A stretch of DNA of 48,639 nucleotides from a virus. The notes beneath the pieces were generated by a model, which did not search any database, was not told the origin of the DNA, and worked only from the letters and a program-made list of their open reading frames with translations. The stretch covers positions 1 through 48,639 of IMG/VR virus record IMGVR_UViG_3300033388_005224; one strand, 5' to 3'. The position numbers and the translations under genes were made by a program. Positions 1 to 48,639 of the stretch are shown one piece after another. Position 1 is the stretch's first letter. Each line of letters starts with the position of its first letter.

Positions 1-3000
1 CTCAAGCATATGCTCAAGAAGTGCAGGTATGGCTGTCTTTCTATTCAAGAATGGAGTGAGGGTTGTTTTAGCACCCTGATCATCAGCGTTTACAAGAAGA
101 CCCTCGTTGAGATTATTAATTGTATTGGATAGATACTTGACTATCTTCTGCCTCTCAGCCACTAGGTTTCCAATCTGCTGCACAACATTAAGTGCAGATA
201 CTGCTGATACGTTTGGTATTCTGTAATCCGTTCTCTCATTGGAAAGAAGCTCAGCTGAGGTTGGAGCCTTGTAGCCCTTATTCTTTTGAAGCCTATCTCT
301 AATAAGCTTTACCCTTGAGTCATTGTCAACAGTAGCAATATCTGACACAAAGTTCTGCTTAGTAGTAAGGGCAACTCTAGCCTTAATGTCAAATGCCCTT
401 GTAACGGATGCCTGGCCCTGAATCAATTCAAGCTGCTGAATGCTTGGATTTCTCTCTTCTTCTCTAAGCTCAGGATTTGCCTGTGCATCAATGAGTGAAA
501 GGAATTCCCCATCAACCCTGCCGGTGTCTGGATCCGTCAAGAATACAAAGTTAGGACCACCGGACTGAACAGCAGAGGTACCAGAGTTAATTGCTTTCTT
601 AATAGCTTCGTCAGTTCCAGGGCCATCACCGTCAAGGATTCCAATCGTAACCGCTCTAAGACGAATCTCGTCCTCAATAATCTCTAGCCTATCAGTCATT
701 TGCTTAGACTGATTGAAGAGAAGTGTCTCAAGGAAGTCAGGAAATACCTTAACACCCGTCTCATCTCTCTCCTTGAACATCTTGTAGAAGACAGATGATG
801 GAACTCTATTGTAAAGAGGAGGGCGAACTCTAATATGACCCTGAGAATCTGCGAACACCTCAAGGCCGATAATCTTTGCAACCTCTTGAATCTGGTCATC
901 AACGGTTATGTACTCGGAGTTGAATAACTCAAGCGAACCGTCAATGCGTCTCTCGAACGCTTGAATGTCAAGGTTCTTGTCGTACTGGTCGTCTACAATA
1001 AGAAGGTTGTTATCATTATTGCCTTTCACCTTCCACAGGCGTCTCAGGGTAAGGGCGTTCATCCTCTTACGCATCTCTGTTCTGGCAAGTATTCTATCTT
1101 CTTTAGTAAGAGTATTTGAACCATCATTCTCATCAAAACCTGGCTCGAAAGAGATATCATCACCAATAAGAGTGATTGAGCCCTGAGGTTTAGATGTGAA
1201 CATTTTAGACTGTGCATCAACGAAAGCGTCGGTCCTTTTCGTAATCTCAGTAGAGAGCCTTGCAATCTCATCCATAGAACCGTCGAGAGTTTCTGTATCT
1301 CCAACCTCAGAGATGTTCTCCTTTCTAAGAGCAACAGTGTCCATAAGAGCCGCTCTCCTTCTCTGCAGATCCTGGATGCCATCCTGAGCGCGAGTCAGGT
1401 CTGCTTGACCCTCATTCAAGAATGCAAATGCCTTTTCGTTTACAGATAGAGACTTGAATGGAACAAAGTTACCCCACTGAACATTACGCTCAGAGAGCTC
1501 AGAGAGATCATTCAAGAGACCGCTAAGATATGAAGCTGTTGCATCTTGGTTCTCTGTAGGGGAGAATCCTAGAACAGAAGAGTCGTTCTGCTTAGCTGCC
1601 TTAATGAAAGCATTATAGTTATACGGAACGCCCGCAATAAGTAGAGATAGAACGTTCATCACATCCTGTCCCGCAAAAGGAGAGGCTGTCATCTTAACGG
1701 TTGCATCTGACCTGTTCCTTGCTGATGCATCAGCTCTATCATCAAATAGGTACGTACCAATACCCTGCTTCCATCTGTACACAAAGCCCTCGCCATCAGC
1801 AAGCACTCTTCTAAGCCTGCCGAACACAACCTCATCCTTCTTTGTATTGTAAAGGACTTGGTTTGCGCTCTGGCCTTTGAAGTCAGTCGATGAGAATTTC
1901 AACGCTCTGGTTTCTAGAAGCTCTTGGTTCTCTGGCAGGAGTGGTGGCAACTCTCCCTCTGCAATGTTGTTGAGAGGCTTACCGGTAGCAGCATCAAAAG
2001 AAACATTGAATGGAGTTAGCGGATCGTAAAGGTTAGAGTTGAATACAACAACTGAAGGCTTTACGTTTACCTGAGACTTGTTGAAGTAACCGGTATTGTC
2101 TTCGCAGTCAACTGAGAGAGTATACTTACCGCCATCGTACTTCTGGGTAACATTCTTAACTATGCCAACAAAGACAGCAGTACCAGCTGACGATGATGTG
2201 AATGAATTCCTGAACATTCTCCAAAGCCATGTTGGAAACTCTTTTCCAACAATGTATGATTTCTCAATCTCATCAGGAGAAGTCTTAGTACCAGATAAGT
2301 CAGAAAGAGAGTTGTTGATGTTTCTAACGAGGTTGTTAATCTTTTGCCCAACCTGAAATTCTCCAGTCCCCTGGAATCCTGGAAATCCTTCTGTTAGTTT
2401 TGTGTCCTCAACAGTTCTCGTAGTCATAAACACATTTACGATATCCATATGGTTTATGATAGACTTGCCTTTAAACATTAGGCGCATCTTATTACGAGCA
2501 TAGTTAACGCTCTGGTTGAAGTCTTTTATCTGAGACTGTGTTGTGTTCTGCATTCCAAGCAGCAAGAAGATGTTTGAAATGATAGCCTTAAAAAGCCTTT
2601 CCTCATCCTCATTGAACCCATCAGCGCCCTCGGTCTCTTTATCATCAAGTATTACAGAGCCTCCAATACCAACAAGACCAGAGTTGTAATCGAAGTTTAC
2701 CTCTCGACCCTCAGCCTCTCTAATGGCTCGTACACGCTTAGATATGATTGACTGAGCGGATATCACAAAGCGAATAGGAGATACAGCTCTAGCTGACCTG
2801 ATCACATTCAGCCTGGCCTTATCATCATCGATAAGCTGACGCAGCTCTGTCTCGGCAAGCCTTGTGAAAGGATTGTTCTTGAACATATTCTGAGAATCGG
2901 TTATCGCTTGATCGATATCCTTATTGGTGATTCTCATTATTTTGTACGGGTCTTCCAAAGTGAACTGACAAGAGCCGCCGCCAAACTCAGTAGATACCTT

Positions 3001-3648
3001 TGTAGTAAGGTTTGTCATGGTGGTAAGCTCCATGACACCAGTACCCTCTCCTAAGTCACCGGCATAAACCTGATCGTTATCGGTCACCCATGTGCTGAAG
3101 TTTGTTGACTGAGAAAACTTTGTAGCCTTTCTCAAGTCATCAAGAGCAGAACGTGTCTTTGGGTCGATGAAGTTGAACCCAGCTTGCTCAAGGTTTGAGA
3201 TATCTGTAAGAACAGTAGGGATAAGAGCTGTATTGAACTGACCTGTCTCAAGTGTCACTCGTTCTATCTTTGATAGGCGCTCATAGATAGCCAAAAGCTT
3301 ACACTTATTCTGAAACAGCTTCTTTGCTGACCTAATGAATAGCCTTTCCTGGTCCTCCATGAGTTCCAGTCTAGAGTTTTCAATAAGCGAAGAGAACATC
3401 CTCTTCTTAATTATAAGGGTAACCTCAGGCTCCTGAAAGAGAATCTCGCGCTGTCTAGGTCTGATGTTGTTGATTAGACCATCTTCGATGTATGTTCTTT
3501 CAGCTGTTTGGTCGAATTTGTTCGCAAAATCGCCTAGAAGACCAAAGTTCTGAACTCGGTCCCCATTTGCATCCAATGATGATACTGAGTTTTCACCAAA
3601 AGAATACTGTTCATTAATTACATTTCCAAGATCTGACAGGAAAGCCAT
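1..3648 (-). CDS. Baseplate hub-like virion protein (partial, runs off left edge)
   Basis: An open frame of exactly 1216 codons runs from an ATG at 3648 to the window edge without a stop, so the C-terminus is missing. Around residues 490-520 there is a segment (VFVGIVKNVTQKY, then LSVDCEDNTGYF) of the kind found in gp27/gpD-type tail hub proteins, which typically carry an F-x-G-x-V strand followed by a C-x-D strand. Around residues 915-941 a second hub-like segment follows (IQEVAKIIGLEVFADSQG, then RVRPP). The protein is larger than classic hubs and has long helical or coiled stretches, for example near residues 640-720. It is the last gene of the tail module, downstream of the tape measure and a baseplate-type protein, which suits a hub or baseplate-centre role. 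A large wedge protein with hub-like domains is the alternative. No DGY tripeptide was found in it. Confidence 0.55.
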   Translation of the reverse strand, partial: MAFLSDLGNVINEQYSFGENSVSSLDANGDRVQNFGLLGDFANKFDQTAERTYIEDGLINNIRPRQREILFQEPEVTLIIKKRMFSSLIENSRLELMEDQERLFIRSAKKLFQNKCKLLAIYERLSKIERVTLETGQFNTALIPTVLTDISNLEQAGFNFIDPKTRSALDDLRKATKFSQSTNFSTWVTDNDQVYAGDLGEGTGVMELTTMTNLTTKVSTEFGGGSCQFTLEDPYKIMRITNKDIDQAITDSQNMFKNNPFTRLAETELRQLIDDDKARLNVIRSARAVSPIRFVISAQSIISKRVRAIREAEGREVNFDYNSGLVGIGGSVILDDKETEGADGFNEDEERLFKAIISNIFLLLGMQNTTQSQIKDFNQSVNYARNKMRLMFKGKSIINHMDIVNVFMTTRTVEDTKLTEGFPGFQGTGEFQVGQKINNLVRNINNSLSDLSGTKTSPDEIEKSYIVGKEFPTWLWRMFRNSFTSSSAGTAVFVGIVKNVTQKYDGGKYTLSVDCEDNTGYFNKSQVNVKPSVVVFNSNLYDPLTPFNVSFDAATGKPLNNIAEGELPPLLPENQELLETRALKFSSTDFKGQSANQVLYNTKKDEVVFGRLRRVLADGEGFVYRWKQGIGTYLFDDRADASARNRSDATVKMTASPFAGQDVMNVLSLLIAGVPYNYNAFIKAAKQNDSSVLGFSPTENQDATASYLSGLLNDLSELSERNVQWGNFVPFKSLSVNEKAFAFLNEGQADLTRAQDGIQDLQRRRAALMDTVALRKENISEVGDTETLDGSMDEIARLSTEITKRTDAFVDAQSKMFTSKPQGSITLIGDDISFEPGFDENDGSNTLTKEDRILARTEMRKRMNALTLRRLWKVKGNNDNNLLIVDDQYDKNLDIQAFERRIDGSLELFNSEYITVDDQIQEVAKIIGLEVFADSQGHIRVRPPLYNRVPSSVFYKMFKERDETGVKVFPDFLETLLFNQSKQMTDRLEIIEDEIRLRAVTIGILDGDGPGTDEAIKKAINSGTSAVQSGGPNFVFLTDPDTGRVDGEFLSLIDAQANPELREEERNPSIQQLELIQGQASVTRAFDIKARVALTTKQNFVSDIATVDNDSRVKLIRDRLQKNKGYKAPTSAELLSNERTDYRIPNVSAVSALNVVQQIGNLVAERQKIVKYLSNTINNLNEGLLVNADDQGAKTTLTPFLNRKTAIPALLEHMLE

Positions 3649-3663
3649 TCTTACCCTTTATTC

Positions 3664-4593
3664 TTAAATACCCGTTGTATTTATGCCTACATCACCAATA
3701 TATCCATTCGCAGACAAAAGCCTATCATTAGCTGATGTTGTTCTCTCAACCACTTGCCTATTAGGTTCAAATGTCTGACCCGGAGCCAAATCCGAGTAAG
3801 AGTAGGAAGTTCCAAGCGTTGGGTCGGAGTTTGATGGACCAGATGTTGGTGAACGATGCCAAGGGAAGAAGTTTGTCCTGAACCCTCTCTTTTGTGTTGC
3901 AATAAATGTCATCGCATAGTCAAACAGACCAATGTTCTGAGAAGACTCTGTTAGGTTGAAGTCTTTGAAGTAACCTCTGTACGTCCAACCTGACCAATAC
4001 ATCTCAACTGAGAATGCAAGAGATGCAAGTGTTGGCCTAGGGCGTGTTGGGTTAACTGAGCCTGACTCAAGAGAGTTCACAACCTGATCTGCAAATGAAT
4101 CTCCAATACCTGATGCAAAACCACCCAAGGCATCTCCAATTGACTGAGGAGCGTTTCCAAGAAGTGATGTGCTGTCCTGAGCTGAGTCAAGTGACGCAGC
4201 AAAAGCTAGAGCAAAAGGATCGAATGCGACCTGCTCTGCCCTATAGATATCGTAAAGAACATTGATGCCTTCAATTCCTGAAGAGCCTGTTGTACCGGAG
4301 ATAGAAAGAACAGTCTTCTCTTCACCCCAGTACTGCATCACATATCCACCCTTTGTTCTGGTGTCCGATATGATCTTTGAATCTTTGTACTGGATATTCT
4401 GAGGGTTGATGTACATATCAACAATTCCAGTCTCCGGAACGAACCAACTCACCATATTTCTGGTATGAGTAGCAATCCTATTAGCAGGGACCTTATTCTG
4501 TCTAGATCCATCTCCTGATGAGGTCGGTGGCTTCCTATTACGAGATAGTGCATCCGTAATTGCGCCTGTTGCATTTAATGGTTGAATTGGCAT
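3664..4593 (-). CDS. Baseplate / tail-tip structural protein
   Basis: This 309-residue protein starts at an ATG and ends in TAA 15 bases before the hub-like gene. Residues 45-115 hold its most distinctive block: a Trp-Phe strand, VDMYINPQNIQYKDSKII, a Thr-Lys-Gly-Gly turn, QYWGEEKTVLSISGTTGSSG, then IEGINVLYDIYR. I associate this pattern with small baseplate or tail-tip proteins lying between the tape measure and the hub in contractile-tailed phages. The middle is Ala/Ser/Gly rich, and the C-terminal third has a Trp-Ser-Gly-Trp element followed by a Phe-rich strand. No convincing ribosome binding site precedes the ATG; the leader is very AT rich. The assignment rests on gene order and general resemblance, so the exact baseplate role is open. 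Confidence 0.5.
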   Translation of the reverse strand: MPIQPLNATGAITDALSRNRKPPTSSGDGSRQNKVPANRIATHTRNMVSWFVPETGIVDMYINPQNIQYKDSKIISDTRTKGGYVMQYWGEEKTVLSISGTTGSSGIEGINVLYDIYRAEQVAFDPFALAFAASLDSAQDSTSLLGNAPQSIGDALGGFASGIGDSFADQVVNSLESGSVNPTRPRPTLASLAFSVEMYWSGWTYRGYFKDFNLTESSQNIGLFDYAMTFIATQKRGFRTNFFPWHRSPTSGPSNSDPTLGTSYSYSDLAPGQTFEPNRQVVERTTSANDRLLSANGYIGDVGINTTGI

Positions 4594-4623
4594 AATATAA
4601 TGTGTTTTTATTGGTTTAGACTA

Positions 4624-6702
4624 TTAAGAACCAGAGACCATGCCCCCAGGCTCCCTTTCAGATCTGGCCTTTTCTTTCCTGGATAAATCTTCTAGAGTTG
4701 TTGCGAAATCTCTTCTTACGATGATGTTTCTTTCCTCATCAGTAAGAACAACCTCCATCTCTATCTTGCCACCAAGCATCTGCTGCTGACTTTGGCCACT
4801 CATCGCTGAGCCAGCTCCATCAGTCCTTGCAATAGCTCTCTGCATTTCATTTCCTCCAGAGGAAACCATATCCATGCCAGACCTTACAACCCCGCCAATA
4901 GTTCTTTTAACTTTATCAGCAGCACCACCAACTTCACGCATTCCTCTACCCATTGTTTGAACAAGAGCTGTTTCTGGTACAACTTGCTCAAGTGCTCCGG
5001 TTCTGATGTCACCAGCAGTGCTAATGCCTGTATTTGTTCCGTCCACAGATGTAACGTTACCACCCATGCGGGTCATCCTTGCAACATCTTCTTGATTGAA
5101 ATTTCTCTCTACAAAGTTCGCTGCAGCTATTGAGTTAGCTCTTGTAAGAGCACCCTGTTGATTAGCCATCAGCAACAGCGTGGTATTCATTCTTGCTGAT
5201 AGAGCATTGCCTGTCTCCAGTAACGCGCTCTGGTCTCTCTGAATCTCCTCCTGCCTTTGCTGTGGAGACTTCAAATCCTCTGCAAGCTTATCAAAGGCAC
5301 CGTCCTTCATTGCCTGAAGAATCTTGGTAGCCTCTGTCATATTAGAAGCAACACCAAGCTTCTGAAGGAACTGAGTCTGCTTGTAAAGCTCCTGAGCCAG
5401 ACCCTGATTGGTTGGATCGTTTTGAGTATCTTCAAGGGTAACAATCTCATCGATACCCATGTTCTGGAAAGCCTCACCAGCCTTAGAAAGAATCTGAGCA
5501 AGACCTTCTCCTGACTCATCCTGCTTGAGAGCCTCAATCTCCATAACGCCAGCAAGACCACCTGGACCACCAGACATCTGAGATATGAATGCAGCTTGGC
5601 CCTCATTCAATCCGGTCATGTTCTGCATTGTGCCAGAAAGAAGGTCACCAACGGCTCTTGCACCCATACCGTTATCCTTCATCACTTTACCAAGTGACTC
5701 CATAACGAGGATAGCTGACTTGGTTTTATCACCAAGGATACCCATGCCTTGAGTCGCAGAGTCAATAAAGGAAAGCATGATATCTCTATTGATACCAACT
5801 TCCTTACCAACCCTATTCATCATAATAAGGTTATCATTGGTCTGCTCTATAGATGTACCCCAAGCAAACATCGCATCACGCTGTCTTTCAACAACCTTCA
5901 TCTGATCCATGCCGAGGCCTCTGGCAAGCATAACGCTCTGAACCATTCCGTCCATTCTTTCACCAGCACCATCAGACGCATCAGCGATAGCATTCAATGC
6001 TCCAGGCATTTGTCCATAAACGGCAAGCAACTCTTGAACCTGCTCAGGTGCAAGTAGCGCCTTCTTACCAACCTCTTCAAGCCTCGTTGACATGCTAGCC
6101 ATTGCTACGTTAAACTGATCCATATCAATAGCAGCAGATTCAACACCAGAACCAAGTTCACCCATGATTCCAGCAGTTGATGCGGACTCTTGAAGAAGAG
6201 AGTAGAAGCCCATCCTGGCCTGTTGTGCAGACTCTCCAAGTCTCATAAGCTCCTGTACACCAGCAGGCATAGAGCTTATAAGGGTATTCATAGACTTATT
6301 TACATCAGTAGATGCACCTGAGCCAATTTTACCAAACGTCTCAAAAGCAATCATGCCCTCAGTCATCTTAGGCATGAGAACAGTACCAATTACGGCTGCG
6401 GTTTCAGCAAGCCTTCCACTAGACTCTCTGTTAGCTTCAGAAGCTGCAGCTGCATATGTCTCTACGGACTTTTGTATACTGCCATAGGCGTCCTTAATTG
6501 TCCTTTCGGTAACGCCAGTCATGCCAATGAGCTTGCCAAGCTCAGACGCAGACCTAGATATGCTGTCAGCCATCTTATTAAAGATGTCTGTGGGTATCTT
6601 ACCTCTCAAAGACTCCAGGGCATCGCCAGCATCCATGCCCCTATCTTTGAGCTTTTCCAGCATTTCCTGAGCTTTTTGTAGTGTAATAAGATCGTCAGCC
6701 AT
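4624..6702 (-). CDS. Tape-measure-like tail protein
   Basis: This 692-residue, Ala/Met/Gly-rich and largely helical protein contains several small hydrophobic stretches, for example near residues 100-130. It sits directly after the tail assembly chaperone frames and before the baseplate genes, the standard place for the tape measure. Tape measures are mostly alpha-helical and lie extended inside the tail tube, where their length sets tail length. Using the general rule of about 0.15 nm per residue, 692 residues would suit a tail of roughly 100 nm, which is an inference. An AGGTTACTAA ribosome binding site precedes the ATG. The start overlaps the end of the upstream chaperone frame by 8 bases, so translation is probably coupled. 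The C-terminus is charged and less helical. I see no peptidase or lysozyme motif. Confidence 0.6.
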   Translation of the reverse strand: MADDLITLQKAQEMLEKLKDRGMDAGDALESLRGKIPTDIFNKMADSISRSASELGKLIGMTGVTERTIKDAYGSIQKSVETYAAAASEANRESSGRLAETAAVIGTVLMPKMTEGMIAFETFGKIGSGASTDVNKSMNTLISSMPAGVQELMRLGESAQQARMGFYSLLQESASTAGIMGELGSGVESAAIDMDQFNVAMASMSTRLEEVGKKALLAPEQVQELLAVYGQMPGALNAIADASDGAGERMDGMVQSVMLARGLGMDQMKVVERQRDAMFAWGTSIEQTNDNLIMMNRVGKEVGINRDIMLSFIDSATQGMGILGDKTKSAILVMESLGKVMKDNGMGARAVGDLLSGTMQNMTGLNEGQAAFISQMSGGPGGLAGVMEIEALKQDESGEGLAQILSKAGEAFQNMGIDEIVTLEDTQNDPTNQGLAQELYKQTQFLQKLGVASNMTEATKILQAMKDGAFDKLAEDLKSPQQRQEEIQRDQSALLETGNALSARMNTTLLLMANQQGALTRANSIAAANFVERNFNQEDVARMTRMGGNVTSVDGTNTGISTAGDIRTGALEQVVPETALVQTMGRGMREVGGAADKVKRTIGGVVRSGMDMVSSGGNEMQRAIARTDGAGSAMSGQSQQQMLGGKIEMEVVLTDEERNIIVRRDFATTLEDLSRKEKARSEREPGGMVSGS

Positions 6703-7027
6703 TTAGTAACCTGCGCCTGCGCCTGTGAGGGGCCTGTCCCCCTTCTTCTATGCGATCTAATGCAGTTGGAGCAGGTTGAGACTGTACATAATCCCAAGAA
6801 CTTTCAAGCTCTTCATCAGAAAGCTGGTAGTCAGGACCCTTAGACATTTGCTTAGCCATTTCAGGATTATAGAATGCACCATTAAGAATCGCATGATCCT
6901 TAAGAATTTCTATTTGCACATTCTGCTTGTTAACCCAAGCATGAAATAGCCATAGCTTATCCATGGGCTCCATGTTCTCAAAGAAAGGATCCGATGGTGG
7001 CTTCTGAAAGGTCTCACACAGGTACAA
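6695..7027 (-). CDS. Tail assembly chaperone, downstream (frameshifted) part
   Basis: The isolated frame starts at a TTG with only a weak ribosome binding site, but it stays open upstream to about 7075, inside the preceding gene. The upstream residues (KVVKDDDHRFLLY) read as natural protein continuing into LCETFQKPPSDPFFENM. The DPFFENMEPMDKLWLFHAW segment resembles the second frame of tail assembly chaperone pairs (the lambda G/T type). It is probably made as the C-terminal part of a fusion with the 7050-7847 product by a +1-type shift at the AAAA run 7058-7061, giving about 383 residues. The tail ends in a short Arg-rich run. It sits just before the tape measure, the canonical position. Independent translation from TTG is the less likely alternative. 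Confidence 0.6.
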   Translation of the reverse strand: MYLCETFQKPPSDPFFENMEPMDKLWLFHAWVNKQNVQIEILKDHAILNGAFYNPEMAKQMSKGPDYQLSDEELESSWDYVQSQPAPTALDRIEEGGQAPHRRRRRLLNG

Positions 7028-7049
7028 TAAGAACCTGTGGTCATCGTCC

Positions 7050-7847
7050 TTAACTACTTTTGGAGACCGCTTCAGCTACCTCTCTGATGGCCTCAGGTGA
7101 CTCAAGCGAATACTTGGACCTTGACTCTTCGTCCAACTTTTCGAACTTAGAGAATAGATAAAGCGAAATGTTATCGTCCAGCTCTTTTACGAAAGACTCT
7201 CTTACAAGGAATCTATCTTCTTCTGGATAGTTAACACATCCAAGAATGTAATCTAATGACTTACCTTCAACCCCAGAAATAGCGTAAGCCAGTACGGTAT
7301 CTCTCATGCTGTGAAGGTTATCATGATTTCTATTAGCAATAAACTTATCTAGAGCCTGAATGACGTGCCTTCTCTCTTTTGACTTTAAAGTAGTGAGAGT
7401 AAAAACAGTGGCTCCATGATCTGAATGAATGGGTACATCTACAGACTTCCTGCCAATACCAAGAAGAACCTCAACTGCCGATTTATCAACACGACCTTGA
7501 ACATCACGTTCGGCTTGCATCTGTCCAAGCACCTGCTGCCTGTGCGCCATAGCCTCTTCATAAGAACCATGGTGAACTGGCTGAGCTGTTTGCACAGGAC
7601 GCTGCACAGGCTGCTGTGGTTCCTGTATAGGCTGCTGTGGAGGCAACTGTGATGCTGGTGGTGCTACTGGGTCCGTTGCATTGAATACAATTGGGCCTTG
7701 ATTCGCTGGGGGCTGTGGTGCTCCCATTGAACCCATTGAACCCATAGACGCAGGACGCCCCGCACCGCTCTCGTCTGGGACGGAGAAGTGTCGGGGCTGT
7801 GGACCGTTTACATTTGAACTTCCTAGTGGAGAATTTATCTTAGCCAA
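7050..7847 (-). CDS. Tail assembly chaperone (upstream frame)
   Basis: This 265-residue protein starts at TTG, supported by an AAGAGG ribosome binding site at the right distance; no ATG is available. Residues 1-95 are a low-complexity Pro/Gln/Gly/Met region with GSMGSMG and QPVQRPVQ patterns. From about residue 125 a folded helical domain follows (VEVLLGIGRKSVDVPI, KERRHVIQALDKF, RDTVLAYAISGVEGKS). This matches the general look of tail chaperones that bind the tape measure while the tube polymerises. It sits between the tube gene and the tape measure, as expected. Its last codons (GTC TCC AAA AGT AGT TAA) overlap the next frame by about 25 bases and contain the proposed slip site. The Q/P-rich N-terminus is unusually long for this family. 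Confidence 0.6.
   Translation of the reverse strand: MAKINSPLGSSNVNGPQPRHFSVPDESGAGRPASMGSMGSMGAPQPPANQGPIVFNATDPVAPPASQLPPQQPIQEPQQPVQRPVQTAQPVHHGSYEEAMAHRQQVLGQMQAERDVQGRVDKSAVEVLLGIGRKSVDVPIHSDHGATVFTLTTLKSKERRHVIQALDKFIANRNHDNLHSMRDTVLAYAISGVEGKSLDYILGCVNYPEEDRFLVRESFVKELDDNISLYLFSKFEKLDEESRSKYSLESPEAIREVAEAVSKSS
7058..7061 (-). other. Candidate +1 frameshift site in tail chaperones
   Basis: On the minus strand the sequence reads TCC AAA AGT AGT TAA in the upstream frame. After decoding AAA, a one-base forward slip lets the lysine tRNA re-pair with AAA, and the next codons become GTA GTT AAG, joining the downstream chaperone frame. The frames differ by +1 (or -2), unlike the -1 shift of lambda G/T. 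A one-base homopolymer error would give the same picture. Confidence 0.45.
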
Positions 7848-7914
7848 TCTTACCTCTTACAATGAATTGCAGTATTGTACTAAGATATATATCAGGAATT
7901 TAGCTGATTTCTCC

Positions 7915-8541
7915 TTAAGCAGTCTCAATTGCGAGCAATAGACCAGCGCCGTCAATAGCGCCTCTGCGGTCTCCCTTATCAGCTGCCAACTCGAATGCGT
8001 TAACTGGGCCGATTGGAAGGTCTCTACCGCCTGCTGCTCCTGGAACTGCGTTATTAGAAGCTCCGAGAGTTGTAAAGATTGTCTCTGCTGTGAGGTTCAT
8101 AGTCTCTGCGATTACGAAATCCTGAGACTTGTATTCATATGAAATCTGATTAATCCAGCAGTTCTTGATGGTAGTCACAAGAGTAGAAGAAGGATCATCG
8201 CCAGCAAAGATATCCTTGATAACAACGTCGAACGGGATACGCTGTGAGTGTGCATGAATGTAGCCACGGGAGAAAGCCGATGCAACTCTAAGGTTATCGA
8301 AACGAGTTCTAGTGCAGTTCAGAGTAATGTTCGTTGACTGGTTTGGAACCGAGTCAATGTGGCCATCAGTACCAACTTCATCGATGGTCTGAATGTTTCT
8401 CTGCTCCTGAACCTGAAGTGTCTGTATAGCGCCAACTGCATTACCATCAACTTCAACGATAATATTGGTGCTTACAGCCGTACCTGTACGATTTCTCCCC
8501 GACTCTGCCGTAGTAATACTGCCTGTATTTGGTGCTACCAT
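7915..8541 (-). CDS. Tail tube protein
   Basis: This 208-residue protein has an AGGAT ribosome binding site and an ATG start. It lies directly downstream of the sheath gene, the normal order for contractile tails. Residues 28-75 read as tube-type beta strands (IIVEVDGNAVGAIQTLQVQE, TIDEVGTDGHIDSVPNQST, NITLNCTRTRFDNLRVASAF). The later part (PFDVVIKDIF, TTIKNCWINQISYEY, AETMNLTAETIF) continues the two-sheet pattern. Tube proteins stack as hexamer rings inside the sheath and form the DNA conduit. Length is usual for the family, with an Ala/Gly-rich extension at the C-terminus. A strong RNA hairpin lies between it and the sheath gene and may adjust the ratio of the two products. Confidence 0.75.
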   Translation of the reverse strand: MVAPNTGSITTAESGRNRTGTAVSTNIIVEVDGNAVGAIQTLQVQEQRNIQTIDEVGTDGHIDSVPNQSTNITLNCTRTRFDNLRVASAFSRGYIHAHSQRIPFDVVIKDIFAGDDPSSTLVTTIKNCWINQISYEYKSQDFVIAETMNLTAETIFTTLGASNNAVPGAAGGRDLPIGPVNAFELAADKGDRRGAIDGAGLLLAIETA

Positions 8542-8591
8542 TGTTTAATCCTATATCCTGTTAATCCAATTTTATACAGTTTAATGCCTAT

Positions 8592-8615
8592 CTGGGGCCG
8601 CTCTCACGGCCCCAG
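8592..8615 (-). promoter_or_regulatory. Strong stem-loop between sheath and tube genes
   Basis: CTGGGGCCG and CGGCCCCAG form a perfect 9-bp stem around a 6-base loop, a few bases after the sheath stop. On the minus strand no T run follows, so it is not a classic intrinsic terminator. An attenuator, an RNA processing site or a 3' stabiliser of the sheath message is more likely. Confidence 0.5.
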
Positions 8616-8620
8616 CTTTA

Positions 8621-11089
8621 TTAGATGACTCCGATTCCGAGCCTAATGAAGATCCAGTTGACTGGGAACGTTGGCTGTACTGCTACTCTGATGTTCCACT
8701 GACGTGGCTCAACTGGGTCTCTTTCAACCGTTAGGTCCCTGAAGTCTGTGATTAGCCTTCTTGAAAGGAAGCTCTGCATCATTGCTGTTGCACGAGCAAA
8801 GAGTGTCTGCTGGAAGGTTGGAGTCTCTGCCTTGCCAATGAATGGGTCGAATGCAGTTCTCATATCCTTAGCAATCCTGTCTCTGATGAAGACAACTGAC
8901 ATTTCCTCTTCCTCTGGAAGAAGTGAGTCTGTTGTTGTCTTACCGAAGATAACAAGACCGCCACCAGAAAGTGGTCTAAGCATTGCAATACCAGCCGCTG
9001 TAACATTCTCCTCAATGATTGGGGAGAAGAGCTTGTCTCTGGTAAGAGTAAAGCCGCCAAGTGTCTTGTTTGTGAGTGGCTCCTGAATAAGGTCTCTACC
9101 ACCGAACCAACCAGCTGCAGCTGCTGCCATGAAGAAGCCGTCTGCCTGAACTCTGTCAGCGCCAGTCTGAACGATTACCTCATCTGGGTAGAAGTAGAAG
9201 ACACGGAAAGAATCTCCGTAGTTATTCTGAACACCGTAATCTGTAAGGTCCTCAATATCTCCTGAAAGAATCTCAGAAACATCATCGCCCTGAATGCCCT
9301 CAAGAACACCGATGTCCTCAACAGCTGCAGGCTCTGTGCCGATAACATTCTCAGGTGTAAGGCCTCTGATTGCGCCAATCATAAGAACACGCTCACGCTT
9401 GTTCTTAATTCCGGACATGGTTTCAACGTGCGCCTTACCGTTGGAGAAGATTGCTGAGATTGTCTGAGATGGAAGTGGAACAACCATATCAACCTCAATT
9501 CTCTCCGCAGCGTCGTATGCTGAAATCCAGCCTACATCGAAGAAGTCTGCATCCCTTGTATCAACAAGCGTGCAGCGAAGTGACTCGCCAAGTGAAAGTG
9601 CAAGGTCATCTGTGAAGAGGATTCTTGAGCTTGATGCTGATGAATCTAGAACCTGGAACTCAACACCAGTCTCTGCTGTGAATCCACCTGGGTCAGTGAT
9701 TGTAACCAATCCGTTTGACACAGAGACAATTGCATATGTTCCATCATTACCAACACCAGAGTTCTCGATCCTTATTGAGCGTGTTGGAGATACATCATCA
9801 ATACCGAACTGAACAGTCTGAGATGAAAGTGTTGCAGTGGTTGCTCCAGTTACAACAAGCTCACCGTCTGTACCAGACTTCTGAACAGAGTCGTCTTCAA
9901 TTACTGTATAAGAGAAGTCATAAGCTGCACCGTAAACGAAGCCGAGTGGGTTCGATGTGATTGTTGGGTCGTAGAAAGCAACCTTGTTAGGAAGAATCTG
10001 TGACTCAACACCGGTAATTGGGTCTGTTACAAAGAAGTTGATGTTTGAATCAGCATCTGGAGTAACGCCAAGCGGAAGCTCGAATGTAAGCTCTTCAATA
10101 TCGGACTCGCCGTTTGAAGACTCAACAAGCTGGTAAGACTCTCTGCGTGGAAGCGGTGGAGCACACTGAAGTGCAAACACACCAGGAGTTCCGTTCGCAA
10201 ATGCAAGCTGAGCACCGAGAGACAGCCTATTGGAAAGAGATGGAGAACCATGTTTCGCAGTAAGCTGATTGATATCTGTAAAGAACTGAGGATCGTTTAT
10301 GTCGATCTCAGGTATGTAGTTCGCTGTTAGAGATTCGCCAACTCTTAGAGAGCCGCCAGAAACCTCGAATACAAATGAGTCACCTTCAACGAATGCTGTT
10401 GAACCTTCAGAAATGGCGAACTGAAGAACACCGTTGTTACGAGTCTGTCCATCTGACTGCCAAGTAATCTGATTACCATAACCATCAAGAACAACACCCG
10501 ACACCGTTCCTCTAACTACGAACTGTGCATATCCATCAATTGGATTTCCGTAGCCATCACGACGAACAGAGGTAACGCGAGCAGTCCAGGTTTCAGCAGG
10601 AGCATTCGGATCTAAAAGAGAAAGATTGGTTACGGTTCCGTTTCCTGTATTAGCACCACCTGGACGGAAGAGCTCTCCACCCTGATCTACAAGAGCTGCT
10701 CTTTGAAGCTCAACGCAGTCAGACTGGATATCAACTCTTGCATCATAACGTGAGTCAAAAGGATTGTCATCGATAGGAGACTCAAGAACTCTAAGCTCCA
10801 CTCCATTCCTAAATAATCTTGTACGATTTGGAATAAGTGGACCGATAGCTTGCTGTCCACCTAGGATGAAGTGTCTACCGTCTGGAGTTCCTGTTAAAGT
10901 ACAATCTGATCCGATGCCATCATTGCCGTTACCAACAGCAAGGTTAACAATTACTTCTTCACGATTGCCTTCGCCCATCAACACAGCAGTACGTGCTCCA
11001 GATGGAACTGCAACACCAGTTGTTAATGATTCAGTTTGTGTGTATACGCCTGGTACGGCGTTTCCTGCACCTGGAAAGTTAGCTGCCAT
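8621..11089 (-). CDS. Contractile tail sheath protein
   Basis: The N-terminus (FPGAGNAVPGVYTQTESLTT) is of the sheath type that begins with a PGVY element. The C-terminal domain carries the family's usual elements: a VVFIRDRIAKDMRTAF helix, a FLSRRLITDFRDL segment, and a last strand set ending QWNIRVAVQPTFPVNWIFIRL. At 822 residues it is longer than T4 gp18. The extra length lies in variable beta-rich insertions, roughly residues 100-260 and 330-520, likely exposed on the sheath surface. Three DGY tripeptides lie within about 40 residues near residue 180 (RRDGYGNPIDGY, then VVLDGYGNQ). A clear AGAGGA ribosome binding site precedes the ATG. It heads the sheath-tube-chaperone-tape order and is preceded by a 103-base gap that may hold a promoter. 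Confidence 0.9.
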   Translation of the reverse strand: MAANFPGAGNAVPGVYTQTESLTTGVAVPSGARTAVLMGEGNREEVIVNLAVGNGNDGIGSDCTLTGTPDGRHFILGGQQAIGPLIPNRTRLFRNGVELRVLESPIDDNPFDSRYDARVDIQSDCVELQRAALVDQGGELFRPGGANTGNGTVTNLSLLDPNAPAETWTARVTSVRRDGYGNPIDGYAQFVVRGTVSGVVLDGYGNQITWQSDGQTRNNGVLQFAISEGSTAFVEGDSFVFEVSGGSLRVGESLTANYIPEIDINDPQFFTDINQLTAKHGSPSLSNRLSLGAQLAFANGTPGVFALQCAPPLPRRESYQLVESSNGESDIEELTFELPLGVTPDADSNINFFVTDPITGVESQILPNKVAFYDPTITSNPLGFVYGAAYDFSYTVIEDDSVQKSGTDGELVVTGATTATLSSQTVQFGIDDVSPTRSIRIENSGVGNDGTYAIVSVSNGLVTITDPGGFTAETGVEFQVLDSSASSSRILFTDDLALSLGESLRCTLVDTRDADFFDVGWISAYDAAERIEVDMVVPLPSQTISAIFSNGKAHVETMSGIKNKRERVLMIGAIRGLTPENVIGTEPAAVEDIGVLEGIQGDDVSEILSGDIEDLTDYGVQNNYGDSFRVFYFYPDEVIVQTGADRVQADGFFMAAAAAGWFGGRDLIQEPLTNKTLGGFTLTRDKLFSPIIEENVTAAGIAMLRPLSGGGLVIFGKTTTDSLLPEEEEMSVVFIRDRIAKDMRTAFDPFIGKAETPTFQQTLFARATAMMQSFLSRRLITDFRDLTVERDPVEPRQWNIRVAVQPTFPVNWIFIRLGIGVI

Positions 11090-11192
11090 TTAGTCCTCTT
11101 TTATTCAAAACCTTTAGAATGCTAATACGGGTTTTTATAACCTACACTTATGTTTTCTTATGTATAGTTTACAATCCTATTTTTTAAGGGGC

Positions 11193-11987
11193 TTAGAGCC
11201 CTTCAAGCTCGTCAATGAGCTGAACTTGGGTATTTATGGTCAAGTTTGGAGATATCACTGGTGGATTCACTCCTAAGTTGCCAAATTCTACGCAAATATT
11301 GATAGCGTCCAGCATGGACTCTACTGGTATTTCACGCCTCCATTCCATCCTGACCTCTAAGGAAATGGAGTTTTTATATAATGGCTCTTGCTGTCTATCC
11401 TGAGTTTCTGAGGGGCCTGATGAGCTAACATTACGAATAGCCACGCCTGCCCTCAAAAGCTCCTCATATCTAATATCCTGAAGGAGCACCATTACAAAGT
11501 TTGTTAGTTCGTCTCTGGACTCAGAATCTCGTGCCCAGATATCAACAGAAACAGACCCCTCCCAAGCTCCTGCAAATACATAATGAGTAGGAGTTGTAAA
11601 GAGGCTTTCATTTCCATAACCGTCAATCACCTTTGTGACATCATACTTAACAGTTTCTTTATTTCGGTTTATGGAGATTGGTACATATTTAACCCCGCCC
11701 ATTTTCACTAATAGAGCAGGATAGAAAATTACGTCATGCCTGAATCTTTCGCCTATGAAGATCCTTGTCGTTTCATCATCATTGAAACCGGCATCAAGAG
11801 GTACATCTGTAAGGTCAGGTGTGTAAGGGAATCCGTACTGATCGCTTACATAATGGTAGTAAGAGTCCTTTGCGAACTCGTCTCTCAGGATACCAATGAT
11901 GATATCCTTCACAACATTGGTGTTCGTATTCTGAACAACGTTGTGAATCTGATTAAGATCAGATCTTGTGAAAGAGCCTGTAGTCAT
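11193..11987 (-). CDS. Tail terminator / tail completion-like protein
   Basis: This 264-residue protein lies immediately upstream of the sheath gene, where contractile-tailed phages often keep the tail terminator or sheath-capping protein. It begins with a helical segment (DLNQIHNVVQNTNTNVVKDI), then a Tyr-rich loop, and has central strands around THYVFAGAWEGSVSVDIWAR followed by helix ELTNFVMVLLQDIRYEELL. That alpha/beta order, with a strand, a helix and a late EVRMEWRREIPVE strand, fits terminator-like folds in general, but I recognise no specific family signature. It carries one DGYGN motif near residue 125. No good ribosome binding site is visible just before the ATG. The function is inferred mainly from position. 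Confidence 0.45.
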   Translation of the reverse strand: MTTGSFTRSDLNQIHNVVQNTNTNVVKDIIIGILRDEFAKDSYYHYVSDQYGFPYTPDLTDVPLDAGFNDDETTRIFIGERFRHDVIFYPALLVKMGGVKYVPISINRNKETVKYDVTKVIDGYGNESLFTTPTHYVFAGAWEGSVSVDIWARDSESRDELTNFVMVLLQDIRYEELLRAGVAIRNVSSSGPSETQDRQQEPLYKNSISLEVRMEWRREIPVESMLDAINICVEFGNLGVNPPVISPNLTINTQVQLIDELEGL

Positions 11988-12038
11988 ACAGGAATGCCAA
12001 ATTATCCGCTCCCAGATATAAACAGCCGAACTTTTTTC

Positions 12039-12070
12039 TTGACTTTAGTTTAACTCCACGCTAGTATACT
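12039..12070 (+). promoter_or_regulatory. Sigma70-type promoter of the lipoprotein gene
   Basis: TTGACT (12039-12044) is followed after 17 bases by TAGTAT (12062-12067), which overlaps TATACT (12065-12070). This is a good vegetative bacterial promoter pointing to the only plus-strand gene. Just downstream, GGGAATTATCCC (12084-12095) has inverted 4-base arms and could be an operator, but that is weak. A host-like promoter suggests expression outside the late phage programme. Confidence 0.6.
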
Positions 12071-12124
12071 ATTATTCGCTTTCGGGAATTATCCCAGTTC
12101 ATACAAGATTACAAGGACAATACA

Positions 12125-12847
12125 ATGAAGACCTCAACTCTCTCACTAATCTCAATCATCTCAATCTCTTTCCTCTCTGGCTGCGCTGGAGACACCTTTT
12201 CTACCGCAGAAGAAGCCAATGGCTCAGGGTCTAATATGAGAGACGGGTCTGGTGGTGAAGGAGCAGAGACCTTCATGGATAAGACCGGAGGCTCAAACGG
12301 TGAGTCTGGTGGATCTTCATCAACTGGTGGCACCGATACTGGGACTGGCGGAAATGGGGGCGACACCTCAACTGGTGGCAGTGATAATACCGGAGGATCT
12401 GAAAATACTGGCGGCAGCGGAGGCGGCGAAACCTGCGTTCCAAAAACCTGTGATACTCTCACTGTCATTCTTTCAGGTGACGCCATTCAGCAAGGTGAAC
12501 CAGGGTCTTCATGCGGAACCCATGAAGATGGATGTGGTAACTTCATCTTCTGCGATGAATGTAATGGTGACAATAGGGAATGTGGCGGTCGTCAAACTCA
12601 AAAACTCACTGCTGGTACTGCAGGAAATCCCATGTATACTGAGGGTGTTGCGGGAGTTTGTGGAGGCGGCTGCACAGAGCAGACGGTAAACTCTATTAAG
12701 AGCTGGTATTGTCCCGATCATGACAAAGCATATTCATGCTCCCTTTTAATTGAAGAGCCTCAAATTGTACCACCTCCTTCAGATTTCGATGGTATGACAT
12801 GTACCATCTCTGAATATGGTGATGCTATGTTTTGCTGCAACCTCTAA
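12125..12847 (+). CDS. Secreted lipoprotein with Gly/Ser/Thr linker and Cys-rich domain (moron-like)
   Basis: This 240-residue protein is the only plus-strand gene. It has a signal peptide ending in the lipobox LSGC, so Cys20 should be lipidated and the protein anchored in a membrane. Residues 25-102 are a Gly/Ser/Thr-rich linker with repeated STGG and TGG units. From residue 104 a Cys-rich domain follows (CVPKTC, SSCGTHEDGCGNFIFCDEC, later CGGGC and a final CC). I associate this cysteine order with surface lipoproteins of Myxococcota and relatives, which suggests host origin. The start is fixed by AAGGA seven bases before the ATG. It has its own promoter and a bidirectional terminator, so it is an autonomous unit inside the tail operon. 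A role in superinfection exclusion or host surface change is inferred from this moron-like setting, not shown. Confidence 0.8.
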   Translation: MKTSTLSLISIISISFLSGCAGDTFSTAEEANGSGSNMRDGSGGEGAETFMDKTGGSNGESGGSSSTGGTDTGTGGNGGDTSTGGSDNTGGSENTGGSGGGETCVPKTCDTLTVILSGDAIQQGEPGSSCGTHEDGCGNFIFCDECNGDNRECGGRQTQKLTAGTAGNPMYTEGVAGVCGGGCTEQTVNSIKSWYCPDHDKAYSCSLLIEEPQIVPPPSDFDGMTCTISEYGDAMFCCNL

Positions 12848-12850
12848 AGA

Positions 12851-12880
12851 AAAGGGCAGGGTTAGTACCTGCCCTTTTTT
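12851..12880. terminator. Bidirectional intrinsic terminator
   Basis: AAAGGGCAGG and CCTGCCCTTT form a 10-bp stem with a 7-base loop. T runs follow on both strands. It lies between the convergent lipoprotein gene (stop at 12847) and the spike gene (stop at 12882), so it serves both. Confidence 0.85.
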
Positions 12881-12881
12881 A

Positions 12882-15206
12882 TTAGAAAGTATAATACACT
12901 GCTACATTAAAAAATGTTAATCTTGTATTGGCTCCAGCACTCATGTTACTGAAATCAAACTTCAAACGAGTATTTTCTACACTTTGATATAAATCTGTAC
13001 CAGTAAATGCCTTATTGAATACAACATTTTCACCTACTAAATAATCCTCAAGTACAAATGACTGAGTATCTAGTAAGGTTCCACCTCGATAATAATCGAT
13101 ATCAAGATCTCCATTAGAAAACACTGCATTAGAAACCGTAAACGATCCTTGATAACCGTATATTTTAGCCCCTGGTGGAAGCGCCTCCCACAAATGAAGA
13201 TCAATTGCAAAGGTAATGTTAGAGCCGGTATTATTCCACTCCATTCTCCAATGCCCAACAGCATCTTGTGCAATACTTGCAAGCTCGTAAGAGGTTGTAT
13301 TGCCATTTTCCCAAAGAATAGGATCAGAAAAGCTGTCCTTTCTGCCGAAAGATCCTTTCAAACCTAGTCTCCTAGTTTGAACATCATTAATGTTGCCAAA
13401 AATATAATCAGCATCTTCTTGAAACGCTGCTGTTGTAATGGTGTTACCGAATGAGTCTGAATCACCTTCATCAAGAAGTGATGAGCTTAAGTAGTTTCCT
13501 GTGCAAACAGTTCTAGACCCATTGCCTTCAAGAGCTATGAAGACATTACATACAGTGTCAACTTTGTATAACTTATTGTTAACAACCTGATTTGGCTCAT
13601 CTGGCGGGCTGCTTGCTGATGATGTATCTATTTCAATTCCAATATTTAGGAATCTCACCGAATTACCAGAGCAATGCGCTCTAGCCTCTACTGCTAGAAT
13701 ACCTGTGAGGTAAGAGGTATCTGCAATCTTTGTTTCCACAGTGTTCTCTGAAATAAATGCATTTGAGCACCCGTCAACAAATATTCCAACATCTCTAAAA
13801 TCTTCACCAAAATCAGTAGAGAAATCAGTATCATTATACATTACAACATTATTGGAAACCTCAAATCTCTCGACAAGTGTATTACCAAATAATCTAACAT
13901 AAGAGCATCTGTTTCTGTTTACAGATACTGATTGGTAAGATTGAGAGAAAGCTGTGAAATTAAATCTGCCAAAAATATCGACAGACCCAATGGCCAAAGC
14001 CTGATTGTCGCTAACGGATAAATGAGAGTCTTTAACAATAAGTCCATCTCCAACGCCAAGATTGAACCCTATTAACCCATCCTTAATCACATTACCCGAA
14101 ACTGATGCGTTGAATAAAACCAATCCAGCTGGAGTTACATCAATAGTATTACAAGATAAAACAATACTCTGACCATCCTTTATGGTGTTATCTTTAATGG
14201 ATAGGTTCGTTAATGACAGGTCAGTAGCAGCCACTCCTATAGCGCAATTCAAGGCATTTGCAGAAGACTCAAAAGTGCAATTGCTAACTGAAACATTCTC
14301 TCCAGTTTGAGATGCTGTTGAAGAGTAAAGCGCAACGTATGGCGCTCTCTCTATCGATGAAGAAGAGAATGTACACCCATCAACAGTTACATTTCCTAAT
14401 AATCCTCCACTTTCAGTTATATTTATGCACGCCAATCCAAGATCCAAATTTGAATTTGGATTAGCTGAAACAACTTCGGCATTATATTCAAATACCAAAT
14501 CCTCAAACTTAACCCCATGACTTGCAAGGAATCCGTTTTGTGAATTGACAATAATTCGTCCACCATCACCCTTGACAATCAAAGTAGTAGTATCAGTAAA
14601 CCCAACTAAATCAACCTCCTCATCAATAGTGAAGTCTCCATTAACCTTAACAGTAATGGATGTGGCATCTGAGTTAGAGCAATAAGTCTTAACCGCCTCA
14701 AAAGACGTAAAGGAACTTATTCTAGAATCATCTGATATTGTAAAATCTATAGCCGCTGTTTGATTTGATATATTATTTCTAGCATCTGTAACTGAGTTTA
14801 CTGTAACAGAAGCTATGGTAACATTAGCTACAGCAATTATCGTCAAATCCTTTCTAAAGTTTGTTAGCTCATCAAATGTAACAGATGGTATGTAGTAGTT
14901 ATCAATATCAGGGAGCCTTCTCGCAAAAAAGTGCTGCTTAGTTAATGTTACAGGTATTGCCTCTAACAAGTCCTTATCATTAACACAAATAGCCCAATTA
15001 AGCGTTGTTACATCTCCGCCACCAGTATCCTGAACAATTTCTGGTATAGAAACTGAAGATGCCGACATTGTTGACATATGACCATTCACAAGAGCTATAC
15101 CGCCATTGAAATCAAGCGTTCCTGGCTGAGATACATTCTCACCCTTGAATGTAAAGCCCTGTTGTAAGGTCAACCTCGGAAACATTTCCAAACTCTCTAA
15201 GGTCAT
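12882..15206 (-). CDS. Tailspike-like protein with right-handed beta-helix
   Basis: This protein of about 774 residues has a central region (about 190-560) with the repeating pattern of a right-handed parallel beta-helix. Successive rungs read VSNCTFESS, LSIKDNTIKDG, ASVSGNVIKDG, VSVNRNRCSYV, EVSNNVVMYN and AFISENTVETK. Such helices are typical of phage tailspikes that bind or cleave surface polysaccharide; no catalytic residues can be assigned by eye. The C-terminal 150 residues form a separate beta-rich domain, possibly for trimerisation. The N-terminal 100 residues probably attach to the virion. The start is uncertain: the ATG at 15206 overlaps the upstream gene by 68 bases without a clear ribosome binding site, and the ATG at 15185 is an alternative. 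It ends at the shared terminator. Confidence 0.7.
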   Translation of the reverse strand: MTLESLEMFPRLTLQQGFTFKGENVSQPGTLDFNGGIALVNGHMSTMSASSVSIPEIVQDTGGGDVTTLNWAICVNDKDLLEAIPVTLTKQHFFARRLPDIDNYYIPSVTFDELTNFRKDLTIIAVANVTIASVTVNSVTDARNNISNQTAAIDFTISDDSRISSFTSFEAVKTYCSNSDATSITVKVNGDFTIDEEVDLVGFTDTTTLIVKGDGGRIIVNSQNGFLASHGVKFEDLVFEYNAEVVSANPNSNLDLGLACINITESGGLLGNVTVDGCTFSSSSIERAPYVALYSSTASQTGENVSVSNCTFESSANALNCAIGVAATDLSLTNLSIKDNTIKDGQSIVLSCNTIDVTPAGLVLFNASVSGNVIKDGLIGFNLGVGDGLIVKDSHLSVSDNQALAIGSVDIFGRFNFTAFSQSYQSVSVNRNRCSYVRLFGNTLVERFEVSNNVVMYNDTDFSTDFGEDFRDVGIFVDGCSNAFISENTVETKIADTSYLTGILAVEARAHCSGNSVRFLNIGIEIDTSSASSPPDEPNQVVNNKLYKVDTVCNVFIALEGNGSRTVCTGNYLSSSLLDEGDSDSFGNTITTAAFQEDADYIFGNINDVQTRRLGLKGSFGRKDSFSDPILWENGNTTSYELASIAQDAVGHWRMEWNNTGSNITFAIDLHLWEALPPGAKIYGYQGSFTVSNAVFSNGDLDIDYYRGGTLLDTQSFVLEDYLVGENVVFNKAFTGTDLYQSVENTRLKFDFSNMSAGANTRLTFFNVAVYYTF

Positions 15207-17916
15207 TAATATGTGTAACAGAGTTATCTACGAGCACACACCCGGCAAGTCTTAGATTTTCTTGATTTGTTGCAAGAGTATCGAAAACCTCAATATCAAC
15301 GTACCTCTGATCGGCAGTGGACATAACCAAAGTTCCTGGACGCTGAATCTCTTCAAAGAATTCAATTTCAATGAAGTCAACATCTGTTGAGTCATAGAAC
15401 CTTGTTGGCACATCCTTTCTAGCTCTAACCACTCTACCGAAATCAGTAATATCATCAGTTCCGGTTACTCTCTTTCCTAAATAACCGTCAAACTCTCCGG
15501 TAGTAGTATCATAGTCAGTGACCATGAATCTAACGAATCTGTTTGTTCCAGTAGCTCCATCATCAATAAAGCCCTTGAGCTTTGGTGATACCTCTGTGAT
15601 TCTGAAACCATTCAGGGTTCCGAGAAGAGATGGAGTCTCTGCCTGGAGAGGAAGCCTTGCTCTTTCATGAGTAAAGGTCTTACCCTCCTCATTCGCAAAT
15701 ACTTCATGATACCTTGAGAAAGGATTAACGTTAATTGTATCAATAACGTTAGCTTGATTAAATCCTACCGAATCCTCTCCAAAGTGAAGTCTTACCTGGA
15801 GTGGCGGCGTTGCCGATGCACCAATAGGCGCACCAGAAGCATGGATAGAGTTCACAACAGTGATCGATGTAGTAGCATCCACGCCTGGACAGCAATCAGT
15901 AAAGTTAACCTCTTTAATTACAAACCTTCCATAATCAACCTCATTGAATAGAGCGTCTCCTCTATCAATTGCAGGCTGTATAGTAATCGTTTTTCCAGGC
16001 TTAAGCTCCGCTCTAGCAAGGTTTCCATTTACCTGATAGGTTGTCTCTACAGTAGTAGCTCCAACTGGCACACGACTTGAAACGTACCCATCCCAGTATG
16101 GAGTGGTTGGAGTAGTGAGATATGTTGTAGCAAATGAATCTCTAGAGATTCCGTTAACTGAGTAATTTCTCTTATCAAGAGGGAAGTGTACGACTGTTGG
16201 ATATGTCGCTGCGGCCAATGCGGAATCATATGAAGACTGGTAATTAATAGATGCAACAGAAGCTTTAGAAAAACCAAATCCAAGAGCGTCTCTTGAGTCT
16301 ACCGCATCACCTATAACGTTGTTTACATATACACCGGATACTAAAGAACCAGCTGTAAGACTTCCGTTAATGATAGAGAACGCCGCTCCATTAATGGAGT
16401 CAGTCATCATGATTCCAAACTCACCATCCTGCTGGTAAGCCATGAATCTATAATTGTAACCACCAGCCCTAAGAGCATTATTGGTAGCATTAACTACTGA
16501 ATCTATTGTATACTTGCCTGGTGTGATGCCCGCATTTCCGGTGACATCAATCGCTGGAAGATCAATTGCAGCTTCAGCTGGATTACCAGTGGGGTAAAGA
16601 GCTAAATATAAACTGTAGTGAGTTGAATCTAGTTGAGTCGGGTCGAAACCGATACCCAAAACTCTAGCAGCCTTTGGGTCTCCAACGATAAGAGATGATG
16701 TAATCGCTGGATCAATATCGTTGTTCGCAGCAGCTACTGCAAATGTGCCCCAGTTATTAGTTTCAAATCTCTTCCTATCAATCCTTACAGATGCAGCATA
16801 TCCATCTGCTGGCCAAAGGTTTGTTCCATTGATTCTAACAACCCACTCTAAACCTGGGTCATGCCTCTTAGATTCAACATTGAAAACTCCCTCTATTCCA
16901 TTTCCGTAGTTAACTCTTACTACATCACCAACAGCAACCTTAGCAAACTTCTCATCGAAAAGGTTGCTAGTATTATCCGGATTGAAAACAATAATGTCAT
17001 CACCAGTAGTATTATTATCTACAGGAGAGGTGATTGGGCAGTTTACAAGATACGCAGACGCTGATGTTGGAGGTATAATGTTGTATGAATAACCATCAAC
17101 ATTTCCAACAAGGACAGATCTAGACTCCCTAGGTACACCATTTGTATGCTGATTTCCCTGGTGCTGCTGGATAACGATAACATTAGCGTCATCAATTGCA
17201 TCAAGAGACTTCTGAACAGTATCCGCAGATTGCGGTAACACTGTAAAGTTAGATGTATCCACAAAGATACCAGAAGCTGTATGCGCACCACCATTTGAAT
17301 TAAGCTCGTGTGCTACAAAGACATCATTAATTTCAAGAAGAGCCTCAGCAACAGTTGTTGCTGCTCTTGGATCTCCGTTCTTATCAAGAAGACCGGTCCA
17401 GTTGAAAGATGGGTCTCTTGGGTCATTAGGAGTCGCATTTATATCAATGTGAGAAGCTACATGGCGTCCTGCAGTTGAACCATCTGAGAGAACAACAGCA
17501 CCTGCAATATGTGAGAGAAGGTCAGCGTTTGTAGTTGCCAAGAATGCTGCGGTTGAATTTAGTAGATTTGAGTTTGCAGTAATCTGAGCATTCAAATCAA
17601 CTGTATTGAAATCAAGAGATAACTTTGACTCCTCGATACCAGCATTCGCACCCACCTGAGGGTTATCAATTGGTAGTGTCGCTAGCCCTACAGATGTAAG
17701 TGCGGAAGCTTTGATGGTTCCATTTGGGTTAATGGAAACATCAAGCCTATTCACAACGGAAGAAAGGGAGCCGGATGGATTAGTACCCAGCTCTCTTTCG
17801 ATTGCAAAGACAGCAGATCTAAGCCGATTTATTGCCTCTGTGCCAAGCTCAGAAAGGTTGTCATCAATTCTTATGATGGTTGTATCATCATCTATTTGAA
17901 AGGGATATACTGTCAT
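15139..17916 (-). CDS. Large tail or baseplate trunk protein
   Basis: This 925-residue protein begins with a helical segment (INRLRSAVFAIERELG, then TNPSGS) that I associate with large virion trunk proteins. A Ser/Asn-rich linker and a long beta-rich body follow. The body has a Leu/Ala helix near 190-205 and His-rich turns (QQHQGNQHTNG). The domains look like a chain of small beta-sandwiches. Four DGY tripeptides are present (NVDGYSYN, WPADGYAAS, YWDGYVSS, FDGYLGK). It stands between the holin-like gene and the beta-helix spike gene and overlaps the latter, so it may be the trunk or adaptor on which the spike sits. A GGAAAG ribosome binding site supports the ATG. No enzymatic motif is seen. 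Assignment as a virion protein is by context and composition. Confidence 0.5.
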   Translation of the reverse strand: MTVYPFQIDDDTTIIRIDDNLSELGTEAINRLRSAVFAIERELGTNPSGSLSSVVNRLDVSINPNGTIKASALTSVGLATLPIDNPQVGANAGIEESKLSLDFNTVDLNAQITANSNLLNSTAAFLATTNADLLSHIAGAVVLSDGSTAGRHVASHIDINATPNDPRDPSFNWTGLLDKNGDPRAATTVAEALLEINDVFVAHELNSNGGAHTASGIFVDTSNFTVLPQSADTVQKSLDAIDDANVIVIQQHQGNQHTNGVPRESRSVLVGNVDGYSYNIIPPTSASAYLVNCPITSPVDNNTTGDDIIVFNPDNTSNLFDEKFAKVAVGDVVRVNYGNGIEGVFNVESKRHDPGLEWVVRINGTNLWPADGYAASVRIDRKRFETNNWGTFAVAAANNDIDPAITSSLIVGDPKAARVLGIGFDPTQLDSTHYSLYLALYPTGNPAEAAIDLPAIDVTGNAGITPGKYTIDSVVNATNNALRAGGYNYRFMAYQQDGEFGIMMTDSINGAAFSIINGSLTAGSLVSGVYVNNVIGDAVDSRDALGFGFSKASVASINYQSSYDSALAAATYPTVVHFPLDKRNYSVNGISRDSFATTYLTTPTTPYWDGYVSSRVPVGATTVETTYQVNGNLARAELKPGKTITIQPAIDRGDALFNEVDYGRFVIKEVNFTDCCPGVDATTSITVVNSIHASGAPIGASATPPLQVRLHFGEDSVGFNQANVIDTINVNPFSRYHEVFANEEGKTFTHERARLPLQAETPSLLGTLNGFRITEVSPKLKGFIDDGATGTNRFVRFMVTDYDTTTGEFDGYLGKRVTGTDDITDFGRVVRARKDVPTRFYDSTDVDFIEIEFFEEIQRPGTLVMSTADQRYVDIEVFDTLATNQENLRLAGCVLVDNSVTHINDLREFGNVSEVDLTTGLYIQG

Positions 17917-17939
17917 TTATCTTTCCGTTATTATTCTGT

Positions 17940-18329
17940 TTACTCAGTTAGCTTCTTTTCTTCTTCTTCAACTCTTTTTGACATGAGCTGATTTATCTTC
18001 TTTTTCAAGAACTTATATGTATTGTTGCAGATAAGGCCTGCTACAATTCCGAAGAAAACCCTGCCAGGAGTTGAGTTTGCAAACATCTCAGGGTATGGAT
18101 AGGACTCTACAAAGTATGCGATTAAACCACCAATAACTGATGGTGCAGCCAAAAGAACCCACTCATGCCAGAAATCAACCCACCACGGCTCATACTTATC
18201 AGGAAAAATAGGGGCAATCTTTGGCGCTAGAGCCTCGATAACTTTCCTAAAAGTAGCTACTGCAAGATACACTATAACAATAAATATAAGTGTTTGCATT
18301 GATAAAAACTGTGTTAATACACCTTCCAT
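17940..18329 (-). CDS. Holin-like small membrane protein
   Basis: This 129-residue protein has three probable membrane segments: about residues 10-28 (MQTLIFIVIVYLAVATF), 57-75 (EWVLLAAPSVIGGLIAYF) and 88-105 (GRVFFGIVAGLICNNTY). A short acidic and Trp-rich loop separates the first two. The C-terminus is strongly charged (KKKINQLMSKRVEEEEKK), as in many holins. A strong GGAGG ribosome binding site precedes the ATG. It lies among tail genes with no visible endolysin next to it. A role in membrane permeabilisation at lysis is plausible from size and topology, but other small membrane proteins would look the same. Confidence 0.5.
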   Translation of the reverse strand: MEGVLTQFLSMQTLIFIVIVYLAVATFRKVIEALAPKIAPIFPDKYEPWWVDFWHEWVLLAAPSVIGGLIAYFVESYPYPEMFANSTPGRVFFGIVAGLICNNTYKFLKKKINQLMSKRVEEEEKKLTE

Positions 18330-18374
18330 AAGGCCTCCATAGGTTAAAGTTATGTTAAATTATTGATTGAGGTC

Positions 18375-21116
18375 TTACTTATCAAAATCAGTTAATCCGT
18401 ATATTCCAGCCTTTGATGATGAGATTAGAGATGATAATCTTTGAGCCTCACCATTTGGCCTGTTTGTTGAAACAAGTTTGCCAGCTACCCAAGAAATTCC
18501 AAGGTGACCTGGCTCTGGGAACAATCCGTCTCCATGAGATATGGCAAACCATGAGCCCAAATTCTCTGGCTCATTAGAATAAACCAATGCAGAAGCTCCA
18601 GAGGTATTAAGACCTGAAGAAATGACTGTTGCGTTACCAACCATCTGAACGAGATTTGGGTTGGTAGTGACAGCTGTCATGACTCCGGTAGAGTCCCATG
18701 TTACACCATTATCTCCTGAGGTCATAACGAAACCATTTGAGGCAACTATGACCCATCTATCAGATGACCTATTGTATGAAACATGGAAAATATCTCCAGC
18801 ATTTACACCTGATGCAACAAGATTAAATGTAGGAGCCGTTGTGAAATCAAAGTTTGCCCCATAGTAATACACATTACCAGAGCCAACAGCTACTGCCATC
18901 ATGCTTCCATCAGGTGCTCTTGCAACATCTCTAATACTCTGTCCTGCAAATTGCTGATTGCTAAGACCTGTATAAGGAGTATTCATCTGCCAAATACCAT
19001 CAGTAGTTGCTACAATAAATCTATTAGATCCTGGGCCCTGATACAGCCAGTTAATTATAGCATCTGCAGCTACAAAGGATGTAAGTCCTCCTGCACTAGG
19101 AAGGCCACCATTTCCCCTGCCTAAGCTGAATGTCTCAACAGATGTTCCACCCTGTGAAACTATTGCAACTCTTGTAGTTGAACCCTCATCTCCAGCAGCA
19201 ATAACAGCATCGGAGCTAACAATACCAGGTGATCCGCCGACTGGTCCCCAAACAGAACCATTGTCAGAATAACGACAAAAACCTGTTCTATCAACCGCAA
19301 CAACACAATGGTTGTTCTTACAGTAAACAGGTCTTGATATTGGATCAAAGGTAGAGTTCTCATTCGCAAGTGATGGCACGACGATATCACCTATAATAGA
19401 GTGAGATGCCTGTGGCTCATTTGTATGGAACGGATTCTGACCAAGAAGGGAAGAATTATCATATGGTAGCGGAGAAGAATCATCATACACCGTTACATTC
19501 TTAGCTATCATTGTAAAGTAGTTAACAATAGAGTTGTATGTAAACTCAAACTCTGTAACCGCACCTGGTCTTGGATCTGGGCAGTAAAGATCTGATATCT
19601 CAGCGTTTCTAAAGAATCCAGCCTGAGCAACATTACCAATCTGATCAAATCTAAACCTTGTAATTGAAGGTGTTTGAGATGGATGATTGATAACTGAAAT
19701 TCTTAAAGTCTCACCATCAAGTGGAACATAATCTAGAAGGAATCTAATATCTCCAAATGTAGTGACTGATCTGCAATCAATTATTGCCCTACCAGCTGAG
19801 CAAACAACATTGTTCCCAAAATCAGAATCTTGAAGAACAATATACTGACCAGCTTGTACCCTTCTTACACCAATGTCAGTACCCAATGTGGTCGTATTGT
19901 TTAACGCTACAAGATCGTTTCCTTGAACCGTAAGTGTAGATGTAATGCTTGCTCCGGAAACTACGAAGACATCATCTGTAAAAAGGCCAATATCAACCTG
20001 AGCAGTATGATGTGTTCCCCAGTTTGAAAGAGCAGTAGATCTAAGATTTGCTGGAGATGTTCTCGCATCAACAAGAAAGTCATTTGAACCAGTTGCATCT
20101 AAGCCACCAGAGTTACCATTGAGATTTATTGAGATATCATTATTCACTGTAACAATATCCTTAATGTAAGCAAAGCCCTCTGCTCCCCAGGTCGTATTAA
20201 GACCTTTATGAAAGTTCTCAGAGATGTTAGCATTGCAGTTTACAAAGGTAACAAAGAATCTATCCTGAACAGTTCCGAGACCTCCATCTCCAAATGTTCT
20301 AGCTCTATTATTTGTAACTGTAAGGTAATCTAAATCTCCCTGTCTTGCATCAAAATCAATAGCTGTCTTGATGCCGTCGATGTAGCAATCGTTAACATGA
20401 AGAGTTGTACCAACACCGGCAGTTGTTAGGCCTGTGAATGCAATCACTCTATGAGTAACGCTAACTGGACCGGTAACAGCTCTACCGATGAATGAGCACT
20501 TCTCTATGCGGAGGTTTGCGCCATGCTGCATCTGAATCATTGGAATGGTTGACATAGATGGACCACCAGATGCAACTGTACCGTTTAGGTTATCATAAAG
20601 CTTTACGTTAACAAAACCATTCTGGAAGTCAGGCTGATCAACCTCGATAACGGAAGGTTGAATATCATTCTTGACAGTAGCCTCCTGAATGGTGAACATT
20701 GGCACCTCGGACATCTCACCAATAATAGTTACCCCATCTCTCTCACCCATGATAACAATGCCGTTAGGAACGGTAACGGTAGACTGCATGCAATAGGTTC
20801 CAGATCTGATGATAATGGTTCCACCATTAGCTAGTTCTGGATTAGCAAAGGCGTCATTGAAAGCATCTGCAAAATCTCCAACGCAGCCATTAAAGCCTTC
20901 GCCAATTGTGACGAAAGCTGAGTCAATTGAAGCTGCTTCAAGAGCCTGAAGCGCAGTCTGAACATTCGATGCACCAGCTACAGTTGGAGATACATCCACC
21001 TGATTAGCTTCATGACGCCAATCGCCACCCGTCACATGAGCGTTGAAGTCCTGCTTGTGAGTTGCGCCTACGCCGCCTTCTTGTGCCCTTCCTGAGCCTA
21101 CGAATCTTTTAACCAT
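18375..21116 (-). CDS. Tailspike or fibre with beta-helix and BNR/Asp-box repeats
   Basis: This 913-residue protein starts with a short anchor (about 1-60). A pectate-lyase-like beta-helix entry follows: GGTIIIRSGTYCMQSTVTV, then VPNGIVIMGERDG, the usual start of a spike beta-helix. Rungs continue to about residue 520 (LRIEKCSFIG, LHVNDCYIDG, LTVTNNRART). The C-terminal 300 residues look like a beta-propeller of the BNR/sialidase type, with two good Asp boxes (YSDNGSVW near 630 and SGDNGVTW near 800) and repeated AVGSGNVYYYG-like strands. This arrangement suggests recognition, possibly hydrolysis, of a surface glycan. A sialidase active site cannot be confirmed by eye. An AGGTG ribosome binding site supports the ATG. 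It lies directly downstream of the homing endonuclease gene. Confidence 0.65.
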   Translation of the reverse strand: MVKRFVGSGRAQEGGVGATHKQDFNAHVTGGDWRHEANQVDVSPTVAGASNVQTALQALEAASIDSAFVTIGEGFNGCVGDFADAFNDAFANPELANGGTIIIRSGTYCMQSTVTVPNGIVIMGERDGVTIIGEMSEVPMFTIQEATVKNDIQPSVIEVDQPDFQNGFVNVKLYDNLNGTVASGGPSMSTIPMIQMQHGANLRIEKCSFIGRAVTGPVSVTHRVIAFTGLTTAGVGTTLHVNDCYIDGIKTAIDFDARQGDLDYLTVTNNRARTFGDGGLGTVQDRFFVTFVNCNANISENFHKGLNTTWGAEGFAYIKDIVTVNNDISINLNGNSGGLDATGSNDFLVDARTSPANLRSTALSNWGTHHTAQVDIGLFTDDVFVVSGASITSTLTVQGNDLVALNNTTTLGTDIGVRRVQAGQYIVLQDSDFGNNVVCSAGRAIIDCRSVTTFGDIRFLLDYVPLDGETLRISVINHPSQTPSITRFRFDQIGNVAQAGFFRNAEISDLYCPDPRPGAVTEFEFTYNSIVNYFTMIAKNVTVYDDSSPLPYDNSSLLGQNPFHTNEPQASHSIIGDIVVPSLANENSTFDPISRPVYCKNNHCVVAVDRTGFCRYSDNGSVWGPVGGSPGIVSSDAVIAAGDEGSTTRVAIVSQGGTSVETFSLGRGNGGLPSAGGLTSFVAADAIINWLYQGPGSNRFIVATTDGIWQMNTPYTGLSNQQFAGQSIRDVARAPDGSMMAVAVGSGNVYYYGANFDFTTAPTFNLVASGVNAGDIFHVSYNRSSDRWVIVASNGFVMTSGDNGVTWDSTGVMTAVTTNPNLVQMVGNATVISSGLNTSGASALVYSNEPENLGSWFAISHGDGLFPEPGHLGISWVAGKLVSTNRPNGEAQRLSSLISSSKAGIYGLTDFDK

Positions 21117-21159
21117 TAAACACCTATATTATTGCCGTTCCACTTATTATGCTTAATTA

Positions 21160-22023
21160 TTAGGGCAAAATAATGCTGCAATCATCATCCAAAAAACCCA
21201 CAACCTTATTAGCCTTTCTTTCTAGATATCTTGAACCTTCAACCCCAGAATAAAGCCATCTATAAATTTTTGAACATATTCCGTTTCCAAGATATTTAAG
21301 ATCATAAATTCCAGAATTAACTGAAATCTTTTTACTTAACTTTGAGCTTGGCAAGTTTGCTTCATGTACTAACACTTTATTAAATTCCTTAAGGAAATCA
21401 TGAGTACCCCTCACAGAAAACATAACTTGAGGTTTATGATTTGGTTTAGATTTTGGCCTATGCAATGACCATCCACCACCTCCATCAAAATAACCTCTAC
21501 AAAAATCCTTAACAAACTCATCTGGAATATCTGGAAACTTTATGTTGTGAGTCTTTCTTGGTACAATGCCAAACGATTTTACATCATTAACAATGCTCTC
21601 TGAACAAGCTGCCAAACTATAACAATAAGAATCCTTCCAACTAGGGTTTCTAGAACTAGTTTTGCTAATTGTTTTTGTAAGCTTTCCACCGTGTGACAAG
21701 TCACTCTGAAAAAGCTTCAAGTGATCAAGATCCTTTTCAGCCAATGTAAGTCTAAGATAATTTTTATGAACACATCCATCTGCCAAAAGGAAACCTACCC
21801 AGTAATACATTACACCAGACTCTCTGGCGAAAAACCCTTCATCTAATGATACCCTGTTTCTTTTAGATTTATCGTAAGATATACCCATCCTATCAAACGC
21901 TGCTTTTATCGTAGAATGATCTCTACCATACTTCTTACCAATAGCTCTTAATGATCCTAATTCATTATAGTCCTTCAAAAGATCATCAGCGGATACAGAT
22001 TGTTCATCTTCAAATTTCTTCAT
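21160..22023 (-). CDS. Free-standing LAGLIDADG homing endonuclease
   Basis: This 287-residue protein contains two LAGLIDADG-type helices: YWVGFLLADGC (residues 74-84) and FCRGYFDGGGG (174-184). It therefore looks like a single-chain two-domain enzyme. An N-terminal helix-turn-helix (residues 12-50: LRAIGKKYGRDHSTIKAAF) precedes them, as in many free-standing members. The second motif reads D-G-G-G where D-G-D-G is expected, so the catalytic-position Asp is Gly182 (codon GGT at 21478-21480, one base from GAT). Cleavage may be impaired or reduced to nicking. It sits between two fibre genes with gaps of 35 and 43 bases. Neither neighbour looks split, so it is intergenic rather than intron- or intein-borne. 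No clear ribosome binding site is seen. Confidence 0.85.
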   Translation of the reverse strand: MKKFEDEQSVSADDLLKDYNELGSLRAIGKKYGRDHSTIKAAFDRMGISYDKSKRNRVSLDEGFFARESGVMYYWVGFLLADGCVHKNYLRLTLAEKDLDHLKLFQSDLSHGGKLTKTISKTSSRNPSWKDSYCYSLAACSESIVNDVKSFGIVPRKTHNIKFPDIPDEFVKDFCRGYFDGGGGWSLHRPKSKPNHKPQVMFSVRGTHDFLKEFNKVLVHEANLPSSKLSKKISVNSGIYDLKYLGNGICSKIYRWLYSGVEGSRYLERKANKVVGFLDDDCSIILP

Positions 22024-22058
22024 GATAGGATATGTAAATATTGATATGTTTGGGGAGG

Positions 22059-23651
22059 TTATGGAAGTATTATGTCGTGTCGGTGACCTAAGACTTCACA
22101 TACAACTCCGTTTTGGATCGGATGGGAATGCCCCTGAACGATGTTTGTATTCTGATTTACCTGAGCCAGAGACATGATTCCCTCGTTAATCACTATCTCA
22201 TGGAGATGTGGAGGGATTGATCCAGGCACCATGCCGATTCCGGTATTGACGGTCTGCGGCATGAGAGATGTATCGTGAATGACCCTGAACTGATTAATTG
22301 GGTCTGTCTTGCGAACTCTGACTGCTGTGAATATCTGTCGTCCATCGTTATTACCGAATGTCTTGTTTCTGGTAACATTGATGATCTCGTACCTGAACTC
22401 AGGGGTTCCGTCCCTATTGTAACCAATAAGAACATCGCCATCCTTAATCATTGGGTAAGAGAGAGTCCAGCCATTAACGATGAACTCATTTTCGAGACCC
22501 ATCTCCTCACGCTTGATATCCTCCTTAGTAGGATCGAAGCGAACAAGGATTCTACCGTCAGACCTTCTAGAGTTGAAGAACTGCTCGTATCCAACAACCA
22601 TGTCAGTGCCATGGTTATCCAGACCTCTGTAGATAGTGTTCTCTTTCTTGTTATCGTAATGCCTTGACACCTTTCCAGATGTCTGCCTCTTCATGAGAAC
22701 CATAGGCATGCCGTATGTCTCTAGAAGGATTTCCTCACGCTGGTTCTGGTGGTCATCGAAGCCTAATCCTCTGATTGGGCCACCCACGCTATCATACCCA
22801 TCAGCACAATAGTGCTCACCACCAAAATAAGTTCCAATACACTTGCCTCCAATGTAATCCTCCGGTCTTGTTCTGTGATACCCGGCATAGTCATACTTCT
22901 TGAAATTCTCGTTGAGACAATCTGGTATATCTGTGTCTGGGTAAACTATGTGATCCTTCTCCTTGTATCCATCACCCGCTACATGAGCGTACTTGTATGG
23001 ACCAAAATCATTCTCCTCAAGCATTACTGACTTATTGCACTCTTCAAAACCCTTATAATGCCTTACAATAGGGTCTCTCTGAACGTAGCCGTCGTAACCA
23101 TCAACGTTATGCTGCCTAGCCTCAGTACCGAACATACCTCTTTGAGCAGCAGATGAAATCAGGGATGAATTAACAAAGTCAACAGAAGAGTATCCTATAA
23201 TCTCTCCGCCTGCTTGAATTAATCCATAGGATGGAAATGTATCTGCATCCATTATTGGAATCACCGTATCAGTTGCAGAAATGTCCTGAAGCAGCAATCC
23301 CTCTGGATAAACAGAGACATTGTTAATCACTGGAAGCTGCATGAGGTTTACATCATTGATTGGGAATGATGTTCCACGTACAGCGAAGTAGTAAACATCA
23401 CCAGGTATTAAGTCTGGTATGTTACCGGTAGTTTGTGTTCCGTTAGATACAACGAACTTAATGCCCTCATCAAATACTGACTCTCTATCTGAAGAGTAGT
23501 AGATATTATAAGCAACATTGTAGTCAAGACGTTGTGAATATGCCTGATACCAATCTATCTTTACAGTATACCCATCGCCAAGAGAAGAAGCTATCTTTAT
23601 CCCAGCAAATGGTGGATTCGCATATGTGGGAACAGGATTAAAGCAACCCAT
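22059..23651 (-). CDS. Fibre or collar-type virion protein with HxH tip motifs
   Basis: This 530-residue protein has an N-terminal fibronectin-III-like domain (about 15-115: YTVKIDWYQAY, then LDYNVAYNIYYSS, then YYFAVRG). A mid-region is rich in Tyr, Asp and Gly. The last 50 residues hold three His-x-His motifs at 482-484 (PHLHE), 508-510 (GHSHP) and 523-525 (GHRHD). HxH motifs in phage fibre and collar domains commonly bind iron in a trimeric tip, so metal binding is likely. It has five DGY tripeptides, the most in the window, including the tandem VDGYDGY. The ATG follows the upstream stop directly (GGAGCCTAAATG), so translation is coupled to the metallopeptidase gene. It is probably a fibre or baseplate-periphery protein; the exact position is unknown. 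Confidence 0.6.
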   Translation of the reverse strand: MGCFNPVPTYANPPFAGIKIASSLGDGYTVKIDWYQAYSQRLDYNVAYNIYYSSDRESVFDEGIKFVVSNGTQTTGNIPDLIPGDVYYFAVRGTSFPINDVNLMQLPVINNVSVYPEGLLLQDISATDTVIPIMDADTFPSYGLIQAGGEIIGYSSVDFVNSSLISSAAQRGMFGTEARQHNVDGYDGYVQRDPIVRHYKGFEECNKSVMLEENDFGPYKYAHVAGDGYKEKDHIVYPDTDIPDCLNENFKKYDYAGYHRTRPEDYIGGKCIGTYFGGEHYCADGYDSVGGPIRGLGFDDHQNQREEILLETYGMPMVLMKRQTSGKVSRHYDNKKENTIYRGLDNHGTDMVVGYEQFFNSRRSDGRILVRFDPTKEDIKREEMGLENEFIVNGWTLSYPMIKDGDVLIGYNRDGTPEFRYEIINVTRNKTFGNNDGRQIFTAVRVRKTDPINQFRVIHDTSLMPQTVNTGIGMVPGSIPPHLHEIVINEGIMSLAQVNQNTNIVQGHSHPIQNGVVCEVLGHRHDIILP

Positions 23652-24194
23652 TTAGGCTCCTAGAAGTTTAATGAGACAATGCCTTCTTTGAGCTACGGTT
23701 TCCATTAGCTCCTCTTTCTTGTCTTCGGCCTTTGCTCCGTCATAGTCGTGATGATCTAAAACCTGCTCAATGTATTTTTCAGCTGTGCTCTCATCGGCAA
23801 CATCAGCCATATACTCAACCTGGTTTTGAAAGCCCTCAATCTCGAATTCGTTCTCAAGATACTCTCCATCCTCAGCGCCCTTGGTTGGTTTTGAGCCTGT
23901 GGTCTGCTGAAGGAAGTGAGTTATCTCATGCACCATGTAATGATCGTCATCATCAAAACCATCCTCTGAATCCAGAAGAGAGATATTGAAGTAGATAATA
24001 CCATGGTCTGTTCTAGCTGAGACATCTATGTCTGCAAAACACATTGGAATCAGGTCAATCTCAGAAATATCCACACCATGGTCCTCAAACATATCCTTCA
24101 CCACATCGTGGTCTTTGATAAGCTCCCTGACCTTGTTTATCTTTTGGCGCAGTTTTTTCTGGGGAATTCCAGTTGTTTTAATATCTTCAGCCAT
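23652..24194 (-). CDS. Zincin-type metallopeptidase
   Basis: This 180-residue protein contains HEITH at residues 89-93, the HExxH zinc-binding and catalytic motif. A downstream acidic helix (EFEIEGFQNQVEYMAD, 116-131) offers the third zinc ligand, probably Glu120. A very acidic stretch (DSEDGFDDDDH) lies just before the motif. No signal peptide is present, so it acts in the cytoplasm or is packaged. An AGAGAGG ribosome binding site precedes the ATG. It is the first gene after the terminator at 24265-24284 and runs directly into the HxH fibre gene, with which it is translationally coupled. A role in maturing or trimming virion proteins, or against a host protein, is possible; the substrate is unknown. 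It is not a classic prohead protease. Confidence 0.7.
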   Translation of the reverse strand: MAEDIKTTGIPQKKLRQKINKVRELIKDHDVVKDMFEDHGVDISEIDLIPMCFADIDVSARTDHGIIYFNISLLDSEDGFDDDDHYMVHEITHFLQQTTGSKPTKGAEDGEYLENEFEIEGFQNQVEYMADVADESTAEKYIEQVLDHHDYDGAKAEDKKEELMETVAQRRHCLIKLLGA

Positions 24195-24264
24195 AAAATT
24201 GCCTCTCTAAAGAAGCGAAAATATGCGCTTACTTTTTTGCCTACATTTTACCTAATATGAGAAA

Positions 24265-24284
24265 TCCCCGGACGAATCCGGGGA
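24265..24284 (-). terminator. Intrinsic terminator with TTCG loop
   Basis: On the minus strand TCCCCGGA, TTCG, TCCGGGGA form an 8-bp GC-rich stem closed by the very stable UUCG tetraloop, followed by TTTCT. It lies 10 bases after the sulfotransferase-like gene and separates it from the metallopeptidase gene. Confidence 0.8.
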
Positions 24285-24294
24285 CGCTCATTAC

Positions 24295-24987
24295 TTAGCT
24301 AATATATCTTGAAAGATACTTGCCAAAAAGGAATGGAGAATTATACATCATTATGTCATTCATGTGCAATTTAGCATCTGCAGAGATTGACTCAGGAAAT
24401 GCTGTAAGGTCAGAGCCAGGATATGTTCTCCTGAAAATTCCCATGCAGCATCTATAATTCTGCTCGTAATTATCTATAATAGACTTAGCTAGGTCATCAG
24501 ACAAATCTAAAAAATTAAATATTTCAATTATAGAATCATCTGGCTCACCAACCAAATCTTCATAATAAACTAGCATCTTTTCCCCATCCCAATCTTCATA
24601 TGACTTGAGAACAGACATATACTTATCATAACCCTCATCAAGATATGTCCTCTGATAAAATGAGTTATCAACCTCATCCTTCACAAAAGACTTCCTGACA
24701 AACACATCCCTATAGTTTCTAACAAGAAAAATTGCTTTATTACCAATTCCCATATCAGAAGCTTCAATTTCACGCTTGGAATGAAGTATAGACTCTTTTC
24801 TTAGGTCTACCCCAATAGGGTAGACTTCTCCGATTGGCTTATCTTCAATGCCTGGACCGGTAGTTGGTAGCTTGGTGGAATATTCCACCATGTAACGCAC
24901 CCAGAAATCTCCTGAGTGATTATATGATACAATTAGGTTCATATCAGCTCCAGTAGTTAAAGTTGTGGTTAAGTCTTTCAACTTCAA
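24295..24987 (-). CDS. Sulfotransferase-like protein
   Basis: This 230-residue protein has the layout of PAPS-dependent sulfotransferases. The 5'-phosphosulfate loop is at residues 19-31 (IVSYNHSGDFWVR, compare the usual SYPKSGTTW). The 3'-phosphate site is at 85-100 (AIFLVRNYRDVFVRKS, compare VRNPRD...S). YEDL is at 142-145, followed by a FNFLDL helix. The usual loop Lys is His24 and the usual Ser after RD is Arg98, so PAPS binding may be altered; His69 could be the catalytic base. Such enzymes move sulfate from PAPS to hydroxyl or amino groups of sugars, proteins or small molecules. The gene ends at its own strong terminator and has a 57-base upstream gap. The acceptor is unknown: a glycan, a virion tyrosine or a host metabolite are options. 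Confidence 0.7.
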   Translation of the reverse strand: MKLKDLTTTLTTGADMNLIVSYNHSGDFWVRYMVEYSTKLPTTGPGIEDKPIGEVYPIGVDLRKESILHSKREIEASDMGIGNKAIFLVRNYRDVFVRKSFVKDEVDNSFYQRTYLDEGYDKYMSVLKSYEDWDGEKMLVYYEDLVGEPDDSIIEIFNFLDLSDDLAKSIIDNYEQNYRCCMGIFRRTYPGSDLTAFPESISADAKLHMNDIMMYNSPFLFGKYLSRYIS

Positions 24988-25044
24988 GTGTCTTACTAGA
25001 ACTTGCGTATTATTATGCTTTTTTATGCAGTGATTTGGTCGCCT

Positions 25045-25419
25045 TTAATATTCGTCAGGCTTTACTTTTATTCTTTTAACGGGCTTTAATGTTGAAAGCA
25101 CCATATGTTCTCTAATAGCAAATTCTTCAGTAGTACATGTAGTAGTCACTGATTCCACCTCGGTATCCTCAAACATGAAGTGAACACCTGTACGTACATC
25201 CTGAATCCAAAGCGTCTTGCCATTTGGATCATCAGGAGTTCCAAACAGGTCTTCTAGTGTAACTCCATCGAATACAATTCTCTCAATAGTAGCTACACCA
25301 CCGCCTTTTACTCTGGCAAATTCAATCTTCTGAATTGCTCCAATAGGTGTAGCGTCATCACCATAACAGATGAGGACATTGGCTGATGTTGATGTTCCTG
25401 GTCTTACATTCTCTGACAT
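25045..25419 (-). CDS. Small virion-associated protein, function unknown
   Basis: This 124-residue beta-rich protein has strands at ATPIGAIQKIEFARVKG, GVATIERIVFDGVTLED and GKTLWIQDVRTGVHFMFED, and a basic C-terminus (KPVKRIKVKPDEY). The pattern of short strands with an early IGAIQ element is faintly like the tail tube protein of this phage (VGAIQTLQVQ), so a small tube-like or adaptor role is possible. AAGGAG gives a good ribosome binding site. The upstream gap contains GATATATA (25438-25445), a motif shared by several gaps here. No family is confidently recognised. Confidence 0.5.
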   Translation of the reverse strand: MSENVRPGTSTSANVLICYGDDATPIGAIQKIEFARVKGGGVATIERIVFDGVTLEDLFGTPDDPNGKTLWIQDVRTGVHFMFEDTEVESVTTTCTTEEFAIREHMVLSTLKPVKRIKVKPDEY

Positions 25420-25453
25420 AATTCTCCTTTGCAGGAGTATATATCAGTCTAGT

Positions 25454-26416
25454 CTAGTATATCTGGCGTTGGCGAAGATGTCTAAGCCTTCGGAATTGAG
25501 GGGAAGCAGCAAGAGGACGGAGTGTTCCCATACCTATTGGAGATGGCTTCATGTTGTGCTTGATAAGCTTAACCTTATCCCACCAGTTATCCATTTCCTT
25601 CTGGTACTGAGAGTTCAGAAGCTCTGAAACGGTTGGTGGTGTGAAGCCTAATCCGGCATCTGAAATCTGGAACTCACGACCACGCTCAATCAGTGCCTGA
25701 GCAGCTAGAGCCTGATACAATGCACCCTGCACCAATACATCAAAGAATAACTCAATGATTGGTGTATCGTCATAAGTGAACATTGTGAAGTGTGGAACCT
25801 CGTTAAACATTGAAAGCGAGTCTGCTAAAAATGTAACAAGCTCATCTGTAGAGAAGATGTCACAAGTATCATACACAATGTTTCCAAACTCATCACAGGA
25901 TGGCCTTACGCCTGAGGACTTAAGTCTTCTTCTTAGTGCCTTGAGGAGATTGTTAATATTACAGATAGCATTCTGAGAATAGCAGAAACCTGGGTCATCA
26001 CCTAAGTGCTTATATCCATCAGTGTTAGTAGCTGGAAGCTGTGTGGTATTAACCTGAAATGTACCCTCACCTCTTACAGTAAAGCCATCAACAGTTCCTT
26101 CCCATACATCACGCCACACACCCATGTCTGGATGCAGCCCGAGTGTAAAGTCAAACGAGTACTCACCCTCACCTGTTCTGAAAACGCCCTGAGAGGTTGG
26201 CCCTACAACAACTGCACCTGTAGTGTCAATGATTGATACGGATGGAAATGTATCCGTATCTCTTGGCTGTCCATCTGGTCCTGTGAAAAGGAATCCAAGA
26301 CGAACAGTCTCTCCAGGTTTAATCACCAATGAGCGTGGCTTAGTTGGTGAGAATACTGGATTGATTGTCATTGCGATGCATTCTGGGCACCCTGCTGCGC
26401 AACCATTGCAAGCCAT
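25454..26416 (-). CDS. Virion protein with N-terminal Cys cluster and Ig-like domain
   Basis: This 320-residue protein begins with the cysteine cluster CNGCAAGCPEC (residues 3-13), likely binding a metal. Residues 20-125 look like an Ig-type beta-sandwich (KPGETVRLGFLFTGPDGQ, then GEYSFDFTLGL, then VRGEGTFQVNTT). It matches the small 113-residue protein encoded just upstream in style (PGQTVSLLVQT, then GLYVYDMIIP). The C-terminal half is helical (ICNINNLLKALRRRL, then IIELFFDVLVQGALYQALAA) and ends in a basic tail (RRLRHLRQRQIY). A GAGGTAA ribosome binding site supports the ATG. It ends in TAG, one of the few TAG stops here. A neck, connector or baseplate role is possible. It has one DGY (NTDGYKHLG). 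The specific function is unknown. Confidence 0.5.
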   Translation of the reverse strand: MACNGCAAGCPECIAMTINPVFSPTKPRSLVIKPGETVRLGFLFTGPDGQPRDTDTFPSVSIIDTTGAVVVGPTSQGVFRTGEGEYSFDFTLGLHPDMGVWRDVWEGTVDGFTVRGEGTFQVNTTQLPATNTDGYKHLGDDPGFCYSQNAICNINNLLKALRRRLKSSGVRPSCDEFGNIVYDTCDIFSTDELVTFLADSLSMFNEVPHFTMFTYDDTPIIELFFDVLVQGALYQALAAQALIERGREFQISDAGLGFTPPTVSELLNSQYQKEMDNWWDKVKLIKHNMKPSPIGMGTLRPLAASPQFRRLRHLRQRQIY

Positions 26417-26426
26417 AATTACCTCG

Positions 26427-26768
26427 TTATATTGGAGTTGCTGTTGAGTTTCCGAACGGACGAGCTACATTAATAGTAAACAGCTGCCAAACCGGATTCG
26501 AAGTTCCAGGCTGTGTATACATAACAGATGCTGTAAATGTACCGAGAGATGTTAGCCCTGGTGGGATAATCATATCATAAACGTAAAGCCCTTCCTCTAG
26601 ACGAGTCATAGGCTGCGGGAATCCCTGAGCTAAAGAGCGATCTGGGAAATAGATGGACATGACCTGTGGCACTGCTCCATCTTGGCGTGCCCCATACCCA
26701 TCCACAGTCTGCACAAGAAGTGAGACTGTCTGACCTGGATTTGCAAAAAGTGGAATAGCTTGGCTCAT
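26427..26768 (-). CDS. Small Ig-like virion protein
   Basis: This 113-residue protein is a compact all-beta protein: PGQTVSLLVQTVDGYGARQ, PQVMSIYFPD, EGLYVYDMIIPPG, LGTFTASVMYTQPG, PVWQLFTINVARP. This resembles an Ig-like or FnIII-like domain, similar in outline to the N-terminal domain of the next gene product. The two may be paralogous modules or partner in one structure. It carries one DGYG motif at residue 23. It starts at ATG without a clear ribosome binding site. No function can be assigned. Confidence 0.45.
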   Translation of the reverse strand: MSQAIPLFANPGQTVSLLVQTVDGYGARQDGAVPQVMSIYFPDRSLAQGFPQPMTRLEEGLYVYDMIIPPGLTSLGTFTASVMYTQPGTSNPVWQLFTINVARPFGNSTATPI

Positions 26769-26799
26769 GCATATATATTAGAATATGCGGGAGAAGCTT

Positions 26800-27270
26800 T
26801 CATTCTTCTGCCAAATCATCCAGGTCTTTTGAAGGGCCAAACTTCTTATCTACAGCCAAGGCAGGTTGTCTATCAAGAGATTCTAGGTCTGCTTGCTCAG
26901 CAGCATACTGCTCTTCAGACATGCCCATAAACTCATCCTCAACGTCCAGCTCCTTGAAGTATGGAGCGTCTGTTGACTGCTGTGGATTTCTCAAAGGCTT
27001 CAGCATCCTTGGCTTAGCTACTTCCTTGATAAGATTGAGAGCTGCACGCCTTGGCAGGATCTCTCGAACAGCCAACACATGACGCTTCTTAAAGATCGAA
27101 CCTGTTTGCATGGACGCTTCAATCTGCTCTTTAGTAAACTGATAATGTTTAGAGAGGAGGTTTACACGCGCACCTCTCCTGACAGTAATCCTCAGATCAC
27201 CAACAGAAATATCCCTATCAACTGATGTGTTAATGAGCCAAAGTTCTTTTTCTTTACTTGGCCTCTTCAT
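26800..27270 (-). CDS. Small protein with virion-anchor-like N-terminus
   Basis: Residues 10-70 of this 156-residue protein (ELWLINTSVDRDISVGDLRI, a basic patch, then TKEQIEASMQTGSIFKKRH) share a rough order with the N-terminal anchor domains of the fibre genes at 33-38 kb and with the 210-residue protein at 44 kb: a strand, an acidic turn, then a helix with S-x-x-x-G and a basic or polar end. The C-terminal part is acidic with low complexity. It overlaps the end of the cold-shock gene by 17 bases and has an AAGAGG ribosome binding site. A small virion or assembly protein is likely; the similarity is weak and seen only by eye. Confidence 0.4.
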   Translation of the reverse strand: MKRPSKEKELWLINTSVDRDISVGDLRITVRRGARVNLLSKHYQFTKEQIEASMQTGSIFKKRHVLAVREILPRRAALNLIKEVAKPRMLKPLRNPQQSTDAPYFKELDVEDEFMGMSEEQYAAEQADLESLDRQPALAVDKKFGPSKDLDDLAEE

Positions 27271-27496
27271 CAGACGCCTCTTGGATCACAACAACTTCAA
27301 CAGCCTTGGGCTGGTTCCTTTTATTGATACCAATTGAAAAAGCAACTTGCTGACTCTTCTTAAGAGTCTTAAAACCTTCCGACGCAATATCGGACCAATG
27401 AACGAACAGATCTTTCTCGTCTGGCCTTTCAATGAAGCCAAAACCCAATTTGGCATCAAACCAAACAACTGTTCCTATATATTTTTCGCTTTGCAT
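27254..27496 (-). CDS. Cold-shock domain protein (CspA family)
   Basis: This 80-residue protein is a nearly complete cold-shock domain: GTVVWFDAKLGFGFIERPD holds RNP1 (LGFGFI, 17-22), LFVHW (30-34) is RNP2, and a strand IGINKRNQPKAVEVVVI closes the barrel. The family binds single-stranded RNA and DNA and opens RNA secondary structure. The usual second Phe of RNP2 (FVHFS) is Trp34, and the short C-terminal tail is acidic. AGGTGA gives the ribosome binding site. It leads a small operon with the 156-residue gene, which overlaps its end by 17 bases. A phage-encoded copy may help late mRNA translation or act against host RNA stem-loops; the role is inferred. Confidence 0.9.
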   Translation of the reverse strand: MQSEKYIGTVVWFDAKLGFGFIERPDEKDLFVHWSDIASEGFKTLKKSQQVAFSIGINKRNQPKAVEVVVIQEASDEEAK

Positions 27497-27564
27497 ACCG
27501 TATCACCTAAGTAAGTAAAATCTTTCTTGTTTATTACTCTACCCTAAAAATGCAACAATATGCC

Positions 27565-28098
27565 TTAGTCTATCTTTCTGAAAGTAGAAATACCTTCTTC
27601 TTCCTCAAGACCCTCTTCGGCAGGTATAATCATCTTGCCATCCATTACAAGAGCCTTTCGATTATGCAATAGTTTATGCACCTCGATACCACCCATGTAT
27701 GCGATTTGTTGACGCTCATCCTCCGAGGTCGCCTTCTCAAGCATTAAATCATACTTATTAAATATGGCATCAATGTCTTGCTGTGGCACGCCTAATGCCA
27801 ATGCATAACGTGTAATACCTTCACGAGTTTCTTTCTCAGAAGCTCTCTGCTTGGGCAATTGGTCGAAATAATGCAAAGCGTTTTGCAGCTGTACATGCGC
27901 CTTTTCGGACACAGCAATCTTAAACAATAGAGTTCTAATTTCTGGCTCTGTTAAAGTTGCTGCTTTAGGTATTGATTTTTCGAACTTATCAAATACCTGT
28001 CTTAAGATACGCTCTGTTCCTAGGCGCTCAGCCATGTACAGAGTACCGTACTTAATCTCTTGAATTCTTTTGTTTAGTCCCTTTGGCTTCTTTCCCAT
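27565..28098 (-). CDS. Helical protein of unknown function
   Basis: This 177-residue, mainly helical protein has a basic N-terminus (MGKKPKGLNKRIQEIKYG), a central charged helix set (EPEIRTLLFKIAVSEKAHVQL, read as two helices) and an acidic, Glu-rich C-terminus (EEGLEEEEG). It has an excellent AAAGGTG ribosome binding site, and its start overlaps the HNH gene by 47 bases. I do not recognise a family. A DNA- or protein-binding accessory role would fit the charge pattern, but that is only inference. Confidence 0.5.
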   Translation of the reverse strand: MGKKPKGLNKRIQEIKYGTLYMAERLGTERILRQVFDKFEKSIPKAATLTEPEIRTLLFKIAVSEKAHVQLQNALHYFDQLPKQRASEKETREGITRYALALGVPQQDIDAIFNKYDLMLEKATSEDERQQIAYMGGIEVHKLLHNRKALVMDGKMIIPAEEGLEEEEGISTFRKID

Positions 28099-28399
28099 CT
28101 TTCACCTTTGAAGTATAAGGAGTATAATAAGGTTCAGTTATACCTGATGTGTTAACTCCGTCTTCTTCATATATAACAGTTCTAGCCATTACAGGGTCAG
28201 TTGAAGGGTAAATGCCTATTATCTTAAGGGTTCCATGATGATGTCTTGAATGGCAGTTTGCACACAGTACAGCCAGGTTCCAGTAGTTGTCATCACCGCC
28301 ATCTGCCCTATGAACTACATGATAAATCTCAAGAGCACCAGCTCTCTTCTCACCGCAAACTTCACAATGTATCTTTTGAGGCTTTCCAGATCTTATCAC
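28052..28399 (-). CDS. HNH endonuclease
   Basis: This 115-residue protein carries a complete HNH/zinc-ribbon core: HCEVCGEKRAG, EIYHVVHRADGG, DDNYWNLAVLCANCHSRHHH. The two CxxC pairs would bind zinc. The YHVVHR segment and the Asn of YWNLAVLC supply the motif residues, with CHSRHHH closing it. It starts at GTG in a GTGA overlap with the upstream 117-residue gene, so the two are coupled. The C-terminal 45 residues are polar and overlap the next gene. Phage HNH proteins are homing nucleases, packaging helpers or restriction-like enzymes; the lack of a split gene nearby argues against intron homing. Its coupling to a NifS-like gene through the 117-residue gene is notable. Confidence 0.85.
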   Translation of the reverse strand: MIRSGKPQKIHCEVCGEKRAGALEIYHVVHRADGGDDNYWNLAVLCANCHSRHHHGTLKIIGIYPSTDPVMARTVIYEEDGVNTSGITEPYYTPYTSKVKDGKEAKGTKQKNSRD

Positions 28400-28749
28400 T
28401 TAAGAGCCTCATTCATCTTTCCAAAATCTGATGAGAAATAGTTATCATTGATCATTTCAACCAAGCTCTTTCTACCATCTGTTGTTGCAATAGCTTTCTT
28501 CACTATAGAAGATATTTCAGATAAGTTAGTAACTGGCTTTAGGTTATACTTCTTACATGCATTCAGATATGCACGCTTGTTATTTATATCCCTAACCATG
28601 TTTACAGGACACTCATAAACATTGCCATCCTCATCTATATACCCCATTCTTCGGGCAATTGGATTATCGAGAACAGTAAGCTTAGAGCCAATTTTAGTTA
28701 GAGAGAATAAGTAGTCCCAAACTGAATCATAATTGGATTTCACAATCAT
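28396..28749 (-). CDS. Unknown protein coupled to the desulfurase gene
   Basis: This 117-residue protein opens with SNYDSVWDYLFSLTKIGSKL and has a short Cys-containing turn (DGNVYECPVNMVRDINNKRA), then two helices (LSEISSIVKKAIATTDGR, KSLVEMINDNYF). It starts in an ATGA overlap with the cysteine desulfurase stop and ends in a GTGA overlap with the HNH gene. The three genes are thus a tightly coupled set. An AGGTAAA ribosome binding site lies within the desulfurase end. I do not recognise the family. Confidence 0.5.
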   Translation of the reverse strand: MIVKSNYDSVWDYLFSLTKIGSKLTVLDNPIARRMGYIDEDGNVYECPVNMVRDINNKRAYLNACKKYNLKPVTNLSEISSIVKKAIATTDGRKSLVEMINDNYFSSDFGKMNEALK

Positions 28750-29831
28750 AACATTTTACCTAGCGTATCAATAAAATATTTAGCATCATCTTTACCGTAC
28801 TCACCATAATGTGATATTCTTACGAAATCTCGAACTGACCCTCCTCGACTTAATATCTTCATAAGAGGAGATGTCCCTGAATGAACAGAGCCACATGCTG
28901 AGCCAAGCCCTATGTATATCTTTTTCCATGAGAGCTGCTGCATCAATATCTGTGAGTACTGACCCTGTGGCAATCTTGCGAATGTTGTACCCGGAGCCCT
29001 TGGACAATCCTTACCAATAATCTCAAACCCAAGCTCTTCAAGTCCTGGCTCAAGCACTGCCTTGAACTCAACCATCTTCTGCATGCGCTCATCCAAAGTC
29101 TCATTCGCATGCTTAAGAGCTGCAGCTGATGCAACAATAGATGGCACATCTGGTGTTCCTGGCCTATCTAAGAAGTACCTAGAACCAGTTGAATTAGCTA
29201 TCCAGTTATCAGTATTTCTCAAGTAAAGAATTCCAACTGATGATGGCCCTCCAAACTTATGAGAACCAAATACTGCTACATCTAAGTTAGGTATGTCTTT
29301 TAATTTAGGCATCTTTATTTTGCCTGGAGTCTGTGACATATCCAGAAATAAAGATTTGCACTTAAGCTTAGTTACTGGCTGTATGATACCCATCTCATTT
29401 TGCACATGAATAGATATCACAGCTGACTCTTGAGGGATTGGGTACTCTGTATCAATAAGCCCAGAACCATTTGTGCTCAATAAGACGCGCTTTGGAATGG
29501 ATTCCTTAGCTGCCTGCCTCATTGCTGCATGCTCTGTTGGGGACATGTAAATAGGCCTATCCTCATTCATCTTTGCAAACATCTTCATTCCCCAAGAACA
29601 AGCCTCAGTGCATGTAGATGTAAAGATGACCTGAGCTGGGTATTCTGCCCCAAGCAGATCTGCTATCTCTTTCCTAGCAAGTTCAATAGCCGCTTCAGCC
29701 TCCCTTCCAGGAGCCGATGGGGCCAGAGCGTGTCCATGACCAGCAAGAGACGAGTTCGTCTCAATAAAGGCGTCCATGGCTGGTCTGCATATTGGTAAGT
29801 GGGCATTTGCATCTAGAAATAGTTCAGGCAT
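28746..29831 (-). CDS. Cysteine desulfurase (NifS/IscS-like)
   Basis: This class V, PLP-dependent enzyme takes sulfur from cysteine as an enzyme persulfide. Numbered from the upstream TTG at 29840, visible elements are LFLDANAH (N-terminal loop), the PLP-stacking His104 in EHAAM, VQNEMGIIQPV (147-155), LFLDMSQTPGK with Asp167 and Gln170, the PLP lysine Lys195 in FGSHKFGGPSSVG, RPGTPDV (226-232), and the persulfide Cys316 in GSACGSVHSG. All key residues are present and the length (361-364) is close to the family norm of about 390. I chose the ATG at 29831; the TTG at 29840 would add three residues, and neither has an ideal ribosome binding site. It is coupled to the 117-residue and HNH genes. 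No Dnd, Isc or thiolation partner is seen nearby, so the sulfur acceptor is unknown. Confidence 0.88.
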   Translation of the reverse strand: MPELFLDANAHLPICRPAMDAFIETNSSLAGHGHALAPSAPGREAEAAIELARKEIADLLGAEYPAQVIFTSTCTEACSWGMKMFAKMNEDRPIYMSPTEHAAMRQAAKESIPKRVLLSTNGSGLIDTEYPIPQESAVISIHVQNEMGIIQPVTKLKCKSLFLDMSQTPGKIKMPKLKDIPNLDVAVFGSHKFGGPSSVGILYLRNTDNWIANSTGSRYFLDRPGTPDVPSIVASAAALKHANETLDERMQKMVEFKAVLEPGLEELGFEIIGKDCPRAPGTTFARLPQGQYSQILMQQLSWKKIYIGLGSACGSVHSGTSPLMKILSRGGSVRDFVRISHYGEYGKDDAKYFIDTLGKML

Positions 29832-29849
29832 GCCCTTCAATATATCAAC

Positions 29850-30137
29850 TCATATGCGCCAAGCATGAATATCAACTTCGCCAGACCCTCTCAGCCAAAT
29901 TTTATCTTCATTTCTTAATTCAAACGGGAAAACTTGACCAGCAGAAATTCTTCCATGAATAGTATTACCATTAAAAGAGTACTCTACATCTGAGCCAGAA
30001 ACACCAACTAATAAAATGCTTCTTGGCCCTCTAAAAGCCATTTGAGCATCAGGTTCTGTACCTGTTGCTGGCCAAGCTCCAGCAATTGCAGTAACCCTTT
30101 CGTAAAAGTTAAAATCTTTACCTATATCTTCAGTCAT
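29850..30137 (-). CDS. Small virion-like beta protein
   Basis: This 95-residue protein is beta-rich with a compact order (RSILLVGVSGSDVEYSFNG, IHGRISAGQVFPFELR, KIWLRGSGEVDIHAWRI). This resembles small decoration or trimeric domains of virions. It follows the 573-residue fibre-like gene by 15 bases and precedes the desulfurase gene by about 20 bases. No family is recognised, and no DGY is present. Confidence 0.45.
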   Translation of the reverse strand: MTEDIGKDFNFYERVTAIAGAWPATGTEPDAQMAFRGPRSILLVGVSGSDVEYSFNGNTIHGRISAGQVFPFELRNEDKIWLRGSGEVDIHAWRI

Positions 30138-30152
30138 TTTATCTCCAAATAT

Positions 30153-31874
30153 TTATGCTATTTCCCAAGTTTCTATACCCGCATCAATTACGCGCTTATA
30201 AATTAAGCCATCCTTACCTCTGGTAAATTCAGTGCGAATATCCTCGGGAGTAATTCCAAAAGTTAAGGTTTCATCATCATCTGATGATATGCCCGACACT
30301 GCACTTCCAGTAGTTCCTCGATATGTCAAATTTTCTGATTGCTCATTATTAACTACGCAAACAACTGGAACATCGATCTCTATATAGCCTCCTAAAAAGT
30401 CACCATTTAAAACATAAGAGTAATCGTTAGTGTTTGAGCTTATAAGAGCTGAAGCTGGAAAGTTCTGTTCATCTCTAGTACTTGGAGTAAAGTAAGTATT
30501 ATTAGCACCATCTCTTCTCTCAAGATTTATTTCTGTAGTATTAATACCAAAAGGATCTATTACAGTTACTATTTCTGCTTGTCCGGTTGCTTGGTTCCAC
30601 TGATAAAGCCTTGCCGTTCCCTGATATTGAGAGCATAAAGCAATACTATTATTTCCACCATCTCCAGAAACTCTAACCCTTAGAGGCAAAGCAACCTTTT
30701 GAGTTGTAAATTTAGTAGGGCATAATGGAGATGCTTCTAAACCAGAGCTGTCTGCTCCAGAGTATGCAGAAATCAAACCTGATGCAAAAAGTCTTGTGGC
30801 CCCTCTGGGCTCATAATCTTGATCGTTAGCACCTGTTATTCCATCAAAATCTGCAGGAGACCCTGGGCTAACTCCATTAACTCCAAAATCACCAGATGCT
30901 CTATCATTTACATAATATTTTATTTTTGTATTATTATATAATGCAGAAACAAAACCTGACCTAGGCCATGTCATTCCATCATTAGTCAGAGGTAATACTA
31001 ATCTAGAGTCATAAAACCTAGTATTATTAGCATGTGTTGCGCCCATAACGTTTTCACTAGCAACAAGCCTATACTCCCCATTACCATTTAAGTTTAACCT
31101 TATATACTCCCAAGGTTTTAGTACTATATCTTCTTGTGATAGAACTACTTGATTATTATCATCATATAAAGTTACTGAAGATTCTACAGGTCCATTTACT
31201 AAATGTAAAAACCCAGAACCTAAACCGCAATTTCTAAAACCATAAAAGAAAGTGTCTTTAAATGCTAGAGCCAATGACATCAATGGCATGGGAGACTCAT
31301 TACTTCCATTGACCTGATTAGAAAACCCATAACCTCCTTCAGATAACGTTATAATTGAGCCGTTTACTAAATTTTGTACAACGTAAACTTCACCGTCTTC
31401 TAGGAATACTGGACCCTCTTGTATAACACCGGCAGTGTAATCAGAACCTGAAGCATATACAAACATAACATTACCAGCTCCTAGAGATGTTATCTGTGCT
31501 TTGTTCAAAAGAGGATCGTTTGCAGGGTTATAAGTATTAGCAACTGCTAGAACAGTCTTTCCAATCTGACCATTTTCAGCCAGTAAACCTTCAGTAATAC
31601 CCTGGGCAATACCAGCAGCAATTGAAGTTGCCTGTTCTATACTGGCATCCTCTTCCTCATCTTTAATTTCTGGCACATATGCCGGGTCATTTCCAGCTGC
31701 AAAGTTTTGAACATCAGTGACAGTTGACGCATCAATGTCTACCTTAAATGTAAAAACTGTATCTGTAGAAGTCAAATAAACAAGCTCAAAATCAGTATAG
31801 AAATCTTCAGCTTGAATAAAGTCCCTGACCCACAATATATTAAGAATACCTGGTATTACTACTTCTGTTGCCAT
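30153..31874 (-). CDS. Fibre or decoration protein with DFYT-type anchor
   Basis: The open frame extends to a TTG at 31889, but the ATG at 31874 (MATEVVIPG) is preferred: it overlaps the upstream stop as TAATG and has GGGAG at good distance, giving 573 residues. Residues 20-60 (AEDFYTDFELVYLT, DTVFTFKVDID, then a DPAYVP turn) match the N-terminus of the next upstream gene product (DFYTNFDLDTL, DTTFYFSVEV, QPSYTR), so both probably dock at the same virion site. The long C-terminal part is beta-rich, with YRLVASENVMGATHANN, MTWPRSGFVSALYNN and a late DYSYVLNGDFLGGYIEIDV strand pair. I recognise no enzyme. A head or tail decoration or receptor-binding role is inferred from the modular context. 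Confidence 0.5.
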   Translation of the reverse strand: MATEVVIPGILNILWVRDFIQAEDFYTDFELVYLTSTDTVFTFKVDIDASTVTDVQNFAAGNDPAYVPEIKDEEEDASIEQATSIAAGIAQGITEGLLAENGQIGKTVLAVANTYNPANDPLLNKAQITSLGAGNVMFVYASGSDYTAGVIQEGPVFLEDGEVYVVQNLVNGSIITLSEGGYGFSNQVNGSNESPMPLMSLALAFKDTFFYGFRNCGLGSGFLHLVNGPVESSVTLYDDNNQVVLSQEDIVLKPWEYIRLNLNGNGEYRLVASENVMGATHANNTRFYDSRLVLPLTNDGMTWPRSGFVSALYNNTKIKYYVNDRASGDFGVNGVSPGSPADFDGITGANDQDYEPRGATRLFASGLISAYSGADSSGLEASPLCPTKFTTQKVALPLRVRVSGDGGNNSIALCSQYQGTARLYQWNQATGQAEIVTVIDPFGINTTEINLERRDGANNTYFTPSTRDEQNFPASALISSNTNDYSYVLNGDFLGGYIEIDVPVVCVVNNEQSENLTYRGTTGSAVSGISSDDDETLTFGITPEDIRTEFTRGKDGLIYKRVIDAGIETWEIA

Positions 31875-32741
31875 TATGAATTCTCCCAACTAACCCTTGT
31901 AACAGTAAGGTCATTTATTGTTAAGTCTTGATCTTCAGCCTTTAATTTTAGCAAATAACCACCAGAAATAGATACGGCATCTGCAACTGTTATAAAATCA
32001 TATGTTAAAGAAAAATTTAAAAATTCATTTTTATCAGCAAGAATAAAAACCTGCTGCTGAGTAAAACCAGAAACAGGATTCTCAACGGTTAAGACAACTT
32101 TTTTGTTCTTTTTATTATCAGGCTTTGTATAGTCTATTATAACTCTCCAGTAATGCGTCTGTCCAGGTACTGGATTTTCAAACCATGATCCGCTTACAGG
32201 GTCATGGAGTAAAGGAATGAAATCATCATAATCATTAACTGGATCCTTTCCTGGAAGATTATTGGATACAGTTTTGGGAAATTTTGAAAATGAAGCAAAC
32301 TCAGACTGGTTGAAAGATCTTATTGTAAACTCAGTATCTCTCTTTAATAATAATGACTGAACAACCCCGTTAAGCTTTACTGCTCCCCCATTTGGAGTTG
32401 AATATTTAAAGTATCCGTCTTCCCCATCAGTTAACAACATGTCCCCGTCAAAACTTGGACTGGGAAAAATATCTGGTGTACCTAAACTTATCTCTCCCAT
32501 ATCAGAAGATAAACCGTTTATCTTTGTAATGCTTTCAGATACTTTTTTATTTAACGGCCTAGTGTAAGAAGGTTGATTAGCAGCAATCAAAAAATCAAGT
32601 GAACTTTCAATCTCAGGAGTTACTTCTACTGAAAAATAAAAAGTAGTATCCCCAGAATCTTCTCTATAATATTGTAGAGTGTCTAGATCAAAATTAGTAT
32701 AAAAATCTTGATACACCTGTCTTATTTATAAAATTTGCCAT
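31874..32741 (-). CDS. Fibre protein with apparent 5' frameshift
   Basis: The main open frame (32716-31874) would start at a GTG with a poor ribosome binding site. A far better start exists: ATG at 32741, overlapping the upstream stop as TAATG with GGAG nine bases before it, exactly as in the neighbouring genes. That ATG is one base out of frame. Reading MANFINKTGVSRF, then slipping +1 on the T5 run at 32701-32705, yields YTNFDLDTL, which aligns with the DFYTDFEL anchor of the 573-residue protein; the product would be 288 residues. The C-terminal 165 residues (SKFPKTVSNNLPGKDPVND, THYWRVIIDYTKP, NPVSGFTQQQVFIL) are clearly paralogous to the 300-residue protein next to it. Either a homopolymer indel or real frameshifting explains this. 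Confidence 0.6.
32701..32705 (-). other. T5 run at apparent +1 frame change
   Basis: On the minus strand AGA TTT TTA TAC TAA is the frame of the well-placed ATG at 32741. A +1 slip of TTT to TTT, or removal of one T, gives AGA TTT TAT ACT AAT and joins the long fibre frame. This is a sequencing or assembly indel, a phase-variable run, or a programmed site. Confidence 0.45.
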
Positions 32742-33643
32742 TACAGAGTCTCCAAACTAGTTCTAACTATTTCCACTGTATTAATCGTTAAGGGAGCGCC
32801 TACTGCTTGAATTTCAAACTCATAACCAGAGCCAATAGATGAGGAGTCTGCAACAGTTGAAAAGTTCCAAGTTAAAGTTGTAGTTTGAAACTGAACGCCG
32901 TTTGGTAATATCTTAATTTCTTGCAGTGAAAAACCAGTGTCAGGATTTGTAACCCTTACAATTAACTCTCTATTAGCCTGAGTTGAATCTCTTGTGTAAG
33001 AGATAGAAACCCTCCAGAGATGAGCCTGAAACTCTATAGAGTTTTCAAGCCATCTATCATCTATAGAATTATATATTCCTGGTAAAAAGGTAGCTTTATT
33101 ATTTATCGGATCTTGTCCAGGAAAATCATTTGAGTAATTTTTTGGGAATGAAGTTGATGATGTAAATACTTCTCCAGCAGAGCCCTGCAGCTCGATGCCA
33201 ACCGTTCCATTATTATTAATATTAACACCATTTAGAAGACCAATTATTTTAACTACACCATTATTTGGAGTTTTATAATTAAAGTCACCAGGAGTACTAG
33301 ATTGAGATAACAGATCAAATTCATTATTTGAAGCAATAGCTGGTTTAAATAAAGCATTTAGCTGTAAATCTTCAATATTATCTTTATTGTTATTTATTTG
33401 CTCATCACCCGGTGGCTTTAGAGAGTCTTCAGATTCTTGTTGAGTTAAAGTTCCACTGCCATCATTGATAAGTATATTACCGCTTTGAACCTGAGTTAAA
33501 AGATCAACGCTTTCCTGAATTTCAAAAACAAAAAGAGTTTCTGTTAGTGTAGTGCTACTAGAAGCAGGTACAGAGACACCAATATCATCTAAGACTATTT
33601 CTGTACCTGTCTGGTTTTCTGCAATGAATACTCTAATTGCCAT
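32741..33643 (-). CDS. Fibre protein with IAEN-type anchor
   Basis: Residues 1-78 of this 300-residue protein form the anchor shared with the 481- and 426-residue proteins: VFIAENQTGTEIVLDDIGVS, TLFVFEIQESVDLL, then INDGSGTLTQQES and a KPPGDEQI turn. Residues 130-300 match the C-terminal domain of the next gene product (SSTSFPKNYSNDFPGQDPIN, AHLWRVSISYTRD, NPDTGFSLQEIKIL, LTINTVEIVRTSLE). It is thus a hybrid of one anchor type and another gene's head domain. A GGGGAT ribosome binding site precedes the ATG, and the stop overlaps the next start as TAATG. It is likely a trimeric fibre or decoration protein on the capsid or baseplate. Confidence 0.6.
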   Translation of the reverse strand: MAIRVFIAENQTGTEIVLDDIGVSVPASSSTTLTETLFVFEIQESVDLLTQVQSGNILINDGSGTLTQQESEDSLKPPGDEQINNNKDNIEDLQLNALFKPAIASNNEFDLLSQSSTPGDFNYKTPNNGVVKIIGLLNGVNINNNGTVGIELQGSAGEVFTSSTSFPKNYSNDFPGQDPINNKATFLPGIYNSIDDRWLENSIEFQAHLWRVSISYTRDSTQANRELIVRVTNPDTGFSLQEIKILPNGVQFQTTTLTWNFSTVADSSSIGSGYEFEIQAVGAPLTINTVEIVRTSLETL

Positions 33644-33664
33644 TCAATCCCCATTAATATCTTG

Positions 33665-33682
33665 TCAAAATTGAAATTTTGA
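33665..33682. repeat. Perfect 8-bp inverted repeat upstream of a fibre gene
   Basis: TCAAAATT and AATTTTGA flank a 2-base centre in the 74-base gap between the patatin-like gene and the fibre gene. It could be a protein-binding site or a weak RNA hairpin. An AT-rich chance palindrome is possible. Confidence 0.35.
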
Positions 33683-33717
33683 AGCCACCTTATTCTCTAA
33701 TAGACATAAGCCCTTCA

Positions 33718-34689
33718 CTACAATATATCAATAGATTCCTTTACTATCTCATACTCAGCATTATACATAAACCTTATCTGTGATGGAATAAAGCTTAGAG
33801 TATCATATTGGAAATGCTCTTTAGGAGCTATAATGCGTATTTTAATACCTTTTTCATGAACGCATTCATCATAGTAAACATCGTTAGCCATAATTTCTGC
33901 AGTGATAAGCTCAAGAACACGAGATATTTGTGGGAGTAACCTTGTATCCTTAACCCTTCCTACATTAAGAGGAGATGTGAGTATCACATCGATCTCTGTC
34001 GCTCCAAGCTCAACAGCATCTCTCAATGGCGCTGTCTCACGTACTCCACCATCAGTCCAGTTATAGCCATCTATTTCTGGCATTGGAAAGAATATGGGAA
34101 ACGCAGACGAGGCCATTATCCAATCTTTAATATCATCAGACTTCTCGTTTCCAGTCCTATACTCACCTGTCTGAAATGATACAGCCCCAACCCTTAGCTT
34201 CTTTCCAGACATATTAAGACGCTCAACATCAAGCCTTTTATTAATAATATTCCTAAGGGGCTTTGTGCTGTAAATAGATCTGTTAAATTTCACACATTTT
34301 AGCATTGGCACTACAACCATTGCAGCGATATTAAGAATGGCTACCCCAAGAAAAGTTATTGATATCCATTTAGGCAGAGCAAAAAATAAAAGCGCAAAGC
34401 CTACTACTACATGAGCCAGTATACATACAGCAATAATAATTATAAACATCAATAATCTATGAGTTCTAACAGATGAATTACCTTTGATGTCATTCATCCA
34501 AACCCTTTCAAGTTCAGATAGGGTTTCCTTTAATGGACCAGTTGCCAGAAGAGACGAATTCAACGCTCCAACAGAAATGCCAGTATAGATATCATAATCA
34601 AGTTCAGGATCTTCTTCCTGAAGCTTCTTAAGTACGCCAAGTTGGAATGCGCCCTTGCAGCCACCCCCAGATAGAACTAATGCCTTCAT
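33718..34689 (-). CDS. Patatin-like phospholipase with inserted membrane hairpin
   Basis: This 323-residue protein has the patatin core: the oxyanion loop SGGGCKGAFQLGVL (7-20), the nucleophile elbow GISVG with Ser39 (37-41), and the catalytic Asp213 in TDGG (212-215), preceded by SSAFPIFFPMPEIDGY. Patatins are acyl hydrolases of membrane lipids. Unusually, residues 80-130 form two strongly hydrophobic segments (LMFIIIIAVCILAHVVVG, and a second from about 108), placed between the Ser and Asp halves, so the enzyme should be membrane-tethered. No signal peptide is seen. AGAGGTG gives the ribosome binding site. The gene interrupts a chain of coupled fibre genes with gaps on both sides and ends in TAG, suggesting later insertion. 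A role in lysis or in changing host membranes is plausible but unproven. Confidence 0.85.
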   Translation of the reverse strand: MKALVLSGGGCKGAFQLGVLKKLQEEDPELDYDIYTGISVGALNSSLLATGPLKETLSELERVWMNDIKGNSSVRTHRLLMFIIIIAVCILAHVVVGFALLFFALPKWISITFLGVAILNIAAMVVVPMLKCVKFNRSIYSTKPLRNIINKRLDVERLNMSGKKLRVGAVSFQTGEYRTGNEKSDDIKDWIMASSAFPIFFPMPEIDGYNWTDGGVRETAPLRDAVELGATEIDVILTSPLNVGRVKDTRLLPQISRVLELITAEIMANDVYYDECVHEKGIKIRIIAPKEHFQYDTLSFIPSQIRFMYNAEYEIVKESIDIL

Positions 34690-34773
34690 ATATACACCTC
34701 TGATGTATATCTAAATAGTCATTATTAAATGCTCTTTCAGTGGTTAAACTCAATAAGCACTAAAAGTGTAAAA

Positions 34774-35838
34774 TTACAGTTCATGAACAGTACAATAGAA
34801 AGTAGCTGTAGATCTCTCTCCACCAAATTCCCTGGAGTTTCTAGTCTTAATTCTCAATTCAATACCCTGGGCCGAATTCAAGTCTCTTACAGTGTTGTAA
34901 TTGAATGGAAACCCTAATGTATTCTTAGATTTTCCAAGTACTGGACCACCCACAGCTGGTATTATTGGATAGGAGCCTGCTGCCTCATCCACAAAATTAT
35001 GTATAGATTTATAAGCGTTCACCTTAATTGGCACTTTGTTAGGTAAATCATAAGGATTATAAGCCCAAATCTCAAAGTCTACAGCATCTGTATAATCTAT
35101 ATCATCAGAAAACTGCACCTCTGACATCTCTATCTGTATTCTTTTACCCGGATCTGGTACTAAATACCAGTTAGATGTAGTGGCATATGAATAATCTACC
35201 TCAACTACTCTACCAGTCTGATCTTCGAAGAAATTAATATAACCGTCCCTATAATCTACAGAGAATTCACAGTCATTATCACATGGTTCAAATGGAGTTA
35301 GCTCATATTGTTCATATCCATCAACCCTAACAACTACTTTATAGCCATGAGAAACCTTTGCAGATATCTGGTCCTCTCTATGAACCTTACCATGTTTCAT
35401 ATCGATTATGAATTCATGTCCTAATTTATATGAGTTCCCATCAATATATGTAGGGCTTTCATTTTCCACCCTTATGGAATCACCAAACCAGGTTGTTTTG
35501 TCCGCAAAGTTATGTGTAGCGACCTCTAAGTCAGAACCAATACGCTTCTCTGGAACAACCATGAGACGCCCGCCTACATCATGTGCCTCTGCAAGCTCAA
35601 CCTGATCGATGAAGTTAATGGGATCTCCATCATGGGCTGCAACTACACTCTGAAGTATAACTACATCACCTGGGGCAAGAACATCTTTGAAAACAATATC
35701 GTAATAACCGTCAGAGCCAATTATTCCAGAGATTGCTGTAGCTATATCTGAATCCTGAATTTGAACCTGTAAAGCAGATGGCTCAATTCTATCATTTGCA
35801 GATTCAGTTTCGTGATATGTATATGTTGTTAAATTCAT
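34774..35838 (-). CDS. Virion structural protein, function unknown
   Basis: This 354-residue all-beta protein has strands such as YDIVFKDVLAPGDVVILQSV, HEFIIDMKHGKVHRED, GYKVVVRVDGYEQYEL and GRVVEVDYSYATTSNWYLV. The C-terminal half has a PNKVPIKVNAYKSIHNFVDE element. It holds three DGY tripeptides. Its start overlaps the upstream 481-residue fibre stop as TAATG with AGGA before it, so it is translated as part of the same cassette and may be a partner or chaperone of that fibre. The DYRDGYINFFEDQTG segment, followed by a VEVDYSY strand, resembles repeated beta-sandwich domains of baseplate or fibre proteins. No family is assigned. Confidence 0.5.
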   Translation of the reverse strand: MNLTTYTYHETESANDRIEPSALQVQIQDSDIATAISGIIGSDGYYDIVFKDVLAPGDVVILQSVVAAHDGDPINFIDQVELAEAHDVGGRLMVVPEKRIGSDLEVATHNFADKTTWFGDSIRVENESPTYIDGNSYKLGHEFIIDMKHGKVHREDQISAKVSHGYKVVVRVDGYEQYELTPFEPCDNDCEFSVDYRDGYINFFEDQTGRVVEVDYSYATTSNWYLVPDPGKRIQIEMSEVQFSDDIDYTDAVDFEIWAYNPYDLPNKVPIKVNAYKSIHNFVDEAAGSYPIIPAVGGPVLGKSKNTLGFPFNYNTVRDLNSAQGIELRIKTRNSREFGGERSTATFYCTVHEL

Positions 35839-37283
35839 TATGTAGTCCTAATTACACTTAGCCGTGATCCATTAGAAGCAAATCCTAGAGTCCCACCAGC
35901 TACAACATTTGTTCTAATTCTTACCTTGTCATTAGCATTAATGTTTAAAGCAATAGTTGCTGATAAGGTATCCTCATCATTTACAGAATTTCTATGGTAG
36001 CCAAAGCTTCTAGTTCCAAGCACCTCAAAAAACCCACCACCCTGATTTCTCTCCAAGAAAGCAGTTGATGAAGTTCTTGAATTTGTAGATTGAGTTAATG
36101 AAACGTCATAACTAAAAAGATAAACACCAGCCTGAGTTATAGTTACTTCACTTGCTGCAAGTACAATGCTTCCAGTAGTTATAGCTGAAACGTTTGTTAA
36201 CGGAACAGTTATTGGGGTGGTTGTAAATGTTGTACCAGATGCATTCAAATAAAATGAAGCTAAATCATTATTAATTGCTGAACCCCCACCAGTTGCATCT
36301 ATTGTAATATCTACTTCATCATTAGCAACATCATCTGCAATAGTCATTGTGATGTTCGAACCCTCAATGAAATTCAAGCGTCTTCTTGTCCCAGTATCAG
36401 TTCCAGAATTTTTACGAACAGTAACCTCATTAGCTCCAGCAACAGAAGCTACATTAGCTCTAAAGAATGCTGCAACCCTATTGCCAGTTATATTTCCTGG
36501 ACCAGTTACCGTGAAGAAGTTAATCCTATCACCTGCAGATATAGCCACAGGAGTACCTAATGTAATAAAAGAATCTTGAGCGTTTGACGTAATGGAGGCT
36601 CCTGAATCAGATCCATTTACTTCAAGCCTTACAGTTGCGGAACCTCCACCTGCAAGGTTTAATGTTAGAGCATAACACTCACATGAAATTGGTATTACAA
36701 CACCTCCAGTATTTGGGGTATCATCTCCATTACCAAATGCCCACTCATAAGAATTATTTCCTAAGTCTCCATTCTCCTCTGCCCAGATTGCAAACGTAGT
36801 CCCATTTGCTCCAAGTTCAGCATCAATACCGGAGAGGTGAGCAGATAGATTATCTACATCACTCACCTCCGGTGGAGAAATGTCAGGATTATAGTTAATA
36901 GGAGTAAAATCAATACTAATCTGATCTCCATCAATTTCATCACCACCACCAAGTATATGTGATGTAGCATGAGAAGATGAAGCGTAACCATCCAAAGCTA
37001 TTTGAATATTTTCGATTCTGTCAGTGTTATAATCAATCTTCTCTTCGCCTGGTGGTCTCAGTGCTGCCTCTGAATCCTCTTGACCTAGGGTTCCTGATCC
37101 ATCATTAATGAGAATGTTGCCAGCTTGCACCTGGGCAAATAAATCAGCTGACTCTTGCACTTCCCATACAAATAGAGTTTCCGTGAGATCAAAGCTTCCA
37201 TTACCTGGAATAGAAACTCCAATGTCATCAAGGTCTATTTGACCTGCCACCTGGTTCTCTGCTATAAGGACCCTGGTAGTCAT
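35838..37283 (-). CDS. Fibre protein with IAEN-type anchor and C1q-like head
   Basis: The N-terminal 78 residues of this 481-residue protein are the shared anchor (VLIAENQVAGQIDLDDIGVS, TLFVWEVQESADLF, INDGSGTLGQEDS). A short linker with ALDGYASSSHATSHILGG follows, then a middle beta domain (YEWAFGNGDDTPNTGG, then VRLEVNGSDSG). The C-terminal 140 residues look like a C1q/TNF-type jelly roll: YLFSYDVSLTQSTNS, then AFLERNQGGGFFEVLGTRSF, then LSATIALNINANDKVRIR. Such heads commonly trimerise and bind receptors. AGGAGA gives the ribosome binding site, and the gene lies 12 bases after the paralogous 426-residue gene. It is probably exposed on the virion surface. Confidence 0.6.
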   Translation of the reverse strand: MTTRVLIAENQVAGQIDLDDIGVSIPGNGSFDLTETLFVWEVQESADLFAQVQAGNILINDGSGTLGQEDSEAALRPPGEEKIDYNTDRIENIQIALDGYASSSHATSHILGGGDEIDGDQISIDFTPINYNPDISPPEVSDVDNLSAHLSGIDAELGANGTTFAIWAEENGDLGNNSYEWAFGNGDDTPNTGGVVIPISCECYALTLNLAGGGSATVRLEVNGSDSGASITSNAQDSFITLGTPVAISAGDRINFFTVTGPGNITGNRVAAFFRANVASVAGANEVTVRKNSGTDTGTRRRLNFIEGSNITMTIADDVANDEVDITIDATGGGSAINNDLASFYLNASGTTFTTTPITVPLTNVSAITTGSIVLAASEVTITQAGVYLFSYDVSLTQSTNSRTSSTAFLERNQGGGFFEVLGTRSFGYHRNSVNDEDTLSATIALNINANDKVRIRTNVVAGGTLGFASNGSRLSVIRTT

Positions 37284-37295
37284 AAGGATCTCCTA

Positions 37296-38576
37296 TTATG
37301 CTCTTTTCTTATAACGTACAACTATCTGTACGCTGGTAGTTGTATTTCCACCAGCCTGATTTCTGAACGACATAAGACCACCAGCAAAGTCAATATTTGC
37401 AGCTGTATTCTCAGTAAGACCAGCCGTAGAGTGTGCCAATGTACCAACTACAGATCCATTCACAAGAACCTCAAGAGTTGCAGCATCAGAGTCAACTCTC
37501 GTAATACCTATGTAAGTAATCGTTCCCTGCTCAACAGGAATACCTCTTGTTGTCGCATTAAGCACTAGGTTACCAACGCCACGATAAAACACAGCAGCAC
37601 CAGTGTTACCATTCCTACCTGCGGTAACATTCTCTGTTGCTACTGCCAGCCACTTTGATCGTGATGCATCATAACGCATCTCTTCATTTAGTGTTGTGTT
37701 GTAGTACCTATCACCAGCAGATGGGGGAGGGCTAACAGGATCTGCTGCAGTAGTTCCATAATGTCTAACATTTTGAATTACAACAGTACCATCTGTTCCA
37801 GTAATAAAATCTCCAGCTGTCATGGAGATATCTGTACCACCGGTTGCGTTACCTTCAGCAAGAACTTCTGCCAGAGTAGGGGCATCAGAAGTTTCTGTCA
37901 CCCAGCCTACACCGCCTGATCCATCAGGCTTAAGAACTAGAGCAGTATCGCTCTCAGAGGTGCCAAGATTGGAAATCTCCAGAGCATCAGATCCCCCTTG
38001 CTCATGTGTAGAGGCGTGCGTTGTTGGAGTTTGCGGATCGTCTAGCAAACCACTTAAGCCTGTAACATTTATCTCATCAGCACCTCCATCCTCATGAGTG
38101 GCAGCATGAAGCGTTGGAGTTCTTGAGTCTGATGAACTATCTAAAGTTGCGTCTGTTACTACAGCATTAAGTTGAGCAAGAGTACCTGAACCTATATTAG
38201 CAATTGAAGTACTGTGAGGATTAGCTGTATCAGTAATGTGATTATTTAAATCAGTATCAGTGGCATAGCCGTCTAAAGCCGTAGATATGCTTGTCTCAAG
38301 ACTAGCAATATCATCAGAGTTCTGTTCAATACCGTCTTCTCCAGGAGGAGTTACAACAAGAAGAGAGTCCTCCTTGCTAAGCGTTGAGCTACCATCGTTG
38401 ATTAAAATTTCATCATTTTGAATAGCTTGAAATAAATCTGTTGATTCCTGTATCTCAAAAACAAAAAGAGTAGCTGTTAAATCAAAACTGCCAGATGCTG
38501 GCACTGCAATGCCAATATCTTCAAGCAACACCTCTGAAGCAGTTAAGTTTTCAGCTATAAATATTTTATTTGCCAT
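37296..38576 (-). CDS. Fibre protein with IAEN-type anchor and SPPPSAGD-type head
   Basis: The anchor of this 426-residue protein (IFIAENLTASEVLLEDIGIA, TLFVFEIQESTDLF, INDGSSTLSKEDS) matches the 300- and 481-residue proteins. A thin shaft-like region follows with HITDTANPHSTSIANIGSG and repeated HAATHEDGGADE, HASTHEQGGSD turns, typical of phage fibre shafts. The C-terminal 155 residues (DPVSPPPSAGDRYYNTTLNE, EMRYDASRSKWL, LEVLVNGSVVGTL, GLMSFRNQAGGNTT) are close to the C-terminus of the 256-residue protein, about 60-70% identical by eye. AGGAGA precedes the ATG. It is most likely a trimeric fibre. Confidence 0.65.
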   Translation of the reverse strand: MANKIFIAENLTASEVLLEDIGIAVPASGSFDLTATLFVFEIQESTDLFQAIQNDEILINDGSSTLSKEDSLLVVTPPGEDGIEQNSDDIASLETSISTALDGYATDTDLNNHITDTANPHSTSIANIGSGTLAQLNAVVTDATLDSSSDSRTPTLHAATHEDGGADEINVTGLSGLLDDPQTPTTHASTHEQGGSDALEISNLGTSESDTALVLKPDGSGGVGWVTETSDAPTLAEVLAEGNATGGTDISMTAGDFITGTDGTVVIQNVRHYGTTAADPVSPPPSAGDRYYNTTLNEEMRYDASRSKWLAVATENVTAGRNGNTGAAVFYRGVGNLVLNATTRGIPVEQGTITYIGITRVDSDAATLEVLVNGSVVGTLAHSTAGLTENTAANIDFAGGLMSFRNQAGGNTTTSVQIVVRYKKRA

Positions 38577-38722
38577 TAAATTCTCCTGTAGCTGGCCATA
38601 TTTTGAAAATAATTTCAGAATACATTAGATAGAGACAAAAAGCCTTTACTTAAACAGCATTCCTCTAAGAATCTAATATATGATAACATTATACTATTTC
38701 ATTAGTATTTAAAGCCTATCTC

Positions 38723-39343
38723 TTAGTATGGTTTAATAAAAAGCTTTGTTCGATCTATCTCTGCAAGGCTCGTAGTAGGAGATGGGCCTAGAGTCTTCTC
38801 ACCTCTGGATACCTCAATATTGAATTCAACATGATCACCATCTTTTAAGTCTATAATTAGCTCTCCGCCTACTTTCATTGGGAACTCGCTTATTCCACAA
38901 GACTCCGCTATAATGCTCGTATTACCATTAATAGTCTGCAGCAACCTAACTAATGAAACGGAATTGTCCCCTTCAAAGCTTACCTTAGCTTCTCCATACC
39001 ATTTCAACAAATAAGTTCCTCCAATCATTAAACCGCAATCTAATTCAAGAGCCTCTTGGTTAGTGGTAGAGTTTGCTGTAACTAGGGAGCCGGTGGCATT
39101 CTGTGATGTTTCTGAAAAATCTCCGCCCTGATGATTAGAGCATATACTATTAATTAAAGACTGTTTAGCGACATCAAACTCTAACAATGACGAAAACTGA
39201 ACGTAACCATCATCATTAAAAAATAAACTAATATCACTCAGTCCAGAATCAGTTATCTCTCTTTGCAATATTAAATTATTAATGCTACCTAAAACTGAAA
39301 CAAATGCAGAATTTGAGACTTCATATGTGTATATCATGTTCAA
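38723..39343 (-). CDS. Virion protein with C1q-like C-terminal domain
   Basis: The N-terminal 80 residues of this 206-residue protein (MIYTYEVSNSAFVSVLGSIN, LFFNDDGYVQFSSLLEF) are a small alpha/beta segment. The rest resembles a jelly roll: EALELDCGLMIGGTYLLKWY, then EAKVSFEGDNSVSLVRLLQT, then GGELIIDLKDGDHVEFNIEV. It lacks the IAEN anchor of its neighbours, so it may be the head of a split fibre or an independent decoration. It is separated from the 426-residue gene by a 146-base AT-rich gap with a TATAAT-like element on the minus strand, perhaps a promoter. One DGY is present. Confidence 0.5.
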   Translation of the reverse strand: MNMIYTYEVSNSAFVSVLGSINNLILQREITDSGLSDISLFFNDDGYVQFSSLLEFDVAKQSLINSICSNHQGGDFSETSQNATGSLVTANSTTNQEALELDCGLMIGGTYLLKWYGEAKVSFEGDNSVSLVRLLQTINGNTSIIAESCGISEFPMKVGGELIIDLKDGDHVEFNIEVSRGEKTLGPSPTTSLAEIDRTKLFIKPY

Positions 39344-39346
39344 CCA

Positions 39347-40258
39347 TTATGTAGTATAAGCTAGAAGCCAATAGTTTAGAACACCCGATCCTACCTGGCC
39401 AAAAAATGCTGATATATTTGATGGAAGGCCTGTTGGGTCTACTGTTCTTGAGTTTGGTATGAAGAATGAAATAGGCGGAACAGATGCAGATATTGGAGGA
39501 TTATATGTTTGCCTAGCTACCAAACTAAAGGCATTTATATCAGATTCAATAACCAAGTAGTATGCACTGCCTGCGTTTATAGGAACAGAAACAGGAGTTC
39601 CTGTATTATTAGTTAGCTGCACAACATTTATCCCAAGATTAGCTGTAACACTAGATTCATAAGCTAACCTAACACCTAAATTGTTGTATATTGCAACCCC
39701 GCAATTTGTTCCACCACCTCCGGCATTTTGAGCACAAAAGAAAGATATGGTATTAATTGAAGTGCTCTCTTGTGCCACTGCTGCTATAGCATAAGCCCTT
39801 CCAACAGTTGTATTGCCAGTCATATTTTGATTTGAACGTGCAACTGCTATTGGCCATGTTTGCAAAGCTCCTTGAACACCACCACCAATTGTAATGTAAT
39901 TACCTTGAGCGTTTAAGAAATCTGTTGCCGCACCTCCGGTGGTAAGCCCCACCCCATTATATGTACCACCGACAATCGCATTTAAATTCATATTGATGGT
40001 TCCAGACATAGTACCACCAGCCAGTGGTAAAAATGCACCACCACCGCCACCACTGCCTACTTGAACCCATGTAGGGCCAAGAGGATCAGATAGTCTAAAG
40101 ACATCTCCGGTATCAATATCTACAGCAAATTTATCCAAATCATTTAATTCAAAATCTGTAGCTGCAAGACGAGCTGCAGAATTAGCATATCTATACGCAA
40201 TTGGCGTATGAATACCGTTATCTACAGTCTGTTTCCCATGGCGTGCTTCATCTGTCAT
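39347..40258 (-). CDS. Tail or head fibre protein
   Basis: The N-terminus of this 303-residue protein is a typical phage fibre module: HGKQTVDNGIHTPIAYRYAN, AARLAATDFELNDLDKFAVD, DTGDVFRLSDPLGPTWVQVG. A Gly-rich hinge (GSGGGGGAFLPLAGGTMSG) follows, with the LPLAGGTMSG shaft repeat used by many fibres. The C-terminal 160 residues are a beta-rich head (VGRAYAIAAVAQESTSINTI, then GVAIYNNLGVRLAYES, then GSAYYLVIESDINAFSLV). The DTG...L...P...VG element is also seen in the 256-residue protein. There is no DGY. It is exposed on the virion and likely binds a receptor. Confidence 0.65.
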   Translation of the reverse strand: MTDEARHGKQTVDNGIHTPIAYRYANSAARLAATDFELNDLDKFAVDIDTGDVFRLSDPLGPTWVQVGSGGGGGAFLPLAGGTMSGTINMNLNAIVGGTYNGVGLTTGGAATDFLNAQGNYITIGGGVQGALQTWPIAVARSNQNMTGNTTVGRAYAIAAVAQESTSINTISFFCAQNAGGGGTNCGVAIYNNLGVRLAYESSVTANLGINVVQLTNNTGTPVSVPINAGSAYYLVIESDINAFSLVARQTYNPPISASVPPISFFIPNSRTVDPTGLPSNISAFFGQVGSGVLNYWLLAYTT

Positions 40259-40270
40259 ACTAACCTAAAT

Positions 40271-40294
40271 GCGATATTATTCATCATATATCGC
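40271..40294. repeat. Inverted repeat in the gap between two fibre genes
   Basis: GCGATAT and ATATCGC form a 7-bp stem around a 10-base loop within the 43-base gap upstream of the 303-residue fibre gene. It is AT rich and has no adjoining T run on the minus strand, so a regulatory or processing hairpin is possible and a terminator unlikely. Confidence 0.35.
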
Positions 40295-40301
40295 TCTGTA
40301 A

Positions 40302-41072
40302 CTATGCTCTTCTCTTATATTGGACAATAATTTGAACATTAGAGGTAGTATTACCTCCAGCCTGATTTCTGAAAGACATTAGTCCAGAATCGAAATCAAC
40401 ATTTATCGATGTATCCTCAGTTAAACCGGAAGATGAGTGCGATAGTGTTGCAATAACAACTCCATTAACTAATACTTCTAATGTTGCCAAATCTGCATCA
40501 GAACGACTAAGGGCAAGATAAACCAAGGTACCCCTTCTAACTGGAAAACCTCTATCTGTAGCGTTTAATACCTGACCATTAATCCCTCTGTAAAATATAC
40601 CACCACCAGCATTGCCTGAACGACCCGCCTGCAGTTCCGAATTATTTGTAGTCAGCCATTTTGACCTAGTACCATCATACCTCATTTCTTCTTCTAAAGA
40701 AGTATTATAATACATATCACCAGCAGAGGGAGGGGGTGAAATAGGATCTATAGCAGAGGATGAGTAGCTTCTAGTATCACTAAAATCTAAACCATCTTCT
40801 GTAGAGTTTACCTTAACTAACCTATCAGCATCGCCCGTGTATGATGATGGAGTATCGTCAAGAGTTAAGAAATAACCATCAGTACCAACGGGAGAAAAGG
40901 TTGGAGTAAGTGAAGTTAAAAGCCACCATTGATTTGTATCAAGTTGCCTGAAAACCTTACCCACATCAGAAGAGTCATAAGAATAACTGAAACGTTCGAT
41001 TTCATTATCAAACTCTATATCATGAAGCTTATGAACACGCTCTTGTAATCTATGTAATGGTGAGCCGCTCAT
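40302..41072 (-). CDS. Fibre protein with SPPPSAGD-type head
   Basis: Residues 30-75 of this 256-residue protein (SSDVGKVFRQLDTNQWWLLT, then PTFSPVGTDGYF) carry the DVGK...DT...L...P...VG fibre module also seen in the 303-residue protein. The C-terminal 160 residues (AIDPISPPPSAGDMYYNTSL, EEEMRYDGTRSKWL, ATLEVLVNGVVIATL, GLMSFRNQAGGNTT) are paralogous to the C-terminus of the 426-residue fibre, ending in QYKRRA versus RYKKRA. It thus combines one gene's neck with another gene's head. GGAGG lies inside the preceding gene, and the start overlaps its stop as TAATG. A receptor-binding or decoration role is inferred. Confidence 0.6.
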   Translation of the reverse strand: MSGSPLHRLQERVHKLHDIEFDNEIERFSYSYDSSDVGKVFRQLDTNQWWLLTSLTPTFSPVGTDGYFLTLDDTPSSYTGDADRLVKVNSTEDGLDFSDTRSYSSSAIDPISPPPSAGDMYYNTSLEEEMRYDGTRSKWLTTNNSELQAGRSGNAGGGIFYRGINGQVLNATDRGFPVRRGTLVYLALSRSDADLATLEVLVNGVVIATLSHSSSGLTEDTSINVDFDSGLMSFRNQAGGNTTSNVQIIVQYKRRA

Positions 41073-41647
41073 TACTCATCCTCCTGAGGATTGACAATTA
41101 ATATACCCTGATCGTTTACCAACCAGCCTTGATTAGATGTAACAGGCTGTACAACCTCAAAAGTTTCACCATCTACAGAAAATAAAACTTGACCAATACA
41201 ATCTGGAGCATTTCCAGTTGCTGCATCAAGGTCCTCTAAAACTTCTTGAAGATTGTAGCCATCAGAGTTAGATAAATTAGAGGTATCAACTCCAATCTTA
41301 GTAGCTCCAGCAGGGTGATAAAAACTAGCTGTGCCACCGATAGAGTCTGGTATTGGCTCAACGACCTTAAAAGTATTAACTGGGTCTATAATATCTTCAA
41401 CTAAATAACGACCCTCAGCTGCTCCAGATATTATTTGAACAATGTCTCCAATCTGAAGAGATGCATCAACATTATCCAAGCCATCATAAGAATTTGGAAC
41501 ATCTATAACTACATTACCGTTTGCTGCAGTAGTGGATATCAAATTAACAGTTCTATAAGATGTAGAATACCCATCCGATGCCAACTCCTCAGCATCAACA
41601 AAATCTTGATCTCTTACATCTTCTTTTGATATCCTGTTATCGCTCAT
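41072..41647 (-). CDS. Virion-associated protein, function unknown
   Basis: This 191-residue protein has a small beta domain (YRTVNLISTTAANGNVVIDV, then LQIGDIVQIISGAAEGRYLV, then DPVNTFKVVEPIPDS) resembling the SH3-like insert of the 500-residue protein (GMSAESVGRFLEISGAST), and an acidic end. It has two DGY tripeptides, SDGYSTSY and SDGYNLQEVLEDLD; the latter type of element (DGYT plus helix) also occurs in the 500-residue protein. It is coupled at both ends, with ATGA to the lysine-rich gene and TAATG to the 256-residue fibre gene. A connector between anchor and fibre is possible. No enzyme motif is seen. Confidence 0.45.
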   Translation of the reverse strand: MSDNRISKEDVRDQDFVDAEELASDGYSTSYRTVNLISTTAANGNVVIDVPNSYDGLDNVDASLQIGDIVQIISGAAEGRYLVEDIIDPVNTFKVVEPIPDSIGGTASFYHPAGATKIGVDTSNLSNSDGYNLQEVLEDLDAATGNAPDCIGQVLFSVDGETFEVVQPVTSNQGWLVNDQGILIVNPQEDE

Positions 41648-42234
41648 CTACGCCTACGAGTGGTTTTTTTCTTAGAAGCCTTCTTATTAGATGCTTTTTT
41701 AGTAGAAGATTCTGCACTCGTAGAAACTTTTGAAGTCTTTTTAGCAGTTTTCTTAGAGGCCGTATTCTTAATAGGTTTCTTTTCATTAGCTGTATTAATA
41801 TCTTTAGATATCTTACTTGCTGCCTTAACCATAGAGGCTCTTGCAGCAGCAGCCTCTTTTAACCTTTTTTCCTTAGCTAGTATTTTATTTCTGAAAGCTT
41901 CCTCTTCTACTCTTTCCTCGTCAGTTAAATCATCATCCTGAGGCTCTAATTCAAACTCATCTTTATGAGCCCCAGAAATAAAACCAGAAAGAGTTCCATA
42001 TACTATAGATGTCATTTGAGAATACGCAGAGGCTTGAGCTTTAGCTTGAGATACCCTTTTCTCATGCTCTGCAGCTATTGTCTTACAGCGCTCTTCACCA
42101 GCCTTACACTGATTATACAAATTAATAAGTGTACCTTCAAATATAGAATCAGAAGAAACTAATCCAAGCTCAATCGCTTCCTTTATCTTCTGCCTAAGCT
42201 TGATGATGTTGTCATCACTTTCTTTCTTACTCAT
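41644..42234 (-). CDS. Lysine-rich protein with histone-H1-like tail
   Basis: Residues 1-130 of this 196-residue protein are helical and charged (DNIIKLRQKIKEAIELGLVS, then CKTIAAEHEKRVSQAKAQAS). An acidic stretch (DEFELEPQDDDLTDEERVEE) follows, and the last 55 residues are extremely basic and simple in composition: KKPIKNTASKKTAKKTSKVS, then TKKASNKKASKKKTTRRRR. Such Lys/Ala/Ser/Thr tails are typical of histone-H1-like nucleoid proteins in bacteria and bind DNA without sequence specificity. It lies in the head/fibre block and is coupled to both neighbours. It may condense DNA in the capsid or bind host DNA; a simple scaffold role cannot be excluded. Confidence 0.55.
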   Translation of the reverse strand: MSKKESDDNIIKLRQKIKEAIELGLVSSDSIFEGTLINLYNQCKAGEERCKTIAAEHEKRVSQAKAQASAYSQMTSIVYGTLSGFISGAHKDEFELEPQDDDLTDEERVEEEAFRNKILAKEKRLKEAAAARASMVKAASKISKDINTANEKKPIKNTASKKTAKKTSKVSTSAESSTKKASNKKASKKKTTRRRR

Positions 42235-42466
42235 CTTTCTTTTCCTTTCTCTTTTTTTTCGCCAAATAGTTAATGAGGACTAAACAGCGTTCACAATAAA
42301 CGCCATTCATGTCCCCATTAATCATTGTTACACAAAAGAATCTGGTGGGAAGAGCGGGGGAACCAGGACCATCTCTTCGAAATGTTTCCGGGGCCTTATA
42401 GCAACAATCGCACTTTTGATCATTTTGAGGATCTATTTCTTTATATGTAATATTTGGAGGTATCAT
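42227..42466 (-). CDS. Small zinc-ribbon-like protein
   Basis: This 79-residue protein has two cysteine pairs: KCDCCYKAPETF near residue 18 and VYCERC near 57, plus a Cys in RFFCVTM. This suggests a zinc ribbon. The C-terminus is strongly charged (AKKKRKEKKDE) and overlaps the lysine-rich gene. The upstream gap holds the perfect palindrome AAGATATATATCTT. It is likely a small DNA- or RNA-binding accessory; the function is unknown. Confidence 0.5.
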   Translation of the reverse strand: MIPPNITYKEIDPQNDQKCDCCYKAPETFRRDGPGSPALPTRFFCVTMINGDMNGVYCERCLVLINYLAKKKRKEKKDE

Positions 42467-42472
42467 TACCCA

Positions 42473-42486
42473 AAGATATATATCTT
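42473..42486. repeat. 14-bp perfect palindrome containing GATATATA
   Basis: AAGATATATATCTT is self-complementary and sits in the short gap before the zinc-ribbon-like gene. Its core (AAGATATATATC) recurs at 7882-7893 before the tail chaperone gene, and GATATATA occurs in two further gene-start gaps. It is a candidate phage promoter or activator site. Confidence 0.3.
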
Positions 42487-43987
42487 AGGCTTCCAGGATA
42501 ACAAAGTTTATATGGTCATTTGCCCTAATTCTTCGATAAGTGGTAATTTGAGTGTTTGAGGTCTCCTCATAATCATCACCATTGGCAACCGTTCCAGGAT
42601 CCCGAAGAACTCCTCTCCAGAAAACCATCATCCCTGCACCATTATTAGTACCATCCTGTTGATAAGTTAAACCTCCAGGTACGGTAAGCACTGAACCCGG
42701 AGGTAGAGGAGCGCCATTTCTTGTGATAACTCTAGTTACATTTGTTCCACTAGATGAAATAGAATCTGCAAGAAGCTGAAGAGTATCTGTAATTGTATAA
42801 CCATCAGCATTATCTAATATTGGTCCAGTATATGTTCTATCACCAATTTGTTCATTAAGAGTGTTTAATGCTTCTACAACTGACGGGGTGGCATCTGGAA
42901 GATCCGAAAATGGGAAGAAGTCTGTAGTATTTGTAAGTAGACCATTTAAATCAGTATCACCATCATTAACGCCAACAACTTCCTGCAAGTCATCGATTCT
43001 TTTATTAGCAGAAGAGTCTCCAACGATACCATTAACTAAGGTAACTCTAAGAGCATTCTCATCCATAGCATCAAGGCACTCTCTGTAACCATAAAATAAA
43101 TCTACCTCATTAGGCTGTCCGGCTTCCCAAACATAAGGTATTGAAGTGGATATATCATCACCCTCAGGTACAGACCTGAATTCAACCTCTACTGAATCAG
43201 GAGAAGTTGATCCTCCAGCTCTAGTCCTACCAATAATTCGATTACCGGCATTTGGACCAGTCAAAACATATAAACTTAATGCACTATAGCCATCAATGAT
43301 TTCTACAAATGTACCAGAATCATTACCAGCATCTGCTCCATCTGATATTGGAACACCAGTTCTATCAACCGCATCTGCATGCTTTAAGTTACCAGTGTCA
43401 TTTAATGTAACAAAAGCATCAGAGACTGCAACAGCTACATCTTCAAACTTTCTATTAACAACAAAAGACTTAGCATCAGTTGTTTTACCTGCAAGGTTTG
43501 ATAGGTTTGCATCTACAGGAGTTCCCTGATCTGTACATCTGAGATAAGTTGGTATTGCCTGATCGAAACCAACGCCCTTTATAGCTGCACGATCAGACCT
43601 TTCATAGTTAATGTCATCCTCTAATGAATAAGCATTACGCTCTGTCCAAGATATAGATCCATTATTTGCATCTGTTACTGCAGATGGGTTTGCAATTTCA
43701 ACACTTGTAGCACTTATGAATTCAGTAATTAGAAAGGAGCCATTATTAGCAGCAGTTGAAGCTCCTGAAATCTCTAAAAATCTACCAACTGACTCAGCAC
43801 TCATACCTGTTAGGCCAGATACTACAACAGTAGCACCCACAGTGATAGATGCTACGACACCGCTTTGTCCAGCTATAGCCCTACCAAGACAAGCAGACTC
43901 GTCAGCTAATGGTAAAGTGTCAGTTTGAAAGAATGAGCCATTAATATCAAGCTCTTGATCTAATGCGTTTTTTCTAAATGAAGTCAT
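42485..43987 (-). CDS. Large virion structural protein
   Basis: This 500-residue protein has several beta domains. Residues 40-110 form one small domain (VVASITVGATVVVSGLTGMS, then VGRFLEISGAST, then NNGSFLITEFISATSVEIAN), a pattern used in repeated domains of phage baseplate or head-fibre proteins. A middle section has DGYSALSLYVLTGPNAGNRI. A helical linker follows (DATPSVVEALNTLNEQIGDR) with DNADGYTITDTLQLLADSI. The C-terminal 85 residues form a head (LTVPGGLTYQQDGTNNGAG, then MVFWRGVLRDPG) that ends in a hydrophobic strand. The head resembles, at a distance, the heads of the 256- and 426-residue fibres (FYRG). It is probably a capsid or neck fibre. AGGTATT gives a ribosome binding site. 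Confidence 0.5.
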   Translation of the reverse strand: MTSFRKNALDQELDINGSFFQTDTLPLADESACLGRAIAGQSGVVASITVGATVVVSGLTGMSAESVGRFLEISGASTAANNGSFLITEFISATSVEIANPSAVTDANNGSISWTERNAYSLEDDINYERSDRAAIKGVGFDQAIPTYLRCTDQGTPVDANLSNLAGKTTDAKSFVVNRKFEDVAVAVSDAFVTLNDTGNLKHADAVDRTGVPISDGADAGNDSGTFVEIIDGYSALSLYVLTGPNAGNRIIGRTRAGGSTSPDSVEVEFRSVPEGDDISTSIPYVWEAGQPNEVDLFYGYRECLDAMDENALRVTLVNGIVGDSSANKRIDDLQEVVGVNDGDTDLNGLLTNTTDFFPFSDLPDATPSVVEALNTLNEQIGDRTYTGPILDNADGYTITDTLQLLADSISSSGTNVTRVITRNGAPLPPGSVLTVPGGLTYQQDGTNNGAGMMVFWRGVLRDPGTVANGDDYEETSNTQITTYRRIRANDHINFVILEA

Positions 43988-43998
43988 TTTAATACCTA

Positions 43999-44631
43999 TT
44001 AAATATTTGGATTTACAATAGCGTAATCTGCTACTATTTCAGATCTTGGATTAGGGACAAAAGATATAAAAGTTATAGTATCATAACCTGTACCGATACC
44101 TCCAGATTCTGATATGATAAAATCACAGTTTTGTATTAACCTTCTACCATTATGCTCAACTATGATATGAAATTCATTATCTTTAAAATTACCTTCAAGA
44201 AACTTATCCCCAGGAGCTACGGTAAATGTTCTATTTGAATTATTTCTAGGACCAATCATAGAGAATTCGTTTCTCCAAAGATATGGAACCTCAGCTGAAA
44301 CATAACCATCAAAGGTCGCGTCCAAGCCCTCTGTAATTCCTGCATCTATAAGAAATTGCCTATGGCATGGATCAAACTGTAGAAGATCAATATTCGACTC
44401 TATAACTCGAATTTCACCTGCAACAATCTTGATGTAAAGCTCACCTTTCAAAAGAGAGTGTCGTATATCAGCTTCGGAGACATATGGAATCTCCATAAGA
44501 TCTCTGGACATGCCGTTCTTAATTGGGTACTTAAATATACGAATGCGCTTGCCACCTTCCGCAATATTCTCAACACGAAATACGGTGGGGCACTGCTTTT
44601 GATACCAAGTTTCAAACCCTACTGCTGGCAT
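43999..44631 (-). CDS. Virion structural protein (head or neck)
   Basis: Residues 15-95 of this 210-residue protein hold a distinctive block: CPTVFRVENIAEGGKRIRIF, then KYPIKNGMSRDLMEIPYVSE, then ADIRHSLLKGELYIKIVAGE, then IRVIESNIDLLQFDPCHRQ. I have a general memory of similar SEADI..SL.KG segments in structural proteins of large phages. The SxxxG helix is also roughly like the anchors of the IAEN-type fibres, so this may be part of their docking site family. The C-terminal 100 residues are beta-rich (FDGYVSAEVPYLWRNEF, then EFHIIVEHNGRRLIQNCDF, then ADYAIVNPNI). It follows the coiled-coil gene by 9 bases, and AAAGGATT gives a ribosome binding site. Confidence 0.5.
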   Translation of the reverse strand: MPAVGFETWYQKQCPTVFRVENIAEGGKRIRIFKYPIKNGMSRDLMEIPYVSEADIRHSLLKGELYIKIVAGEIRVIESNIDLLQFDPCHRQFLIDAGITEGLDATFDGYVSAEVPYLWRNEFSMIGPRNNSNRTFTVAPGDKFLEGNFKDNEFHIIVEHNGRRLIQNCDFIISESGGIGTGYDTITFISFVPNPRSEIVADYAIVNPNI

Positions 44632-44640
44632 GTAATCCTT

Positions 44641-45579
44641 TTATTCCACTACTGAATCAACAATCTTAATAGTAATAGTCCTTTCAACTGACTTCTCTCC
44701 TGATCTTCTCATTGGAGAGCCAAACAAAGCACCAACAGAATCATCAGACTTCTTATCCATATTGAATACAATAGGATTAGTGTTATTACCCTGACCATTA
44801 TTTAGAGCGCCAATAACTTCCCTCATATCTGCGTCTCTTCTTTGATCAGCAAGCTTTGTTTCAGTCTTCTGATTCTGCACAATAGCCTCAAGTAAAGAAA
44901 GCATTTTATCATTAGAGTCATGCACCTCACCAGTCTTTCTAGACTGTTCAAACCCTCCAGTTGACATAAGGAAATCTCCACGATTCTTTAAATCTTCATC
45001 CTTGGAAAGGAGTCTCTCTCTAATCTCTGACTTGGAAGCCATCTTTATATCTTCCAGAGTGTACCTATAGCGGTTATAAATAAGCTGCTCAAGGTAAGAA
45101 AGATGTGGCTTAAATACTTCTATATTAGAATCACCTGCTCTTTTTAATTTAACCCTGTCTAGATTTGTAGATAGAACCCTAACATATGAATCATGCCACT
45201 CTGACTGAGTATCAAACTGTTCCTTCAGCTCTGCTACGACTTCCTGAAGCTTATCAAAGACTACAATTTTTTCTTTTGATTCATCATCGATAAAATCCTC
45301 TGACCTATGCCAGTGCTGAAGATTTCTCCTTGGATTTCTATCCTTCTCCTGATCTACTCTTCTAGTATCAAATGCAACCTTTTTAATACCTGCGTTTAGC
45401 TCGTTTAACGCTGCTACTCTTGCAGCCCTTTCAACGCCCAAATCTTCGTCTCTAGATACGACTTTGAAATGCTGCTCAGTTGGGCATCTTGTAGATTTGG
45501 TCTCAATATAGAATTCAAGATCATCTACCATTTTTGCTGTTAGTGCTATTTTAGCGTCAAGAGGAAGTTTATCAGTCAT
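44641..45579 (-). CDS. Coiled-coil head-region protein, function unknown
   Basis: This 312-residue, highly charged, mostly helical protein has likely coiled coils at about 65-150 (ALNELNAGIKKVAFDTRRVD, then KIVVFDKLQEVVAELKEQFD) and 220-265 (KMLSLLEAIVQNQKTETKLA). A small basic region lies near residue 85 (RNPRRNLQHWHRSEDF). The C-terminus is beta-like and ends in ERTITIKIVDSVVE. It is the first gene after the capsid terminator, with a 72-base gap containing GATATATA. A structural connector or an assembly factor would fit; no family is recognised. Confidence 0.45.
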   Translation of the reverse strand: MTDKLPLDAKIALTAKMVDDLEFYIETKSTRCPTEQHFKVVSRDEDLGVERAARVAALNELNAGIKKVAFDTRRVDQEKDRNPRRNLQHWHRSEDFIDDESKEKIVVFDKLQEVVAELKEQFDTQSEWHDSYVRVLSTNLDRVKLKRAGDSNIEVFKPHLSYLEQLIYNRYRYTLEDIKMASKSEIRERLLSKDEDLKNRGDFLMSTGGFEQSRKTGEVHDSNDKMLSLLEAIVQNQKTETKLADQRRDADMREVIGALNNGQGNNTNPIVFNMDKKSDDSVGALFGSPMRRSGEKSVERTITIKIVDSVVE

Positions 45580-45651
45580 GTTAATCCGGAATGTAGTTAC
45601 AACAAGCTAAAAATATGTAAGAATATGCCTCTTTATATATCGGCAAAAACA

Positions 45652-45678
45652 AAGGGCCCTCCCTGTGGGAGAGCCCTT
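45652..45678 (-). terminator. Intrinsic terminator after the capsid gene
   Basis: On the minus strand AAGGGCTCTCCC and GGGAGGGCCCTT form a 12-bp stem (one G-U pair) around ACA, followed by TGTTTTTG. It lies 22 bases after the capsid gene stop and probably limits read-through to the downstream genes. Confidence 0.8.
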
Positions 45679-45699
45679 GTAAATTATCGCTGTTAGCTA

Positions 45700-46710
45700 T
45701 CAGCCAGCAAGAGTAGACTTGCGACCAACTGCAGTACCACGAGGGTTAACAATTCCGATTCCGATTTCCTCAGAAACAACCCAACCAAGCTTAAGCTGCT
45801 TTGGCTCGTCTGCTGGAAGAACCTCGATATCCTGACGGATTGGCATAACACCAACGAACTCTGGGTCAGCTGCACCGAAAACAGTTCCTGGAGGAACAAT
45901 CTTTGAAACCATAATGTCTGCGCCCCAGATCTGAGCGTAGAGACCAGTCTGAAGGATCTCGCGCTGAGTTACTGGGTCAACCTCACCACCACCTGGTCCC
46001 TGGCCACCGCCAGATGCCCAGTTGAGGATATCGTTGAACTCATTGATGTTCATGTAGTACTTGGTTGTAACAAGGTCCCAACGATCAATCTGAGCCTTGA
46101 TCTCAACAAGGTCACGCTTAAGAAGACCACCATCGGAGATGTCCTGAGCGGTGTTCTCAACAGTTGCAGAGTTATTAATAGCAGCGAAGACGTTTGCATC
46201 TTCCTGTGCCATAATCTCTTGACGTGCCTTCTGGACTGCACGGTCGATTACGTTGAAACGACGACGACGAACCTCAGAGATACGAACGGTTGGGTTAGCG
46301 TAAAGCTCGAAAGTTGGAACTGTTACACGGTCACCGAAAACGCGAGACTCTGGACCAGAACCGTTAGAAGAAACAACAACTGCTGCAACGTCGATATCAC
46401 GGTCATAGTTCGGATTGACACCCTGACCGAGCGGATCGATCACGAGTAGACGACGCGCTATGCCCTGGTAGTCAAGGTTACGACGAATTGGGTTAGCCAT
46501 TGACTGAGCAAGAGCAACCTTTCCGTCCTGGGTGAGAACTGCGCGAGAAACAAGCTCATCTGTCTTTGCGTCAGTGATCTGTGGTTGACCAGCAAGAGCA
46601 ACATTTGCTGGCTGATTTTCTTCAAGAATTGAAGCGTACTTTGCGAGAGTTGTGAGCGCGTCCTTTACGGATGCTGCGTTCATATCTCCCTGTGCGTTAA
46701 ACATTGACAT
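45700..46710 (-). CDS. Major capsid protein (HK97-fold)
   Basis: This 336-residue protein lies between a decoration-like gene and a strong terminator. Its order fits HK97-type capsid proteins: an N-terminal helical region, an extended strand (ESRVFGDRVTVPTFELYANP), a basic segment (VRISEVRRRRFNVIDRAVQK), the long spine-like helix region (ARQEIMAQEDANVFAAIN), and a late ADIMVSKIVPPGTVFGAADP element of the P-domain type. A VGVMPIRQDIEVLPAD strand and LKLGWVVSEEIGIGIVNP close the fold. AGGA lies eight bases before the ATG. Codon choice looks more uniform than in the fibre genes, as expected for the most abundant virion protein. Its N-terminal 60 residues are polar and may be a cleaved delta region, though no protease gene is in the window. 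Confidence 0.8.
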   Translation of the reverse strand: MSMFNAQGDMNAASVKDALTTLAKYASILEENQPANVALAGQPQITDAKTDELVSRAVLTQDGKVALAQSMANPIRRNLDYQGIARRLLVIDPLGQGVNPNYDRDIDVAAVVVSSNGSGPESRVFGDRVTVPTFELYANPTVRISEVRRRRFNVIDRAVQKARQEIMAQEDANVFAAINNSATVENTAQDISDGGLLKRDLVEIKAQIDRWDLVTTKYYMNINEFNDILNWASGGGQGPGGGEVDPVTQREILQTGLYAQIWGADIMVSKIVPPGTVFGAADPEFVGVMPIRQDIEVLPADEPKQLKLGWVVSEEIGIGIVNPRGTAVGRKSTLAG

Positions 46711-46798
46711 ATTGTTTATCCTATTATAGTTAAGTGACTGCCCGACTTACGCCAACAATCTGGTTTATTAGTTTAATATAGGCCACTAAAAGCCGGAA

Positions 46799-46828
46799 AA
46801 GCGAAGCCTTAACGAAAAGGCCTCGCTT
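46799..46828 (-). terminator. Intrinsic terminator between decoration and capsid genes
   Basis: On the minus strand AAGCGAGGCCTT and AAGGCTTCGCTT form a 12-bp stem (one G-T wobble) around TTCGTT, followed by TTCC and then a short T run. It lies 8 bases after the decoration-like gene. Capsid transcription then needs read-through or its own promoter in the 88 bases that follow. Confidence 0.7.
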
Positions 46829-46836
46829 CAATACTA

Positions 46837-47586
46837 TCAGATCATTGCTGGTCCGAACTCAATGAGTGCCTCAGTGAATACCTGCTGCTGCGCTACACCT
46901 GGAAGGCCAACTGGGGAGTTAGCTGCAGATGCAAGAGAGATTGGAGTAGTCACGAGAGAACCGTTAGTCTCAAAGTTGAGGAAACGTCCCATGATAAGTG
47001 GGTTTGCATCAGTTGAATCATTAACAACTGCACCACCAGCATTTGGTGTAAGAAGTCCACCGTTAGCGAATGCGTATAGTGGGTCACCAATGGTGAGAGT
47101 TGGGTTAGATGTCTGAAGACCCGTTGTTGCGTTCTGATCGGTTGCATCAAGAGTAACTGCGTATGTACCTGGCTTGGTCCAAAGAGTTACCTTTCCAGAT
47201 GCTACTGCTGTGTGTGGTCCAAGGAAGGTTCCAGTAGAACCTGGTCCAAAGGACTCCTGACCAACAGTTGCGCCAAGAACAGAGCCGAAAAGAGTTCCGT
47301 AGCCAACGCCGCCATCATCAGTAAGACCAACTGGTCCTGTAACCTCAGTACCAGAGCCACCGTTGTTAAGAACTGTGGAAACTACTGGGCGAGTTCCTGG
47401 AGGTGTACCAACATAGCCATCACGACCATCAGCATCTGCTGCTGCAAGGTCAGAACCAACTGCAACACCTGTAATGATAGCGCACTCGCCACCCTTGATT
47501 CCTGTAGCAACGTCTGCAACGATTGTATCAACAGCGTCAAACTGTCCGAGAGGCTGAACGCCTGCCTGCTTTAAAATTAATGCCAT
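46837..47586 (-). CDS. Capsid decoration or stabilisation-like protein
   Basis: This 249-residue protein lies directly upstream of the capsid gene, a standard place for decoration proteins. It is Gly/Thr/Ala rich and beta-rich: ALILKQAGVQPLGQFDAVDT, then GIKGGECAIITGVAVG, then ASGKVTLWTKPGTYAVTLDA, then NPTLTIGDPLYAFANGGLLT. The late part (FLNFETNGSLVTTPISLAS) carries a capsid-like strand. Codon choice is uniform, like the capsid gene. AAAGGAAA gives a ribosome binding site. It carries one DGY (GRDGYVGT). A terminator follows, so expression is insulated from the capsid gene. Confidence 0.6.
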   Translation of the reverse strand: MALILKQAGVQPLGQFDAVDTIVADVATGIKGGECAIITGVAVGSDLAAADADGRDGYVGTPPGTRPVVSTVLNNGGSGTEVTGPVGLTDDGGVGYGTLFGSVLGATVGQESFGPGSTGTFLGPHTAVASGKVTLWTKPGTYAVTLDATDQNATTGLQTSNPTLTIGDPLYAFANGGLLTPNAGGAVVNDSTDANPLIMGRFLNFETNGSLVTTPISLASAANSPVGLPGVAQQQVFTEALIEFGPAMI

Positions 47587-47708
47587 AATTATTTTCCTTT
47601 TGCGTCATTTATGATCGCAATATACAAAGGGTCTTACATCTTAAAAGTCTTACTTCTAATTTTTATACCCATCTAATGATAGAATTTGATAGAAAATGAA
47701 AAATTTTT

Positions 47709-48194
47709 TCATTTTTCCTCAGTGTTCATCATATTAATCATCTGAAGAACACGCTCATCCATATTATCAGGGGCTAAGTCCCCTGGTAAATTCATATCCA
47801 TAACACCCTGTCGCTGTGACTGATCAGGGTCTGGTTCCTCTATATATCCTGGGGGAACGTTCATAAACCTCATCACATCTGGAATGTCGTTCTGACCGTT
47901 CTCCATCTGTGCATCTAAAGTATCGAGAGTTGCCTGAGCCTTTGAAATAAGCATTATAGACTTATGTAGGTCTTCTAGGGATGCTTCATAATTAAAGCCC
48001 CTTTTATTCCAGAGCTGTCCAATCACTGCCTGATTATCAATAGCATTGGCAATCTTCTTCTCTGCTGCCTTGCATGCAGACTCAAAGCCCTCGTCTACCT
48101 CATGATTGAAAGGCCCAAAGTAGAGCTTCCCCGTCAAAGGATTATCCTTTGCGAGGTACCTCTTGAAATCTAGTACCTTCTTTTCATTAGACAT
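47709..48194 (-). CDS. Small head-region protein, function unknown
   Basis: This 161-residue, helical and charged protein has KKVLDFKRYLAKDNPLTGKL at the start, a helical centre (FESACKAAEKKIANAIDNQA) and a Pro/Asp-rich C-terminal section (RFMNVPPGYIEEPDPDQSQR). It starts as TAATG, overlapping the upstream scaffold-like gene, with AGGAGCC just before. A 122-base AT-rich gap separates its stop from the decoration-like gene. Position suggests a head assembly factor; no family is recognised. Confidence 0.45.
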   Translation of the reverse strand: MSNEKKVLDFKRYLAKDNPLTGKLYFGPFNHEVDEGFESACKAAEKKIANAIDNQAVIGQLWNKRGFNYEASLEDLHKSIMLISKAQATLDTLDAQMENGQNDIPDVMRFMNVPPGYIEEPDPDQSQRQGVMDMNLPGDLAPDNMDERVLQMINMMNTEEK

Positions 48195-48639
48195 TAGGCT
48201 CCTGGTGCTGCCTTAAGCTCATCGAGCTGTGCTTGTAGCTGCTGGTTCTGCTGCATTAGCAATTCCATCATCTGCTGCTGAGACATTCCCTGTGGAGATG
48301 CAGCCTGAGTTGCAATAGTATCAGTTACCTGCTGAGCATTTGCTGCAACAAGGTTTTCAATTGGCTGAATCTCAGCCTTCTGCTCCTGAATCTGCTGCAT
48401 CACTTCCTGATGTGTCTCTGTATAAATATTATTGTAAGTAGCAATTGACTCATCAAGACCAGAAATTGCTCTGGTAAGCTGATCTGTTGGAGCCTCTGCC
48501 TCAATCCAATCAAGCAATGCACGAGCATCATCCTCCATCTCCGAGCCAGTCCAGCTCTGACTTTGCTGAACGGCCTTCTCAACCATCTGCCTAACAATGT
48601 TGATAGCTGTACCCCTCATATTCTGATACTCTGCAGCTG
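48194..48639 (-). CDS. Scaffold-like coiled-coil protein (partial at right edge)
   Basis: The frame is open to the right edge. An ATG occurs at 48619, but it has no clear ribosome binding site, and the upstream residues (AAEYQN) read naturally into MRGTAINIVRQMVEKAVQQS, so the true start probably lies beyond the window. The visible part is helical and Gln-rich, with coiled-coil-like stretches (EVMQQIQEQKAEIQPIENLV, then QQQMMELLMQQNQQLQAQLD). Scaffold proteins upstream of the capsid gene often look like this. Its stop overlaps the next start as TAATG. The assignment is by position and composition only. Confidence 0.4.
   Translation of the reverse strand, partial: AAEYQNMRGTAINIVRQMVEKAVQQSQSWTGSEMEDDARALLDWIEAEAPTDQLTRAISGLDESIATYNNIYTETHQEVMQQIQEQKAEIQPIENLVAANAQQVTDTIATQAASPQGMSQQQMMELLMQQNQQLQAQLDELKAAPGA

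Follow-up and report, generated by a model that had tools for sequence, protein, structure and literature searches.

In a clade of giant phages the tripeptide Asp-Gly-Tyr (DGY) is found in the virion proteins far more often than expected, is retained or lost as a unit at homologous loops and is accompanied by a conserved set of glycosyltransferases (GTs), which suggests that DGY may be a short acceptor sequon for glycosylation of the phage particle. The motif was identified in IMG/VR virus record IMGVR_UViG_3300033388_005224 (positions 1 to 48,639), where the whole stretch of 48,639 nucleotides that was analysed is referred to as the window.

Gene calling in the window yielded 46 predicted proteins (14,306 residues), 17 of which together harbor 30 in-frame DGY, where 2.63 are expected from the composition of each protein. 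These values are essentially those of an initial annotation of the same DNA, i.e., about 30 copies in 17 proteins and an expectation of roughly 3. Shuffling of the window proteins, a control proposed at that stage, gave on average 2.8 DGY and at most 10 (n=1000), and DGY ranks as the most over-represented tripeptide (P 1.2e-21), followed by RRR (P 6e-5). Tyr follows 30 of the 113 DG pairs (27%), slightly less than the third stated initially, and the one-residue variants DGF (3), DGH (1), DGW (0), NGY (1), DAY (1) and EGY (1) are scarce, as had been pointed out for the first three. At the DNA level, the coding (-) strand of the whole window has 33 matches to GAYGGNTAY and the + strand has none; 30 of the 33 are in-frame DGY codons. 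The mixed codons together with the in-frame strand bias identify DGY as a protein motif, and a DNA-level motif is ruled out, consistent with the free choice of codons described earlier.

The DGY-bearing proteins are listed below; the counts for the sheath, the trunk-like protein, the HxH protein, the 354-residue protein and the patatin agree with those reported before.

8621..11089, (-) strand: tail sheath, 822 aa (PHROG 279 tail sheath, E 1e-11, residues 593-818); 3 DGY at 10550-10558, 10529-10537 and 10478-10486 (residues 178, 185 and 202)
11193..11987, (-) strand: 264-aa protein adjoining the sheath; 1 DGY at 11616-11624
15139..17916, (-) strand: 925-aa trunk-like virion protein; 4 DGY at 17089-17097, 16798-16806, 16084-16092 and 15481-15489
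22059..23651, (-) strand: 530-aa HxH fibre-like protein; 5 DGY at 23568-23576, 23094-23102, 23085-23093, 22965-22973 and 22794-22802
25454..26416, (-) strand: 320-aa protein; 1 DGY at 26012-26020
26427..26768, (-) strand: 113-aa protein; 1 DGY at 26694-26702
31874..32716, (-) strand: 280-aa protein; 1 DGY at 32411-32419
33718..34689, (-) strand: patatin-like phospholipase (PF01734, E 7e-33); 1 DGY at 34063-34071
34774..35838, (-) strand: 354-aa structural protein; 3 DGY at 35704-35712, 35314-35322 and 35239-35247
35838..37283, (-) strand: 481-aa fibre-like protein; 1 DGY at 36984-36992
37296..38576, (-) strand: 426-aa fibre-like protein; 1 DGY at 38265-38273
38723..39343, (-) strand: 206-aa protein; 1 DGY at 39203-39211
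40302..41072, (-) strand: 256-aa protein; 1 DGY at 40872-40880
41072..41647, (-) strand: 191-aa protein; 2 DGY at 41567-41575 and 41255-41263
42485..43987, (-) strand: 500-aa virion protein; 2 DGY at 43286-43294 and 42797-42805
43999..44631, (-) strand: 210-aa protein; 1 DGY at 44302-44310
46837..47586, (-) strand: decoration-like protein adjoining the capsid gene; 1 DGY at 47413-47421 (residues 56-58)

The nearest relative (G001) retains all window sites in the trunk-like, HxH and 354-residue proteins, the last with one extra DGY, as well as the single sites of the 264- and 320-residue proteins. More broadly, the 264-residue protein is conserved in 8/8 relatives with a total of 7 DGY, while the trunk and 320-residue families carry 39 and 8 DGY, respectively, across 8 genomes, and the 8 HxH orthologues carry 40. 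Larger sets of orthologues are available for the 191-residue (13 orthologues, 32 DGY vs 1.15 expected), the 500-residue (20 orthologues, 62 vs 2.6) and the 210-residue proteins (36 orthologues, 17 vs 1.8), and orthologues of the 113-residue protein in G008 and G015 have up to 5 DGY packed into ~40 residues. The three sites of the window sheath all fall in an N-terminal domain and not in the conserved sheath domain at the C-terminus, and homologous sheaths carry 1-3 DGY at differing positions. In the 426-residue protein, weak PHROG matches to a virion structural protein or tail fibre span the DGY.

In the decoration-like protein, D56 G57 Y58 is invariant in 55/55 aligned sequences, it is written in 13 codon spellings among 70 sequences, and it resides within a predicted loop (43-64); a fold search with the model of this protein gave no significant match. 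In a model of the L054 orthologue of the 500-residue protein most DGY are found in turns or loops. The exposure of the sites is thus read from two predicted models, of which the latter is of low confidence (pLDDT 59). The capsid protein has 0 DGY in 73 orthologues, and the initial annotation had noted the absence in the window. The patatin site is DGH in G001, and this DGY is probably incidental.

The capsid relatives of the window are huge phages with contigs of up to 481 kb; among annotated phages the closest by capsid is the distantly related Bacillus phage G (52% across the aligned part of the capsid). Relatives with a related capsid have 354 DGY vs 42 expected, which is the outcome of the repeat in related phages that was suggested initially; a count around the related capsid genes gave 331 vs 39, and the neighbourhoods of 75 HxH-gene relatives contain 943 vs 71.5. 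The large contigs that were read have observed/expected values of 74/7.4, 89/9.2, 102/20.9, 47/12.5, 81/21 and 25/6.4, and in most of them no tripeptide is more over-represented than DGY, which ranks second in G009 (48/15.3). A further contig, G011, displays no clear excess (13/8.6), and was dropped as a negative control as it is without tail genes. The initial annotation also named an equal excess in unrelated phages as an observation that would speak against its claim. A weak general excess is indeed present, i.e., 33 DGY vs 15.3 (~2x) in the pooled regions of T4, P-SSM2, phiKZ, lambda, SPO1 and GAP32, with 11 vs 2.8 in T4 alone, also a mild excess in phiKZ, and 2/1.3 near the capsid gene of phage G. 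A mild, approximately twofold excess may therefore be general among phages, but an equal one is absent from these regions, and the tenfold-scale excess (8-13x) is a property of the clade. DGY is scarce or absent in the HxH relative L291 and in those sheath relatives that are most distant (38-39% identity); these records (L291, L449-L451) are short and do not reach far enough to show their GT status, and a search for a larger low-DGY outgroup record for L291 found none.

Within the large relatives the motif is restricted to the virion proteins. The conserved genes of the virion block contain 260 DGY vs 23.5 expected, and the conserved core genes elsewhere in the same genomes contain 13 vs 18.8, a difference from which active avoidance outside the virion is not clear; NGY, EGY and other variants are near expectation both inside and outside the block. 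Among the 119 core families, 13 account for 90% of the DGY and 95 have zero. The carriers are the trunk, HxH, sheath and decoration-like proteins and a pair of giant baseplate/fibre-like proteins, which have 46 and 39 DGY across seven genomes.

The excess is specific to the full triplet. Observed/expected values of the variants in the capsid-gene neighbourhoods are 48/46 for DGF, 18/12 for DGW, 30/40 for NGY, 24/30 for EGY and 36/41 for DAY, and at the same 75 HxH-relative loci they are 80/78 for DGF, 65/87 for NGY, 37/45 for EGY and 47/55 for DAY. In the enriched motif Tyr at position 3 is not replaceable by Phe or Trp, which fits a role of the phenol OH. The flanks are nearly free: among 493 distinct seven-residue contexts only Lys and Arg are scarce. 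Calcium loops of the EF-hand or dockerin type, for which Asp/Asn would be expected at -2/-4 before DG, were rejected, as Asp at these positions is below background (0.4 and 0.6, respectively) in the same contexts.

Homologous loops with flanks of 50-85% identity retain DGY whole in 74% of the comparisons, two of three residues in 4.8% and one or none in 21%, while other DGX triplets in the same alignments give 29%, 44% and 27%, respectively; the comparisons share descent and the percentages are therefore descriptive, but the contrast with the control triplets is large. Where DGY is replaced, the new residues are unrelated (e.g., LDGYGN/LDANGN, TWDGYQP/VWEAGQP and LADGYSF/RNMATTV), and in the sheath and the 500-residue protein the number of DGY per protein is maintained while their positions shift. 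Judged from these alignments, DGY evolves by selection at the level of the motif, with an all-or-none turnover of sites, and the motif is almost certainly under functional selection. All-or-none turnover with unrelated replacements points to a recognised linear motif rather than to a fold.

The blocks of DGY-rich genes lie near a conserved cassette composed of a GT4-type enzyme (~378 aa; PF13439), two GT2 enzymes (~235 and ~276 aa) and a sugar-nucleotide epimerase; the locus in G018 harbors, in addition, a UDP-GlcNAc 2-epimerase, an RmlD-like reductase and further GT domains. In the fully read genomes the GT4 gene adjoins the DGY-rich 1.0-1.3 kaa gene or is found at most two small genes away, and every relative that spans the region has it in or close to the place where the baseplate/fibre genes richest in DGY are found. 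The GT4 family was detected in 25/34 clade records and 0/10 other phages. All 24 GT4-positive records tested have the DGY-rich neighbour gene, which is found in 0/9 clade records without GT4; these nine are fragments that do not span the region. Among 46 viral GT4 loci, with 530 DGY vs 51 expected, both GT2 enzymes are found in 41, and at some loci DGY is present while the GT2 enzymes are missing. The window itself is a fragment, which ends before the cassette, inside a gene that in G001 is located ~20 kb from GT4, and from this position the phage's own GT4 gene would be expected past the end of the contig.

The best solved relatives of the GT4 profile (7mi0, 5i45) are generic glycosyltransferases, and those of one GT2 enzyme (GT2a) include GalT1, GmaR and SunS, which glycosylate proteins or peptides. 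None of the matched solved enzymes is known to glycosylate tyrosine. No DGY-rich neighbours were found for bacterial GT4 homologues (21-28% identity), with the exception of L294, a short Thioploca-labelled contig with a GT4 of 44% identity and 10 DGY in a 452-residue frame, which looks like a phage of the DGY clade. Motif and cassette are found together within one related clade, such that the link is one of guilt by association and may go back to a single event in an ancestor.

These observations can be combined in a model where a phage-encoded enzyme uses D-G-Y as its short acceptor sequon. The apparent requirement for Asp, Gly and the Tyr OH, the free flanks, the location in loops, the restriction to the particle and the turnover as a unit resemble the behavior of a glycosylation sequon, and the invariant glycosyltransferase that adjoins the richest carriers would be its natural reader. 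As to the chemistry, O-glycosylation would be likeliest, with the sugar on the tyrosine hydroxyl at loops exposed on the tail, baseplate, fibre and decoration proteins. The GT4 enzyme would initiate it, where the choice among several GTs is a guess. The neighbouring GT2 enzymes would extend the glycan using sugar nucleotides supplied in part by phage-encoded enzymes. The released particle would then be sugar-coated, each set of structural proteins offering tens of sites, and such a coat could mask the particle from recognition, stabilise the fibres or tune adhesion. We infer GT4 as the reader and Tyr as the acceptor, and likewise the identity of the sugar and the benefit. That DGY is a tyrosine O-glycosylation sequon read by this cassette has, in our view, about an even chance, and that the tyrosine of DGY is covalently modified, whatever the chemistry, is somewhat probable. 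The wider picture, in which the clade runs its own one-sequon tyrosine glycosylation, with a self-made sugar coat and sequons gained and lost whole, is proposed tentatively, at slightly less than an even chance.

The initial annotation suggested that DGY may mark a shared site of docking, folding or modification. The strict triad, free flanks, all-or-none turnover and virion restriction support the recognised-site part, i.e., modification or docking, within which the conserved cassette favours glycosylation; the folding part is disfavoured, as NGY, DGF, DAY and EGY are unenriched and homologues swap unrelated triplets at the same loop. DGY as a beta-turn or loop stabiliser, favoured in beta-rich virion proteins, would be consistent with sites mainly in turns and loops in the two models and with the mild excess in T4 and phiKZ, but is very improbable given that the turn-equivalent triplets NGY, DGF and DGW have ratios near 1, that the same place in homologues is taken by unrelated triplets and that other DGX triplets have ~nine times as many two-of-three intermediates. 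Inheritance of a functionless excess with a few repeated domains finds an example in the sheath domain that recurs in a G008 fibre protein, but the 493 distinct contexts with unshared flanks and the gain and loss of DGY at homologous loops leave this idea scarcely credible and, from the alignments, already largely refuted.

A non-covalent recognition motif, similar to RGD, could bind a partner molecule on the host surface or in a matrix, or a protein of the virion that docks the fibres, with the glycosyltransferases serving otherwise, e.g., for host glycans or phage DNA. A strict triad, free flanks, loop sites and multivalency are typical of a ligand motif, and the modification of DGY is deduced from sequence; however, a receptor or binding domain in common was not detected, one common partner would be required throughout a diverse clade, and the invariant GT neighbour is left unexplained, such that we consider this possibility unlikely. 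As to phage DNA, the thymidylate-synthase family (PF00303), detected in T4, SPO1 and phage G, had no match in G006, G009, G018, G020 and G028 (433-481 kb), which makes DNA glucosylation of the T4/SPO1 type unlikely. Another modification of the tyrosine, i.e., sulfation, phosphorylation, nucleotidylation or cross-linking, would equally depend on the Tyr OH, and the window offers a candidate enzyme:

24295..24987, (-) strand: sulfotransferase-family protein, 230 aa (PF00685, E 9.7e-5; PF13469, E 1e-3)

This gene lies close to the 5-DGY HxH gene and is syntenic in G001, the only relative with an orthologue. None was detected in the other fully read genomes or at 73 other HxH loci, which have the same DGY load, and a sulfotransferase of the TPST/RaxST type was rejected as the general reader, being confined to the window and G001. 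A tyrosine modification of any of these other kinds is distinctly improbable. A weak sulfotransferase match in G020 appears by eye to be an ordinary P-loop protein.

If the glycosylation model is correct, tyrosine glycosylation would have in DGY a sequon that is short, strict and recognisable from sequence alone, an entire clade of giant phages would have a glycan coat, and modified sites could be predicted from metagenomes. The enzyme and tripeptide would constitute a compact pair with which sugars could be placed on tyrosine, and the purpose of glycans on phage particles would become directly testable. Even with a different chemistry, a tripeptide selected as a unit in ~15 unrelated virion proteins is unusual. 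In the open-access literature we found no description of a phage DGY motif or an Asp-Gly-Tyr equivalent; glycosylation as such is already known, and as far as we found there, a strict tripeptide across the whole set of particle proteins is undescribed.

Among known systems, the general protein O-glycosylation of Bacteroidota utilizes the short sequon D-S/T-hydrophobic in exported proteins, likewise three residues led by Asp, but with a Ser/Thr acceptor in a cellular, periplasmic system. DNA glucosylation of the T4 type also employs phage glycosyltransferases, but it needs hydroxymethylated bases, and the enzyme family for these is absent from the five clade contigs. Large aquatic phages of the "moraphage" lineage are described in the excerpted text of PMC12619734 as having several conserved core glycosyltransferases of unknown role, a likeness to the present huge phages, and that excerpt reports no sequon. 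Bacterial S-layer proteins carry tyrosine O-glycans, i.e., sugar on the Tyr OH of a self-assembling surface protein with multiple sites each; their glycans are assembled on a lipid carrier, from which a few Tyr receive them, and a D-G-Y sequon is not mentioned in the excerpted account (PMC2943079), whereas here a cytoplasmic nucleotide-sugar enzyme would act. Another parallel is found in mycobacteriophages, the virions of which are glycosylated (Freeman et al. 2023, cited in PMC12619734): particle proteins carry glycans and phage glycosyltransferases are implicated, while in the present case the glycans are deduced from genes. According to the same excerpt, the mycobacteriophage glycans were reported at the C-terminal ends of the capsid and tail-tube subunits (PMC12619734), whereas the candidate sites described here are an internal tripeptide distributed over ~15 virion proteins, with a capsid protein that is devoid of DGY.

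The DGY-bearing part of the sheath is, judging by sequence comparison, a mobile and putatively decorated domain that is shared with a fibre protein of the related genome G008 (G008_59233-61242), where a second copy is found at 38% identity. This domain and the other features discussed here are (window positions, except for the tubulin):

10337-10699, sheath domain with DGY (sheath residues 131-251)
21160-22023, endonuclease gene
23652-24194 (-), small conserved protein adjoining the HxH fibre-like gene, kept in 8/8 genomes
24295-24987 (-), member of the sulfotransferase family in which the segment SYNHSGDFWVRYM resembles a PAPS loop
26427-26768, protein with orthologues G008_65065 (L102) and G015_100060 (L110)
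28746-29840 (-), class-V aminotransferase, set among virion genes
33718-34689 (-), patatin-like phospholipase, set among virion genes
L128:18299-19666 (genome G018), TubZ/FtsZ-like tubulin, conserved in the clade

Dense runs of DGY, e.g., TDGYYTDGYYDGYPIDGYS, are found in L102 and L110, whereas their window orthologue carries a single DGY. The phospholipase is also present in several relatives, and the tubulin is common to seven clade genomes.

An orthologue of the sulfotransferase-family protein is found only in the nearest relative, G001, where it is syntenic and 55% identical; its substrate could be a glycan or something else. Relatives of the small HxH-adjoining protein display an HExxH-like stretch (HEITH, HEMTH, HEIVH), and this protein is possibly a zinc peptidase. 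Around the HxH gene, the relatives also harbor repeated insertions, in both orientations, of endonuclease genes of one family, that of the window endonuclease.

In the G026 contig (165175-166292) the gene for GT4, the candidate DGY-reading glycosyltransferase, appears as two overlapping pieces with a TGA, which may reflect a recent break, an intron or an assembly error; DGY codons are nevertheless still numerous in this contig (85 motif hits, one strand).

Outside the clade, Bacillus phage G displays about 12 GAYGGNTAY sites within about 20 kb, in large hypothetical genes (324-345 kb, L218), unlike its capsid region, which has no DGY excess. In the unrelated phages T4 (L093) and phiKZ (L095), DGY is mildly in excess (observed/expected, 11/2.8 and 8/2.35, respectively).
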